Positions 1 through 64,000 of a stretch of 64,000 bases of DNA are shown here, one piece after another. Source of the DNA: Halomonas chromatireducens. Lineage in GTDB: Bacteria > Pseudomonadota > Gammaproteobacteria > Pseudomonadales > Halomonadaceae. Within the stretch, counting starts at the first letter, position 1, and every line of letters begins with the position of its first letter. Location: NCBI RefSeq assembly GCF_001545155.1, contig NZ_CP014226.1:3629174-3693173 (forward strand). Reading direction: 5' to 3'. The position numbers and the translations under genes were made by a program. The notes below the pieces were generated by a model. It was not told where the DNA came from and did not search any database. It saw nothing but the letters and a program-made list of their open reading frames with translations.

Positions 1-804
1 CCGACGACACGCTACCGCGAAGACCCCGTGCGCATGCTGCGCGCCATCCGCTTCGCCGCCAAGCTCGACTTCCAAATTGCGCCTGGCTCCGAGGCGCCGA
101 TCCATGAGCAGGCCCATCTGCTGCTGCAGATCCCGCCCGCACGGCTGTTCGACGAGATACTCAAGCTGTTCATGGCCGGCCATGGTGTCGAAACCTTCCG
201 CATGCTGCGCCACTATGGCCTGTTTCCCATGCTCTTCCCCGAAACGGAAGAAGCCATGGCCACGCTGCCCTGGACCGAAGGCCTGATCGAGGCGGCCCTG
301 GCCAGCACCGACAAGCGTATCCGTGAGGAGCGTCCGGTAACGCCGGCCTTCCTGTTCGCAGCACTGCTGTGGGGGCCCGTACAGCTCCGCCAGGCGACGC
401 TGGAGGAAGATGGGATGCCGCCCATCCCCGCACTTCAGCTGGCGTCTCAGCAGGTGCTCTCGCGCCAGCTGAAGCACATCTCGATCCCCAAGCGCTTCAG
501 CATGCCGATGCGCGACATCTGGGACCTACAGCAGCGACTACCCCTGCGTCGCGGCAAACGCGCACTGCAGACCCGGGAACATCCGCGCTTTCGCGCCGCC
601 TACGACTTCCTGCTGCTGCGGGAAGAGGCTGGCGAGGTCGAACCCGGACTTGGCGACTGGTGGACCGCCTTTCAGGAAGGCGACGAACACGAGCAGATGC
701 GCCTGCTGGAGAAAGCCGGCGCCAACGCCACGCCCGGTGATCGCCCCAAGCGCCGCCGGCCCCGCAAGCGCCGCCGACGCAGTGCGCCCCCCGATAACCC
801 GTGA
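1..804 (+). CDS. pcnB: Poly(A) polymerase I, C-terminal part (5' end outside window)
   Basis: The reading frame is open from base 1, so the gene is cut by the window edge and about 267 C-terminal residues are visible. They begin with TRYREDPVRMLRAIRFAAKL, the hallmark of the neck region after the nucleotidyltransferase head of class II poly(A) polymerases (PcnB rather than CCA-adding enzyme, judged by the basic tail). The catalytic GS and DxD motifs lie upstream and cannot be checked. The C-terminus is strongly basic (RPKRRRPRKRRRR, about bases 745-785), typical of PcnB and expected to bind RNA. PcnB adds 3' poly(A) tails that promote RNA decay. The stop overlaps the folK start (GTGA), so the two genes are probably co-translated, the usual pcnB-folK arrangement. 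Confidence 0.93.
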   Translation, partial: PTTRYREDPVRMLRAIRFAAKLDFQIAPGSEAPIHEQAHLLLQIPPARLFDEILKLFMAGHGVETFRMLRHYGLFPMLFPETEEAMATLPWTEGLIEAALASTDKRIREERPVTPAFLFAALLWGPVQLRQATLEEDGMPPIPALQLASQQVLSRQLKHISIPKRFSMPMRDIWDLQQRLPLRRGKRALQTREHPRFRAAYDFLLLREEAGEVEPGLGDWWTAFQEGDEHEQMRLLEKAGANATPGDRPKRRRPRKRRRRSAPPDNP

Positions 805-1304
805 TCCCCCTGGTTGACGTCTATGTGGGGCTTGGCAGCAACCTCGACGAGCCCGCAACCCAGGTGACCCTGGCACTCGAGGCGCTCGGCGAGCTGCCGT
901 TGACGCAGCGGGTAGGCGTGTCGAGCCTGTATGCCAGCCGTCCCGTCGGGCCGCAGGACCAGCCCGACTTCATCAATGCCGTGGCCCATCTGGCGACGCG
1001 GCTCTCCCCACTGGCGCTGCTCGATCAACTGCAGGCACTGGAACAGCGCCATCGCCGCGTTCGCCAGCGCCACTGGGGTCCCCGCACCCTGGATCTGGAC
1101 CTGCTATTGTTTGGGAAACAGGTCATCGCAACACCACGACTACAGGTGCCCCACCCAGAGATGAAGGCACGCGCCTTTGTCTTGGTCCCTCTCGCCGAGC
1201 TGGCGCCAACGCTGATCCTTCCCGGTGGCCAAAGTGTCACCGCGCTGGCCGAGCAGCAGAGATCACCGGACCTGATCAGAGTGTTACCTTATAACCCAGG
1301 ATAA
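801..1304 (+). CDS. folK: HPPK, 6-hydroxymethyl-7,8-dihydropterin pyrophosphokinase
   Basis: This 167-residue protein transfers pyrophosphate from ATP to 6-hydroxymethyl-dihydropterin, the step before dihydropteroate synthase (folP lies at 17 kb). VYVGLGSNL near the N-terminus and the signature RHWGPRTLDLDLLLFG at about residues 89-105 give the pterin/ATP site and the metal-binding DLD aspartates. The start is a GTG overlapping the pcnB stop by four bases. The length is normal for the family. The last bases and the following spacer contain a 10-base direct repeat, AGTGTTACCT, at 1280-1289 and 1304-1313. Confidence 0.95.
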   Translation: MIPLVDVYVGLGSNLDEPATQVTLALEALGELPLTQRVGVSSLYASRPVGPQDQPDFINAVAHLATRLSPLALLDQLQALEQRHRRVRQRHWGPRTLDLDLLLFGKQVIATPRLQVPHPEMKARAFVLVPLAELAPTLILPGGQSVTALAEQQRSPDLIRVLPYNPG

Positions 1305-1404
1305 GTGTTACCTATCGACACCACGCCCGCATTCTGGTAACAATCACGCGCAAGGGCAGCGCGGAGAACACCGCGCCGACCCGAGGACAACATGAGAGCA
1401 CGCC

Positions 1405-2196
1405 ATGAAAACCGTCACCCTAAGCACGCTGAAGGCCCATAAGCGCGCAGGCGAAACCTTCAGTTGCCTGACGGCCTATGACGCCTCCTTTGCTCGGAGC
1501 GCGTCCGAGGCCGGCATCGAAGTGCTGCTGGTCGGTGATTCCCTGGGCATGGTCCTGCAAGGCCACGCCAGCACCCTCCCGGTCACCCTGGACGACATCT
1601 GCTACCACACCCGCTGCGTGGCCCGTGGCAAGGATCAAAGCCTGCTGATGGTCGACCTCCCTTTCATGAGCAACTCCAGCCAGGAGCGCCTGCTGCAGGA
1701 CGCCGGTGCGCTGATGCGTGCCGGTGCCGAGCTGGTCAAGGTGGAAGGCGAGGCGTGGATGGCCGACGGCATTCGCGAGCTGACACGGCGGGGGGTGCCC
1801 GTCTGCGCCCACCTGGGCCTGACGCCGCAGACCGTCTACCAGCTAGGCGGCTACAAGGTGCAGGGTCGCGATGCCGAGCGCGCCACCCAGATTCTCGAGG
1901 ATGCACGCACCCTGGTGGCAGCCGGCGCCTCGGTAATACTGCTGGAGTGCGTGCCGGCCAGCCTCGGCCGCGCCATCACAGAGGCACTTGACGTGCCGGT
2001 GATCGGTATCGGCGCCGGCCCCGACACCGATGGCCAGATACTGGTGATGCATGACGTGCTGGGAGTGACCCACGGCCGCATGCCGCGTTTCGTCAAGAAC
2101 TTCATGGCAGAGGCCGACGACATTCCAGGCGCCTTCCGCCGCTATCACGAGGACGTCAAGGCGCGCCGCTTCCCGGCCGAGGAACACAGTTTCTAG
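1405..2196 (+). CDS. panB: 3-methyl-2-oxobutanoate hydroxymethyltransferase
   Basis: PanB makes ketopantoate from alpha-ketoisovalerate and methylene-tetrahydrofolate, the first committed step to pantothenate and coenzyme A. The 263-residue protein has the family motifs LTAYDASFA (about 21-29), LLVGDSLGMVLQG (about 41-53), VKVEGE (about 112-117) and VIGIGAGPDTDGQILVMHD (about 194-212). The ATG start is 100 bases after folK, so it may have its own promoter. panC and panD follow on the same strand with short gaps, giving the compact panBCD cluster. Confidence 0.96.
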   Translation: MKTVTLSTLKAHKRAGETFSCLTAYDASFARSASEAGIEVLLVGDSLGMVLQGHASTLPVTLDDICYHTRCVARGKDQSLLMVDLPFMSNSSQERLLQDAGALMRAGAELVKVEGEAWMADGIRELTRRGVPVCAHLGLTPQTVYQLGGYKVQGRDAERATQILEDARTLVAAGASVILLECVPASLGRAITEALDVPVIGIGAGPDTDGQILVMHDVLGVTHGRMPRFVKNFMAEADDIPGAFRRYHEDVKARRFPAEEHSF

Positions 2197-2273
2197 GATA
2201 TGTTCGAAAAGGCGGCGAGCGAAGGCACTTTTCGTGCAAGGCCTGGCTCCCTCGTGACACCCTGGAGTTCTAG

Positions 2274-3122
2274 ATGCGTACCCTGAGAGACATCCCTGAG
2301 CTGCGAGAGACCCTCGGTGCGTACCGCCGCCGCGGCCAGCGTATCGCCCTGGTGCCGACCATGGGCAACCTGCACGCCGGTCATCTCGCCCTGGTGGAGG
2401 CAGCGCGCCGCCATGGCGACGTGGTGGTGGCGACCATCTTCGTCAACCCGCTCCAGTTCGGCCCCAATGAGGATCTGGACGCCTACCCACGCACCATGGT
2501 CGATGACCAGGCCAAGCTCGAAGAGGCAGGCTGTGACCTGCTGTTTGCCCCTGATACGGCCATGCTCTATCCCCGCGGCATGGACGAACAGACTCGTGTC
2601 TGCGTGCCTGCCGTCAGCGAGGGGCTCTGTGGTGGCGCAAGACCCGGCCACTTCGACGGCGTATCTACCGTGGTGAGCATTCTGTTCAACCTGGTGCAGC
2701 CCGACACGGCCTGCTTCGGTGAAAAGGATTACCAGCAGCTGGCGGTGATTCGCAAGCTGGTGGAAGACCTCCACTTCCCCGTCGAGATCGTCGGCGTACC
2801 CATCGTACGGGCCGAGGATGGCCTGGCGCTCTCCTCGCGCAACGGCTACCTGGCCCCCGACCAGCGCGCCATCGCTCCCCTGCTGTACCAGACGCTCTGC
2901 GAGTTGCGCGACGCCCTCGAGGCCGGCGAGCCAGTCACCGCCAGCCTGGGAGCAGGCCTGGCAAGGCTACGGGAAAATGGCTTCGAGCCAGACTACCTGG
3001 AGCTGCGTGGCCTCGACCTGGCACCGGTCGACGAGTCCACCCGTGATGCCGTGCTCCTCGCCGCCGCCCGCCTGGGGCCAACCCGCCTGATCGACAACCT
3101 GACCCTGACCCTGCCGCGCTGA
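2274..3122 (+). CDS. panC: Pantothenate synthetase (pantoate--beta-alanine ligase)
   Basis: PanC condenses pantoate (downstream of PanB) with beta-alanine (from PanD) using ATP. The 282-residue protein shows the nucleotidyltransferase HIGH-type motif [10 protein letters not shown] at about 28-37, [18 protein letters not shown] at about 59-76, the FGEKDYQQL segment at about 149-157 and the KMSKS-like SSRNGYL at about 184-190. An SD-like CTGGAG lies just upstream of the ATG. It sits 77 bases after panB and 52 before panD. Confidence 0.96.
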
Positions 3123-3174
3123 CGCGGCATTCAATGTGCACCCTGTGCATCGTATTCCGGAGGAAGCTGCTCCC

Positions 3175-3555
3175 ATGTACACCATCATGCTCAAGGCCAA
3201 GCTCCACATGGCCCGCGTTACCCATGCCGTACTCAACTATGAGGGCTCCTGTGCCATCGACGGTGACCTGCTGGACCTCTCCGGCATCCGCGAAAACGAG
3301 CAGATCCAGATCTATAACGTCGAGAACGGCCTGCGCTTCACTACCTACGCCATCCGCGCCGAAGAGGGCTCTCAGGTCATCTCCATCAATGGCGCCGCCG
3401 CCCACCTGGCCGGCCCCGGCGACCGGGTGATCATCTGCAGCTACGCCCACTACAGCGATGCCGAGCTGGACAATCATCAGCCGGCACTGGTCTATCTGAA
3501 GGAAGGTAACGACATCAGCCACACCAGCAACGCCATCCCCGTTCAGCTCGCTTGA
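3175..3555 (+). CDS. panD: Aspartate 1-decarboxylase proenzyme
   Basis: PanD decarboxylates aspartate to beta-alanine for PanC. From the ATG at 3175 it is 126 residues, the normal size. I chose this start over an in-frame codon at 3136 because GGAGGAA (3159-3165) lies nine bases upstream and because it places Gly24-Ser25 (NYEGSCAID) exactly where the proenzyme self-cleaves to form the pyruvoyl cofactor. Thr57 falls in [12 protein letters not shown]. It completes the pan cluster. Confidence 0.96.
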
Positions 3556-3726
3556 CGAGTAGCCGCACCCTCCGCGGGCTGTTCGCCGGCCACGATGCCA
3601 TGGGCTGCGGCATGGCCCGGGGACGCTGACTGACGAATTTCACCCCATTGGGGCATTGCCGCAGCGCACAAGCGTCGCCTATGCTGACAGGGCTACCGTC
3701 TGCGACCGATTTCAGGAGTGTTTCTT

Positions 3727-4902
<1,176 letters not shown>

Positions 4903-4915
4903 AGGCACCGCTCGG

Positions 4916-4987
4916 GACAGGCCTCAGCGGAGGTCTTTTGCCAGGGAAGGCAAAAGTAGCGCCCAGGGAAGGGTTTACAGCGCCTCC
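4916..4987 (-). repeat. Dispersed structured repeat, copy 1
   Basis: On the minus strand this runs GGAGGCGCTGTAAACCC, TTCCCT, GGGCGCTAC, then a perfect 8-bp stem CTTTTGCC/GGCAAAAG (4935-4942 with 4949-4956) closing the loop TTCCCT, then ACCTCC and GGCCTGTCC. Copy 2 at 26738-26810 has the same flanks, order and loops, but its stem is CGATTCC/GGAATCG. It lies in the convergent gap between the thiolase gene and pnp. Confidence 0.8.
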
Positions 4988-5041
4988 GTGATGGTCCGAC
5001 ACTTGGGGCCTGTCGCCGGATCAGCCGCGATGCTAAAAAAA

Positions 5042-5074
5042 CCGCCCCCATGGCCAGGCCATGGGGGCGGTTTT
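5042..5074. terminator. Bidirectional rho-independent terminator (thiolase / pnp)
   Basis: A perfect 13-bp stem CCGCCCCCATGGC/GCCATGGGGGCGG (5042-5054 and 5058-5070) has a 3-base loop, TTTT after it on the plus strand and AAAAAA before it. It can end both convergent transcripts, and the minus-strand U-tract makes it a strong pnp terminator. Confidence 0.92.
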
Positions 5075-5093
5075 CGTTGGAGCCCTGGCTGTC

Positions 5094-7226
5094 TTAGACG
5101 ACAGGTTCGGCTTCCGCCGCTTCGAAGGCGGCCTTCTCTTCCGGAGTGATCTCCTTGATCGAGAGCTTCACCCGGTTGCGATTGTCGATATCGAGCACCT
5201 TGACGATGACTTCGTCGCCCTCATTGAGGAAGTCGCGCACGTCGTTGACCCGCTCGGGCACGATCTGCGAGATATGCACCAGCCCGTCGGTTCCCGGCAT
5301 GATGTTGATGAAGGCGCCAAAGTCGGCAATGCGTACCACCTTGCCGCGGTAGAGCTTGCCGATTTCTGCCTCGGCGGTGATCGCCAGCACGGTATCGATG
5401 GCCTTCTTGGCCGCCGCCTTGTCCTCGGCGTAGATACGCACGGTGCCGTCGTCGTCGAGATCGATGGAGGCGCCGGTGTCTTCGCAGATCTTGCGAATGG
5501 TGGCGCCGCCCTTGCCGATGACGTCGCGGATCTTGTCCGGGTCGATCTTGATGGTTGCCATGGAGGGGGCGTTTTCGGACACCTCCGCACGACTCTGGGC
5601 GATCACGTCGTTCATCTGCTGGAGGATATGCAGGCGAGCCTCATTGGCCTGCTGAAGGGCAACCTCCATGATCTCCTCGTTGATCCCCTCGATCTTGATA
5701 TCCATCTGCAGCGCAGTCACACCAGCAGACGAACCAGCCACCTTGAAGTCCATATCGCCCAGGTGATCCTCGTCGCCCAGGATATCGGTCAATACGGCGA
5801 AGCCGTCGGCATCCTTGACCAGGCCCATGGCGATACCCGCCACCGGTGCCTTCATCGGCACGCCGGCGTCCATCAGTGCCAGCGAGGAGCCGCACACGGA
5901 TGCCATTGAGCTCGAGCCGTTGGACTCGGTGATCTCCGATACCACACGGATGGTGTAGGGGAAGTCCTCGGACGTGGGCAGCATGGCCTCGATGCTGCGA
6001 CGGGCCAGGCGGCCGTGGCCAATTTCGCGACGCTTGGGTCCACCCATGAAGCCAGCTTCACCCACGCAATAGGGAGGGAAGTTGTAGTGCAGCATGAAGC
6101 GGTCCTTGCGCTCACCCTCCAGCGACTCGATCAGCTGAGCATCGCGCAGGGTACCCAGGGTGGCGATGACGATGGCCTGGGTCTCGCCGCGGGTGAAGAT
6201 CGACGAGCCATGGGTCTTGGGCAGGCTACCCACTTCGATATTCAAAGGCCGCACTGTCTTCTGGTCACGGCCATCGATACGCGGCTCGCCCTTGACGACG
6301 CGGGAGCGAACCACACGCTTCTCCAGCGCGGCGAAGGCGCCCTTGACCTCATCGGCATCGAACTTGCCTTCCTCTTCACCGGCGAGCTGCTCGACGGCCT
6401 CGGCCTTGAGTGCTGACAGGGCGTCCTGCCGGGCCATCTTGTCGGTGACACGATAGGCCTCGCCCACCTTGGCCTCGAAGCCCTGGGCAATGGCGTCCTT
6501 GAGGGGCGTGTTCTCGGCGGGCGGCTGCCAGTCCCACTTCGGCTTGCCGGCCTCGGCGGTCAGCTCCTTGATGGCCTCGATGGCGACCTGCATCTCCTGG
6601 TGGCCATAGAGCACGGCGCCCAGCATTTCGTCCTCGAGCAGCTCCTTGGCCTCGGACTCCACCATCAGCACCGCTTTCTCGGTACCGGCAACGACCATGT
6701 TCAGCTCGGAGTTGGCAAGCTCTTCCACGGTGGGGTTGAGGAAGTAGCCCTTCTCCTCGTCGAAGCCCACCCGCGCGGCACCCAGGGGGCCGTTGAACGG
6801 CACGCCGGCGATGCACAGCGCCGCGGAGGTGCCGAGCATGGCGGCGATGTCCGGGTCATGGTTGCGGTCGGTAGAGAGGACGGTACAGATCACCTGCACC
6901 TCGTTCATGAACCCCTTGGGGAACAGCGGGCGAACCGGGCGATCGATCAGGCGAGACGTGAGGGTCTCCTTCTCTGTAGGCCGCCCCTCGCGCTTGAAGA
7001 AGCCGCCGGGGATCTTGCCGACCGCGTAGGTTTTTTCCTGATAGAACACCGCCAGGGGGAAGAAGTCCTGCCCTGGCTTGAGCTCTTTCTTGGCGACGAC
7101 GGTGCACAGCACCACGGTATCGTCCATGGTGACCAACACGGCACCGCTGGCCTGGCGGGCGATGCGCCCGGTTTCCAGGGTGACGGTGCTGCGACCGTAC
7201 TGAAATGTTTTCTTGACCGGATTCAC
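5094..7226 (-). CDS. pnp: Polyribonucleotide nucleotidyltransferase (PNPase)
   Basis: A 3'-5' phosphorolytic exoribonuclease and degradosome partner. Two RNase PH-like halves are followed by a KH domain ([20 protein letters not shown], about 560-580) and an S1 domain ([20 protein letters not shown], about 622-641). I start it at the GTG at 7226 (710 residues): the N-terminus then reads [10 protein letters not shown] as in other PNPases, and AAGGAAG sits just upstream; an in-frame TTG at 7241 would place the SD inside the gene. It is the last gene of the rimP-nusA-infB operon, but a terminator and a palindromic element lie between it and rpsO, so it probably has its own promoter too. In enterobacteria RNase III and PNPase autoregulate this leader; this is not demonstrable here. 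Confidence 0.96.
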
Positions 7227-7360
7227 GGCGACTTCCTTCAACGTTACTTTTCTGTGTTTGGGTCGTTTTGACTCGGCGACTATTTTAGGGGTTGACGCGC
7301 CTCAGGGCCACCGGTTAGCGACATTTCCACAAGGCAATCGCGTATCCGCCTCTCGGGGCT

Positions 7361-7399
7361 AAAAAAGCAAAACGGGTAGCCCCTGAGGGGCTACCCGTT
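7361..7399 (-). terminator. Rho-independent terminator after rpsO
   Basis: A perfect 13-bp stem AACGGGTAGCCCC/GGGGCTACCCGTT (7371-7383 with 7387-7399) with a 3-base loop is followed on the minus strand by TTGCTTTTTT. It lies upstream of pnp and should stop part of the rpsO transcript. Confidence 0.9.
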
Positions 7400-7410
7400 C
7401 GAATGACCTG

Positions 7411-7554
7411 AAGAAAAGGAGGATTTCGCGTTACGAGCGACGAGAGGCTGGTTGCCGCCGGAGCGCAGGAACCGGAGTGTAGCTCGCTACATGAGGATTC
7501 CGAGTACCGCCGGCAACCAGGATATCGAGCGCAGTAGCGAAATACCCTTTTCTT
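7411..7554. repeat. 144-bp imperfect palindromic element between rpsO and pnp
   Basis: The two ends are inverted copies (AAGAAAAGG..ATTTCGC and GCGAAAT..CCCTTTTCTT). The next block inward is CTGGTTGCCGCCGG against CCGCCGGCAACCAG, 13 of 14 matching. The centre is GGAACCGGAGTGTAGC against GCTACATGAGGATTCC around a TC dinucleotide. The whole segment could fold into one long arm. Its right end overlaps the last codon region of rpsO. No coding potential is seen. It looks like a mobile palindromic (REP/MITE-like) unit, but there is no second copy in this window. Confidence 0.75.
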
Positions 7555-7822
7555 AGCGACGCAGGCCCAGACGCTGGATCAGTGCCTGATAACGCTCGAA
7601 GTCCTTGCGCTTCAGGTAGTCAAGCAGCTTGCGGCGCTGGTTGACCATGCGGATCAGGCCACGACGTGAGTGGTGATCCTGCTTGTTGGTCTTGAAGTGA
7701 TCCTGCAGGCCGTCGATGTTGGCGCTGAGCAGGGCTACCTGCACTTCGGGGGAACCGGTATCGTTGTCACCACGACCAAATTCATTGACGATTTCGGCCT
7801 TCTTTTCGGCGGTAAGTGCCAT
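7553..7822 (-). CDS. rpsO: 30S ribosomal protein S15
   Basis: An 89-residue four-helix S15. It binds the central domain of 16S rRNA early in 30S assembly. The conserved block [51 protein letters not shown] is present in full, including the HHSRRGL rRNA-contact segment. The ATG is preceded by CTGGAGAG. It lies between truB and pnp, its usual place. Its 91-base leader has competing hairpins (see 7823-7915), consistent with translational autoregulation. Confidence 0.97.
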
Positions 7823-7915
7823 CTATCTCTCCAGTAAGCAATATGCCTGAGTAATGAATGTCGGAGACCACGCATATTTGCAGTCTCCACGCCTGCGCCC
7901 GAAGGCGCTGGTCTC
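7823..7915 (-). promoter_or_regulatory. rpsO leader with mutually exclusive hairpins
   Basis: In RNA sense, GAGACC (7915-7910), then GCGCC-UUCG-GGCGC (7908-7895), then GGAGAC (7888-7883), then GGUCUCC (7869-7863). The last block can pair with GGAGAC (local hairpin) or with GAGACC (long-range stem that encloses the others). Such a switchable leader fits S15 autoregulation as known in other gammaproteobacteria; the exact E. coli pseudoknot was not matched. Confidence 0.4.
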
Positions 7916-8840
7916 ACACCGAGTCCGCCGGAGCGGTACTCAGCAGGCGGCGGGGGGCAATCTCCCCTGCCACCCTGACCACGCCGAGACCCAAGAAGAT
8001 CCCGTCGTGATAGAGTCTTGTCGTCTCGCCTGGCGCCATGGCGCCGGGCGAAACAAAGGCCGACTGCCCATGCCGCAGCCGTGACACTGCCTCGGCATCC
8101 AGCTCGAGCGACGGCAGATGCGCAACAAGAACATCCACCGGCAAGAGTCTTGCCTCGAGCTCGGCCTGGCCTGGCTGCGCATCAAGCCCCTCGAAGGCAA
8201 CCATCTCGCTGGCGTCGAAGGGCCCGGTCTTGAGCCGCCGCAGCGCAGTGATATGAGCGCCACACCCCAGAGCCCGCCCGATGTCTTCGGCCAGGGTGCG
8301 GATATAGGTGCCCTTGCTGCAGCGCACTTCCAGCGTGAAGGCATCGCCATCATGGGCCAGAAGGCGCGCATCATACACTGTCACGCGGCGGGCTGCACGC
8401 TCTACCGTCTTGCCCTCGCGGGCCAGCTCGTAGAGCTTGCGCCCCTGATGCTTGAGCGCCGAGTACATGGGCGGAACCTGCTCGATCTCGCCGCGGAACC
8501 GCGTCAGGACCGCTTCAATGTCCGCCTCCTTCAGCACCGGTACCGCCTGGCGCTCGACCACCTCGCCTTCGGCATCGCCGGTGTCGGTCACAACACCCAG
8601 TTGGATGCGAGTGCGGTAGACCTTGTCGGCCTCCAGCAGGTACGAGGAGAACTTGGTCGCCTCGCCAAAGCAGACCGGAAGCAATCCGGTGGCCATGGGG
8701 TCGAGCGTCCCGGTGTGACCTGCCTTCTGCGCCTGGAACAGGCGCCGGGCACGCTGCAGGGCATGGTTACTCGACGCTCCCTGGGGCTTGTCGAGCAGCA
8801 GCACCCCGTTCACCGGCAGACCGCGACGCCGACGCGCCAT
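7914..8840 (-). CDS. truB: tRNA pseudouridine(55) synthase
   Basis: TruB makes pseudouridine 55 in the T-loop of nearly all tRNAs. The 308-residue protein opens with a basic tail, then LLLDKPQGASSNHALQRARRLF and the catalytic GHTGTLDPMATGLLPVC with Asp47 as nucleophile. RCSKGTYIRTLAEDIG (about 180-195) is the second family motif, and the C-terminal PUA-like part reads GIFLGLGVV. The ATG overlaps the rbfA stop (ATGA), so translation is probably coupled. Confidence 0.96.
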   Translation of the reverse strand: MARRRRGLPVNGVLLLDKPQGASSNHALQRARRLFQAQKAGHTGTLDPMATGLLPVCFGEATKFSSYLLEADKVYRTRIQLGVVTDTGDAEGEVVERQAVPVLKEADIEAVLTRFRGEIEQVPPMYSALKHQGRKLYELAREGKTVERAARRVTVYDARLLAHDGDAFTLEVRCSKGTYIRTLAEDIGRALGCGAHITALRRLKTGPFDASEMVAFEGLDAQPGQAELEARLLPVDVLVAHLPSLELDAEAVSRLRHGQSAFVSPGAMAPGETTRLYHDGIFLGLGVVRVAGEIAPRRLLSTAPADSV

Positions 8841-9295
8841 CAGTCCTTCTCGTCCTCGTTGCCGCTACGCGCCTGGCCGTCAGCGACGTCGCCGTCTTGA
8901 TTGCCAGAAGCCTCGCCGTCCTCCGCCTCGTTACGGGCACGATCCCGGGAGACCGCCTCGTCGATCAGCGACGACAGTCGCTGGCCACGCACCACGCTCT
9001 CATCGTAATGAAAGCGCAGCTCCGGCACGTGGCGAAGCTTGATCCGCCGGGCGACCTGGCTGCGCAGGAAGCCAGCAGCCTGCTTGAGCACCTTGAGGTT
9101 CTCCCGGATACGTTCGGGATCCTCTTCGCCCAGCAGGGTCACATGCACATCGGCGTAGCCGAGGTCACGACTGACCTCGACGCCGCTGACCGTGACCATC
9201 CCCAGGCGCGGGTCCTTGACCTCGCGCTGGATCAGTACTGCCAGCTCCTTCTGCAGCTGGTCGCCGACACGGTCGGTACGCTTGAATTCGCGCAT
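8840..9295 (-). CDS. rbfA: 30S ribosome-binding factor A
   Basis: RbfA acts late in 30S maturation, near the 5' helix of 16S rRNA. The protein opens MREFKRTDRVGDQLQKELAVLIQREVKDPRLGMVTVSGVEVSRDLGYADVHV, the full KH-like RbfA fold. After about residue 120 there is an acidic tail (EAEDGEASGNQDGDVADG..DEDEKD), giving 151 residues. The tail is longer than in many homologues and fits a halophile-type acidic proteome. It sits 18 bases after infB and overlaps truB by one base. Confidence 0.95.
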   Translation of the reverse strand: MREFKRTDRVGDQLQKELAVLIQREVKDPRLGMVTVSGVEVSRDLGYADVHVTLLGEEDPERIRENLKVLKQAAGFLRSQVARRIKLRHVPELRFHYDESVVRGQRLSSLIDEAVSRDRARNEAEDGEASGNQDGDVADGQARSGNEDEKD

Positions 9296-9313
9296 GCTCG
9301 ACTCCTTGGCCGG

Positions 9314-11854
9314 TTAGAGCGTCCGCTCGACCTTGACCTGATCGAAGACTTCGATCTTGTCGCCAACCTGAACGTCATTGTAGTTCTTCACGCCGATGCC
9401 ACACTCCATGCCGTTACGCACTTCGTTGACGTCGTCCTTGAAGCGACGCAGGGACTCGAGCTCGCCTTCGTAGATGACCACGTTGTCGCGCAATACGCGG
9501 ATCTTCTTGTTGCGATGCACGCTGCCCTCGACCACCATGCAGCCCGCCACGGCGCCGATCTTCGGTGCGCGGAAGACATCACGAACCTCGGCCACGCCGA
9601 CGATCTCTTCCTTCCACTCCGGTGCCAGCATGCCGCTCATGGCCTGCTTCACCTCGTCGATCAGCTGATAGATCACGCTGTAGTAGCGCAGATCCAGGCC
9701 TTCACGCTCGATGATCTCACGGGCGGCCGCATCGGCACGGACGTTGAAGCCGACCACGATGGCCTCGGAGGCCAGCGCCAGGTTGGCATCGGTACCGGTG
9801 ATGCCGCCCACGCCGGAGGAGACCACGGCCACTTCGACTTCGCCGGTGGAGAGCTCTTCCAGGGCGCCCTTGATGGCTTCCAGCGAGCCCTGCACATCGG
9901 CCTTCAGCACGATGTTGACCTTGGCCACCTCGTCCTGGCCCATCTGGCTGAACATGTTCTCCAGCTTGGCCTTCTGCTGGCGTGCGAGACGCACTTCGCG
10001 GTACTTGCCCTGGCGGAAGTTGGCGACCTCGCGGGCCTTCTTCTCGTCGGCCACGACCATGAAGTCGTCACCGGCATCCGGGGTACCGTCGAGGCCCTGG
10101 ATCTCTACCGGCATCGCCGGCCCCACGGCGTCGACCTGCTGGCCGAGCTCGTTGGTCAGCGCCCGTACGCGGCCGTAGTGCAGCCCGGCCAGGACGATGT
10201 CACCCTTGCGCAGGGTACCGTTCTGGACCAGTACGGTGGCCACCGGTCCACGGCCCCTGTCGAGACGCGACTCGACCACGACACCCTTGCCGGGAGCCTC
10301 GGGCACCGCCTTGAGCTCGAGGACTTCGGAAACCAGCTGAATCGCCTCCAGCAGCTCCTCGATACCCTCACCGGTCTTGGCCGAAACGTGAACGAACTGC
10401 GTATCGCCACCCCAGTCCTCGGAAATGACCCCGTGCTGGGAAAGCTCGTTGCGGATACGGTCGAAGTCCGCGCCTTCCTTGTCGATCTTGTTGACCGCCA
10501 CCACCATCGGCACTTCGGCTGCCTTGGAGTGCTCGATCGCCTCGATCGTCTGGGGCATGACGCCATCGTCGGCCGCCACCACCAGGATGACCACGTCGGT
10601 GGCCTTGGCACCACGCGCACGCATGGCGGTAAACGCCGCGTGACCCGGGGTATCGAGGAAGGTCACGCCACCGTGCTCGTCTTCCACGTGGTAGGCGCCG
10701 ATGTGCTGGGTGATACCGCCAGCCTCGCCGGTCGCCACCTTGGCCTTGCGAATATAGTCGAGCAGCGAGGTCTTGCCGTGGTCGACGTGACCCATGACCG
10801 TGACCACCGGCGAGCGAGTGATCTCGTCGCCCTCGTAGGAGATGCCGGACAGCACTTCGGTTTCCAGCGCATCGTCCTTGACCAGCTTGGGCTTGTGGCC
10901 CATCTCCTCGACCACGATGGCCGCGGTGTCCTGATCGATGGTCTGGTTGATGGTCACCGCCGCACCCATGGTGAACATCGCCTTGATGACCTCGTTGGCC
11001 TTGATCGACATCTTGTCGGCCAATTCCGCAACACTGATCGACTCAGGGATGGACACTTCGCGCACGATCGGCTGTGTCGGCTTCTGGAAGCCGTGCTGGC
11101 CGCCGCCCTGGGAGCCACCGCGGCGGCTGCCACGGCGCTCGGAACGCTTGGCCTTCTTGGCGGCACCACCGCGACGACGCTCCTCGCGATCACCGCGATC
11201 CTCATCGTCACGACCACGCCCTTTCTTGGCAGCCGTCTTCTTCGGCGGCGCGGTGCGACGATCGCTGCGACCCTCCTTGGGCGGTGCCGGCGGCTCTGCC
11301 GAAGGCTCCGACTGATCCAACTCAGGGACCGGAATCTGCGGTACCTCGGCGAGCTTGGCTGGGGCTGGCTCCTCGGCGGGTGCCGGTGCGGCAGCCTCGG
11401 CCTTCGCAGCCTCCTCACGTGCCTGGCGCTCGGCGGCACGATCCTTGGCGTCCTCGGCATCCTGCGCTTCGCGCTTGGCCCGAGAATCCGCCATGTCGCC
11501 TACCAGCTGGCGCGGACCGGCGTCCTCCACCGGCTCGGGAGCCGGCGCCTCGTCCTCGGCGCGCTTGACGTAGGTACGCTTCTTGCGCACCTGCACCTCG
11601 ATGGTCTTGCCCCGCTCACCGGTCTTGATGCGGCTCCTTGTCTTGCGGGTCAGGGTAATCCGATTCTTGGCCCCTGCACCGTCGCCGCCGCCATGGCTCT
11701 TGGTGAGATAGTCGAGCAGCTGACGCTTGTCCTCCTCGGACACCGCATCAGTCTCGGCTTTGTGCTCGAGCCCGGCTTCTTTCATCTGTTCCAGCAGGCG
11801 AGGGACGTCGCGCCCCACCTTCGCTGCAAAATCTTTAACGGTCATTTCTGACAT
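9314..11854 (-). CDS. infB: Translation initiation factor IF-2
   Basis: This GTPase brings fMet-tRNA to the 30S subunit. It is 846 residues: an N-terminal IF2N domain ([26 protein letters not shown]), a long charged low-complexity linker rich in Ala, Glu and Arg (about 110-250), a second IF2N-like segment ([22 protein letters not shown]), then the G domain with [12 protein letters not shown] (G1), DTPGHAAF (G3) and NKIDKEGAD (G4), followed by domains II-IV. The start has a GAGGAGGG SD. A second ATG three codons in (MTVKDF) is an alternative start. A 984-codon open frame runs antisense across the gene and is ignored. Confidence 0.97.
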
Positions 11855-11881
11855 GTTGACCCTCCTCAGCCCGTGACCCGT

Positions 11882-13375
11882 TTACTGTTCGTCCGCGAAC
11901 CAGGGCGCACGGGCAGTCATGATCAGTGATGCAGCGCGCTCCTCGTCCATGCCCTCGATGTCCATCAGATCGTCGACGGACTGCTCGGCGAGGTCCTCCA
12001 TGGTGACAATGCCGCGACTCGCCAGAATGAAGGCCAGATGACGCTCCATGCCCTCCATTTCCAGCAGGTCATCGGCCGGCTGAGCACCGTCCAGCGCCTC
12101 CTCGGAGGCAATGGCCAGGTTCAGCAGTTCATCCTTGGCACGCGCACGCAGCTCTTCCACCAGTTCCTCATCGAGCTCCTCGATCTCGAGAATTTCCTCG
12201 AGGGGCACGTAGGCGATCTCTTCCAGGGTGGTGAAACCCTCCTCCACCAGCAGCCGGGCGAGGTCATCCTCGATATCCAGATGCTGAATGAAATGCTCGA
12301 CCAGGCTGTCGATCTCCTGCTCTCGCTTGTCTTCGGCCTCGCCCTCGGTCATGACGTTGATTCGCCATCCGGTGAGCTCCGAGGCCAGGCGCACGTTCTG
12401 GCCGCTACGACCGATGGCCTGGGCCAGATTGTCCTCGGCAACCGCCACGTCCATGGCATGCGCGTCCTCGTCAACGAGGATGGAACCGACATCCGCCGGC
12501 GCCATGGCGTTGATCACCAGCTGGGCGGGGTTGTCGTCCCACAGGATGATATCGACCCGCTCGTTCTGCAGCTCGCTGGACACCGCCTGCACCCTCGAAC
12601 CCCGCATGCCGACACAGGCACCCACCGGATCGATGCGCCGGTCGTTGGTCTTGACCGCGATCTTGGCCCGGGAGCCGGGATCCCGCGCAGCTCCCTTGAT
12701 CTCGATGAGCTGCTCGGCAATCTCCGGCACCTCGATCTTGAACAGTTCGATGATCAGCTCGGGGCAGGTACGCGACAGGATCAGCTGGGCGCCACGCGCA
12801 TCGGCATCGACCTTTGTCAGCAGCGCCCGGACCCGATCGTTCATGCGGTAGCGCTCGCCGGGGATCATCTCGCCACGCGGCAGGAACGCCTCGGCGTTGT
12901 CGCCCAGGTCGATGATCAGGCCGTCGCGGGTGGTCTTCTTGACGATACCGGCGACCAGTTCGCCCTCGCGCTCGGCGTACTGACGCACCACCTCGGCACG
13001 CTCGGCTTCGCGCACCTTCTGCACGATGACCTGCTTGGCGGTCTGGGCGGCGATACGACCGAAGGCGGCATTCTCGATCTGCTCCTCGACCACGTCGCCC
13101 CGTTTGAGCGGCGGATCGCGACGCTCGGCGAAGGACTCCTTGATCTCGGCATCGGGGTTCTCGAACTCGTCGTCTTCCACCACTTCCCAGCGACGAAAGG
13201 TTTCGTATTCGCCGGTGTAACGGTCGATGTGAACACGCACGCTCACTTCCCGACCCTCGAAGCGCTTGCGTGATGCGCTGGCCAGGGCCGCCTCGACGGC
13301 CTCGAAGATCACATCGCGGGGCACGCCTTTTTCATTGGAGATCGCATCGACGACCGTCAGAATTTCTTTACTCAT
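11882..13375 (-). CDS. nusA: Transcription termination/antitermination factor NusA
   Basis: NusA binds RNA polymerase and RNA, affecting pausing, termination and rRNA antitermination. I start at the ATG at 13375 (497 residues, [21 protein letters not shown]) preceded by GAGGCAAAGG; the frame is open further upstream but without homology. The order is NTD, S1 ([26 protein letters not shown], about 134-159), KH1/KH2 ([35 protein letters not shown]), then two acidic C-terminal repeats, as in E. coli NusA. It lies 53 bases after rimP and 27 before infB. Confidence 0.96.
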
Positions 13376-13428
13376 GCCTTTGCCTCGCCAGAAAACCTGT
13401 CCATATGCACCGATCTCGGCCTTCAACC

Positions 13429-13890
13429 TCAGTCTTCGAACCGTGGCACCACACGTGCCTGATCGATGCTTTCGATGGGAAAGCAATACTCTTCGCCGTC
13501 CTGCTGCAACAGCACCTCGTCGTCCTCGATGCCGGCCAGCAGTCCCTGGAACTTGCGCCGCCCATCGAAGGGTACCCGCAGCTTCAGCGCCACCTGATGT
13601 CCCGCAAAGCGAGAGAACTGGTCGAGGGTGAAGAGCGGCCGGTCCATGCCCGGCGACGACACCTCCAGGCGATACTCACCCGGAATGGGATCTTCCACGT
13701 CGAGTACGGCGCTGACCTGGCGACTGATATCAGCGCAATGGTCCACGCTCACACCCTCGGCATGATCAATGTAGATCACAACACGGGAATGCTTGCCCTG
13801 GGGGCGATAGTCGATGCCCCAGAGCTCGAAACCCATGGCGGTGACCACCGGCTCGATTAGCGCATACAGCGCAGCGTCCTTGAGTGCCAC
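13429..13890 (-). CDS. rimP: Ribosome maturation factor RimP
   Basis: RimP is needed for 30S assembly. I choose the GTG at 13890 (153 residues, [28 protein letters not shown]) because AGGAG lies eight bases upstream and because the longer open frame would run into the terminator hairpin at 14017-14036. The family motifs [34 protein letters not shown] and the C-terminal SH3-like segment are present. It is the first protein gene of the operon, after tRNA-fMet. Confidence 0.94.
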
Positions 13891-14009
13891 AGAGAAAGCT
13901 CCTACAGCCGTTGCATCAGGCACCTGGCCGGGAGTAAACAGGAAAGCTAGGTGGCTGATTGGCGTTGCCCGGATAAGCGCTGCCGGCCTGGGCCAACAGT
14001 AAGCTGCTA

Positions 14010-14036
14010 ACAAAAAGCCCCTTCGCAGGAAGGGGC
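14010..14036 (-). terminator. Terminator between tRNA-fMet and rimP
   Basis: The 8-bp stem GCCCCTTC/GAAGGGGC (14017-14024 with 14029-14036) is followed on the minus strand by TTTTTG. It lies after the tRNA and before rimP, so it would end the tRNA transcript or act as an attenuator for rimP-nusA. Confidence 0.85.
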
Positions 14037-14104
14037 CTTTCACAAGAAACCTGTAGTACCACTTCAGCGCTCATGACTGCCTCGCAAGACAGCTGACCGG
14101 AAGA

Positions 14105-14181
<77 letters not shown>

Positions 14182-14332
14182 ACATTCCAGGTCGGCGATT
14201 GTAGGTGCCTGATGCGCTTGAGTCAAGCCGCATTGGCGCTTACAACCCTTCTTCTTACAACCTTCCTGGTGCCAATCCTGCTTCTGTCGTCTCGTGATCT
14301 CCTGACAAGCCAGCGGATCACGTCGTTTCAGA

Positions 14333-14419
14333 TGGTGCCGAAGGCGGGACTTGAACCCGCACGACCTTACGGTCACTACCCCCTCAAGATAGCGTGTCTA
14401 CCAATTCCACCACTTCGGC
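14333..14419 (-). tRNA. tRNA-Leu (GAG)
   Basis: An 87-base class II tRNA with a long variable arm, anticodon loop TTGAGGG (GAG), acceptor GCCGAAG/CTTCGGC and encoded CCA at 14333-14335. It lies between secG and tRNA-fMet on the same strand, so it could be processed from a secG-tRNA transcript. The 151 bases between the two tRNAs hold nothing else I can support. Confidence 0.95.
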
Positions 14420-14444
14420 TTTCTTGATGTCTGGAGCCTCAACC

Positions 14445-14801
14445 TTAGTCGTTGCTTTCTTCCAGCACTGGCGCGGTATTATCCACGTCACGGGCGTCGT
14501 CGTCAAGGGTCGGCACGCCGTTCTGCTGCTCGATCAGGCGGGCATCGGGGATGCCGACTTCCGGCGCCTGGGCCTGCGTAGCAAACCAGGCCAGCGTCAA
14601 CGACGTGGCGAAGAAGGTCACCGCCAGCACGGCCGTGGCGCGGGACATGAAACCGCCACTGCCTCGCGAGCCGAACACGGTCTGGGAGGCACCGCCACCG
14701 AAGGCGGCGCCGGCTTCGGCGCCCTTGCCCTGCTGCAGCAGGATGAGGACAACCAGGGCGATGGCGATCACCACATGGATCATGAGAATGGCAACTTGCA
14801 T
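14445..14801 (-). CDS. secG: Preprotein translocase subunit SecG
   Basis: SecG is the small SecYEG subunit that helps SecA-driven export. I take the ATG at 14801 (118 residues; MQVAILMIHVVIAIALVVLILLQQGKGAEAGAAFGGGASQTVFGSRG), dropping eight unconserved upstream codons. Two membrane helices are visible (about 3-22 and 54-73), separated by the conserved cytoplasmic GAAFGGGASQTVFGSRG. The C-terminal tail is acidic. It directly follows tpiA, the usual tpiA-secG-tRNA-Leu order. Confidence 0.94.
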   Translation of the reverse strand: MQVAILMIHVVIAIALVVLILLQQGKGAEAGAAFGGGASQTVFGSRGSGGFMSRATAVLAVTFFATSLTLAWFATQAQAPEVGIPDARLIEQQNGVPTLDDDARDVDNTAPVLEESND

Positions 14802-14806
14802 GGAAT

Positions 14807-15556
14807 TCAACCTGCTGACTGACAAATGGCTAGAAAATCGTCGACCTTGAGCGAAGCACCGCCCACGAGGCCGCCGTCGATGTCCGGCTGGGCCAGCAGC
14901 TCAGCCGCGTTATTTGCGTTCATGCTGCCGCCGTAAAGCAATCGCATCCCTGCCGCCAGCCCGCGATCGAAGCTGGCCTGATACTTTCGAATCCCGGCCA
15001 TTACTTCCTGGGCCTGGCCGGGTGTCGCCGTGCGACCGGTGCCTATCGCCCAGACCGGCTCATAGGCGATAACCACCCGTGGACGCTGTTCGGGCTCGAG
15101 GCGCGCCATCACGTAGCCCACCTGGCCCAGCACCACTTCCATGGTGTGACCCGCGTCCCGCTCCTCCAGGCTCTCTCCCACGCAGAGGATAGGCGTGATA
15201 TCGACACTGAGCGCAGCCAGCAGCCGATCATGCACGGCCTCGTCGTTTTCGCGGTAGAGCTGGCGGCGTTCAGAGTGCCCCACCAGCGCATATCTCACGC
15301 CGAATTCCCGCAACATCTGGCCGCTCACCTCACCCGTGCGGGCTCCGGAATGCAGCGGGTTGAGCGTCTGGGCACCCAGTTCGAGCGAGGTATCGGCAAA
15401 GGCCCGCTGCGCCATGTCCAGGTAAGGAAAGGGCGGGAGTATGACCACATCCAGCGACGCCGGGAGCACGGTACGGGGAAAGGCACGACCGAAATCCTCG
15501 ACCAGAGAGGCCGAACCGTTCATCTTCCAGTTCCCGGCAATCAGCGGCGTTCGCAT
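14807..15556 (-). CDS. tpiA: Triosephosphate isomerase
   Basis: TpiA interconverts dihydroxyacetone phosphate and glyceraldehyde 3-phosphate. The 249-residue TIM barrel has the substrate Lys in AGNWKMNG (about 7-14), His in VGHSERRQ (about 94-101), catalytic Glu in VIAYEPVWAIGTG (about 162-174) and the phosphate-binding LLYGGSMNANNA. The ATG has GAGGA upstream. gap and pyk of the same pathway occur at the far end of the window but are not linked. Confidence 0.97.
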   Translation of the reverse strand: MRTPLIAGNWKMNGSASLVEDFGRAFPRTVLPASLDVVILPPFPYLDMAQRAFADTSLELGAQTLNPLHSGARTGEVSGQMLREFGVRYALVGHSERRQLYRENDEAVHDRLLAALSVDITPILCVGESLEERDAGHTMEVVLGQVGYVMARLEPEQRPRVVIAYEPVWAIGTGRTATPGQAQEVMAGIRKYQASFDRGLAAGMRLLYGGSMNANNAAELLAQPDIDGGLVGGASLKVDDFLAICQSAG

Positions 15557-15629
15557 ACGGCGTCCTCTTTCAAAGTGGTGCGAAATGGTATAGGAGGCGT
15601 CGTGTCAAGACAACCATTCGGCGCGGTCG

Positions 15630-16979
15630 TCAGCCCAACTGCTGCTGCACTTCGGCGGCCAGGCGTCGAGCCATGCCCTCCACATCGAGATGCGCCCGCC
15701 CCTCCACCATCACGCGAATCAGCGGTTCTGTGCCCGAAGGACGAAGCAGTACGCGACCCTCGTCGCCCAACTCCTCTTCCAAGGAAGCTACCGCATCCTT
15801 GACCGCCGAGCTCTCCATCAAGGACTTGGCATCGCTGCCCGGCGTCAGGCGCACATTCACCAGCACCTGGGGTACCTTCTCCAGGCCCGACAACAGGCTC
15901 TTGAGCGACCTGTCTTCCGCGACCATGATCGCCAGCACCTGCAATGCCGACACGATACCGTCACCGGTGCTCTGCACGTCGGCACAGACGATGTGACCGG
16001 ACGACTCGCCGCCCAGCTGCCACTCGTTGGCAACCAGGCGCTCCACCACGTAGCGGTCCCCCACCTTGGCGCGCTCGAAGGGAACGCCCATCGCCTCCAG
16101 CGCCATGGCAAGCCCGAAGTTGGTCATCAGGGTACCCACCACGCCACCGTTGAGCTGCCCCCGCTCATGCCGGTCTCGGGCGATCAGGTAGAGGATGTCG
16201 TCGCCATCGATCTCGCGCCCGTCGGCATCGACCATCAACACCCGATCGCCATCGCCATCGAAGGCAATGCCTAGATCGGCACTTTGCTGGATCACCGCGG
16301 CACGCAGCGTGGCCGGGTACGTGGAACCTACGTCGCGGTTGATATTGAGCCCGTCGGGGCTCGCCCCCACCAGGCTGATCTCGGCACCCAGCTCGCGGAA
16401 GACGCTGGGGGCTATGTGGTAGGTAGCCCCGTGGGCGCAGTCCAGCACGATCTTCAGCCCATGCAGGCTGACACGCTTGGGCACCGTGGACTTGCAGAAC
16501 TCGATGTAGCGGCCGGCGGCATCGTCGATGCGCACCGCCTTGCCCAGCCGATCGGCGGCCACCGTGGTCAGCGGCTCGTCCAGCATCGCCTCGATGCGCT
16601 CCTCGATCTCGTCGGCCAGCTTGGTGCCTTCGGTGGAGAAAAACTTGATGCCGTTGTCGGCAAAGGGATTATGCGACGCCGAAATCACGATACCGGCATC
16701 GGCCCGGAAGGTCCGCGTCAGATAGGCGATCCCCGGCGTTGGCATCGGGCCGAGCAGGGCCACGTCGACCCCCGCCGCCGAGAGCCCCGCCTCCAGCGCC
16801 GACTCGAACATGTAGCCCGAGATACGGGTGTCCTTTCCGATCAGCACACGAGCGCGCCCGTTGTCCCGGGCCAGCACGCGACCCATGGCCCAGCCCAGCT
16901 TCAGCATGAAGTCGGCGGTGATCGGATATTCACCCACCGTACCCCGAATCCCGTCGGTACCGAAATAGCGTCTAGTCAT
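15630..16979 (-). CDS. glmM: Phosphoglucosamine mutase
   Basis: GlmM converts glucosamine-6-phosphate to glucosamine-1-phosphate for peptidoglycan and LPS. The 449-residue protein shows [12 protein letters not shown] at the N-terminus, the phosphoserine loop [17 protein letters not shown] (about 94-110), the metal loop [12 protein letters not shown] (about 239-250) and the C-terminal phosphate loop [15 protein letters not shown] (about 415-429). Its start overlaps the folP end by eight bases, as in the common ftsH-folP-glmM cluster. Confidence 0.97.
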
Positions 16980-17838
16980 GCTCGCAGCCTTCCCTAAGCA
17001 CGGCCCATGTCATGTTTACCGCATCCAGGACTGGGCCAACATCATGGACGCGCAGAATGCTTGCGCCGCGCTCGACGGCCAGTGACGCCAGCGCCAGGCC
17101 ACCTGGCAGTCGCTCCTCGACCGGCCGCCCGAGCACCTTGCCGATCATGCTCTTGCGCGACATCCCCACCATCAGCGGAAGCCCCTGAGTGCTCAGATCA
17201 CTCAAGCGATTGAGCAGCCTCAGATTGTGCTCGACGCTCTTGCCGAAGCCGAATCCCGGGTCGAGCAGCAGGCGCTCACGCCGCAGCCCGGCGGCTTCGC
17301 AGGCAGCGACTCGTGACTCGAGAAAATCGCTGACCGAGGCCTCTACCGGCACATCATAGCGAGGGGCGTGCTGCATGTCCCGCGGCTCGCCCTGCATGTG
17401 CATCAGACAGACCGGCAGGCCGGTACCCAGCGCTGCTTCAAGCGCCCCCTCACGCTGCAGGGCACGAACATCATTGATCATCCCCGCGCCCATCGCGGCG
17501 ACTTCCCGCATCACCACGGGACTGCTGGTATCCACCGACACCAGGGCGTCAAGCTCGCGCACCAGACGCTCGACCACCGGCATGACACGATCCAGCTCCT
17601 GCTGGGTGGAGACATCCCGGGAACCAGGCCGGGTGGATTCGCCCCCCACATCGATGATCGCCGCGCCCTCGGCAAGCATGCGCTCGGCATGCCGCACGGC
17701 ATCGTCGATGACGGTGTGCTGGCCACCGTCAGAGAAGGAGTCGGGTGTGACGTTGAGAATCCCCATGATGCGGGGGTAAGAGAGATCGAGACGGTGACGC
17801 CCGCACGGCAGCCAGGTGGGTGTAGCGGTTTCCATCAT
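16972..17838 (-). CDS. folP: Dihydropteroate synthase
   Basis: FolP joins p-aminobenzoate to the HPPK product; it is the sulfonamide target. From the ATG at 17838 it is 288 residues; the open frame extends 17 codons upstream but AGGA eight bases before this ATG supports it (the next codon is also ATG). [16 protein letters not shown] is the pterin/phosphate signature; [34 protein letters not shown] and [10 protein letters not shown] follow in order. It lies between ftsH and glmM. Confidence 0.95.
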
Positions 17839-17887
17839 GCAATCGGTCCTGTTGCGGCATGCTGACAAAACGGTTGCCCCGCATGGC

Positions 17888-17909
17888 AAAGGCGCCCCAG
17901 AGGGGCGCC
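17888..17909 (-). terminator. Hairpin after ftsH
   Basis: The perfect 8-bp stem GGCGCCCC/GGGGCGCC (17891-17898 with 17902-17909) is followed on the minus strand by only TTT. It is a modest terminator or attenuator between ftsH and folP. Confidence 0.55.
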
Positions 17910-17928
17910 TGCCTGCGATGAGTCGATA

Positions 17929-19974
17929 TCAGGACCCGGCCGGACCACCCAGCGGGTCTGACGGGCGACGACGCGGCTCCTCGTCTTCATCCTCATCACC
18001 ATTACCACTATCGCTACCATCGCTGCTGCTGTCTCCACCACTGCCGCCATCGGTGGGTCCGGCCGCCTCGGGCTCGGGTTCGGACTCTTCGCCGGTAGAC
18101 GGCGTCTCGCCGGTTACCGGTGCGCCGGTGCCGGAATCGCCGTCCTCCCAGTCCTTGGGCGGCCGCGGCGCGCGGCCCTCCATGATATCGCGGAGCTGGT
18201 CGGCGTCGATGGTCTCGTAGAGCATCAGCGCATCGGCCATGGCGTCAAGCTTGTCGCGATTCTCCTCGAGGATCTGCTGCGCCTTGGCGTAGCATTCATC
18301 GATGATCTTGCGCACCTCCTTGTCGAGGCGCGATGTGGTCTCGCCGGACTTGAGCTTGCCGCCCTGGCCGGGACCGCCGAGGAACTGGTGGGACTCGTCC
18401 TCATCGTACATGATCGGACCCATCTCCTCGGAGAGGCCCCACTTGGCCACCATGTTGTGGGCCAGCTCGGTGGCGCGCTTGATGTCGTTCGACGCCCCGG
18501 TAGTGACACCGTTGGGACCCAGCGTCATCTCCTCGGCGATACGGCCGCCGAACAGCGAGCAGATCTGGCTGAGAATCTGCTGACGCGACAGGCTGTAACG
18601 GTCCTGCTCGGGCAGGAACATGGTCACGCCCAGCGCTCGGCCGCGGGGGATGATGGTCACCTTGTAGACCGGGTCGTGCTCCGGCATCACCAGACCGATG
18701 ATGGCGTGGCCCGACTCGTGATAGGCGGTGTTGAGCTTCTCCTTGTCGGTCATGACCATGGACTTGCGCTCGGCGCCCATCATGATCTTGTCCTTGGCCA
18801 GCTCCAGCTCTTCCATGCTCACCAGACGCTTGTTGCGGCGTGCGGCGAAGAGCGCCGCCTCGTTGACCAGGTTGGCCAGATCGGCGCCGGAGAAACCGGG
18901 CGTGCCTCGGGCGATCAGCGACGGCTTGACGTCGTCGCCCAGCGGCACCTTGCGCAGGTGTACGTTGAGGATATGCTCGCGGCCCCGAATATCCGGCAGC
19001 CCCACCACTACCTGGCGGTCGAAGCGCCCCGGGCGCAGCAGCGCCGGATCGAGCACGTCAGGACGGTTGGTGGCGGCAATGACTATGACGCCCTCGTTGG
19101 CCTCGAAGCCATCCATTTCTACCAGCAGCTGGTTCAGGGTCTGCTCGCGCTCGTCGTTGCCACCGCCCATGCCGGCGCCGCGGGAGCGACCCACCGCATC
19201 GATCTCGTCGATGAAGATGATGCAGGGCGCCTGCTTCTTGGCCTGCTCGAACATGTCGCGCACACGGGACGCACCCACACCGACGAACATCTCGACGAAG
19301 TCTGAGCCGGAGATCGAGAAGAACGGTACCTTGGCCTCGCCGGCGATGGACTTGGCGAGCAGCGTCTTACCGGTACCCGGCGGGCCCACCATCAGCACGC
19401 CGCGGGGAATGGTGCCGCCCAGGCGCTGGAACTTGGAGGGATCACGCAGGAAGTCGACCAGCTCCTCAACCTCCTCCTTGGCCTCGTCACACCCGGCCAC
19501 GTCGGCGAAGGTGGTCTTGATCTGATCCTGGGAGAGCAGCTTGGCCTTGGACTTGCCGAAGCTCATCGGACCGCCCTTGCCGCCGGCTCCGCCCTGCATC
19601 TGACGCATGAAGAACATGAAGATGGCAAGAATCAGTAGAATCGGGAAGCTGGCGATCAGCAGCCGCGTCCACAGGCTCTGCTGCTGCGGCTCCTTGCCCA
19701 CCACGGTGACGTTGTTGGTCAGCAGATCATCCATCAGCCGGGGGTCTTCCGCTGCGGGCCGGATGGTCTGGAATTCCGACCCGTCCTGACGCTCACCGGT
19801 GATGGTGTGGCCATCGATGGTCACGCTGCGGATCTGTTGATTCTGCACCTGCTGGACGAACTGGGAGTAGTTCATCGTCTGCGGTGTGGTATCGACGGTA
19901 AAGTTGTTGAATACCGTGAGCAATACTGCGGCGATAACCAACCACAGAATCAGGTTCTTTGCCATATCGTTCAA
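17929..19974 (-). CDS. ftsH: ATP-dependent zinc metalloprotease FtsH
   Basis: A membrane AAA+ protease that degrades sigma-32, LpxC-type regulators and damaged membrane proteins. It is 681 residues: TM1 (about 6-23), periplasmic domain, TM2 (about 103-121), Walker [14 protein letters not shown], Walker [16 protein letters not shown], and the zinc motif HESGH with a downstream third ligand. The C-terminal 70 residues are acidic and Ser/Gly-rich. The TTG at 19974 ([12 protein letters not shown]) fits the GAGGGT SD best; an ATG three codons later is the alternative. Confidence 0.95.
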
Positions 19975-20153
19975 GGGCCTACCCTCGTTGCAAGCATCTG
20001 TCGGCCGAAACGCCTGTTTGTAAGACCACGCACTGCGGGGCGTGTTCCGCCCAGCCGTGGGGGCTATGTCTGCCCATACTGTGACATAGTTGAGCAGCCC
20101 TGTCCGGCCATTGCGCCGTTAGTCTTTGACTATCATTGTGGCCGAGCCGGAGC

Positions 20154-20861
20154 TCAGCCGCGAAATCCTTCCGCCAGCAGGTACACTTCACGCGAACGAG
20201 CACGCGAGGCCTCTGGCTTGCGGGTCACCACCCGGCTGAAACTGTCGCGCAGCTCCTTGAGGTAGGTATCGAAGCCTTCGCCCTGGAACACCTTGGCGAG
20301 GAAGCGACCCTGTGGCTTCAATGTCTGGCGAGCCAGGCCAAGCGCCAGCTCCACCAGGTACATGGCCTGGGGTTGATCGATGGCCGCCATACCACTCATA
20401 TTGGGGGCCATGTCGGACATCACAAGGTCTACCGGCCGATTGCCCAGGGTCTCGAGTATCGCATCGAGTACCGATTCCTCGGTGAAATCGCCCTGAATGA
20501 AGTCGACGCCGGCAAGGGCGTCCATCTCCAGGATGTCGGAGGCGATCACCACGCCACTGGGGCCTACCTTCTCGGCGGCCACCTGGCTCCAGCCGCCCGG
20601 CGCCGCACCCAGGTCGATCACCGCCATGCCCGGCCGGAACAGCCGGTCCTTCTCGTCCAGCGCCAGCAGCTTGTAGCTGGCCCGGCTACGATAGCCATCC
20701 TGCCAGCTCTGCTGCACGAACCGGTCGTCGAAGTGCTCCTTCAGCCAGCCTTTGCTGGTCTTGCTTGCCCCGGCCTTGCCCGACGCACGCTTGTCGCCGG
20801 AACTGGACGCATCGCCACGCGAGGAGGGAGTGGAACGAGCCACGGCATCACCTTGAGACAT
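20154..20861 (-). CDS. rlmE: 23S rRNA 2'-O-ribose U2552 methyltransferase
   Basis: RlmE (FtsJ/RrmJ) methylates U2552 in the A-loop of 23S rRNA and is heat-inducible in E. coli. The Rossmann SAM site [17 protein letters not shown] is at about 78-94, followed by the K-D-K-E-type residues ([25 protein letters not shown]). The first 38 residues are Ser/Lys-rich and not conserved. An internal GTG at residue 7, preceded by AAGGTGAT, is an alternative start. It neighbours ftsH (179-base gap) and is divergent from yhbY, the common order. Confidence 0.94.
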
Positions 20862-21019
20862 CGTTTGAAATAGGGATCTGTAAAGCCATTAGACCAGCGC
20901 CAGAAGCGGCAAGGTGCGAAGCGAAACGGCAGCCGCCGAGAAGCGCTTGAATGCTTTCGTCGAGACGCGTTTCACCGTACCATGGTGCGCTGAGCGCAAC
21001 CGGGAAGACGCAACATACC

Positions 21020-21346
21020 ATGAGCTTGTCACAGGCACAAAAGAAAGCATTTCGCAGTATCGGCCACCACCTCACCCCGGTGGTAACGGTATCCGAAAAC
21101 GGCGTATCCGAGGGGCTGCTGGCCGAACTCGATCGCGCGCTCAACGACCACGAGCTGATCAAGGTCAAGCTGGCCCTGACGGAGCGTGATGACCGCGCCG
21201 CTGCGCTGGAGGCCCTGCTGACCGCGAGCCGGGCCGAGCGGGTACAGACCATCGGCAAGATGGCGCTGCTCTATCGAGCCAACCCCAAGGGCAACCCCAA
21301 GCTCTCCAACGTCAAGCGCTTCGAGGGCCACCACGGCCGCCACTGA
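21020..21346 (+). CDS. yhbY: YhbY-type CRM-domain RNA-binding protein
   Basis: This small CRM-domain protein associates with pre-50S particles in E. coli. The 108 residues from the ATG at 21020 begin MSLSQAQKKAFRSIGHHLTPVVTVSENGVSEGLL and contain the CRM surface NDHELIKVKL and the GNPKLSN loop (GxxG-like). The frame is open another 23 codons upstream without conservation. It is divergent from rlmE and convergent with greA. Confidence 0.92.
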   Translation: MSLSQAQKKAFRSIGHHLTPVVTVSENGVSEGLLAELDRALNDHELIKVKLALTERDDRAAALEALLTASRAERVQTIGKMALLYRANPKGNPKLSNVKRFEGHHGRH

Positions 21347-21390
21347 AGCCGAGCCGCATGCAGGGCTGCATCAAGCAGCCCTTGACGATA

Positions 21391-21422
21391 CAACCCCCGC
21401 CGACCCGCGTCGCCGGGGGTTG
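21391..21422. terminator. Convergent yhbY/greA hairpin
   Basis: The stem CAACCCCCG/CGGGGGTTG (21391-21399 with 21414-21422) encloses a second short pairing. It sits between two convergent genes; the U-tracts are weak on both sides, so it may work in both directions at modest strength. Confidence 0.6.
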
Positions 21423-21438
21423 TTCGCTTGGCGCCGGC

Positions 21439-21911
21439 TCAGCGGTGCTCGACGCCGGCAATCTCGTATTCCACTTCGCCGCCCGGGGTGTTCACCACCA
21501 CCACGTCGCCCTCCTCCTTGCCGATCAGGGCGCGGGCGATGGGCGAGGTCACCGATATCTTGCCGGCCTTGATCTCGGCCTCGTCCTCGCCGACGATCTG
21601 GTAGGTCACCGTCTCGTCATTGTTGAGGTTGATCAGCTCGACGGTGACGCCGAAGATCACCTTGCCCGTCTGCGGCAGCTTCATGACATCGATCACCTGG
21701 GCCGCCGAGAGCTTGCTCTCGATCTCCTTGATGCGCCCTTCGATAAAGCCCTGCTGCTCGCGGGCGGCGTGGTACTCGGCGTTCTCCTTGAGATCACCGT
21801 GCTCACGCGCCTCGGCGATATCGGCGATCACCTTGGGGCGCGCCTCGCCTTTCAGATATTCCAGCTCCTTGCGCAGGCGTGCCTCGCCGGCAACGGTCAT
21901 GGGGACCTTGT

Positions 21912-21915
<4 letters not shown>
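21439..21915 (-). CDS. greA: Transcription elongation factor GreA
   Basis: GreA rescues backtracked RNA polymerase by stimulating transcript cleavage. From the ATG at 21915 it is 158 residues; AGGAG lies seven bases upstream. The N-terminal coiled coil carries the catalytic acidic tip ([21 protein letters not shown], about 35-55, with D and E of the loop), and the C-terminal FKBP-like domain ends in [12 protein letters not shown]. The ATG overlaps the carB stop by three bases, so greA is translationally linked to carAB. Confidence 0.96.
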
Positions 21916-25157
<3,242 letters not shown>

Positions 25158-25262
25158 GACGGTTCCCGCGAAAATTGTTGGCTAACGAGTGAGGCGGCTC
25201 TCGCAGAGTCCGCTGAAGCGTTCGATGCCCGGCGGGGCCTGGGGCTGACCGGGCAGATTCAT

Positions 25263-26432
25263 TCAGCGCGTGGCGAGGCGCTCCTTCATCATGGCGACGA
25301 AACGGTCGAACAGCGGCGACACGTCCTTGGGTCCGGGGCTCGCCTCGGGGTGGCCCTGGAAGCTGAAGGCCGGGCGGTCGGTGCGCTCGATGCCCTGCAG
25401 CGAACCGTCAAACAGCGAACGGTGGGTGGCACGGAGGTTGGCCGGCAGGGTCGACTCCTCGGCGGCGAAGCCGTGGTTCTGGCTGGTGATCATCACGTGG
25501 CCGGTGTCGAGGTCCTGCACGGGATGATTGGCGCCGTGGTGGCCGAGCCCCATCTTCACCGTCTTCGCTCCACTGGCCAGCGCCAGCAGCTGATGGCCCA
25601 GGCAGATGCCGAAGACCGGGATGTCGGTCTCGAGGATCTCGCCGATCGCCTTGATGGCGTAGTCGCAGGGTTCGGGGTCACCGGGGCCGTTGGCCAGGAA
25701 GACACCGTCCGGGTTCATGGCCAGCACCTCGGCGGCGGGGGTCTGGGCCGGCACCACGGTCAGGCGGCAGCCGCGGCTGGCCAGCATGCGCAGGATGTTG
25801 CGCTTCACCCCATAGTCGTAGGCGACCACGTGGAAGGGGCGCTCGCTCTGGCTGGTGTCGGCGTAGCCCTCACCCAGGGTCCATTCGCCCTCGGTCCACT
25901 CGTAGGGAGCCTGGCAGGAAACCACCTTGGCCAGGTCCATGCCCTTGAGGCCGGGAAACTCCCGCGCCGCCGCCAGTGCGCGCTCTACGGCGTCTTCGCC
26001 GGAGGCCAGGTCGCCGGCCAGGATCGCCCCGTTCTGGGCGCCCTTGTCGCGCAGGATGCGGGTCAGCCGCCGGGTATCGATATCGGCGATGCCGAGCACG
26101 TTCTGGCTCTTCAGGTAGTCGGAGAGCGACTGTTCGGAGCGGAAGTTGCTGGCGATCAGCGGCAGGTCGCGGATCACCAGGCCCGCGGCGGCGATGGCGC
26201 CGGACTCCACATCCTCGGCGTTGACGCCGGTATTGCCGATGTGGGGGTAGGTGAGGGTGACGATCTGCCGGGTATAGGAGGGGTCGGTGAGGATTTCCTG
26301 ATAGCCGGTCATGGCCGTATTGAACACCACCTCACCGCTGGTCTGTCCATCGGCACCGATGGCCGTGCCGTGAAAGAGACTGCCATCTTCCAGGGCCAGT
26401 ATCGCGGGTTTGTTCAATGCGGGGCTGTTCAA
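25263..26432 (-). CDS. carA: Carbamoyl-phosphate synthase small subunit
   Basis: The glutaminase subunit that supplies ammonia to CarB. I use the TTG at 26432 (389 residues, [22 protein letters not shown]) because GGGAGGA is seven bases upstream; a second TTG five codons in (LNKPAIL) is possible, and the frame is open 44 codons further without conservation. The class I amidotransferase motif [12 protein letters not shown] carries the nucleophilic Cys, with the His-x-Glu pair in [11 protein letters not shown] near the C-terminus. Confidence 0.95.
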
Positions 26433-26509
26433 GACAAGGTCCTCCCATGCTGTGGGAGCCTGAGGGGCGCAGGCTCCGCGGCTATCGTCGCTGCGACAGA
26501 TTCGGCTCG

Positions 26510-26555
26510 TAAAAAAGCGGGACGAAGCCGATAAAAGAACCGGTTTCATCCCGCT
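26510..26555 (-). terminator. Rho-independent terminator upstream of carA
   Basis: In minus-strand sense, AGCGGGATGAAACCG pairs with CGGCTTCGTCCCGCT (26555-26541 with 26530-26516, two G-U pairs) and is followed by TTTTTT (26511-26516). It lies 84 bases before the carA start, so it either ends the dapB transcript or is an attenuator in the carA leader. The rest of the 412-base carA-dapB gap holds the repeat at 26738-26810 and nothing else I can support. Confidence 0.85.
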
Positions 26556-26737
26556 TGTTGTCATATTCTTCGGGGGCTGGCAAACGCAACAAGCGCGCAG
26601 TAATGACTGCTATTTTCAGGCGCCCGGCCAAAATTTTGGGGATATTACAGGATCCGGCCTCACCTGGCTACCATCTTGCGCCCTGAACCTCATGTCCACG
26701 CTGACGATCCGGGGCTGATCCGAGCACAGGACTCCGA

Positions 26738-26810
26738 GGATGCGCTGTGAACCCATCCCTGGGCGCTACCGATTCCATCCCTGGAATCGGACCTCCTCTT
26801 CGGCCTGTCC
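26738..26810 (+). repeat. Dispersed structured repeat, copy 2
   Basis: GGATGCGCTGTGAACCC, loop ATCCCT, GGGCGCTAC, then CGATTCC-ATCCCT-GGAATCG (26770-26789), ACCTCC and GGCCTGTCC. It is the same order as copy 1 at 4916-4987 (opposite strand), but both arms of the second stem differ together while staying complementary. It lies just past the dapB 3' end. Confidence 0.8.
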
Positions 26811-26844
26811 TCGGCGCCCCTCGGTCGGCGGCCGCCCCACAGGT

Positions 26845-28003
<1,159 letters not shown>

Positions 28004-28028
28004 GATGGCAACTCCTGTTTGACAGAGG

Positions 28029-28310
28029 TCAGTGATAATCCACGATTTCGACATCGAAGGCGGCCCCGTTCTCGAAGCGAAAGCAGATTCTCCACTGATC
28101 GTTGATACGAATGCTGTACTGCCCCTGCCTGTCACCGCGTAGCGCCTCGAGACGGTTACCGGGTGGCGAGCGCAAGAAATCCAGCGTAGTCGCCGAATCC
28201 AGCAATTGGAGCTTGCGCTCGGCCTGGCGCCGGAAGGCACGAAATGAGTTGGAGCACCCCGCCCCCTCGAAAAGTCGCTGCGTTCGCTTGCAGGCAAAGG
28301 ACTCGATCAT
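28029..28310 (-). CDS. higB: HigB-family toxin (RelE/ParE fold)
   Basis: The 93-residue protein has the HigB pattern: MIESFACKRTQRLF at the start, RAFRRQAERKLQLLDSATTLDFLRSPPGNRLEALRGDRQGQYSIRINDQWRICFRFE and the end VEIVDYH. In characterised members it is a ribosome-dependent mRNA endonuclease; the basic residues R, K and the C-terminal DYH are kept, so it is probably active. It is the first gene of the higBA pair and is bounded by a 110-base non-coding gap before the EamA gene. Confidence 0.92.
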   Translation of the reverse strand: MIESFACKRTQRLFEGAGCSNSFRAFRRQAERKLQLLDSATTLDFLRSPPGNRLEALRGDRQGQYSIRINDQWRICFRFENGAAFDVEIVDYH

Positions 28311-28420
28311 GTCATCATGCTATTACGCGCTGCGTTATACGTCAAACAGGATTATCCACCTGACCACCCGCGGCTGCCACCGACACTTGGCAGCGAACCA
28401 ACGCGGCCTCGTCGGACGAC

Positions 28421-29332
28421 TCATGACGGCGCTTCGCTGCGCCCGTTGCGCAGCAGCAGCGCAATGGCGGTCAGCACCAGCAGGCTGCCCGGCAGCCAGT
28501 GCCAGCCGATCTGTTCCGGCGCGGTGACGAACAGCAGCAGCATGGAGACGAAGGGCACCAGATAGCCGTAGGCGGTGACGGCACCGGGGGTCAACGCCGA
28601 GGTGGCCCGCTGCATCAGCCAGAAGGTCAGGGCACTGGAGAAGAGCCCCAGGTAGGTCACCAGCAGCAGGTCATGCCAGCGCATCGACATGAGCTCGGCG
28701 GCGGGCTCTATCGCCAACCCCAGCAGGCCAATCCATACCCCGCCCATTCCCAGGCTCCAGAAGGTGCGCACCGAGGCCGCTTCCGGCAGCCAGCCATGGG
28801 CTAGCCCCCACTTGCTCAGCACCGGGTAGAGCGCCGAGGAGACACAGCCGAGGAAGAACACCGCCTCGCCGATGCCGAACTCGAGCCCTTCGCCATGCCC
28901 CATCGACTCGGCAACGGCCAGGCCCAGCGCCCCCAGGGCGCCCAGCGCAAGAATCGCCGGCAGTTGCCAGGTCAACCACTCGACGCGAAAGCCCAGCCCC
29001 AGCATAAAGGCCAGCAGCGGCACGGTGACGTAGAGCGTCGACATGGAGAGCGCCGTGGCGTGATGTGCCGCCCAGAACATGGCGCCGAAGAAACCGGCCA
29101 GGCAGAGGCCCATCAGGCTGTAGAGGGGCAGTAGCCGCCAGGAGGGCAGGAAATCGGCCGAGCGGCGCGCCAGCCACCAGAGCCCCGCGCAGGCGATGGC
29201 GAAGCGCAGCGCGGTCAGCGACAGCGGCGGCAGCTGGCTCATCAGCTCGACGGCGGGAAACGACAGCCCCACCAGTACCGCCCACAGCAGCATCCCCAGG
29301 TGGGCGGCGCGGGGCGACGCCGTGACGTTCAA
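28421..29332 (-). CDS. EamA/DMT-family transporter
   Basis: A 303-residue integral membrane protein with about ten hydrophobic helices and two EamA repeats (first from about 12-140, second from about 155-290), the layout of drug/metabolite permeases such as RhaT- and YdcZ-related exporters. The substrate cannot be inferred. It begins with a TTG whose last two bases overlap the TGA of the DUF2218 gene (TTGA), suggesting translational coupling. Confidence 0.85.
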   Translation of the reverse strand: MNVTASPRAAHLGMLLWAVLVGLSFPAVELMSQLPPLSLTALRFAIACAGLWWLARRSADFLPSWRLLPLYSLMGLCLAGFFGAMFWAAHHATALSMSTLYVTVPLLAFMLGLGFRVEWLTWQLPAILALGALGALGLAVAESMGHGEGLEFGIGEAVFFLGCVSSALYPVLSKWGLAHGWLPEAASVRTFWSLGMGGVWIGLLGLAIEPAAELMSMRWHDLLLVTYLGLFSSALTFWLMQRATSALTPGAVTAYGYLVPFVSMLLLFVTAPEQIGWHWLPGSLLVLTAIALLLRNGRSEAPS

Positions 29333-29610
29333 TTTTCCCAGACGATATCCAGATCCTCGTCACCCGCCATGCGCTGAAGGTGGGCATCCAGCACGCCCTC
29401 CAGGCGGTCGAGGCCCTCCTCGTCCAGCGCCTCGAGGGCAACCACCAGCTTGTCCGGCTCGGCCTGCATCAGGCAGGAGCCCTCCTCGAAGACCACCCGG
29501 CTCTCGGTCTCGCCCTGCTCCACCTCCAGCTTGTGCGCCCAGTGCTTGCACAGCCGGTTCATCAGCTTCGCAGCTGACTCGGTAGCGATCTCCGTTCGCG
29601 ACATCGGCAT
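29329..29610 (-). CDS. DUF2218 domain protein
   Basis: A 93-residue cytosolic protein. SAAKLMNRLCKHWAHKLEVEQGE followed by CLMQAEPDKLVVALEALDEEGLDRLEGVLDAHLQRMAGDEDLDIVWE matches the DUF2218 pattern (an N-terminal CKHW-type motif and a DRLE..HL segment). The function is unknown; DUF2218 genes often sit near transporters or siderophore genes. GGGAGGT lies four bases before the ATG at 29610; an ATG two codons later is possible. Confidence 0.82.
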   Translation of the reverse strand: MPMSRTEIATESAAKLMNRLCKHWAHKLEVEQGETESRVVFEEGSCLMQAEPDKLVVALEALDEEGLDRLEGVLDAHLQRMAGDEDLDIVWEN

Positions 29611-29755
29611 GACGACCTCCCTTCGTATTCGATTGAACTCAAGACTAAGACGAGCGGATGGCCAATGCCAGTCCGCAGCACCACTCTTCAGCGAATATTC
29701 GCCTCGTCGTGATAGGCTGAACGAAACGTTTACAATACTGAAGCAGGGAGGCGGC

Positions 29756-30700
29756 ATGAACCCGGCACTCAAGAGCCTGACACGGCTACGAGTGGGCCAA
29801 AGCAAGGGCGCACCGGCCTCCAATAAACCGTGCCTGATTCTCGCTCTTATTTGTGAGATCCAGGCGGGTCATGTCGCCTCAAGCCGAATCCCTATCGATA
29901 CCCGATTGGTAACGCGTTACTGCGAGCTATACGAAATCGCAACCGGTGAGCGACAGAAGGCCAACCCCTGGTTACCGTTATGGCACCTGTCATCGGATGC
30001 AGGACCGAATGGCCGCCTCTGGGCACCAGTGTTTCATGACAAACTGGAAAAGATCGCCAAGCAGTTCGGCCAACCTAAGTCGATGAGTGATATCGAACAC
30101 CGCTTTGTTGCCGCCGACCTGGATAGCGCTCTCTTTCGCGCAGCACAGGATAAGCCTTTGGCTTTTGAAGCTGCGGCCGTAGTAATAGGCCAATACTTTG
30201 GGCACTCCCCAGCCGCACAGCAGGCACTTCACGACTACCTTGGCCTGGCTTTCTCAAGTGGCGAATACGAAAAGAACCCCGAGAGACTGGAAGAAGGAGT
30301 ACATGAGGCCAGCCAGCTCCAAGCGCGCTCAGCCGCATTCCGCTCACTGGTACTGGAAGCCTACGATTATCGATGCGCGGCCAGCCGCCTACGCTACATT
30401 TCGCCAGATTACCGTTACCTGGTCGAGGCCGCTCACTTGGTGCCCTTCACCGAGAGTCAGGACGACCATCCCACCAACGGACTGGCACTCACTCCCAATC
30501 TGCACTGGGCCATGGACAATCACCTCATTGCACCAGGGCCGGATCACAAGTGGCACGTCAGCCCCACCATCGATGCACTGGTGTCGGATAACCGTTGGCT
30601 CTGCGAGTTGGACGGCCACCCGCTGGCCTTGCCTCGTGATAGCCGCTGGCATCCGGCCCAGGGCGCTCTGACCTGGCGACTAGATCACCTGCAACGCTGA
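29756..30700 (+). CDS. HNH endonuclease, putative restriction enzyme
   Basis: A 314-residue protein with an HNH nuclease at the C-terminus: YDYRCAASRLRY, then LVEAAHLVPF (catalytic H), DDHPTNGLALTPNLHWAMDNHLI (N and H), about residues 205-265. The N-terminal half is a helical domain seen in McrA-like putative restriction endonucleases; whether it recognises modified DNA is inference. The ATG has GGGAGG four bases upstream. A TACAAT -10-like box lies at about 29732. It is a lone gene on the + strand between DUF2218 and dnaJ, a typical place for an acquired defence gene; no methyltransferase partner is adjacent. Confidence 0.8.
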   Translation: MNPALKSLTRLRVGQSKGAPASNKPCLILALICEIQAGHVASSRIPIDTRLVTRYCELYEIATGERQKANPWLPLWHLSSDAGPNGRLWAPVFHDKLEKIAKQFGQPKSMSDIEHRFVAADLDSALFRAAQDKPLAFEAAAVVIGQYFGHSPAAQQALHDYLGLAFSSGEYEKNPERLEEGVHEASQLQARSAAFRSLVLEAYDYRCAASRLRYISPDYRYLVEAAHLVPFTESQDDHPTNGLALTPNLHWAMDNHLIAPGPDHKWHVSPTIDALVSDNRWLCELDGHPLALPRDSRWHPAQGALTWRLDHLQR

Positions 30701-30713
30701 GTTGAAAACGACA

Positions 30714-30743
30714 CCGCCCCGGCATCGAGCGATACCGGGGCGG
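30714..30743. terminator. Convergent hairpin between HNH gene and dnaJ
   Basis: The 14-bp stem CCGCCCCGGCATCG/CGATACCGGGGCGG (30714-30727 with 30730-30743, one mismatch) lies between two convergent genes. There is TTTT six bases after it on the minus strand, so it is better suited to dnaJ. Confidence 0.7.
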
Positions 30744-30769
30744 CGTCTCATGGTGCGCGACCACCTTTG

Positions 30770-31924
30770 CTACGGCTTCATATCCTCGAAGAACTTCTTC
30801 ACGCCGTCGAAGAAGCCGCTCTTCTTGGGCGAGTGGTGGGCGCTGTTGGTGCCCCCCAGGCTCTCCTGAAGCTGGCGCAGCAGATCCTTCTGCTCGTCGT
30901 TGAGGTTAACCGGTGTCTCGACCACGACCTTGCACAGCAGGTCCCCGGGCGGGCCGCCGCGCACCGGCTTGACGCCCTTGCCGCGCAGGCGGAACAGACG
31001 GCCGGTCTGGGTCTCGGCGGGGATCTTGAGCTTGACCCGGCCATCCAGCGTCGGCACTTCCAGCTCGCCGCCGAGTGCGGCGTCGATGAAGTTGATCGGC
31101 ACGTCGCAGTGCAGGTGCTTGCCGTCGCGCTGGAAGATGTGGTGCGGCTTGATCGCCACCTGCACGTAGAGATCGCCCGGGGGCCCGCCGTTGATGCCGG
31201 ACTCGCCCTCGCCGTTGAGGCGAATGCGGTCGCCGGTGTCGACGCCGGCGGGGATCTTCACCGACAGGGTGCGGGTCTCGCGCACGCGGCCTTCGCCGTG
31301 GCACTTGTGGCAGGGCACCTTGATATGCACACCGTTGCCGTGGCAGGTGGGGCAGGTCTGCTGCACGGCGAAGAAGCCCTGCTGCATGCGCACCTGGCCG
31401 TGGCCGTTACAGGTGGGGCAGGTCTCCTTGCTGGAGCCCGGCTCGGCACCCTGGCCGTCGCAGCGGTCGCACTCCACGTGGCGGGGCACGCGGATATCGA
31501 CGGTGGTGCCGGAAACCGCACTCTCCAGATCGAGCTCCAGGTTGTAGCGCAGGTCGCTGCCCCGCTGCGGCGCATGGGGGCTGCGCCGGCCACCGCCACC
31601 GCCGAAGATGTCGCCGAACACGTCGCCGAAGATGTCGCTGAAGCCGCCGGCTCCCGCACCACCGCCGAAGCCGCCGCCACCGAAGCCGCCCGCCTGGCCG
31701 TCGACGCCGGCATGGCCGAACTGGTCGTAGGCGGCACGCTTCTCGCTGTCGCTCAGGACCTCGTAGGCTTCCGAGACCTCTCGAAACCGCTCGGCCGAAC
31801 TCTCGTCATCCGGATTACGGTCCGGATGGTATTTCTGTGCCAGGCGCCGGTAGGCCTTCTTGATGTCTTTCGTATCGGCCCCGCGCTCGACGCCGAGCAC
31901 TTCGTAATAATCGCGTTTGGACAT
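30770..31924 (-). CDS. dnaJ: Chaperone protein DnaJ
   Basis: The DnaK co-chaperone. The 384-residue protein has the J domain with HPD (about 33-35), a Gly/Phe-rich linker (about 75-120), four CxxCxGxG zinc repeats ([32 protein letters not shown]; about 150-205) and the peptide-binding C-terminal domains ending in ..FEDMKP. It follows dnaK by 106 bases on the same strand. Confidence 0.97.
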
Positions 31925-32030
31925 GGGTCCATGCGCCTCCTGGTCTAGGCAGTTATCGCCTGATCCGCGGAAACGGCAACGCGGGAGTCATCCCCCCGCG
32001 CTGCCGCCGGCCGTGGCATACCCTCGACGA

Positions 32031-33965
<1,935 letters not shown>

Positions 33966-34030
33966 AGGAAATCCTCGAAAAGTCGTTGCTTGAATTCGTC
34001 TCTGCGGCGCTTGCCGCGGGGTTGTCGTCT

Positions 34031-34059
34031 ATCTGGGGGGCAGAGTCTCTTATTTCAAG
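34031..34059 (-). promoter_or_regulatory. Sigma-32-type promoter of dnaK
   Basis: On the minus strand CTTGAAA (34059-34053), a 14-base spacer and CCCCAGAT (34038-34031) match the heat-shock consensus CTTGAAA-N12-15-CCCCATNT closely. It lies between grpE and dnaK. Confidence 0.8.
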
Positions 34060-34086
34060 TCCTGCCCCCGATTCCGATGTGTAAAC

Positions 34087-34716
34087 TCAGCCGGCAGCCT
34101 TGCTGACCACCACCATCGCCGGACGCACCAGGCGCCCATTGAGCAGGTAGCCCTTCTGCATCACTTCCATCACGCTGTTGGGTTCGAGCTCGGGGTTGGG
34201 CACCATGGCCATGGCCTCGTGGTACTGGGGGTCGAAGGGCTCACCCTGCGGGTCAACCGACTCGACGCCAAACTTGCCCAGCACGTCGTGCTGCATCTTC
34301 AAGGTCATGGACACACCCTCGCGGTGGGCCTCGCTGGCATCATCACCCATGGCCTCCAGTGCCTTCTCCAGGCTGTCGACCACCGGGAGCAGCTCCTTCA
34401 CGAATTTCTCGAGGGCAAACTTGCGCGCCTTCTCGGCCTCCTGCTCGGCGCGCCGGCGCACGTTCTGCGCCTCGGCAGCCGTGCGCAGCACCTGGTCCTT
34501 GGCCTCGGCCAGGCTCTCCTCGAGCTCCGCAACCTGGGCGGCCAGCATCTCGGCCTCGGGGTTGTCGCCCACTTCGGCCTGCTCGCCCAGGGCCTCGGCT
34601 TCCTCGGCCGCCTCGATGGCTTCATCTTCCAGCGTGCCCTCTACAGGCTGCGGTTCGGCCTCCTCTTCGCGCCTTGCCAGCTCGTCGTCCAGCGGGGTCT
34701 GGGGTTCTTTAGCCAT
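34087..34716 (-). CDS. grpE: Nucleotide exchange factor GrpE
   Basis: GrpE releases ADP from DnaK. From the ATG at 34716 it is 209 residues, with AGGAG six bases upstream. An acidic Glu-rich N-terminus (about 1-55) is followed by a long coiled coil ([42 protein letters not shown], about 54-95) and the beta-wing motif [23 protein letters not shown] with [22 protein letters not shown] at the end. It heads the grpE-dnaK-dnaJ group. Confidence 0.96.
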
Positions 34717-34796
34717 GAACATCTCCTGAAACGGTGAATCGGCCCCGCGGGCCGAACAGCATTCGGGTTGGCGATAGCATCGCAATCTGCCGCCTA

Positions 34797-34823
34797 TATG
34801 GGGGCCGTGGCCAGAAACTCAAG
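34797..34823 (-). promoter_or_regulatory. Sigma-32-type promoter of grpE
   Basis: On the minus strand CTTGAG (34823-34818), a 13-base spacer and CCCCATAT (34804-34797) fit the heat-shock consensus. It lies 81 bases before grpE, back to back with the recN promoter. Confidence 0.8.
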
Positions 34824-34852
34824 AATAAATGGCCAAGGAATTGACATGTGCA

Positions 34853-34890
34853 TTGAGAGAGAGACTGGTCTACTGTATAAAAACCCAATA
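34853..34890 (+). promoter_or_regulatory. recN promoter with LexA-like box
   Basis: TTGAGA (34853-34858), 17 bases, TATAAA (34876-34881). The segment 34871-34890 reads TACTGTATA..ACCCAATA: the left half matches the LexA consensus well (CTGT), the right half is imperfect (CCAA in place of ACAG/CCAG). It overlaps the -10, the position of the box in E. coli recN. Confidence 0.6.
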
Positions 34891-34970
34891 AAGGTGTATG
34901 AATATCCAGCCTGCCGCTCAGACCAGCTGTCGCAACGCGCTGGCGAGAGCCTAAGGTGCCGGGAGGAAAG

Positions 34971-36647
34971 ATGCTGACTCAGCTTGCCATTCGTGACTAC
35001 GCCATCGTTGACCGCCTCGACTTTGAGCTTGCCGGTGGCATGACCGCCATTACCGGTGAGACCGGGGCCGGCAAGTCGATCCTGCTCGGCGCCCTGGGCC
35101 TGTGCCTGGGCGAGCGCGCCGACGCCGGCAGTATTCGCCATGGCTGCGAGCGTGCCGACCTCAGCGCCCGCTTCGACATCGCTGCACTGCCAGCCGCCCG
35201 CGCCTGGCTCACGGAGCGCGAACTGCCCGCCGACGATTGCCTGCTGCGCCGCGTGGTGACCGCTGCGGGCCGCTCCAAGGCATGGATCAACGGTCAGCCG
35301 GCAACCATCGCCGACCTCAAGGCGCTGGGTGAGCATCTGGTGGAAATTCACGGCCAGCACGCCCATCAGGCGCTGCTTCGCGAGGAGACCCACCTGCGCC
35401 TACTCGATGACTTCGCCGGCCAGCGCACGGCGGTGGCCGAACTGGCCGAAACCTTCCGCAGTTGGCAGGCCGCCCGCCGCCGGCTCAAGCGTCTGGCCGA
35501 AAGCGGCGACGAAGTGCAGGCGCGGCGACAGCTGCTGCGCTATCAGGTCGAGGAGCTGGACGCTCTGGCCCTGGGAGACGACGAGCTGGCGACCCTGGAG
35601 CAAGAACAGGAGCAGCTCGCCCATGCCGAGGAGACGATTCGCGAGGCCCAGTTCGCCGCCGATTGCTGCGACAGCGACGACGGCGGCGCACTTGCGCTGC
35701 TGCATCAGGCGACCAGCCGCCTTGGCGTACTGCCGGGCCATGCCCAGGGTGGGCTGGCCGAGGCGCTGAGCATGCTGGGCGAGGCTCGCATCCAGATCGA
35801 AGAGGCGGCACGGGAGCTGCACCGCTTCGTGGATACCACCGAGCTGGACCCGGAGCAGCTGGCCTGGGTGGAGTCGCGGCTGAGCGAAGTCCATCGCATC
35901 GCTCGCAAGCATCACATCATGCCCGAAGAGCTGCCCAGCCTGCACCGGCGGCTGCAGGCGGAGCTGGAAGGCCTGGAGGGAGGAGAGCACGACCTGGAAG
36001 CGCTGCGTGCGGAGGTGGAGGCCCTGCGCGATACCTGGCGCCAGCAGGCCCGTAGCGTTAGCGAGGCGCGGCAGAAGGCGGCCACCCGGTTCGGCAAGGC
36101 GGTACAGGAGCAATTGGCCTTCCTGGCCATGGGCAAGGCGCGCTTCGAGGTTGAAGTGGAAGCCCGCGAGCTGCCGGCCGCCGATGGCCTGGAGGGCGTT
36201 CGCTTCCTGATCAGCGCCAACCCAGGCCAGCCGCCTCGCCCGCTCTCCAAGGTGGCTTCCGGCGGCGAGCTGTCGCGCATCAGCCTGGCAATCCAGGTGG
36301 TGGCGGCACGCCACTCGACCATTCCCAGCCTCGTCTTCGACGAGGTGGATGTCGGTGTCTCGGGCGCCACCGCAGAGATCGTCGGCCAGCTGTTGCGACG
36401 GCTCGGCACCGGCGGGCAGGTAATGACGGTGACCCACCTGCCCCAGGTGGCAGCCCAGGCCCATCATCATCTGCATATCGAGAAGCAGGCGAAGCGCAAC
36501 ACCACCCAGACGCGCATGGCGCTACTCGACGAGGCCGGGCGGGTCACCGAACTGGCGCGCATGCTGGGCGGGGTCAACCTCTCCGACCGCACCCTGGCCC
36601 ACGCCCGGGAGATGCTCGACGGCAGCCAGCAGAACGCACACCACTGA
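34971..36647 (+). CDS. recN: DNA repair protein RecN
   Basis: An SMC-like ATPase for double-strand break repair, usually SOS-induced. From the ATG at 34971 it is 558 residues; GGAGG is five bases upstream and the longer GTG start would include the SD. Walker A GETGAGKSILLGALG is at about 30-44, coiled coils at about 155-220 and 290-370, the ABC signature LSKVASGGELSRISLAIQVV at about 423-442 and Walker B LVFDEVDVGVSG at about 453-464. Confidence 0.96.
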   Translation: MLTQLAIRDYAIVDRLDFELAGGMTAITGETGAGKSILLGALGLCLGERADAGSIRHGCERADLSARFDIAALPAARAWLTERELPADDCLLRRVVTAAGRSKAWINGQPATIADLKALGEHLVEIHGQHAHQALLREETHLRLLDDFAGQRTAVAELAETFRSWQAARRRLKRLAESGDEVQARRQLLRYQVEELDALALGDDELATLEQEQEQLAHAEETIREAQFAADCCDSDDGGALALLHQATSRLGVLPGHAQGGLAEALSMLGEARIQIEEAARELHRFVDTTELDPEQLAWVESRLSEVHRIARKHHIMPEELPSLHRRLQAELEGLEGGEHDLEALRAEVEALRDTWRQQARSVSEARQKAATRFGKAVQEQLAFLAMGKARFEVEVEARELPAADGLEGVRFLISANPGQPPRPLSKVASGGELSRISLAIQVVAARHSTIPSLVFDEVDVGVSGATAEIVGQLLRRLGTGGQVMTVTHLPQVAAQAHHHLHIEKQAKRNTTQTRMALLDEAGRVTELARMLGGVNLSDRTLAHAREMLDGSQQNAHH

Positions 36648-36688
36648 GCGCCACCTTCCAGGCTCCCAGCACCATCCACCGCCTAGAC

Positions 36689-36726
36689 GACAGCGACCCC
36701 GCACCTTTCGGAGCGGGGTCGCTGTC
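36689..36726. terminator. Hairpin between recN and fur (convergent)
   Basis: The perfect 14-bp stem GACAGCGACCCCGC/GCGGGGTCGCTGTC (36689-36702 with 36713-36726) has a 10-base loop but no clear U-tract on either side. It is a probable transcript end for the convergent pair. Confidence 0.6.
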
Positions 36727-36781
36727 AAGCCTGCCAAATGGCCCGGCTATGTCTGGAGCACCACTGGTGCGCTACGACGGA

Positions 36782-37198
36782 TCAGACAGAGCCGCGGGGG
36801 CGCACGTAGAGCACCAGGGCGTGATCGACGAGCTCGAAGCCGTGCTCTTCGGCGATCTCTTTCTGGCGACGCTCGATGGTCTCGTCGAAGAACTCGATGA
36901 TTTCACCGCTGTCCAGGCACACCATATGGTCATGGTGCTCTTCCTGGGAAATCTCGAACACGGCATGGCCGCCGTCGAAATTGTGGCGAATCACCAAGCC
37001 GGCCGACTCGAACTGGGTCAGCACACGATAGACGGTGGCGAGACCAACGTCTTCGCCAGCATCCAGCAGTGACTTGTACACATCCTCGGCACTCAGGTGG
37101 TGTTGGCCTGTGGCATTCTCGAGGATCTGCAGGATCTTCACGCGGGGCAAGGTGACCTTGAGGCCCGCCTTGCGCAGTTCATGGTTCTGGTCGGCCAT
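36782..37198 (-). CDS. fur: Ferric uptake regulator Fur
   Basis: An iron-responsive repressor. The 138 residues from the ATG at 37198 begin MADQNHELRKAGLKVTLPRVKILQIL; the winged helix includes ATVYRVLTQFESAGLV, and metal sites lie in HHLSAEDVYK, FDGGHAVFEISQEEHHDHMVCLDSGEIIEF and VDHAL. Only one Cys of the CxxC pairs is present (C94), as in Pseudomonas-type Fur. It is divergent from bamE with a 72-base shared promoter region, the usual fur-omlA pair. Confidence 0.96.
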   Translation of the reverse strand: MADQNHELRKAGLKVTLPRVKILQILENATGQHHLSAEDVYKSLLDAGEDVGLATVYRVLTQFESAGLVIRHNFDGGHAVFEISQEEHHDHMVCLDSGEIIEFFDETIERRQKEIAEEHGFELVDHALVLYVRPRGSV

Positions 37199-37270
37199 GT
37201 TCGCTCTTCGCAGTATCAGGTAGGGTCGGGTATGATCGACCGAATCCACGATAGTGAAGAACGGACCCAA

Positions 37271-37756
37271 ATGCAAAAGCTGATCAAGACCGCCACTCTT
37301 ATCCTCGCCCTGACCCTGGTCAGTGGCTGTGTGTACAAGCGCGACCTGGCCCAGGGTAATTACATTACCGAAGGCATGGTCGAACAGCTGCAACCCGGCA
37401 TGAGCCGCAGCCAAGTCGTGGGTGTCATGGGACGCCCACTGCTGGAAGCGCCTTTCGACGCCAGCCAGTGGGACTACATCTTCCGACTCGACAAGGCGTA
37501 TGGCGGCGTCCAGCAGCGCCGTGTGACGCTGACCTTTGATAATGACCGCCTGGTCGATATCAATCAGCGAGGCGACCTGTCCGAGGATATTCAGCTCCGC
37601 GCTCAGGATGACGTTGGCCCGGCTGTCGATGGCGCCAGCCCCATGGGAGAGCTGCCGGAGACCCAGCCAGAAGCCGCGCCTCGCTCCGCGCCGGATGCAG
37701 GCGGCACGCTGCCACGCGGTGGCGAACCGGCCACGACAGAGCCGCTGGAGCTCTAG
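37271..37756 (+). CDS. bamE: Outer membrane assembly lipoprotein BamE (SmpA/OmlA)
   Basis: A BAM complex lipoprotein that helps insert outer membrane beta-barrels. The 161-residue precursor has a signal peptide with the lipobox LVSGC (Cys at about 20), followed by the OmlA domain LQPGMSRSQVVGVMGRPLL..WDYIFRL. After residue 105 there is a long Pro/Ala-rich tail (ETQPEAAPRSAPDAGGT) not found in short BamE forms. The start lacks a strong SD. An in-frame extension upstream is antisense to fur and not supported. Confidence 0.92.
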   Translation: MQKLIKTATLILALTLVSGCVYKRDLAQGNYITEGMVEQLQPGMSRSQVVGVMGRPLLEAPFDASQWDYIFRLDKAYGGVQQRRVTLTFDNDRLVDINQRGDLSEDIQLRAQDDVGPAVDGASPMGELPETQPEAAPRSAPDAGGTLPRGGEPATTEPLEL

Positions 37757-37790
37757 TCGAAACCCGGCAAAAGGGCATACCCGTGAAGGG

Positions 37791-38117
37791 TCAGGTTGGC
37801 TGCCGAGCGCGCGCCGCGCGCTCGGCACGGGCCGCCTTGGGGTCGATCTCAAGGGAGCGGTAGACCTCGACCCGATCCCCTTCCCGCAGAAGCTGCGAGT
37901 CGGGGTCCCGTACCGGTTTGCCGAAGATGCCCAGGTCGGCACGTTCGAAGGTGTCGGCCGCCACTTCCGGGAAATGCCTGGCCAGCTCGGCCTGGGCCAC
38001 GGCCTGGCGCACCGTGGTGCCCTCGGCCACGTCCAGCTCGACGATGCGCTGCTTTTCGGGCAGCGCAAAGGCCACCTCGACGTGAATACGCCCTTCGCTA
38101 ACGGCCATAGACTTCAT
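37791..38117 (-). CDS. rnfH: RnfH family ubiquitin-fold protein
   Basis: A 108-residue beta-grasp protein: IHVEVAFALPEKQRIVELDVAEGTTVRQAVAQA, FGKPVRDPDSQLLREGDRVEVYRSLEIDPKAARAERAARAR is the RnfH (UPF0125) pattern. Its role is unclear; it pairs with ratA in most gammaproteobacteria and overlaps it here by 20 bases. The second ATG (38108) is an alternative start. Confidence 0.9.
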   Translation of the reverse strand: MKSMAVSEGRIHVEVAFALPEKQRIVELDVAEGTTVRQAVAQAELARHFPEVAADTFERADLGIFGKPVRDPDSQLLREGDRVEVYRSLEIDPKAARAERAARARQPT

Positions 38118-38532
38118 CGGCCCGGCGAGTGAAGGAGTCCACCAGCTGTCCGGCCACCTGCTGGAACAGCTTGCCGAAGGCCATCCCCAGCAGGCGATTG
38201 GCGAATTCGAACTCGAGCTCCAGGCTGACCTTGCAGGAATCCTCGCCCATGGGCAGGAACAACCAGCGGCCGCGAAGCCGCTTGAAGGGACCGCTCACCA
38301 GTGACATCTCGATGCGCTCAGGCTCGATGAGGTCGTTGCGGGTAGTAAAGCTCTGCTCTATGCCGGCCCGGCCCAGGGTCATTTCGCCGATCAGGTGCGA
38401 TTCATCGCGTTCGAGCAGCCGTGCCCGACGGCAGCCCGGCAAAAACTCCGGGTAGCGCTCGAAGTCGTTGACCAGTTCGAACATGTTCCGAGGGGTGTGC
38501 CGCACCAGGGCGGAACGATTGACCGTTGGCAT
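38098..38532 (-). CDS. ratA: RatA, START-like (polyketide cyclase family) protein
   Basis: A 144-residue START/SRPBCC-fold protein; in E. coli RatA binds 50S and blocks subunit joining, while homologues (Coq10) bind ubiquinone, so the exact role is uncertain. I use the ATG at 38532 (MPTVNRSALVRHTPRNMFELVNDFERYPEFLPGCRRARLLE) with GGAG six bases upstream; a GTG seven codons earlier is possible. It is divergent from smpB, the usual ratA-smpB neighbours. Confidence 0.9.
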   Translation of the reverse strand: MPTVNRSALVRHTPRNMFELVNDFERYPEFLPGCRRARLLERDESHLIGEMTLGRAGIEQSFTTRNDLIEPERIEMSLVSGPFKRLRGRWLFLPMGEDSCKVSLELEFEFANRLLGMAFGKLFQQVAGQLVDSFTRRADEVYGR

Positions 38533-38660
38533 GGAGCTCTCCGCTGACTTCACAGTGCCCAGGGCGTATCATGAGCGGTTATTTCATGCCTTGAATGGTA
38601 TCACGCTTCCCCCCATATCGAAGGGGAGCTAGCCAAAGGCCGAACACGATACGAGGTACC

Positions 38661-39152
38661 ATGGCCAACAAGAAAGCCAAGGGCAAGGGCCCAGGCAGCA
38701 GCACCATCGCCCAGAACAAGAAGGCGCGCTTCGAGTATCACATCGACGAGACCTTCGAGGCCGGGCTGGTCCTGGCAGGCTGGGAAGTGAAGAGCCTGCG
38801 CGCCGGCAAGGCACAGCTCACCGACACCTACATCCTGATCAAGGATGCGGAGGCGTGGCTGCTTGGCTGCCACATCATGCCGCTCAACACCGCCAGCACC
38901 CATGTGCTGGCCGATCCCACGCGCACCCGCAAGCTGCTGCTGCACCGCAAGGAGATCGCCAAGATCTTCTCGCGCACCCAGGAGAAGGGGCACACCTGCG
39001 TGCCGCTGAAGCTCTACTGGAAGGGCAACAAGGTCAAGTGCGAACTGGCTCTGGTGACCGGCAAGAAGCTCCACGACAAGCGCGCCACCGAGAAGGATCG
39101 GGACTGGCAGCGTCAGAAGGGCCGCATCATGCGGGAACAGACCAAGGCCTGA
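38661..39152 (+). CDS. smpB: SsrA-binding protein SmpB
   Basis: SmpB carries tmRNA to stalled ribosomes; the ssrA gene follows 98 bases downstream. The 163 residues start [53 protein letters not shown], the OB-fold body, and finish with the basic helix tail [24 protein letters not shown] that enters the mRNA channel. GAGGTACC precedes the ATG at 38661. Confidence 0.97.
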
Positions 39153-39250
39153 CCGGCCGCAGGGGGGAATCGATCTATCGCGAAACGACGGAACCCACCC
39201 TGCAAACAGGTGTCACACAATTGCCCATGCTGATATGATGGGCCTGCTAC

Positions 39251-39630
39251 GGGGGCGACATGGCTTCGACGCCGGTGACAACCTCCTAGGTGCATGCCGA
39301 GAGCGTGATGTATCTCGTAAATCCAACATCACGACTAAATAGTCGCAAACGACGACAACTACGCTCAGGGCGCGCTGGCAGCTTAATAGCTGTTAGCTTC
39401 TAGCCCGGCCCCGAAGCGATGTGCCCATTCATTGCGGACGGGATATGAGCTAAAAATGATGGGATCGCGGTTGGTGGTGTCCTCTCGCCAGTCGCTAAAT
39501 CTTAGAGGAATCGCGTAGCTGGATCCTGCCCGTTGGAGCCAGATGCGTTAAATCAAAAAACGGACCTAAGCATGTAGAGCCGAAGAGCGAGTACCGGCGG
39601 ACGCGGGTTCAATTCCCGCCGCCTCCACCA
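39251..39630 (+). ncRNA. ssrA: tmRNA (SsrA)
   Basis: The 380-base gene begins GGGGGCGACATGGCTTCGACG and ends with the T-arm GGGTTCAATTCCCGCC, acceptor and CCA (39628-39630). The tag frame resumes at GCA 39345-39347 and encodes ANDDNYAQGALAA with TAA at 39384-39386; the ALAA end is the protease degron. An extended -10 (TGATATGAT, 39231-39239) lies upstream. The 3' end is the attachment site of the island that follows. Confidence 0.97.
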
Positions 39631-39631
39631 A
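39617..39631. repeat. attL of the ssrA island
   Basis: CGCCGCCTCCACCAA spans the end of the tmRNA acceptor arm and CCA. The identical 15 bases recur at 56299-56313 in the same orientation. Confidence 0.92.
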
Positions 39632-39677
39632 ACCAAGGTTTCAGGAGGTTCCACAACACTTCAGAAACCGCATGAAC

Positions 39678-39698
39678 AGGGGCCTCCGGGCCCCTTTC
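39678..39698 (+). terminator. Island-borne replacement terminator for ssrA
   Basis: AGGGGCC-TCCG-GGCCCCT followed by TTC lies 48 bases after the tmRNA 3' end and within the island. It can end ssrA transcription after the native terminator was displaced to beyond attR. Confidence 0.7.
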
Positions 39699-39725
39699 TC
39701 GTGTCTGGACATTTCACAACATTCC

Positions 39726-39911
39726 TTGACATGCCCCCACCTGAGGGGGCATATCTGGGGGCACAGCGTCGAAGCCAACCACCTGATGCCCCCAACTCCG
39801 CCATACCCCGCGCCAACCGGGCCTGGCTGGCAAATCGCCTGCCCCCAGCCTTGGGGGCATCCGGCACAGCTGAAAGGGGGCATGAGGCTGTCACCATCGT
39901 GAGGTGCCCCC
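39726..39911. promoter_or_regulatory. Cluster of eight TGCCCCC motifs with an embedded promoter
   Basis: TGCCCCC or its complement starts at 39732, 39745, 39757, 39787, 39840, 39853, 39876 and 39905. The first two form the inverted repeat TGCCCCC-N6-GGGGGCA exactly between TTGACA (39726-39731) and a -10-like CATATCT. The cluster lies 100-280 bases from attL, where integrase arm-type and excisionase sites are expected; repressor operators are the alternative reading. Confidence 0.6.
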
Positions 39912-39949
39912 ATGAGCGTAAGCGACCGGGCATCACCGCTTGTCAGTGA

Positions 39950-40081
39950 TCAGGCAGTATGCTGCCAGTGGTGAGGCAGGAGTTCGTGGATCTGGCTGGC
40001 CTTCTGGGTCGGCAGCCGTTCCAGCACGTCTCGGAGATAGGCGTGACGGCGAATCTCACCCTGAGTGCTTGGGGTAGTCAT
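39950..40081 (-). pseudogene. IS66-family transposase C-terminal remnant
   Basis: Read on the minus strand, the frame encodes RRHAYLRDVLERLPTQKASQ followed by IHELLPHHWQ and a stop. This is the conserved C-terminal element of IS66 TnpC proteins (AYLRDVL.RLP....IDELLPH.W). Only about 36 residues are left; nothing of the DDE domain, tnpA or tnpB is nearby. The ATG that opens the frame is fortuitous. It marks an older insertion in the island's left end. Confidence 0.7.
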
Positions 40082-40084
40082 GAT

Positions 40085-40114
40085 AGGTGCCCATCTATTA
40101 ATAAGTGGGCACCT
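40085..40114. promoter_or_regulatory. Perfect 9-bp inverted repeat upstream of the integrase
   Basis: AGGTGCCCA (40085-40093) and TGGGCACCT (40106-40114) flank an AT-rich 12-base loop. It lies 54 bases before the integrase start. It could be an operator or a hairpin in the integrase leader; there is no U-tract. Confidence 0.5.
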
Positions 40115-40167
40115 AACGTCACAGAAGGCGAGCCTCTCCGGTAGATGGGTTCACCAGCCGGTTACCC

Positions 40168-41397
40168 ATGAGCCGCCAGACCAATAAGCTATCTGCCACC
40201 GCCGTGAAGATGGCCAAGCCCAGAGAGAAAACGTTCAAGATGACTGATGGGGGCGGCCTCTACCTGGAGGTCTCCCCTACCGGCAGCAAGTACTGGCGCA
40301 TGAAGTACCGCCACGCCGGCAAGGAGAAGCGTCTGGCCATCGGCGTCTACCCGGATGTCTCGCTGGTGAAAGCGCGAGAAGCCCGCGAGGACGCCAAGCG
40401 ACAGCTTGCCCAGGGCATCGACCCCAGCACCGCCAAGCGCATCGCTCGCCAGCATGGCGAACAATCCGCCGCCAACACCTTCATGACCGTGGCTATCGAG
40501 TGGCTGGAGAAGGTTCACCAGCATGAGGTGGTGCCGGCCCACTACCAGCGCAACAAGCGTCGCCTAGAGCGAGACGCTTTCCCGATCATCGGCAAGCGCC
40601 CCATCGCCGAGATCACCCCACCCGAGCTGCTGGGCTGCCTGCGCCGTATCGAAGAGCGCGGCCACGTCGAGACTGCCCACCGGGTGAAGACGCTGTGCGG
40701 CCAAGTCTTCCGCTACGGCATCTCCACCGGGCGCGTCGAGCGTGACCCGACACCTGATCTGCGCGGAGCCCTGCGGCCCAGCAAGACCAAGCACTACCCT
40801 GCCCTGACACACCCCAAGGAGGTGGCCGAGCTCCTGCGCGCTATTGATGGCTATGGCGGCCAGCCCACCACCATCGCTGCACTAAAGCTGGCGCCCCTGG
40901 TTTTCACTCGCCCAGGCGAGCTGCGCCAGGCCCGCTGGGCCGACATCGACCTGGAGGCCGCCACCTGGACCTTTGAGGCCAGCAAGACCGGGCAGCCCTT
41001 GATTGTCCCCCTGCCCCACCAAGCAGTGACGATCCTGTGCGATCTGCACGGCTTAACCGGGCGCACCGAGTTCGTTTTTCCCGGCATCCGCAGCAGCAAG
41101 CGCCCGATGAGCAACGCCACGATCAAAGCCGCGCTGGATCGCATGGGCTTCAAGGGTGAGATGACAGCACACGGATTCAGGGCCATGGCCCGCACGATCC
41201 TGGCCGAGCGACTGAACTATCCCGAGCACTACATCGAGCAGCAGCTGGCGCACGCGGTGAAGGACAGCAACGGCCGCGCCTATAACCGGACCTCGCACCT
41301 GGAGCAGCGCCGAGAGATGTTGCAGTCATGGGCCGATTACCTGGATGCCCTGAGAGGTAGAGCAGACAACGTGGTACCGATCCAAACCGGCACTTGA
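40168..41397 (+). CDS. int: Tyrosine integrase (P4/CP4-57 type, DUF4102)
   Basis: A 409-residue site-specific recombinase. The N-terminal DUF4102 domain (LSATAVKMAKPREKTFKMTDGGGLYLEVSPTGSKYWRMKYRHAGKEKRLAIGVYPDVSL) binds arm-type sites; a SAM-like core-binding domain spans about 105-190. The catalytic set is Arg in RPGELRQARW (about 248), HGFR (about 335-338), His in LAHAVKD and nucleophile Tyr in RAYNRTSH (about 372). Its position next to attL in ssrA fits its presumed target; no SD is obvious, with an ATG start. Confidence 0.95.
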   Translation: MSRQTNKLSATAVKMAKPREKTFKMTDGGGLYLEVSPTGSKYWRMKYRHAGKEKRLAIGVYPDVSLVKAREAREDAKRQLAQGIDPSTAKRIARQHGEQSAANTFMTVAIEWLEKVHQHEVVPAHYQRNKRRLERDAFPIIGKRPIAEITPPELLGCLRRIEERGHVETAHRVKTLCGQVFRYGISTGRVERDPTPDLRGALRPSKTKHYPALTHPKEVAELLRAIDGYGGQPTTIAALKLAPLVFTRPGELRQARWADIDLEAATWTFEASKTGQPLIVPLPHQAVTILCDLHGLTGRTEFVFPGIRSSKRPMSNATIKAALDRMGFKGEMTAHGFRAMARTILAERLNYPEHYIEQQLAHAVKDSNGRAYNRTSHLEQRREMLQSWADYLDALRGRADNVVPIQTGT

Positions 41398-41510
41398 GAC
41401 AAGCGGCAACAACGCCACCGTTGGCTGGCAAGGGCTAATAGCCCGAAAGCATGGCCACTCCACCATGCTCGCCAGCCTTTCCTTACCTGGAACGCATGAG
41501 GAGTAGCGCA

Positions 41511-42146
41511 ATGTCTGATGACGAGCAGCAATTCGGGCTAGACATACCCGCCACTATCCAGCGCCGTGGCCAAGGTCTGATTGATGGTGCGATGAAGGGT
41601 CACTCCAAGAAGGTGACAGCCGAACACCTGGAGATGATCGACAAGGACGGCAGCCTTATCCATGGCAAGGAGATGCTGCTACAAATGGCCTATGAGCTTC
41701 GGCAGCTGCCTTCATCGGATGCAGATGAGTCCTCCTCCTCGGAGTATGCGGCCAGCATGTGCTTGGGGATGGTCCGCCAGCTATGGACACATATCCCTGA
41801 CAAACAACTGGATCCGATGAGCAACGGTCAGTTTCTGCTGGTTCTAGGGTATCTCTACGGGACACTGACCATGCCCAGCCACGTCCGACATAGCAAGGCG
41901 GTTGAAGCTGAGATAAAGGTCCTTCAAGGCAACTTGAAGCGCCAGGTTGGAGGGCTCCGCGGGGCAGAAACGAAGAAAGCCACCGCAGCCGAGCGGAAGG
42001 TCGTGGCCAAGCGGATATGGGACGAACTGGCAGCGACTAGGCCAACGCATGGCCTATCCGTGATCGTCGCCAAGCGCATGACCGCCATGGGTATGAAAGT
42101 AACAGCCAAGACAATCAGGAAGTGGCGTAAAGGAGGCTGGCAATAA
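41511..42146 (+). CDS. Hypothetical protein, island
   Basis: 211 residues from the ATG at 41511 (GAGGAG seven bases upstream; an in-frame ATG at 41496 is less well placed). I do not recognise the family. The N-terminal part is acidic (SDDEQQFGLDIPATIQRRGQGLIDGAMKGHSKKVTAEHLEMIDKDG). The C-terminal 80 residues are basic: VEAEIKVLQGNLKRQVGG..KKATAAERKVVAKRIWDELA, then a possible small helix-turn-helix, VTAKTIRKWRKGGWQ, as in proteins that bind DNA. It follows the integrase by 113 bases. Confidence 0.6.
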   Translation: MSDDEQQFGLDIPATIQRRGQGLIDGAMKGHSKKVTAEHLEMIDKDGSLIHGKEMLLQMAYELRQLPSSDADESSSSEYAASMCLGMVRQLWTHIPDKQLDPMSNGQFLLVLGYLYGTLTMPSHVRHSKAVEAEIKVLQGNLKRQVGGLRGAETKKATAAERKVVAKRIWDELAATRPTHGLSVIVAKRMTAMGMKVTAKTIRKWRKGGWQ

Positions 42147-42254
42147 CGGAAACGAACAAGTACTAAGCACAACGGACATTTCGGCATTTAGAATTCGCCA
42201 TGTCAGCACGTCCCGTGAGGGATATAGACACTCCATTCCGAGAGGAACCGAGAC

Positions 42255-42512
42255 ATGGCAAATATCATACGCGAGGCCATCGAGCGTAAGCAGCAGCGCC
42301 TCCTCCGCCGCCCCGATGTTCTACATCGCTGCGGCATATCCAACTCCACCCTCCATCGCCTGATCAATACAGGGGACTTTCCGGCGCCAGTCCCGCTGAG
42401 CCCCCGCGCCGTCGCATGGGTCGAAACTGAGATCGATCACTGGATCGAGGAACGAATTTCACAGGCTCGACCCAACCGGAATGGCGCGAACTGCCTCGGA
42501 GGGACTCAATGA
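42255..42512 (+). CDS. AlpA-family transcriptional regulator/excisionase
   Basis: An 85-residue MerR-like winged helix: LLRRPDVLHRCGISNSTLHRLINTGDFPAPVPLSPRAVAWVETEIDHWIEERI is the AlpA pattern (RR..V....G.S..T.YR....G.FP.PV.L..RAV.W...EI..W). AlpA activates slpA integrase in CP4-57, and relatives act as excisionase. An SD GAGAGGAACC lies before the ATG. Its stop overlaps the next start (ATGA). Confidence 0.9.
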   Translation: MANIIREAIERKQQRLLRRPDVLHRCGISNSTLHRLINTGDFPAPVPLSPRAVAWVETEIDHWIEERISQARPNRNGANCLGGTQ

Positions 42513-42646
42513 TGAAATTTCATCCCTTTAACTTTGATGCCCTGGTTAGCGACACCTTCGCACTCTGCCGATGGCTCGCCAAGCATGTTCGACGCTGGCA
42601 TCAGGCGCACGCGAACAAGAACCACCGTCGAGATGACCGGAGGTAA
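42509..42646 (+). CDS. 45-residue hypothetical protein
   Basis: A short frame starting at ATGATG that overlaps the alpA stop and ends six bases before the primase gene; the primase SD (GGAGG) forms its last codons. The sequence is MMKFHPFNFDALVSDTFALC then RWLAKHVRRWHQAHANKNHRRDDRR: hydrophobic N-terminal half, strongly basic His/Arg-rich end. Tight overlap at both sides argues that it is translated. Function unknown. Confidence 0.55.
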   Translation: MMKFHPFNFDALVSDTFALCRWLAKHVRRWHQAHANKNHRRDDRR

Positions 42647-42651
42647 TCACC

Positions 42652-45114
42652 ATGACGAGCATAAAAAAACCGGCCCCCTCGGGAGGGCCGGCACAAGCGC
42701 CTGTGAGCGCGATTTCTTCACGACATTCTACACCTTCCAGCGAGCTGGCGCCCCTAATGGCGCCCGTCGCACGCGAGCTGCTGGGCGAACCAAACAAGGA
42801 GCTCTCACGGAAGGACGAGCTGCGTTTCGGTACCCACGGTAGTCTGGCCATCGATCTCGATGCCGGTACTTGGTACAGCCACGAGGAGCAGCGTGGGGGA
42901 GGTGTGCTGGACCTGATTAGCCGGGAGACTGGACGCGGCGAGCGCCACCTTCAATTGGCCTGGCTGGAGGAGAGCGGCTTTCGTGATAAGCAAGAGTCGG
43001 CACCTAAGCCCCAGCCACTCATTGAGGTAGAGCGGTACCGCTACAACGATGCCCAAGGTAGCCCGAGGTTCTTTGTCGTCAGGTTCGAGCCCAAGACCTT
43101 CCGCCAGGGAGATGTCAATGAGCATGGCCGTTTCGTCCCGGGGGTGAAGGGAATCGAGACGCGCATCCCGTACCACCTCGACAAACTCTACGCCCAGCCC
43201 GAGGCCGATGTGTTCTTGGTCGAAGGGGAGAAGGACGTTCATCGGCTAGAACAGCTTGGCATATTGGCCACCTGCAACGCGGGTGGTGCCGGGAAGTGGA
43301 CCGACGAGCACAGTCGGCACCTGGCAGGTCGGCGTGTGGTGATCCTGCCGGACAATGACGAGCCAGGTATCGACCATGCGCGGAAGGTGAAGGCCTCGTT
43401 GGAGGCAGCTGAAGCCGAGGTGCTGGTGGTCCTGCTGCGCAACCTGCCGGAAAAGGGCGATGTGAGCGATTGGCTCGACGCTGGCGGCACGCTAGGGCAG
43501 CTTCAAGACCTTATCACTCAGGGTGGTCACGAGCTGCCCAAGGTGGAGCTCGAGCCTGAGCTGGAAAGCCAGGGGGAGGGCAACCGTGATAAGCAGTCCC
43601 AAACCGACCTGATCGTCGAGTTCGTACAGACCTGGAACGACCTGTTCCACGATGACAACGATGTTGCCTATGCCCGCCATCGAGGCACCGGCGAGGTCCG
43701 CGCCCTCGGTAGCCGAGCGTTTCGGCACTGGCTGACGGCAGAGTTCTATGACCAGCACGAGAAGGCGCTGCGAGACCAATCGCTCCGCGAAGCCCGGATG
43801 ACCCTCGAGGGCATCGCGATGAAGGACCATCGCCCGGTTCATATCCGTGTGGCCGGCGGGAGCGGTCGCTACTGGCTCGACCTTGGCCTCCCAGGCAGTA
43901 GCCGCTGCGTTTTCCTCCGCGCTGACGCATGGAGCCTGGAGGAGCAGAGCGAGCTGATGTTTTGCCGGTCGGAGAGCGCTCAGGCCCTGCCGGAGCCGGT
44001 GGCTGGCGGCAGCCTTGAGCCGCTGTGGAAGGTGGCCAACGTCCCTGAGCAGGCCCGGCTGCTGGTGGTGGCGTGGCTGGTGGAGTGTCTGCGTCCCGAT
44101 ACGCCCTTCCCGGTGCTGGAGCTGCTGGGGGAGCAAGGCAGCGGCAAGTCTGGCACGCAGTCGGCACTGCGTCGGCTAATCGACCCCAATGCAGCTGACC
44201 TCAGGGGCGCCCCCAAGTCTGCAGAGGACCTGTTTGTGAGCGGTGGCGTCAACCACGTGATCTCCATCGAGAACGTGAGCCACCTCCCGGCTCCGTTGCA
44301 GGATGCACTGTGCGTAGTGGCGACCGGGGGCGGGTTCGCCCGGCGCAAGCTGTACACCGACGCCGACGAGAGCGTGATCCAGCTCAAGCGCCCGGTGATG
44401 CTCAACGGTATCTCCGCCGCCGTTACGCAACAGGACCTGGTGAGCCGTACCGTCACGGTCGAGGTGCCGGTGATCCAAGACGCCCAGGCCAAGGACAAGC
44501 TGGAGGAGGAGTTCGAGGTCAAGCGGCCTGAGATCATCGGCGCCCTGCTGGACATCGCCGCCCGCGCCCTGGAGATCCTGCCGGAGATGTCGCTGCCGGC
44601 GGCACGCCGCCCCCGTCTCCTCGAGTTCGCACACCTCGGCATGGCCGTCGCCAAGGCAATCGGGCGCGACCCGGAGGAGTTCATGCGGCAATACGATGCC
44701 GCCCGGCAGGATGGGCTCGAGCGCACCCTCGAGGCGAGCCCAGTGGCGACCGCCATCCGGGACTGGGCGGAGATCCACCCCGGCGAGGTGCGCGACGAGC
44801 CGGCCAAGCGGTGGCTGGAGATCCTGACGGACTACAAGCCCCAGGGGTCGGATACCTGGCCGCGCTCCGCGAAGGGGTTGGGCGATGCGATGCGCAGGGC
44901 AGCACCCGCCCTTCGACAGCTGGGCATCGAGTGCCGCTGCTTCGGCAAGGGGAGCGGAGGTGTCGTGCGGTGGCGCGTGGGAATAAAAGTTCCTGAAGCG
45001 ATGTCCCCAATGTCCCGAAGTCCCAAGTCTGATGCCGATAGTTGGGACATTGGGACTTCAGGGACATCGGTTCGGGAAGTTTCCTTGGGCGATGCCGACC
45101 GGGAGGTGTTCTGA
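42652..45114 (+). CDS. Toprim primase / P-loop helicase-like replication protein
   Basis: An 820-residue protein, likely the island's replication initiator. The N-terminal part (about 45-115) resembles a degenerate primase zinc/CHC-like region without Cys clusters; a Toprim fold follows with VEGEKD (about 188-193) and PDNDEPG (about 232-238). A P-loop ATPase begins about 485: LLGEQGSGKSGTQSALRR (Walker A about 491-500), then VISIENVSHLP as Walker B-like and a sensor region. This DNA-primase-plus-ATPase layout is seen in phage satellites and cryptic islands. The last 40 residues (SPMSRSPKSDAD..IGTSGTS) are encoded by the GTCCC/GGGAC array. GGAGG precedes the ATG. Confidence 0.82.
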   Translation: MTSIKKPAPSGGPAQAPVSAISSRHSTPSSELAPLMAPVARELLGEPNKELSRKDELRFGTHGSLAIDLDAGTWYSHEEQRGGGVLDLISRETGRGERHLQLAWLEESGFRDKQESAPKPQPLIEVERYRYNDAQGSPRFFVVRFEPKTFRQGDVNEHGRFVPGVKGIETRIPYHLDKLYAQPEADVFLVEGEKDVHRLEQLGILATCNAGGAGKWTDEHSRHLAGRRVVILPDNDEPGIDHARKVKASLEAAEAEVLVVLLRNLPEKGDVSDWLDAGGTLGQLQDLITQGGHELPKVELEPELESQGEGNRDKQSQTDLIVEFVQTWNDLFHDDNDVAYARHRGTGEVRALGSRAFRHWLTAEFYDQHEKALRDQSLREARMTLEGIAMKDHRPVHIRVAGGSGRYWLDLGLPGSSRCVFLRADAWSLEEQSELMFCRSESAQALPEPVAGGSLEPLWKVANVPEQARLLVVAWLVECLRPDTPFPVLELLGEQGSGKSGTQSALRRLIDPNAADLRGAPKSAEDLFVSGGVNHVISIENVSHLPAPLQDALCVVATGGGFARRKLYTDADESVIQLKRPVMLNGISAAVTQQDLVSRTVTVEVPVIQDAQAKDKLEEEFEVKRPEIIGALLDIAARALEILPEMSLPAARRPRLLEFAHLGMAVAKAIGRDPEEFMRQYDAARQDGLERTLEASPVATAIRDWAEIHPGEVRDEPAKRWLEILTDYKPQGSDTWPRSAKGLGDAMRRAAPALRQLGIECRCFGKGSGGVVRWRVGIKVPEAMSPMSRSPKSDADSWDIGTSGTSVREVSLGDADREVF
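45003..45065. repeat. Symmetric GTCCC x3 / GGGAC x3 array (candidate origin)
   Basis: GTCCC at 45003, 45012 and 45020; GGGAC at 45044, 45052 and 45061. The spacings (9, 8 and 8, 9) mirror each other around a 19-base centre. It lies within the last codons of the primase gene. Such iteron-like arrays at the end of an initiator gene often act as its origin; this is inference. Confidence 0.6.
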
Positions 45115-45115
45115 G

Positions 45116-45445
45116 ATGGCTGCTATCGACTACCTCAAGCTGCACCACCTCAATGCAGAGATCGAGAAGAGCAACCGGCTGGCCGTGTGGCCCAAGGAAA
45201 ACATCACCCCCGTGGTGCGGGAGTGGATCAGGGCTCACCGCACCGAGCTACTGGAGGAGCTGGCTACCGCCAACGATCCTGAGCCTCCTTGCTTGCCGGC
45301 AGGCATCCGTATGGCGTGGACGATCCGTGTGGGAAGCAAGCGCCTGGTGCTGGCCGGTATCCCATATACCCGAGAGCAGGCCCATCGGGCTGCCCAGGCT
45401 CGCTGGCCTGACGCTGACGTGGAGGTGCTGACCGATGCTGATTAA
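45116..45445 (+). CDS. TubC-docking-like small protein, island
   Basis: 109 residues from the ATG just after the primase stop. The N-terminal 50 (IDYLKLHHLNAEIEKSNRLAVWPKENITPVVREWIRAHRTELLEEL) resemble the small helical TubC N-terminal docking-like domain that is commonly annotated in phage and island proteins beside primases; there is no polyketide context here. The C-terminal half (AWTIRVGSKRLVLAGIPYTREQAHRAAQARWPDADVEVL) looks like a separate small domain. The role is unknown, possibly a primase partner. Confidence 0.6.
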   Translation: MAAIDYLKLHHLNAEIEKSNRLAVWPKENITPVVREWIRAHRTELLEELATANDPEPPCLPAGIRMAWTIRVGSKRLVLAGIPYTREQAHRAAQARWPDADVEVLTDAD

Positions 45446-45941
45446 CGAAGCCCTCCATGAAGCCCGCCGCCTTCAGTCCAGCTTGCGCGCCATGCACGTT
45501 GATCGAGCAACTCTGGATGAGGCCGATCTGCTCTCTCGCGCACTGCAGCACGACCCTGTCGAAAATGTACTGCCGTTTGCCCTCGACGCGTTGGAGCGTA
45601 TTGATGACCACCTGCCGGCGGGTACGCTCGCCGGACTGGTCAGGGTGCGGATCAGGAGCCTGGTAGGCACCCTGCAGGCGATCAGCGATCGCCGCGCCCA
45701 GGTGACAATCACCCACGGCGCAGCGCTTACGCCGCGCACACTGCAGCAGGCTGCCATCAACGGCGCCGGAACGGGCTGCCTCAGCCCCTCTCAGGCCTGG
45801 GCCGCCTGGCGACTGGCGATCCCGGTGGAACGCCTGCAGCAGCCCCTCTCGGCTCGCGTCGCGAGAGTGCTGGATCGGGTTAGACGCCTCGGTGTCACCG
45901 GTCAGTATCTGGCTGAGGGGCTCCGGGCAAACGCCAGATGA
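45435..45941 (+). CDS. Hypothetical protein, island
   Basis: 168 residues, overlapping the previous gene by 11 bases. I do not recognise the family. It is predicted mostly helical (LHEARRLQSSLRAMHVDRATLDEADLLSRALQ, VRIRSLVGTLQAISDRRAQV), cytosolic, with no transmembrane segment or catalytic motif. Co-directional overlap with the primase cluster suggests a replication or packaging accessory. Confidence 0.55.
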   Translation: MLINEALHEARRLQSSLRAMHVDRATLDEADLLSRALQHDPVENVLPFALDALERIDDHLPAGTLAGLVRVRIRSLVGTLQAISDRRAQVTITHGAALTPRTLQQAAINGAGTGCLSPSQAWAAWRLAIPVERLQQPLSARVARVLDRVRRLGVTGQYLAEGLRANAR

Positions 45942-46047
45942 CAGCAGCCAGCCACGCTCGCCAGGCACCAACGTCCATCCCCCATTGACGACCGCCGGCC
46001 CCGGCGTAAGCTGGGGCTATCACCATGCCATCCGGGAGGATCGCACC

Positions 46048-46587
46048 ATGAGCAAGTACGACTGGGAAGCCATTGAGCGCGACTACCGCGCCGGCCAGCT
46101 CTCCATCCGCCATCTCGCCACTAATCACGGCATCCCCGAATCAACCGTTCGCAGCAAGGCCAGAGCGCTGGGCTGGCAGCGGGATCTCACTGAAGATGTC
46201 CGAGCGGCGACCCGAGCCAAGCTCTCGCGCAGTTCGCGCACGGATCTCGCGCATGCAGATGATGCGCAAATCGTCCAGGCGGCCAGTGACGATGTGACCT
46301 CAATCGTCGAGGCCCACCGTAAGTCTATTGCCCAGTGGCGGTTGATCGCCGAGCGCCTGGCCCAACACCTGGCCACCATGGAGATCTCGGACGACAACCA
46401 CGACAAGTTCTCGCGCAGCCTCAATGCCGGCATCGACGCCATGATGAAGCTCGTGAAGGGAGAGCGGCAGGCCTATCAGCTTGATGAGGAGCAGCCAGCC
46501 GACTCCGAAAACCCCTACGCGCATCTGAGCGACGAGGAGCTTCACAGCCGCATCCGTGAGCTCACCAAGAAGCTCGGGATCTCCTGA
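46048..46587 (+). CDS. Terminase small subunit-like DNA-binding protein
   Basis: 179 residues from the ATG at 46048, preceded by GGGAGG. The N-terminal helix-turn-helix YDWEAIERDYRAGQLSIRHLATNHGIPESTVRSKARALGWQRDL is the pattern of many phage terminase small subunits (W..IE..Y..G..S.R.IA..HG.S...I...A...GW.RDL). The middle is a helical oligomerisation-type region and the C-terminus (YAHLSDEELHSRIRELTKKLGIS) is acidic then basic. No large terminase is nearby. In PICI-type satellites a solitary TerS redirects helper-phage packaging. Confidence 0.65.
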   Translation: MSKYDWEAIERDYRAGQLSIRHLATNHGIPESTVRSKARALGWQRDLTEDVRAATRAKLSRSSRTDLAHADDAQIVQAASDDVTSIVEAHRKSIAQWRLIAERLAQHLATMEISDDNHDKFSRSLNAGIDAMMKLVKGERQAYQLDEEQPADSENPYAHLSDEELHSRIRELTKKLGIS

Positions 46588-46783
46588 CACTCTGACCACA
46601 GCGGCCAGTACTCCACTGGCCGCCGCGGCCGACCCTAGTTCAGCTCTGGCAACTGAATCGGCCTTCCTTAGTTACCGTTAGCCCGTGAAGAGCACCTTTC
46701 GCGGTACAGCAGGGCGTGCAAGTCTGTCAACGGCCACAGACGTCTAAGCTGAGGAGCACATCGCCCAGAATAGGAAAGCCGCC

Positions 46784-47182
46784 ATGACACAGTCATTTGT
46801 GTGGAGACCGACCAACCTCTCCGAAGCAGCCCAGCGCGTCCTGATGGTGCCTACCAGCCCAACGCAGCAGATGAACCACGACGTTCTGGAGTCCGCGATC
46901 ACCAACAAGGTAAGACGTCTGGTGAGAGATGCTCAGGATAGCGGCGAGGACGTCCAGAGCCTGCTGCATATCGACCCGGACATCTCATCGGTGACTTGGG
47001 GAGCGGCGTTCACCCCCGACGAAATCGCACAGAATGTGCTGTTCGCTGATAGTCTCAGCAACCTGCTCTACTCAGCCGAGCTGGATAGCGCACCCGTGCA
47101 GGATCCTGACCTACTGGAAGAGCTTGAGTGGCAGTCGTTGAGCGAGTGGCTCCAGGACCTGAACAGCGCCAGCAGCTTCTGA
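46784..47182 (+). CDS. Hypothetical protein upstream of hsdM
   Basis: 132 residues, unrecognised. It is acidic, especially in the last third (DPDLLEELEWQSLSEWLQDL), without Cys or membrane segments. The ATG lacks a strong SD. It sits alone, 196 bases after the TerS-like gene and 86 before hsdM. Its acidity and position next to a restriction locus would fit a regulator or an anti-restriction-type DNA mimic, but nothing in the sequence proves it. Confidence 0.5.
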   Translation: MTQSFVWRPTNLSEAAQRVLMVPTSPTQQMNHDVLESAITNKVRRLVRDAQDSGEDVQSLLHIDPDISSVTWGAAFTPDEIAQNVLFADSLSNLLYSAELDSAPVQDPDLLEELEWQSLSEWLQDLNSASSF

Positions 47183-47268
47183 CAGGACAACGGCTCCCCC
47201 TCACTCCCCTTCGCTGTGTATGATGGCCGTCCACAGTCACATATCAGTTACGAACGCGGGGAAGCATC

Positions 47269-49248
47269 GTGAACACGGAGAGTCACTCTCAGCTGGCGGC
47301 CTTCATCTGGTCCGTGGCGGACCTGCTGCGCGGCGATTTCAAGCAATCCCAGTACGGCCGCATCATTCTGCCCTTCACCCTGCTGCGACGCCTGGAGTGC
47401 GTGCTGGAGCCCACCAAGGCCGACGTGCTGGGTGCCGCGCGGGAGCATCAGGCCAAGCCCGACGCCGTGCGCGAGAAGCTGCTGCTGCGCGCCGCCGTCC
47501 AGCCCTTCTTCAACGCCTCGCCGCTGACCCTGGGCAGCCTCTCCGACACCCAGACCGCCGACGACCTGATGAGCTACGTGCAGTCGTTCAGCCAGGACGC
47601 CCGGGAGATCTTTGAGCACTTCGAGTTCGAGGGCTTCGTCCAGCAGCTCTCGGCCAACAACCTGCTCTACCAGGTGGTGCAGCGCTTCGCCGCCATCGAC
47701 ATGAGCCCGAAGCGGCTCTCCAACTACGGAATGGGCCTGGTGTTCGAGGAGCTGATCCGGAAGTTCGCCGAGAGCTCCAACGAGACGGCGGGGGAGCACT
47801 TCACCCCGCGCGACATCGTCCACCTGACCACCTCGCTGGTGCTCACCGGCCAGGACGACAAGCTTCGCCCCCACGGCATCGTCACCGTCTATGATCCCAC
47901 GGCGGGCACCGGCGGCTTCCTCTCCGAGAGGGACGAGTATATCCAGCAGGGCAGCCAGGGGGTGACCGTCTCGCTGCACGGCCAGGAGCTCAACCCCGAG
48001 TCCTACGCTATCTGCAAGGCCGACATGCTGATCAAGGGTCAGGCGGTGGAGCAGATTAAGCTCGGCAACACCCTCTCCGACGACCAGCTCCCCGGCGAGC
48101 ATTTCGACTTCATGCTCTCCAATCCGCCCTTCGGCGTGGAATGGAAGAAGGTGCAGAAGGCGATCACCGATGAGCATAACCACAAGGGCTACGAGGGCCG
48201 CTTCGGCCCCGGTCTGCCGCGGGTCTCCGACGGCTCGCTGCTGTTTTTGATGCACCTGGTGAGCAAGATGCGTCCCCGCCAGGAGGGCGGCTCGCGCATC
48301 GGCATCATCCTCAACGGCTCGCCGCTGTTCACCGGCGGCGCCGGCAGCGGGGAATCGGAGATCCGCCGCTACCTGCTGCAGCACGACCTGGTGGAGGCCA
48401 TCGTCGGCCTGCCCACCGACCTCTTCTACAACACAGGCATCGCCACCTACGTGTGGATCCTCTCCAACCACAAGCCCGCCGAGCGCCGCGGCCAGGTCCA
48501 GCTGATCAACGCCACCGGCCGGGCCAGCAAGATGCGCAAGTCGCTGGGCAGCAAACGCCAGTTCGTCGCCGACCGCGACATCGAGGAGATCGTGCGCCTC
48601 TACGGCGCCTTCCAGGAGAGCGAAGAGAGCAAGCTGTTCCCTGTGGAGGCCTTCGGCTACCGGCGCATCACCGTGGAGCGCCCGCTGCGCCTCAACTTCC
48701 AGGCCAGCCCCGAGCGCCTGGCCCGGCTCGATGACGAGAAGCCGCTCCAGAAGCTCGACGAGGCCGAGCGCGAGGCGATCAAGGCCGCCTGCGCCACCCT
48801 GGACCCGGAGCAGCGGTTCACCAACCATGATGCCTTCCTCAAGTCGCTAAAGGCCGCCTTGAAGGAGGCTGGCCTGAAGATCGGCGCCCCGGTGCAGAAG
48901 GCCATTCTCAGCGCCCTCTCCGAGCGTGACCCCGAGGCGGGCATCTGCCGGGACAAGCAGGGAAACCCGGAGCCCGACACCGGCCTGCGCGACAACGAGA
49001 ACGTGCCGCTGGGCGAGTCGGTGTTCGACTACTTCGAGCGCGAGGTGAAGCCCCACGTACCCGACGCCTGGATCGACGAGGAGAAGCGCGACCCGCTGGA
49101 TGACCGTATCGGCATCGTCGGCTTCGAGATTCCCTTCAACCGGCACTTCTACCAGTTCAAGCCTCCGCGCCCGCTGGAGGAGATCGACGCCGACCTCAAG
49201 GCTTGCACCGATCGGATCAAACAGATGATCGAGGAGCTGTCAGCATGA
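47269..49248 (+). CDS. hsdM: Type I restriction-modification, DNA methyltransferase subunit
   Basis: HsdM transfers methyl groups from SAM to adenine N6 within the HsdS-specified site. The 659-residue protein has the N-terminal HsdM helical domain ([35 protein letters not shown]), SAM motif [10 protein letters not shown] (about 209-218) and catalytic NPPFG (about 285-289). It is about 130 residues longer than E. coli HsdM, with an extra C-terminal segment (about 490-620). The GTG start has GGGGAAG upstream. It overlaps hsdS by ATGA. Confidence 0.95.
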
Positions 49249-50609
49249 GCTTCCCGCCGTACCCCGAATACAAGGACTCCGGCGTCGAGTGGCTGGGGGA
49301 GGTGCCGGCCCATTGGCAAAGTAAAAGGTTGAAATTTCTTTTTGATATTCAAAAACGTGGTGTCAGAGAGGAAGATCAAATAGTTACGTGCTTCAGAGAT
49401 GGCATGGTCACGCTTCGTAAAAACCGTCGCTCAGAAGGTTTTACGAATGCGCTGCAGGAAATTGGTTACCAAGGTATTCGCTCAGGCGACTTGGTTATCC
49501 ACGCCATGGATGCATTTGCGGGTGCAATCGGGGTATCCGATTCAGATGGAAAGTCTTCACCTGTCTACTCTGTTTGCGTTCCGGTATCCCCTGATGTGTC
49601 TCCTTATTACTATGCCAGGCTACTTCGACACATGGCGCTGTCTGGGTTTGTGGCGTCGTTGGCGAAAGGTATCCGGGAAAGATCTACAGACTTTAGATGG
49701 ACTGATGCTGCAGAAATATTCTTGCCGGTGCCAACGGCTGATGAGCAAGTAAAAATCACCAGATTTCTCGACCACGAAACCACCCGCATCGACGCCTTGG
49801 TGAAGGAACAGCAACGACTGATCGAGCTGCTCAAGGAGAAACGCCAGGCGGTGATCTCCCATGCCGTCACCAAGGGACTGGATCCCGATGTGCCGTTGAA
49901 GGACTCCGGGGTGGAGTGGCTGGGTGCAGTGCCGGCACATTGGGAAGTTGGGCGCGTGAAGAATGTAGCCTCATTCATAACTTCTGGTCCACGGGGCTGG
50001 TCTGATTATCTTACCGAATCTGGCGAGGAGATTTTTGTTCAGAGCGGTGACCTAGATGATCATATTGGCGTCAACTTTGAGAATGCGAAACGTATACGCT
50101 CTCCCATGGGTGCTGAGGGAGCCAGGACTCGAATAAACTGTGGTGATGTGCTTGTTTGTATAACCGGCGCCAACACCGGGCGAGTAGCAGTATCCGACCT
50201 CCCGCCAGTCTCAGCTTTCATAAATCAGCACCTGTCTCTTGTTCGGCTTAATCAGGTTAATGCTTTACCTGAATTTGTGGGCTATGCGCTGTCTTCAGAA
50301 TCAATTCAGTCGTTTTTTAGGGTGGAGCAATATGGTTTGAAGGAAGGGCTAAGCCTGAGCGACGTTGCTGATGCCCCTTTGGTGCTTCCTCCGAAATATG
50401 AGCAAGAGCTGGTAATGAAGTACCTAAAAGACCAGACCCAGCGCCTGGATCGTCTAGCTATAGACGCAGAACGATCTGTTGAATTGCTCCAAGAACGTCG
50501 ATCTGCCCTGATCTCCGCGGCCGTGACCGGCAAGATTGATGTCCGCGGCTGGCAGCAACCGGCGGGCTTATTGGCTCCCGCTGAAACCACCCAGACGGAG
50601 GCGGTATGA
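49245..50609 (+). CDS. hsdS: Type I restriction-modification, specificity subunit
   Basis: HsdS selects the bipartite target for HsdM and HsdR. The 454-residue protein has two target-recognition domains, each introduced by the same block, KDSGVEWLG(E/A)VPAHW (about 8-24 and 218-234), and each followed by a conserved coiled-coil spacer ([62 protein letters not shown]). TRD DNA (about 49320-49770 and 49950-50420) is distinctly AT-richer than the spacers, as expected from TRD exchange. It overlaps hsdM and the next gene by four bases each. Confidence 0.95.
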
Positions 50610-51550
50610 CGCAAGGACGCAGCATCCGGCTCTTTCTGGTGGACGGCACGCCCAATGGCCTGCTCACCGCCGAGATTATGAACTGGACCGGCCATGTGCT
50701 CACCGGGCCGCGCAGCAAGCTCAGCGAGCTGGTGCAGCGCCCAGAGTGCGGCCGCACCGGGATCTACTTCCTGGTCGGCCCGGATCCCGAGAACAGCCTG
50801 CGCCCGCTGGTCTACATTGGTGAGAGCGACGACGTAAGCACCCGCCTCAAGCAGCATAACCGCCCAGAGGCTGTTTCTGGCTCCGGTGGCGGCAAGGATT
50901 TCTGGGAGAAGGTCTGCCTGGTCACCAGCAAGGACCAGAACCTGACCAAGGCCCACGTGAAGTACCTGGAGAGCCTGCTGATCCAGAACGCCGGCCAGGT
51001 AGGTCGCTGCAAGCTGATCAACGGCACTGCCCACGATTACGTCAACCTGCCAGAGTCTGACCGCGCCGATATGGCGTTCTTCGTCGAGCAGATCCGCACC
51101 GTGCTGCCGGTGCTGGGCTACGACTTCCTGCGTGAGACCTCTCGCCCCTCACGGGCACCGGAGGCAACCCCGGCTACCGAGCTAGAGGCATCGCCCCGCT
51201 TCACCCTGGAAGTGCCGCGTCACGGCATTCGCGCCACTGGTCAGGAGATCGACGGCGAGTTCTATGTCTTTAAGGGCTCTCTGGCCCGGGGCAACTGGGT
51301 CGGCACCGAGCGCGGCTACCAGAGCCTGTACAACCAGCTCTGCGAGGATGGTGTGCTGGTGGAAGGCAGCAACGACACCCGAGTCTTCAACGAGGACCAG
51401 AGCTTCAGTAGCCCCAGCGCCGCCGCCGCGGTGGTCTCCGGCCGCAGCGCCAACGGCCGAACCTCCTGGAAGGCGGAAGACAGTGGCCTGACCTACGGGG
51501 AATGGCAGGATCGCCAAGTGAGTGTTGCGGTTAATGAAGCAGGTGAATAG
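50606..51550 (+). CDS. GIY-YIG nuclease domain protein with DUF4357
   Basis: A 314-residue protein with an N-terminal GIY-YIG nuclease (GIYFLVGP at about 52-59, LVYIGESDDVSTRLKQH at about 68-84, with Arg and later Glu of the active site: YLESLLIQNA) and a C-terminal DUF4357-like region (FYVFKGSLARGNWVG..YQSLYNQLCEDGVLVE). Its ATG overlaps the hsdS stop, so it is made together with the R-M specificity subunit. This family is often found inside type I loci; a nicking or restriction-accessory role is inference. Confidence 0.85.
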   Translation: MTQGRSIRLFLVDGTPNGLLTAEIMNWTGHVLTGPRSKLSELVQRPECGRTGIYFLVGPDPENSLRPLVYIGESDDVSTRLKQHNRPEAVSGSGGGKDFWEKVCLVTSKDQNLTKAHVKYLESLLIQNAGQVGRCKLINGTAHDYVNLPESDRADMAFFVEQIRTVLPVLGYDFLRETSRPSRAPEATPATELEASPRFTLEVPRHGIRATGQEIDGEFYVFKGSLARGNWVGTERGYQSLYNQLCEDGVLVEGSNDTRVFNEDQSFSSPSAAAAVVSGRSANGRTSWKAEDSGLTYGEWQDRQVSVAVNEAGE

Positions 51551-51568
51551 AAAAGAGCAGAGGGTGGA

Positions 51569-52309
51569 ATGGGCGATTTTGGAGAGTATATTATTTACGT
51601 GGATGAAAGCGGTGATCATGGTCTCAGGAACATTAACCCTGACTACCCCGTTTTTGTCTTGGCCTTCTGTATTATCCACAAGCAAGATTACCTTACTCAG
51701 ATTGTGCCTAAATTACAAGAGCTGAAGTTCCGCTATTTTGGCCATGATATGGTTGTTCTTCATGAGGCAGAGATACGCAAGTCAAGAAAGCCATTTGATA
51801 TTCTTCTCAACCCTAACGTCAGGCGTGATTTCATGGGAGACCTATCTGCTATTATAGAGAACTCTCCTTTCACCCTAGTGGCTAGTTGCATCATGAAAGA
51901 AGAGTTTTCAAAGAAGCATGGTGTTGATGGAAACCCTTATCATGTTGCGATGGAATTTGGCCTGGAGCGCGTCTTCATGGAACTGCAAAGTCGTCGCCAA
52001 CGTGGCCAGCTAACCCATGTGGTTTTTGAGCAGAGAGGGCTACAAGAGGATCAAGCTCTAGAACTTGAGTTTCGACGCATCAAAGACCGGTCACGGATGG
52101 AAGGCTTGGAAGAAACGCTGGATATTGTCATGGCCAGCAAGAAAGTGAATTCGGCGGGTCTGCAGCTAGCCGACATGGTGGCACGCCCCATAGGTCGGCA
52201 CCTATTGAACCCTGGTCAATCCAATCGAGCCTACGATATTCTTAATGGCAAATTCCGGCGTAGTCGGGCGGGCCAGATCAAGGGGTGGGGGCTGAAGGTA
52301 TATCCTTGA
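51569..52309 (+). CDS. DUF3800 domain protein
   Basis: A 246-residue protein with the RNase H-like DUF3800 features: acidic start YVDESGDHG (about 10-18), VLAFCIIHKQDYL, the helical YHVAMEFGLERVFMEL and the closing HVVFEQRG.. and ASKKVNSAGLQLADMVARPIGRHLL (acidic D in LQLADM). DUF3800 proteins are frequent in defence islands and are presumed nucleases. The gene is AT-rich compared with its neighbours, suggesting separate acquisition. It lies 18 bases after the GIY-YIG gene; GAGGGTGGA precedes the ATG. Confidence 0.85.
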   Translation: MGDFGEYIIYVDESGDHGLRNINPDYPVFVLAFCIIHKQDYLTQIVPKLQELKFRYFGHDMVVLHEAEIRKSRKPFDILLNPNVRRDFMGDLSAIIENSPFTLVASCIMKEEFSKKHGVDGNPYHVAMEFGLERVFMELQSRRQRGQLTHVVFEQRGLQEDQALELEFRRIKDRSRMEGLEETLDIVMASKKVNSAGLQLADMVARPIGRHLLNPGQSNRAYDILNGKFRRSRAGQIKGWGLKVYP

Positions 52310-52648
52310 AAACAAAAGGCCCCGACGCATTCGCCGAGGCCCCTTGCCGATCGGGCATTCCCAATCCATAGTCATATGATAGGCAGTCAGGCCGATCATG
52401 GCAACCACAGCGGCTCGCCCGGCAACAACACCCCCCCACGCCTCTCTCGGAAGCGCACCTTGGGGGGTTACTTTCCTCTGGTCAGCGCTGCCGGGTGATC
52501 CAGCGGGAGTCGATAGCATGGGAGTGGCTTCCCTGACGACTGGCGACAACGCTCCTCTGTGGGGAATATCTCAGCCTAAGTAGGCTTCTCCTCCTACCCC
52601 TAAAGCGCTACGCTGTTACGAATAATTACGCCAAGTGCAGGGGATACC
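52310..52648. other. 339-base intergenic region before hsdR
   Basis: There is no credible gene. It holds one hairpin at 52318-52341 (GGCCCCGACG-CATT-CGCCGAGGCC) that pairs fully (with two G-U pairs) only as minus-strand RNA, followed by TTTTGTTTTC on that strand; on the plus strand it has two mismatches. So it may be a terminator for an antisense or unannotated minus-strand transcript. Otherwise I see only the region expected to carry the hsdR promoter. Confidence 0.4.
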
Positions 52649-55600
52649 ATGGCGGACAGCAGGGAAGCCCGCTTCCAGCAGGACATCATCGAGGCCATGA
52701 CGGCCCACGGCTGGAAGGCCGGCATCGCCAGCGGCTTCGATCGCGCCTCGGCGCTCTACACCGAGGATCTGCTCGGCTACGTGCGGGAGGCCTGGCCGGA
52801 GCGCTGGGAGAAGTTCTGCAAGGCCAACCCCCAGGCGCCAGAGTCGGTGTTCGTGAAGAAGGTAGTGCGCGAACTGGAGCGGGCCGGCACGCTGGAGGTA
52901 CTGCGCCACGGCTTCAAGGTGCCGGGAGTAACGTTCGGCCTGTGCAGCTTCCAGCCTGACCACGGCATGAACCCCGACTCCCTGGCTCGCTACCGCGCCA
53001 ACCGCCTACGGGTGGTGCCGGAGGTCTCCTACTCGCCCCACGCCCGCGAGAAGGGCAAGGGCAGCGAGAGCTCTGGTCGTAACTACAACCCCCGCCTGGA
53101 CCTGGTGCTGTTCGTCAACGGCATCCCCACCGCGACCCTGGAGCTCAAGAGCCAGTTCAAGCAGACGGTGGAGAATGCCAAGCGGCAGTATCGCCAGGAC
53201 CGCCCGATCAAGGACCCCGTCACCCGCAAGCCGGAACCGTTGCTGACCTTCAAGCGCGGCGCCTTGGTCCATTTCGCGGTTAGCCAGGCTGAAGTGGCCA
53301 TGACCACCAAGCTGGCCGGTAAGGATACGTACTTTCTGCCCTTCAACCGCGGCTCGGAGGAGGGCGGCGCCGGCAACCCGCCCGCGCAGGATGAGCAGAG
53401 CTACGCCACCGCCTACCTGTGGGAAGAGGTGTTCTCACCGGACGCCTGGCTGAAGGTGCTCGGCCGCTTCCTGCACCTGGAGAAGACGACCACCGAGGAC
53501 TTCCACGGCTGCCGCAGCGTCAAGGAAACGCTGATCTTCCCGCGCTATCACCAGTGGGAAGTGGTCAACCGCCTGATCCAGGGCACCCTGACTGAGGGGC
53601 CGGGGCGGCGCTACCTGGTGCAGCACAGCGCCGGCTCAGGCAAGTCCAACTCCATCGCCTGGGCCGCCCACCAGCTGGCCAATCTCTACGGTGATGACGG
53701 CAAGAAGCTCTTCAATTCGGTGATAGTGGTCACCGACCGCACGGTGCTCGACAGCCAGCTTCAGGACACCATTTACCAGTTCGAGCATGCCCACGGCGTG
53801 GTCTGCCCGATCACCCGCGACATCGGCAACCAGAGCAAGTCGGAGCAGCTCGCCGAGGCCCTGGCTAGCAATACACGGATTATCATCGTCACCATTCAGA
53901 CCTTCCCGGCGCTGTTCGATGCCCTGGACAAGCGACCACAGCTCGCCGAGGGCAATTACGCGGTGATCGCCGACGAGGCCCACTCCTCGCAGACCGGCAG
54001 CTCGGCCAGCAAGCTCAAGGCGCTGCTGGCGGCCGCGGGAGAGGCCACAGAGAGCGATAGTGACGAAATCAGCGCAGAGGCCATGCTTGACGCCGCCGTG
54101 GCCTCACGGCGCCCCAGCGAGCGGATCAGCTACTACGCCTTTACCGCCACCCCCAAGGCCAAGACCCTGGAGCTGTTCGGCCGCCCGCCGGATCCGGATC
54201 TGCCGGCCAGCGCCGATAACAAGCCCGAGCCGTTCCATCTCTACTCCATGCGCCAGGCCATCGAGGAGGGCTTTATCCTCGACGTGCTCAAGAACTACGT
54301 CACTTACAGCACCGCCTGGAAGCTGGCCCATCCCGAGGGCGAGGAGCAGGAGGTCGATTCCAAGAAGGCCTCTCGCACCCTGGCCAAGTGGGTGCGCCTG
54401 CACCCCTACAACATCGCCCAGCGGGTTGAGGTGATCGTCGAGCACTACCGCGACAACGTCCGCCACCTCCTCGATGGCCAGGCCAAGGCTATGGTGGTCA
54501 CCGCCAGCCGCCAGGAGGCGGTGCGCTACCAGCTGGCCATGCAGGGCTACATCAAGGACAAGGGTTACGAGGACGTACACCCCATGGTGGCCTTCTCCGG
54601 CAGCGTGCCGCCCGACGAGGTGGTTCCCGAGGAGGTCACCGAAACCAGCCGGCTGCTCAATCCCGGGCTCAAAGGACGCGACCTGGCTGAGGCGTTCGAT
54701 ACTGCCGACTTCAACGTGATGATCGCCGCCAACAAGTTCCAGACCGGCTTCGACCAGCCTAAGCTCTGCGCCATGTACGTGGACAAGAAGCTGCAGGGCG
54801 TGGACTGCGTGCAGACCCTCTCGCGGCTCAACCGGCTATTCCCCGGCAAACAGACCTTCATCCTCGATTTCTACAACGACGAGCAGGAGATTCTCGACGC
54901 CTTCGCCCCCTATTACCGCAAGGCCGAGCTGGCCGACGTCTCTGATCCCCAGGTGGTCATCGATCTGCAGCGCAGCCTGGACGCTAGCGGCATCTACCAC
55001 TGGCCCGAAGTGGAAGCCTTCGCCAAGGCCTTCTTCGACCCCAAGGCGCCGGCATCGAGTCTCAGCTACCACTGCCGTCCCGCCCAGGACCGCTTCAAGC
55101 AGCGCTACCGGCTGACCTTGGAGCAGCTGCAGACCTGGAAGGAAGCCCGCCAGATCGCCGAGGGCAATGGTGACGACAAGGGCCTGAAGCGCGCCGAGCA
55201 GGAGCTCAAGGAGGCCGGCACCACCCGGGACGAACTCGACCTGTTCCGCAAGAACCTGCAGAGCTTCGTGCGCGCCTACGAGTTCCTCAGCCAGATCGTC
55301 ACCTTCGACGACTCCGAGCTGGAGCAGCTGTGCGTCTACGCCCGCCACCTCTACCCGCTGCTGCGTACCGACCGCCTGCTGGAGGAGGAAGCCATCGACG
55401 TCAGCGAGCTGGAGCTGACCCACTACCGGCTTACCAAGCGCGAGGAGAAGCGCCTGCAGCTCGAAGAGGCCGATGGCGACTATGGCCTCCAGCCGGTCAG
55501 TGAGGTGGGCTCCGGCAAGCCCTTTGATCCCGAGAAGCAGCGCCTGGCCGAGATCATCGACCGGCTCAACGACCTCTACGGCGCCGAGGTCAGCGACGAC

Positions 55601-55858
55601 GACAAGCTGCACTTCGCCAACGGCATCGCCGACCGCATCGAACGCGACGAGGCCGTGATGGCCCAGGTGCGCAACCACAGTGAGGACCAGGTGATGCACG
55701 GCCTCTTCCCGAAGGAGGTCACCGAGGCCGTGCTCGACGCCATGAACGACCACGAGAAGCTCAGCATGCCACTGCTGGAGGACGAGGAGACGGGCAGGAA
55801 GTTTGCGCTGCTGATCCTCAAGCTGCTGGCGGGGAGGGAAGTACAAGCGCAACGGTGA
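52649..55858 (+). CDS. hsdR: Type I restriction-modification, restriction subunit
   Basis: HsdR translocates and cleaves unmethylated DNA. The 1069-residue protein has the RecB-like nuclease PRLDLVLFVNGIPTATLELKS (about 149-169, D..ExK), then a superfamily 2 helicase: Walker A HSAGSGKSNSIAW (about 324-336), DEAHSSQTG (about 441-449), FTATP (about 497-501) and FQTGFDQPKLCAMYVDK. A C-terminal helical domain (about 830-1069) binds HsdM. The frame is intact. It is separated from hsdS by two cargo genes and a 339-base gap. Confidence 0.95.
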   Translation: MADSREARFQQDIIEAMTAHGWKAGIASGFDRASALYTEDLLGYVREAWPERWEKFCKANPQAPESVFVKKVVRELERAGTLEVLRHGFKVPGVTFGLCSFQPDHGMNPDSLARYRANRLRVVPEVSYSPHAREKGKGSESSGRNYNPRLDLVLFVNGIPTATLELKSQFKQTVENAKRQYRQDRPIKDPVTRKPEPLLTFKRGALVHFAVSQAEVAMTTKLAGKDTYFLPFNRGSEEGGAGNPPAQDEQSYATAYLWEEVFSPDAWLKVLGRFLHLEKTTTEDFHGCRSVKETLIFPRYHQWEVVNRLIQGTLTEGPGRRYLVQHSAGSGKSNSIAWAAHQLANLYGDDGKKLFNSVIVVTDRTVLDSQLQDTIYQFEHAHGVVCPITRDIGNQSKSEQLAEALASNTRIIIVTIQTFPALFDALDKRPQLAEGNYAVIADEAHSSQTGSSASKLKALLAAAGEATESDSDEISAEAMLDAAVASRRPSERISYYAFTATPKAKTLELFGRPPDPDLPASADNKPEPFHLYSMRQAIEEGFILDVLKNYVTYSTAWKLAHPEGEEQEVDSKKASRTLAKWVRLHPYNIAQRVEVIVEHYRDNVRHLLDGQAKAMVVTASRQEAVRYQLAMQGYIKDKGYEDVHPMVAFSGSVPPDEVVPEEVTETSRLLNPGLKGRDLAEAFDTADFNVMIAANKFQTGFDQPKLCAMYVDKKLQGVDCVQTLSRLNRLFPGKQTFILDFYNDEQEILDAFAPYYRKAELADVSDPQVVIDLQRSLDASGIYHWPEVEAFAKAFFDPKAPASSLSYHCRPAQDRFKQRYRLTLEQLQTWKEARQIAEGNGDDKGLKRAEQELKEAGTTRDELDLFRKNLQSFVRAYEFLSQIVTFDDSELEQLCVYARHLYPLLRTDRLLEEEAIDVSELELTHYRLTKREEKRLQLEEADGDYGLQPVSEVGSGKPFDPEKQRLAEIIDRLNDLYGAEVSDDDKLHFANGIADRIERDEAVMAQVRNHSEDQVMHGLFPKEVTEAVLDAMNDHEKLSMPLLEDEETGRKFALLILKLLAGREVQAQR

Positions 55859-55902
55859 AACGCTATGCAGGCACGGATAGTGCTGCCTTTCAGTAAAATG
55901 AC

Positions 55903-56184
55903 ATGGGGCGCGATATGGAGAGCTTTGAGCAGCGGGGTTGGGGTGTTCGAGAACTGGCTAAGGGGCTATTTCTCGATTACATGCGGTCGCGGCCGGAATG
56001 CCAGCCTGGGCAGGAAGGAATCAGGCTCGCGCGGATATTTAGGGATTGTGGTTTGGGTTGGGGAGACCAACTGAAAGCTACCGAGTCCAACCAGCAATAC
56101 TGGGGTGTTGCCATCATGCGCACTCTCGAAGCCGAAGGCCTGACTGAGAGAGTCGGCGAGAGCGGACCATGGCGTTTGCGCTGA
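55903..56184 (+). CDS. Small hypothetical protein at the island right end
   Basis: 93 residues (ATG at 55903; an ATG four codons later is equally possible; no clear SD). Unrecognised: FEQRGWGVRELAKGLFLDYM, then a Glu/Arg-rich helix and a short C-terminal block EAEGLTERVGESGPWRLR that resembles a winged-helix end. It is the last frame before attR; possibly a DNA-binding protein, but it could also be untranslated. Confidence 0.4.
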   Translation: MGRDMESFEQRGWGVRELAKGLFLDYMRSRPECQPGQEGIRLARIFRDCGLGWGDQLKATESNQQYWGVAIMRTLEAEGLTERVGESGPWRLR

Positions 56185-56216
56185 TCCATCAAGGTTGCGG
56201 CAGAAGCCGCCCTAAA

Positions 56217-56234
56217 GGGGCATATCTGGGGGCA
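56217..56234. repeat. 18-bp direct repeat shared with the island left end
   Basis: GGGGCATATCTGGGGGCA is identical to 39746-39763 and in the same orientation. It lies 65 bases inside attR; the left copy is 115 bases inside attL. This is the expected layout of integrase or excisionase arm sites. Confidence 0.75.
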
Positions 56235-56298
56235 TCTCTAAGAAGATGGAATTTATAAATCCTATTTATTCAATATGTTATAAATATTTTTCACGGGA

Positions 56299-56313
56299 CG
56301 CCGCCTCCACCAA
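56299..56313. repeat. attR of the ssrA island
   Basis: CGCCGCCTCCACCAA, identical to 39617-39631. Upstream bases do not continue the tmRNA sequence, so this is the partial right copy. Confidence 0.92.
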
Positions 56314-56328
56314 TTAGCCAGACGAATC

Positions 56329-56350
56329 AAGCACCTACGGGTGCTTTTTT
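56329..56350 (+). terminator. Displaced native ssrA terminator
   Basis: AAGCACC-TACG-GGTGCTT followed by TTTTT (56329-56350) lies 16 bases after attR. In the pre-insertion chromosome it would have been 16 bases after the tmRNA CCA, the normal place for its terminator. Confidence 0.75.
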
Positions 56351-56368
56351 CGTTTATCGGCCTCCCTT

Positions 56369-56892
56369 TCAGCCCTCCCCGGTTTCCTTTCGGCAAGCCG
56401 TGGCCATGCTTGTCAGCAGTTGCATGATCACGCGCGTACCTGCCTCAGCATCTTCCGCCGTGATGGCTTCGTCAGGATGGTGGCTCAGCCCATCCCTGCA
56501 GCGGAGGAACAGCATGCCGATATCGGTCAGGGCATGCATTGCCAGGCCGTCATGCCCGGCCCCGCTGAACAGGCGGCGGCTCGGCTGCCCCACCTCCCGG
56601 CGAAGCGGGCGTTCCAGTGGCCGATGGGGCGTACCGCCAGGCGACCATCGTCACGCCGGCGCACCACCATGGCACCCAGGGTATCGAGGTGCGCGGTTAT
56701 GGCACGCCGGGGAGCATCTCCCTTGCGCTGCGCATGGAGGTCACCGCGGGCAGTGGTGGCCACCTCCAGGCCAGCCGCCTCTAGCCGGGGTGCCAGCCAG
56801 TCCACCATCGGCTGAGCATGGAGGGAAGGGGAGGGAATCGCCAGCATCGCCATCAGGTCGGCGACGAGGCCATCGGTATCGATCGTTGGCAT
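56369..56892 (-). pseudogene. Chimeric peptidase relic (M42-like N-terminus, M20-like C-terminus)
   Basis: From the ATG at 56892 about 95 residues (MPTIDTDGLVADLMAMLAIPSPS .. ITAHLDTLGAMVVRRRDDGRLAVRPIGHWNARFA) resemble the start of the M42-type peptidase of the NAGGN osmoprotectant cassette. At about 56600 the match ends; in another frame RRLFSGAGHDGLAMHALTDIGMLFLRCRDGLSHHPDEAITAEDAEAGTRVI (56587-56400) resembles the C-terminal zinc region of M20 amidohydrolases (allantoate/carbamoyl type, GAGHD and GISH motifs). Two unrelated relics seem joined by a deletion with a frame change. No functional enzyme is expected. Confidence 0.7.
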
Positions 56893-57037
56893 ATGGATTC
56901 TCTGGCTGATGGGTACGACCCTTGCAGCCTTAACGTATAGCAGGCGATACCGATGCGCGAATGATGCGGACGGTCCTGCCCGGCTTGGCGCATGCTATCA
57001 ATGGCCCAAGCCATACAAGGGCTTTCCTGGTGCCGGG

Positions 57038-57799
57038 TCAGGCGATTCGATTCAGCGAAAGAAAATTCTGAAAGGCGGGGGGAAGGGATTCATCGATATA
57101 GGTATCGTTGAACTCGACCAGGCGAGCCAGTGCCTGGGGATCGGGGAGCACCACGTGCTGGCGGTCACGTTCGACCAGTCCCTCATCGCGCAGCATGGAA
57201 AAGGTCCGGCTCACATGCACTGCGCTCAACCCCAGGGCATCGCCGATCTGCTCCTGGGAGAGGGGCATGAAAAAGCCGTTCTCCTCCACCGCATTGATCC
57301 GCTTGAGGCGCAGGTAGAGTTCGTAGAGGAAATGTGCCAATCGTTCGTGCGCCGCGTAGCGCCCCAGGTAGACCAGCCGCTCGGTGAGCATCGCCTGCTG
57401 GCGTACCGTCGTGGCAATGATACCGGCCGCCAGGGACGATGAGCGGGCGAAGAGTTCAAAGAGCTGCTGATACGAAAACGGGCAGATCACACCCTCGTTG
57501 ATCATCGCCACGCCCGCCAAGCGTCGCGAGAAGCCAAAATCCCGCATGCCAATGATATCGCCTGGCAGATAGATCTTGAGGATCTGCATCGAGCCATTGC
57601 CGAGATTGCGGTAGGAGTAGGCCCAGCCCTCCTTCACCACGCAGAACAGGTCTACATCGGCCACTTCCTGCCACAACACCTCCCCAGCCGTCACTCGCCG
57701 GGCATTGAGCTCCAGGCTCAAGAGCAAGGTCTTGTCATCAGCCGTCAGTACGCCATGGCTGTCGAGCCCCTGCATCACAACGGTGTCGAGTAGAGTCAC
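57038..57799 (-). CDS. Crp/Fnr-family transcriptional regulator
   Basis: 253 residues: an N-terminal cyclic-nucleotide-type beta-roll (LFCVVKEGWAYSYRNLGNGSMQILKIYLPGDIIGMRDF, about 50-87), a dimer helix and a C-terminal Crp helix-turn-helix (FMPLSQEQIGDALGLSAVHVSRTFSMLRDEGLVER, about 176-210). The N-terminal Cys cluster of oxygen-sensing FNR is absent. The signal is unknown. The GTG at 57799 is the farthest start; GTG and ATG codons at residues 8-9 are alternatives. It faces the polyamine operon across a 372-base regulatory region. Confidence 0.85.
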   Translation of the reverse strand: MTLLDTVVMQGLDSHGVLTADDKTLLLSLELNARRVTAGEVLWQEVADVDLFCVVKEGWAYSYRNLGNGSMQILKIYLPGDIIGMRDFGFSRRLAGVAMINEGVICPFSYQQLFELFARSSSLAAGIIATTVRQQAMLTERLVYLGRYAAHERLAHFLYELYLRLKRINAVEENGFFMPLSQEQIGDALGLSAVHVSRTFSMLRDEGLVERDRQHVVLPDPQALARLVEFNDTYIDESLPPAFQNFLSLNRIA

Positions 57800-57829
57800 A
57801 TTCCGCGTTCCGGCTAGTAGTGGAAGGCA

Positions 57830-57892
57830 ACATAATAAAACATAAGCTTATGCATCGACTCATAACGTATGTTATTGAAAGTGAATTATGTT
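57830..57892. promoter_or_regulatory. AT-rich operator-like region upstream of the Crp/Fnr gene
   Basis: An AT-rich tract in a GC-rich region contains the perfect 12-base palindrome CATAAGCTTATG (57841-57852) and the inverted repeat ATAAC-GTAT-GTTAT (57862-57875). It fits a promoter with operators for this regulator. The remainder of the 372-base gap (57893-58107) shows nothing clear. Confidence 0.5.
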
Positions 57893-58107
57893 AAATGGCG
57901 ATCGTCCATTCAGCGCGCAGCTACCCGTGGCAACCAGGCCCCGCTTGCGGCCTCGCAAAGGCCCTTATACGTTTTGCTGCCTATGCCTCCACCTCCTTTC
58001 GTCTCGTATATCACAATAAAATCACTTGCTCCCGGCTTCACTGGGCGCCATCATCGCGCCCAGCGCGTGAGCGAGACCGGGGTGGCATCGGGTCCGGGCA
58101 AATCAGG

Positions 58108-58137
58108 TTGGCCCCCATTCCGATAAGACTCTATATT
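58108..58137 (+). promoter_or_regulatory. Sigma-70-like promoter of the polyamine operon
   Basis: TTGGCC (58108-58113), an 18-base spacer and TATATT (58132-58137) lie 35 bases before the carboxynorspermidine dehydrogenase start. Confidence 0.5.
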
Positions 58138-58171
58138 TGAAAGACATTTTACGACCGGGATTCGAGAACCA

Positions 58172-59371
58172 ATGAGCAAAGTCCTGATTATCGGCGCCGG
58201 TGGCGTCGGTGGCGTGGTTACCCACAAGTGTGCACAGCATCCCGAGGTCTTCTCGGAGATCTGCCTGGCCAGTCGCAATGAAGACAAGTGTCGCGCCATA
58301 GCGGCCCAGCTGGATCGCCGAATCCAGACCGCCCAGGTTGACGCCGACAACGTCGAGGCACTGGTCGCCCTGATCGAGTCGTTCAAACCCGACTTGCTGA
58401 TTCACGTGGCGCTGCCCTATCAGGACCTGACCATCATGGAGGCGTGCCTGCGCACCGGCGTGCCCTACCTCGATACCGCCAACTACGAGCACCCGGACGA
58501 GGCCAAGTTCGAATACAAGGAGCAGTGGGCCTTCCAGGAGCGCTACGCCAAGGCAGGCGTCATGGCTACGCTGGGCTGCGGCTTCGACCCGGGCATGACC
58601 AACATCTACTGCGCCTACGCCCAGAAGAACCTGTTCGACGAGATTCACCAGATCGACATTCTGGATGCCAACGGCGGCGATCACGGCTACCCGTTCGCCA
58701 CCAATTTCAATCCCGAGATCAACATTCGCGAGATCACCGCGAATGGCCGCTACTGGGAAAAGGGTGAGTGGGTGGAGACCCCGCCGCTTGCCGAGAAGCG
58801 CAAGTTCGACTTCGACGGCATCGGTGAGAAGGACATCTACCTGCTTTACCACGAGGAGCTCGAGTCGCTCAGCCAGAACATCAAGGGGCTGAAGCGGATT
58901 CGCTTCTGGATGACTTTCTCCGAGAAATACATCACCCACCTCAAGGTGCTCGAGAACGTCGGCATGACCAGCATCGAGCCGATCGAGGTGAACGGCTGCG
59001 AGATCTCTCCGCTGCAGTTCCTCAAGGCGGTGCTGCCCGACCCGGCGTCACTCGGTCCGCGCACCAAGGGCAAGACCAACATCGGCATCATTGCCGACGG
59101 CATCAAGGACGGCAAGCGGCGCAAGGTGCATATCTACAACATCTGCGACCACGAGGCCTGCTACCGGGAGGTGCAGTCCCAGGCGATCTCCTACACCACC
59201 GGCGTGCCCGCGGTCACCGGCGCCATGCTGATGCTCGACGGGACCTGGAAGGGCTCCGGCGTGTTCAACGTCGAGCAGCTCGACCCGGACCCCTTTATGG
59301 AGCGCATCGGCGAGATGGGCCTGCCCTGGCAGGTGGTCGAGCTCGACCCCGAAGACGATCCGCTGGCCTGA
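58172..59371 (+). CDS. Carboxynorspermidine/carboxyspermidine dehydrogenase
   Basis: The 399-residue saccharopine-dehydrogenase-like enzyme (CANSDH/CASDH) condenses aspartate semialdehyde with diaminopropane or putrescine using NADPH. The Rossmann motif is VLIIGAGGVGGVVTHKC (about 4-20); LGCGFDPGMTNIYCAYA, IDILDANGGDHGYPFATNFNPEIN and CDHEACYREVQSQAISYTTGVPAVTGA are the family blocks. The substrate (norspermidine or spermidine route) cannot be told from sequence alone. The decarboxylase gene starts six bases downstream. Confidence 0.92.
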   Translation: MSKVLIIGAGGVGGVVTHKCAQHPEVFSEICLASRNEDKCRAIAAQLDRRIQTAQVDADNVEALVALIESFKPDLLIHVALPYQDLTIMEACLRTGVPYLDTANYEHPDEAKFEYKEQWAFQERYAKAGVMATLGCGFDPGMTNIYCAYAQKNLFDEIHQIDILDANGGDHGYPFATNFNPEINIREITANGRYWEKGEWVETPPLAEKRKFDFDGIGEKDIYLLYHEELESLSQNIKGLKRIRFWMTFSEKYITHLKVLENVGMTSIEPIEVNGCEISPLQFLKAVLPDPASLGPRTKGKTNIGIIADGIKDGKRRKVHIYNICDHEACYREVQSQAISYTTGVPAVTGAMLMLDGTWKGSGVFNVEQLDPDPFMERIGEMGLPWQVVELDPEDDPLA

Positions 59372-59377
59372 TCGCGC

Positions 59378-60550
<1,173 letters not shown>

Positions 60551-60571
60551 GGGTTTCCGCTCGCTGCGCAG

Positions 60572-60591
60572 CAGGCACCTTCGGGTGCCTG
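60572..60591 (+). terminator. Terminator after nspC
   Basis: CAGGCACC-TTCG-GGTGCCTG, with a UUCG tetraloop, is followed by TTGCGTTTC. It separates nspC from the aspartokinase-like gene. Confidence 0.75.
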
Positions 60592-60697
60592 TTGCGTTTC
60601 TGCACCTTCGTTTTCCTCCTCGCCCCGCCCCCCTTTTCCCCTGCTACGCTTTCACGCATGGTATGGAAACTGATCTCACCAGCCAGGGAGAGCTACG

Positions 60698-61996
60698 ATG
60701 ACCACCGTTTTCAAGTTTGGCGGCGCCTCGATCAAGGACGCCGACGCCATACGCCAGTTGACACCGCTGATCGAGGCCCATGAAGACAGACCTCTGGTGG
60801 TGGTGATCTCGGCCATGGGCAAGACCACCAACAAGCTGGAAGCGCTGCTGGCCGCTGCCCGCGACGAGAGTCGAACTGACGAATATCGCCAATGCCTCGA
60901 TTCCTTGAAAACCGAGCATAGCGAGGCGATGGAGGCACTTTTCGGCGACTCTGGCGAGTCTCCCGCCGAGCGGGTCTCGGCTCTGTTCCAGGAGCTAGAT
61001 GCCCAGCACCGCAAGCACCGCAGCAGCCCCTACGCCAAACATTACGACCAGACCGTATGCTACGGCGAGCTCATCTCCACCACCATCGTTGCCGCCTGGC
61101 TCAACCGGTGCAGCATCGCCACCGACTGGCACGACGCCCGCAAGCTGGTGCGCACCGATAGCCGCTACCAAGCCGCCAACATCGACTGGCCAACCACCGC
61201 AGAGTCCATTCGCCAGCAGTTGGAGGACAGTGATAGCGTGCTCCTGACCCAAGGCTTCATCGGCGGTACCGAGGAGGGGGAGGCCACCACGCTGGGTCGC
61301 GAAGGCTCCGACTTCAGCGCAGCCATCTTCGCTCACTGCCTCGATGCGAAGGAAGTGGTGATCTGGAAGGACGTCACCGGGCTTTTCAACGCCGACCCGC
61401 GCCGCTTCGACAACGCCGTGCAGCTCGAGCGCATCTCCTATGCCGAAGCCACCGAGCTGGCCTGGCACGGCGCCAAGGTGATCCACCCCAAGACCCTGGG
61501 GCCTCTGCAGGAGAAGTCGATTCCGCTGATGGTGCGCTCCTTCGAGGCCCCCGATACCGCTCCCTCTGTGATCGATGCCGAACAGCGCTTCGATGCCGAC
61601 GTGCCCTCCTGCATCCTGCGCCAGGACCAGGTATGGCTCGAAGTGAGGCCGCGCAACTTCTCGTTCATGGATGAGCCACGCCTGCACGACATACTCGGCC
61701 GGCTGGTGGAGGCCGGCATGCATGCCAACCTGGTCGACAGCAGCGCCATGCGCTTCGCCCTGTGTCTCGACGACAAGCCAGAGCGGCTCGACCCGCTGGT
61801 GGAGTCGCTGCAAGGCGACTATGACGTGAGCCGGGAGAACAACCTGACACTGCTCACCGTACGCCACCCCCAAGCGGGCATGATGGACGAGCTGAGCAAA
61901 GGCCGCGAGGCCCTTGCCGAGAGACGCAACGCCACCACCGCCCAGCGCCTCTTCCATAGCCGGGATTGCCCCGAGACTTGGCATATCCCGGACTGA
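60698..61996 (+). CDS. Aspartokinase-like amino acid kinase
   Basis: 432 residues of the aspartokinase family. The N-terminal KFGGASIKD replaces the usual KFGGTSV; catalytic and aspartate-site blocks are VVVISAMGKTTNKLEALL, VCYGELISTTIVAAWL, TQGFIGGTEEGEATTLGREGSDFSAAIFAHCLDAKEVVIWKDVTGLFNADPR and the linker ATELAWHGAKVIHPKTLGPL. The C-terminal ACT-like region is short and divergent, so feedback control may differ. Position after the polyamine genes suggests supply of aspartyl phosphate for aspartate semialdehyde; a terminator separates them, so this is inference. It is not recognisably the ectoine Ask. Confidence 0.8.
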   Translation: MTTVFKFGGASIKDADAIRQLTPLIEAHEDRPLVVVISAMGKTTNKLEALLAAARDESRTDEYRQCLDSLKTEHSEAMEALFGDSGESPAERVSALFQELDAQHRKHRSSPYAKHYDQTVCYGELISTTIVAAWLNRCSIATDWHDARKLVRTDSRYQAANIDWPTTAESIRQQLEDSDSVLLTQGFIGGTEEGEATTLGREGSDFSAAIFAHCLDAKEVVIWKDVTGLFNADPRRFDNAVQLERISYAEATELAWHGAKVIHPKTLGPLQEKSIPLMVRSFEAPDTAPSVIDAEQRFDADVPSCILRQDQVWLEVRPRNFSFMDEPRLHDILGRLVEAGMHANLVDSSAMRFALCLDDKPERLDPLVESLQGDYDVSRENNLTLLTVRHPQAGMMDELSKGREALAERRNATTAQRLFHSRDCPETWHIPD

Positions 61997-62033
61997 CACC
62001 AGGCCTGGTCAGTCGACTATCCAGCCATGTAAA

Positions 62034-62065
62034 GGCCGCGCCCCGATCAACTCGGAGGCGCGGCC
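62034..62065. terminator. Convergent terminator (aspartokinase-like / lipoprotein)
   Basis: The perfect 9-bp stem GGCCGCGCC/GGCGCGGCC (62034-62042 with 62057-62065) is followed by TTT on the minus strand. A second palindrome, ACCAGGCCTGGT, lies at 61998-62009. Confidence 0.7.
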
Positions 62066-62084
62066 TCGATCATCCAGCCTTCAA

Positions 62085-62330
62085 TCAATCACTGAGGTCG
62101 ATATCATCCTCATCGGTAGCGGCCCCAGTGGCTGCACCCGCGCCGGCCCCGATCGCCGCACCACGCACGGCACTGCCCCCCGTAGCGGCACCAGCGGCGC
62201 CGCCCACGGCAGCACCAATGCCGGCTCCGCTGGCGGCACGCTCACCGGTACCTGTGCCACAGCCGGCAAGCGCCAGCATCAGCGAGGCGGCAAAGACCAT
62301 CAATGCGCTACGCAGTCCATAACGGCTCAT
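62085..62330 (-). CDS. Small glycine-zipper lipoprotein
   Basis: The 81-residue precursor has a lipoprotein signal with lipobox LALAGC (Cys at about 24). The mature part is a Gly/Ala-rich glycine zipper (GAGIGAAVGGAAGAATGGSAVRGAAIGAGAGAATG), then an acidic end, TDEDDIDLSD. Such proteins lie in the outer membrane or periplasm; function unknown. GGAGGT is five bases before the ATG. Confidence 0.85.
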   Translation of the reverse strand: MSRYGLRSALMVFAASLMLALAGCGTGTGERAASGAGIGAAVGGAAGAATGGSAVRGAAIGAGAGAATGAATDEDDIDLSD

Positions 62331-62503
62331 GACTTACCTCCTGTTCCATGGATGTACAATTTCACCCTAGTCAAGAGTCGCGGTGGGCGGCAACGCCTGC
62401 CTTGTTACGCTGTGTCACGGCATCTCCATCGTATGCACGTCAAGCGCCGAGGCGTTTCATCGCCCCACGCTCACTGGGTCCGACGTCTGACAAGCTTACC
62501 GCG

Positions 62504-63526
62504 TCAGGCGGCATCCCGCTTGGCATCACTCGCTGCCTGCATGGCCAGGGCCGTGTCGAGCATGCGGTTGGAGAAGCCCCATTCGTTGTCGTACCAGGCC
62601 ATCACCTTCACCAGGCGTCCGTTCACCCGGGTGTGGTTGGCGTCGAAGGTCGAGGAGTTGGGGTCGTGGTTGAAATCGATGGAGACCAGCGGCTGGGCGT
62701 TGACCGCCAGCACCGGCGAGGCCTCCGCCGCCTTCACGAGGATGGCGTTGATCTCCTCCTTGGTGGTGTCACGACTGGCGGTGAACACCAGATCCACCAG
62801 CGACACATTGATCACCGGCACGCGCACTGCCAGGCCGTCGAACTTGCCGGCAAGCTCCGGCAACACCAGACCTACGGCGGCGGCGGCGCCGGTCTTAGTG
62901 GGAATCATCGAGTGGGTGGCGCTGCGGGCCCGGTAGGGGTCGCTGTGGTAGACGTCGGAGAGATTCTGGTCGTTGGTGTAGGCATGCACCGTGGTCATCA
63001 GGCCATTCTCGATGCCCACCGACTCGTTGAGCGCCTGGGCGATCGGCGCCAGGCAGTTGGTGGTGCAGGAGGCGTTGGAGACCACCTTGTGCTCGGGCTT
63101 CAGCACGCCCTCGTTGACGCCGAAGACGATGGTGGCATCGGCATCCGGGCTCGGCGCCGAAATCAGCACTCGCCCGGCACCGGCGGACAGGTGCTTAGCT
63201 GCAGCCTCACGCTTGGTGAACAGACCGGTGCATTCCATGACCAGATCGACATCCAGGTCTTTCCAGGGCAAGGCGGATGGATCGCGCTCCGACAGGATGG
63301 CGATGCGATCGCCATCCACGGTCAACGTCTCGTCATCGTGCGTCACGGAAAACGGAAAATGGCCATGTACGGTGTCGTGGCGCAGCAGGTGGGCATTGAG
63401 CGCCGGGGCGCCCAGATCATTGATGGCAACCACCTGGACGCGATTGCGATAGCCGTTTTCGTAGAGCGCGCGCAGGACATTTCGACCGATGCGACCGAAT
63501 CCGTTAATGGCAACCTTGAGTGTCAT
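62504..63526 (-). CDS. gap: Glyceraldehyde-3-phosphate dehydrogenase (type I)
   Basis: From the ATG at 63526 it is 340 residues; GGGAGGAAG lies five bases upstream (the frame is open 16 codons more without conservation). The NAD site is [17 protein letters not shown], the active-site Cys in [12 protein letters not shown] (about 150-161) and its His in [12 protein letters not shown]. Asp at the end of strand 2 (INDLG) fits NAD preference. It is divergent from pyk with HexR-like palindromes between them. Confidence 0.96.
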
Positions 63527-63600
63527 GGCATCTTCCTCCCGGGAGTGGGTAGCAATTATTTTAATGTGGTGCAATTGCCGTTGAGTCTCAAGTTTTTTTG

Positions 63601-63610
63601 GTAATATTAC
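63601..63610. promoter_or_regulatory. HexR-like palindrome, gap-proximal
   Basis: The perfect palindrome GTAATATTAC, in the context TTGGTAATATTACAAC, lies 75 bases upstream of gap. It is identical in core to the site at 63733. The spacing of its half-sites is shorter than in the classical HexR consensus. Confidence 0.55.
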
Positions 63611-63732
63611 AACACTTTTGAGGGCGCCACGCTGTCACCTTGCTTCGCCGCACCGCAAAATACGCATAGAACGCTGGTGCAGCGGCCTCCATCCCGCGCC
63701 AAGAGGGGTTGGGGAAGCAGGAAAATATTGTA

Positions 63733-63742
63733 GTAATATTAC
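63733..63742. promoter_or_regulatory. HexR-like palindrome, pyk-proximal
   Basis: GTAATATTAC within TGTAGTAATATTACG, which fits the HexR consensus TGTARTNNNAYTACA except at the end. It lies 64 bases before pyk. The two sites flank the shared gap/pyk promoter region. Confidence 0.65.
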
Positions 63743-63805
63743 GCACGCACAGCTAAGGTGGTGACATCCTGTTAACTACCGGCGTCGCCACAAGGAGGAC
63801 TCTCC

Positions 63806-64000
63806 ATGCCCCACTGCCAACCTCGCTCTCCCCTTCGTCGCACCAAGATCGTCGCCACCCTGGGTCCGGCCAGCGACCGCGACGGCGTGCTGGAAGCGAT
63901 GATCGAGGCCGGCGTCGACGTGGTGCGCCTCAACTTCTCCCACGGTTCGCCCGACGACCACCGCCGCCGCCTCGAGCGGGTGCGCGAGATCGCCGCCCGA
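63806..64000 (+). CDS. pyk: Pyruvate kinase, N-terminal part (3' end outside window)
   Basis: 65 residues are visible. [54 protein letters not shown] is the diagnostic N-terminus of pyruvate kinase (KIV.TLGP.S and VVRLNFSHG, with Arg and Asn of the active site). The enzyme makes pyruvate and ATP from phosphoenolpyruvate. AAGGAGG (63792-63798) is seven bases upstream of the ATG. Isoform (pykA or pykF type) cannot be decided from this part. Confidence 0.95.

Follow-up and report, generated by a model that had tools for sequence, protein, structure and literature searches.

A candidate TerS-encoding, PICI-like phage satellite with a type I restriction-modification cassette in ssrA of Halomonas chromatireducens

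Borders and genes of the island

The window (64,000 nucleotides, positions 3629174-3693173 of the single-contig 3.97-Mb genome of Halomonas chromatireducens) contains an island of 16,682 bp between two att repeats at ssrA. The ssrA (tmRNA) gene is the insertion target (39251..39630, + strand; ARAGORN; Rfam RF00023, 218 bits), and its 3' end is restored by attL. The 15-bp core CGCCGCCTCCACCAA is found at 39617-39631 (attL, the ssrA end plus one base) and as an exact repeat at 56299-56313 (attR), both on the + strand, and no third exact copy exists in the 3.97-Mb genome, so both attachment repeats proposed in a sequence-only reading of this DNA are borne out. The GC content of the island is 61.4% versus 63.8% in the flanks used. 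All 14 called genes are intact and lie on the + strand, with a coding share of 90%, in the order int, putative regulator, alpA, primase-helicase, terS, and a type I R-M cassette that encloses two further genes. The family scan (Pfam, PHROGs) covered these 14 genes plus one overlapping 82-aa ORF; capsid, portal, tail, lysis, TerL and relaxase/conjugation families were found in none of the 14, as claimed earlier for a 16.7-kb unit free of structural and conjugation genes.

Five GGGGCAT/ATGCCCC motifs are arranged beside attL (39731..39883) in the order -,+,-,+,+, and the right end (56211..56234, + strand; motifs at 56217 and 56229) matches 39740-39763 by 92%. Half of the window copies of GGGGCAT (7 of 14) sit at the two island ends. 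The same order with near-equal spacing adjoins attL in three related islands described below (L124, L055 and L037); the pattern is present in 4 of 7 elements, the window's island included, and absent from L034, L035 and L051. The 12-bp spacing of the right-end motifs is repeated in L055. Judged by their arrangement, the motifs resemble arm-type sites, probably bound by the integrase and AlpA. The last called gene, orf93 (55903..56184), has no family match.

The int gene (40168..41397) encodes a 409-aa tyrosine integrase with an arm-binding domain (PF22022, PF13356, PF00589; phrog_1), resembling the PRK09692 kind below its cut-off. It is followed by orf231 (41451..42146), a putative regulator with HTH_3 in 5 of the 10 homologs listed and with homologs at 33-44% in L124, L125 and L055, and by alpA (42255..42512; PF05930, E 5e-17) of the excisionase/activator family. 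The primase-helicase (42652..45114; the database gene call starts 35 codons further downstream) combines, by profiles and structure, a DnaG-type TOPRIM with a SaPI5/D5-like helicase fold. Its profile matches are TOPRIM families only (Toprim_2 over cut-off), and its best structural match is the helicase of the satellite SaPI5 (PDB 7ola, 7om0), at 9% identity within the aligned part; a sequence search of the PDB returned no match for the primase or TerS. The closest relatives of the primase come from loci named Halomonas or Vreelandella. Of the primase-helicase with candidate origin proposed earlier, the TOPRIM primase stands and the origin does not: no iteron array was found in the five short regions examined. 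Downstream lie orf109 (45116..45445), which stands after the primase in related loci too and is TubC_N-like below cut-off (in a longer ORF), and orf168 (45435..45941), with a homolog in L037. Integrases related to int are found on plasmids, every one of them below 60% identity, as might be expected of an integrative mobilisable element that spreads by conjugation; however, no relaxase or transfer family exceeds its cut-off in the 14 genes, and the weak match of the primase-helicase to the TraI tail is far under the TraI cut-off, which makes such an element exceedingly improbable.

The terS gene (46048..46587) encodes a terminase small subunit of 179 aa (phrog_1206, E 9e-37), 48% identical to TerS of Pseudomonas phage PS-1 in an alignment covering 91% of the query; the integrase at attL, the AlpA-like regulator and the TerS-like protein of the earlier reading were thus all recognised by profile search. 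The phrog_1206 model has a single match in the host genome, and also matches in 2 of 14 control genomes. Relatives among metagenome proteins reach 87% identity, and one pattern scan of IMG/VR gave 11 matching stretches, none of which encodes a TerS relative. Confidence in the predicted TerS structure is moderate (pLDDT 73), and the fold search gave one viral match, a terminase small subunit (E 6e-5), with TM-scores of 0.37/0.26; these are low, so the fold support for the TerS identity is weak. At the start of terS (46000-46075), the window shares 35-52 bp with L123, L124 and L125, and these bases are not clearly present in the prophage copies compared. This stretch is possibly an operator, pac or leader; it is not called a pac site because the ribosome-binding region and first codons lie inside it. 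The next gene, orf132 (46784..47182), has no family over cut-off.

The R-M cassette begins with hsdM (47269..49248; PF02384, PF12161; PADLOC MTase_I, E 6e-282), whose stop is overlapped by hsdS (49245..50609; PF01420; PADLOC Specificity_I), and ends with hsdR (52649..55858; PF18766, PF04313; TIGR00348, E 6e-46, below its cut-off). HsdM, HsdS and HsdR are full-length by family matches and form a whole type I R-M set, as read earlier from the sequence. Beyond the earlier claims, besides the arm-type repeats at both ends, are two cargo genes between hsdS and hsdR and an RNA of the abiF family. The cargo genes encode a GIY-YIG/DUF4357 protein (50606..51550; PADLOC candidate defence family PDC-S14, E 1e-133; S14 below) and a DUF3800 protein (51569..52309; PF12686, E 2e-20). 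The RNA (52432..52468, + strand; RF03085, 39.7 bits at a cut-off of 37, no broken pair) lies inside the hsd cassette, downstream of the DUF3800 gene.

Relatives of the island in Halomonadaceae

Relatives with an empty ssrA site, predicted on the satellite reading, do occur. The right flank of the island (its first 30-46 bases) directly abuts the ssrA end in 10 of the 29 ssrA loci compared in the genus (L003-L031), namely L004, L008, L009, L011, L012, L013, L015, L020, L028 and L031, and the junction is exact in L004 (G005). Further DNA is possible downstream at such sites (the next gene of the flank is 12.5 kb off in G020), L028 has two additional copies of the ssrA end, and in L005-L007 the right flank lies ~100 bp downstream of ssrA. 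Among 34 longer ssrA regions compared with the island's genes, five have an integrase 70-89% identical adjoining ssrA (G006, G016, G033, G031 and G021; contig ends cut G006 and G031), one has a 25-residue integrase remnant (G004), and one an integrase at 37% identity (G001). In a close relative (L040, G028), the left end of the island persists as ~107 bp right after ssrA without the right end, probably as a deletion scar. The ssrA 3' ends found in near-tandem copies in L037 (13079-13472) and L052 (1029-1350) are traces of repeated insertion.

The element at the ssrA site of G001 (contig C4; L051, 1086-10268) is ~9.9 kb long, with its right end placed by eye. It encodes an integrase, a split primase and helicase, a scaffold-like protein, TerS, TerL and a major head protein (phrog_247, E 1e-94); portal or tail was not found among the 9 ORFs scanned, and by its gene content it would be a small, satellite-like, capsid-coding element. 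A decayed prophage that had lost its structural genes would explain the phage-type TerS of the window's island, and the combination of a 37% integrase with capsid and TerL genes in G001 points the same way. Against it stand the 14 unbroken genes with 90% coding, the recurrence of the satellite-type gene order in other islands, and the phage records matching the primase-helicase: none of the 65 covers 80% of it, and their genus tally includes no Pseudomonas, Erwinia or Enterobacter phage. Such decay is highly improbable.

Two sister islands at ssrA, L055 and L037, carry an integrase 88-89% identical to that of the window and no terS match. L055 shares integrase, alpA, primase and R-M with the window's island. 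Since such sisters exist, the window's integrase does not require terS. C4 antisense, isrK-like and int-alpA RNAs are found in L055 (16033-16215, 17301-17371) and L037 (2531-2601, 4636-4818; the int-alpA RNA scores below cut-off), and are P4-type regulation; one integration module thus serves differently regulated islands. No C4 RNA was found in the window (nor in 39632-47300 even with lax limits), in L124 or in L123. The ssrA gene is therefore used in common by islands encoding TerS, by islands with P4-type RNAs and by an element that codes for a capsid.

TerS relatives are found in 25 of 275 genomes of the family (27 matches, the window's copy included). Of the 26 other copies, 16 are taken as prophages because the sequence fetched around them includes a TerL match. 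Among the 10 copies without one, L128 and L130 look like prophages whose TerL is of another kind (L128 because of a portal match, L130 as judged by eye), L123, L124, L125, L126 and L129 are islands, and L134, L147 and L148 were left out of both groups. Type I R-M genes lie near terS in 4 of the 5 islands. L124, at ssrA, has int (88%), alpA (79%), terS (56%) and hsdM (86%), plus hsdS, with a primase of another kind (Toprim_3 and DUF927); transposase-like genes (by eye) come after hsdS, hsdR and the right end were not found, and no att core occurs within the next 20 kb. L123 is a complete 15.47-kb unit at a tRNA between 40-bp repeats, with an integrase, primase, orf109, terS (66%) and distant type I R-M (HsdM, HsdR 25%). 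L125 has an integrase, terS (57%), hsdM (85%), S14 (79%) and hsdR (81%), and a PD-(D/E)XK_4 nuclease gene (15752-16843) stands between S14 and hsdR in place of DUF3800 and the RNA. In L126 terS adjoins another distant type I R-M set, and no integrase similar to the window's int was found within about 48 kb; for L129, genes resembling int and alpA were seen, and the stretch read showed no match to R-M. Genes for primase or R-M thus adjoin terS also in islands with other integrases and other sites (L123, L125). In L134 (G529), a possible satellite relic, an island-type hsdR end lies ~9 kb from terS, and the genome also holds a PS-1-like prophage.

Compared with L123, L124 and L125, terS shows dN of 0.28-0.39 and dS of 0.80-1.35; these three comparisons give dN/dS of about 0.2-0.5 and so show purifying selection at the sequence level. 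The TerS tree (21 rows, with the fetched copies L134, L137, L139-L142, L145, L147 and L148 omitted) has little resolution, with 11 of its 18 inner branches open. The satellite label is clustered on it (2 changes; none of 500 shuffles equally low), yet forms no single clade, and a single origin of satellite TerS was rejected.

DUF3800 relatives are present in 22 of 275 genomes, the window's included. The set of hsdM, hsdS, S14, DUF3800 and hsdR is found in six other genomes (G454, G034, G467, G436, G473, G033) at 69-95% identity, HsdS only at 33-40%; HsdS thus diverges fastest, as type I specificity predicts. DUF3800 is split between frames in G033, the hsdR match of G467 ends near a contig end, and in G436 the contig begins within hsdM. 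The 14.6-20 kb read around the six cassettes gave no match to int or terS, so the R-M cassette also exists outside the satellite. The remaining DUF3800 relatives are at about 46-55% identity, and in the short stretch read at 13 loci (L164-L176) no cassette was found, save one hsdS match at 27%. The abiF RNA is over cut-off in 3 of the 6 related cassettes and its motif could be aligned in 4 of 6 (L161 and L163 are without it). In C. difficile an RNA of this kind is described as antitoxin to a protein of the Abi_2 family (PMC12373285). The 14 genes of the island hold no Abi_2 match, and no open-access full text was found that names DUF3800 together with abiF. A speculative idea, to which we give little chance, is that the islands of Halomonadaceae with TerS form a satellite lineage of their own with a type I R-M exchange site after terS, in which DUF3800 and the abiF-family RNA would form a new RNA-protein module (an RNA partner of DUF3800, or an orphan antitoxin letting satellite and host escape AbiF-type abortive infection).

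Helper and proposed mode of action

The prophage L127 of G529 has a TerS 53% identical to the window's and a TerL 82% identical to that of PS-1, which names a candidate helper type, a phage with a PS-1-like terminase. The host genome has no TerL_6N gene (the model matches in 6 of 14 controls) and nothing like the PS-1-type TerL of L127 (search run without a positive control); a resident helper phage was rejected on both counts, so that no helper is in sight. In the genus, 25 of 81 genomes have a TerL_6N gene.

That no resident helper was found by either TerL would suit a P4/CP4-57-type integrative defence island, which excises and integrates, has lost packaging or never had it, and in which terS is idle or was captured. 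L055, with its matching integrase, alpA, primase and R-M but no terS, and the P4-type C4 antisense RNA in L055 and L037, are consistent with such an island. Against it, terS is open in four islands and under purifying selection in all three comparisons, and it recurs beside primase or R-M genes among other integrases and sites (L123, L125); C4 RNA was also not found in the window's island, L124 or L123. We consider the defence island unlikely, though not negligibly so.

The island is probably a TerS-encoding, PICI-like phage satellite in ssrA of Halomonas that carries a type I R-M cassette. This reading is supported because no structural or conjugation family was found and relatives without the insert exist. 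The anatomy of the helper-dependent satellite paying with defence that had been proposed from the sequence is confirmed and its interpretation strengthened, while helper dependence, packaging and defence are what we infer from the gene content. The helper would be a PS-1-type phage. Its infection would induce AlpA, which together with Int would excise the element, and the primase-helicase would replicate the excised form. The island TerS may then bind a site on the island DNA and direct a helper TerL of the PS-1-like type to headful packaging. In a new cell the element would insert at ssrA, where the R-M cassette could guard the host against other phages, and the element itself by modification. 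The PS-1 genome (48,666 bp) is 2.9 times as long as the island, a size that would fit headful packaging of about three units, by analogy with phiAH14b; as three units (50 kb) roughly fill a PS-1-size head (48.7 kb), no capsid-resizing gene would be needed. That terS and type I R-M genes are repeatedly found close together agrees with the idea that satellites repay their hosts through defence.

Comparison with known satellites

C4 antisense RNA immunity is a P4 trait, and psu, sid and delta are genes of P4-like satellites. The island shares with these AlpA and a PRK09692-type integrase (below cut-off), and two of its sister islands have C4 RNA; unlike them, it has no C4 RNA and carries terS, and the general, not name-directed, family scan of its 14 genes found no psu, sid or delta family. 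Capsid-forming PICIs (cfPICI) have their own capsid and TerL genes, neither of which is present in the 14 genes. The primase-helicase differs from that of SaPI5 (7ola, 7om0) in its N-terminal part, a DnaG-type TOPRIM.

Gram-negative PICIs, as far as their description goes, are defined by the conserved arrangement of an integrase, a replication module and a master regulator, an att site never held by prophages, a size of typically 12-15 kb, and helper-induced excision, packaging and transfer (PMC6092414). EcCICFT073 and its kin resemble the island in int, AlpA activator, replication module and similar size, and have terS in some cases and, by the same account, no structural or lytic genes (PMC6092414). 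The island has int, alpA and primase-helicase in this order, no structural or lytic gene among its 14 genes, and, at 16.7 kb, a size slightly above the typical range; among the 34 ssrA regions (compared only with the island's genes), G001 carries capsid, TerS and TerL at the site. Set beside EcCICFT073 by description, not by gene homology, the island differs in its ssrA site in Halomonas, its 16.7 kb, and its PS-1-type TerS followed by type I R-M. No phage satellite described from Halomonas was found in the open-access full-text literature, which, covering open access only, is not proof of novelty; TerS-type phage satellites would be extended to Halomonas.

PICMIs of Vibrionaceae share int, alpA and primase with the island, count type I R-M among their cargoes and, as proposed here, rely on concatemer packaging with no capsid remodelling reported (PMC10803314). 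They differ in that their model needs fis, in other primase families, and, for PICMI115, in a size of about 6 kb and a gene set given without terS (PMC10803314); in place of the fis insertion and a DUF3987/DUF5906 primase, the island has the ssrA site and TOPRIM families only. phiAH14b of Pseudomonas sp. ANT_H14 (16,812 bp, KU708005) was reported in heads of a 55-kb helper as probable trimers (PMC4936722). It is nearly equal in size to the island and resembles it in int (43.5%), an orf, alpA (38%), primase and helicase; it is described with no terminase gene and with a different att of 18 bp (PMC4936722), and nothing in it significantly matches the island's primase, terS or R-M. As far as these descriptions reach, Gram-negative PICIs, phiAH14b and PICMIs are the closest precedents, and the island is a well-supported candidate for a satellite of an already known kind, whose mode of action would, by analogy, come closest to that of phiAH14b and the PICMIs, a TerS of its own being the extra component.
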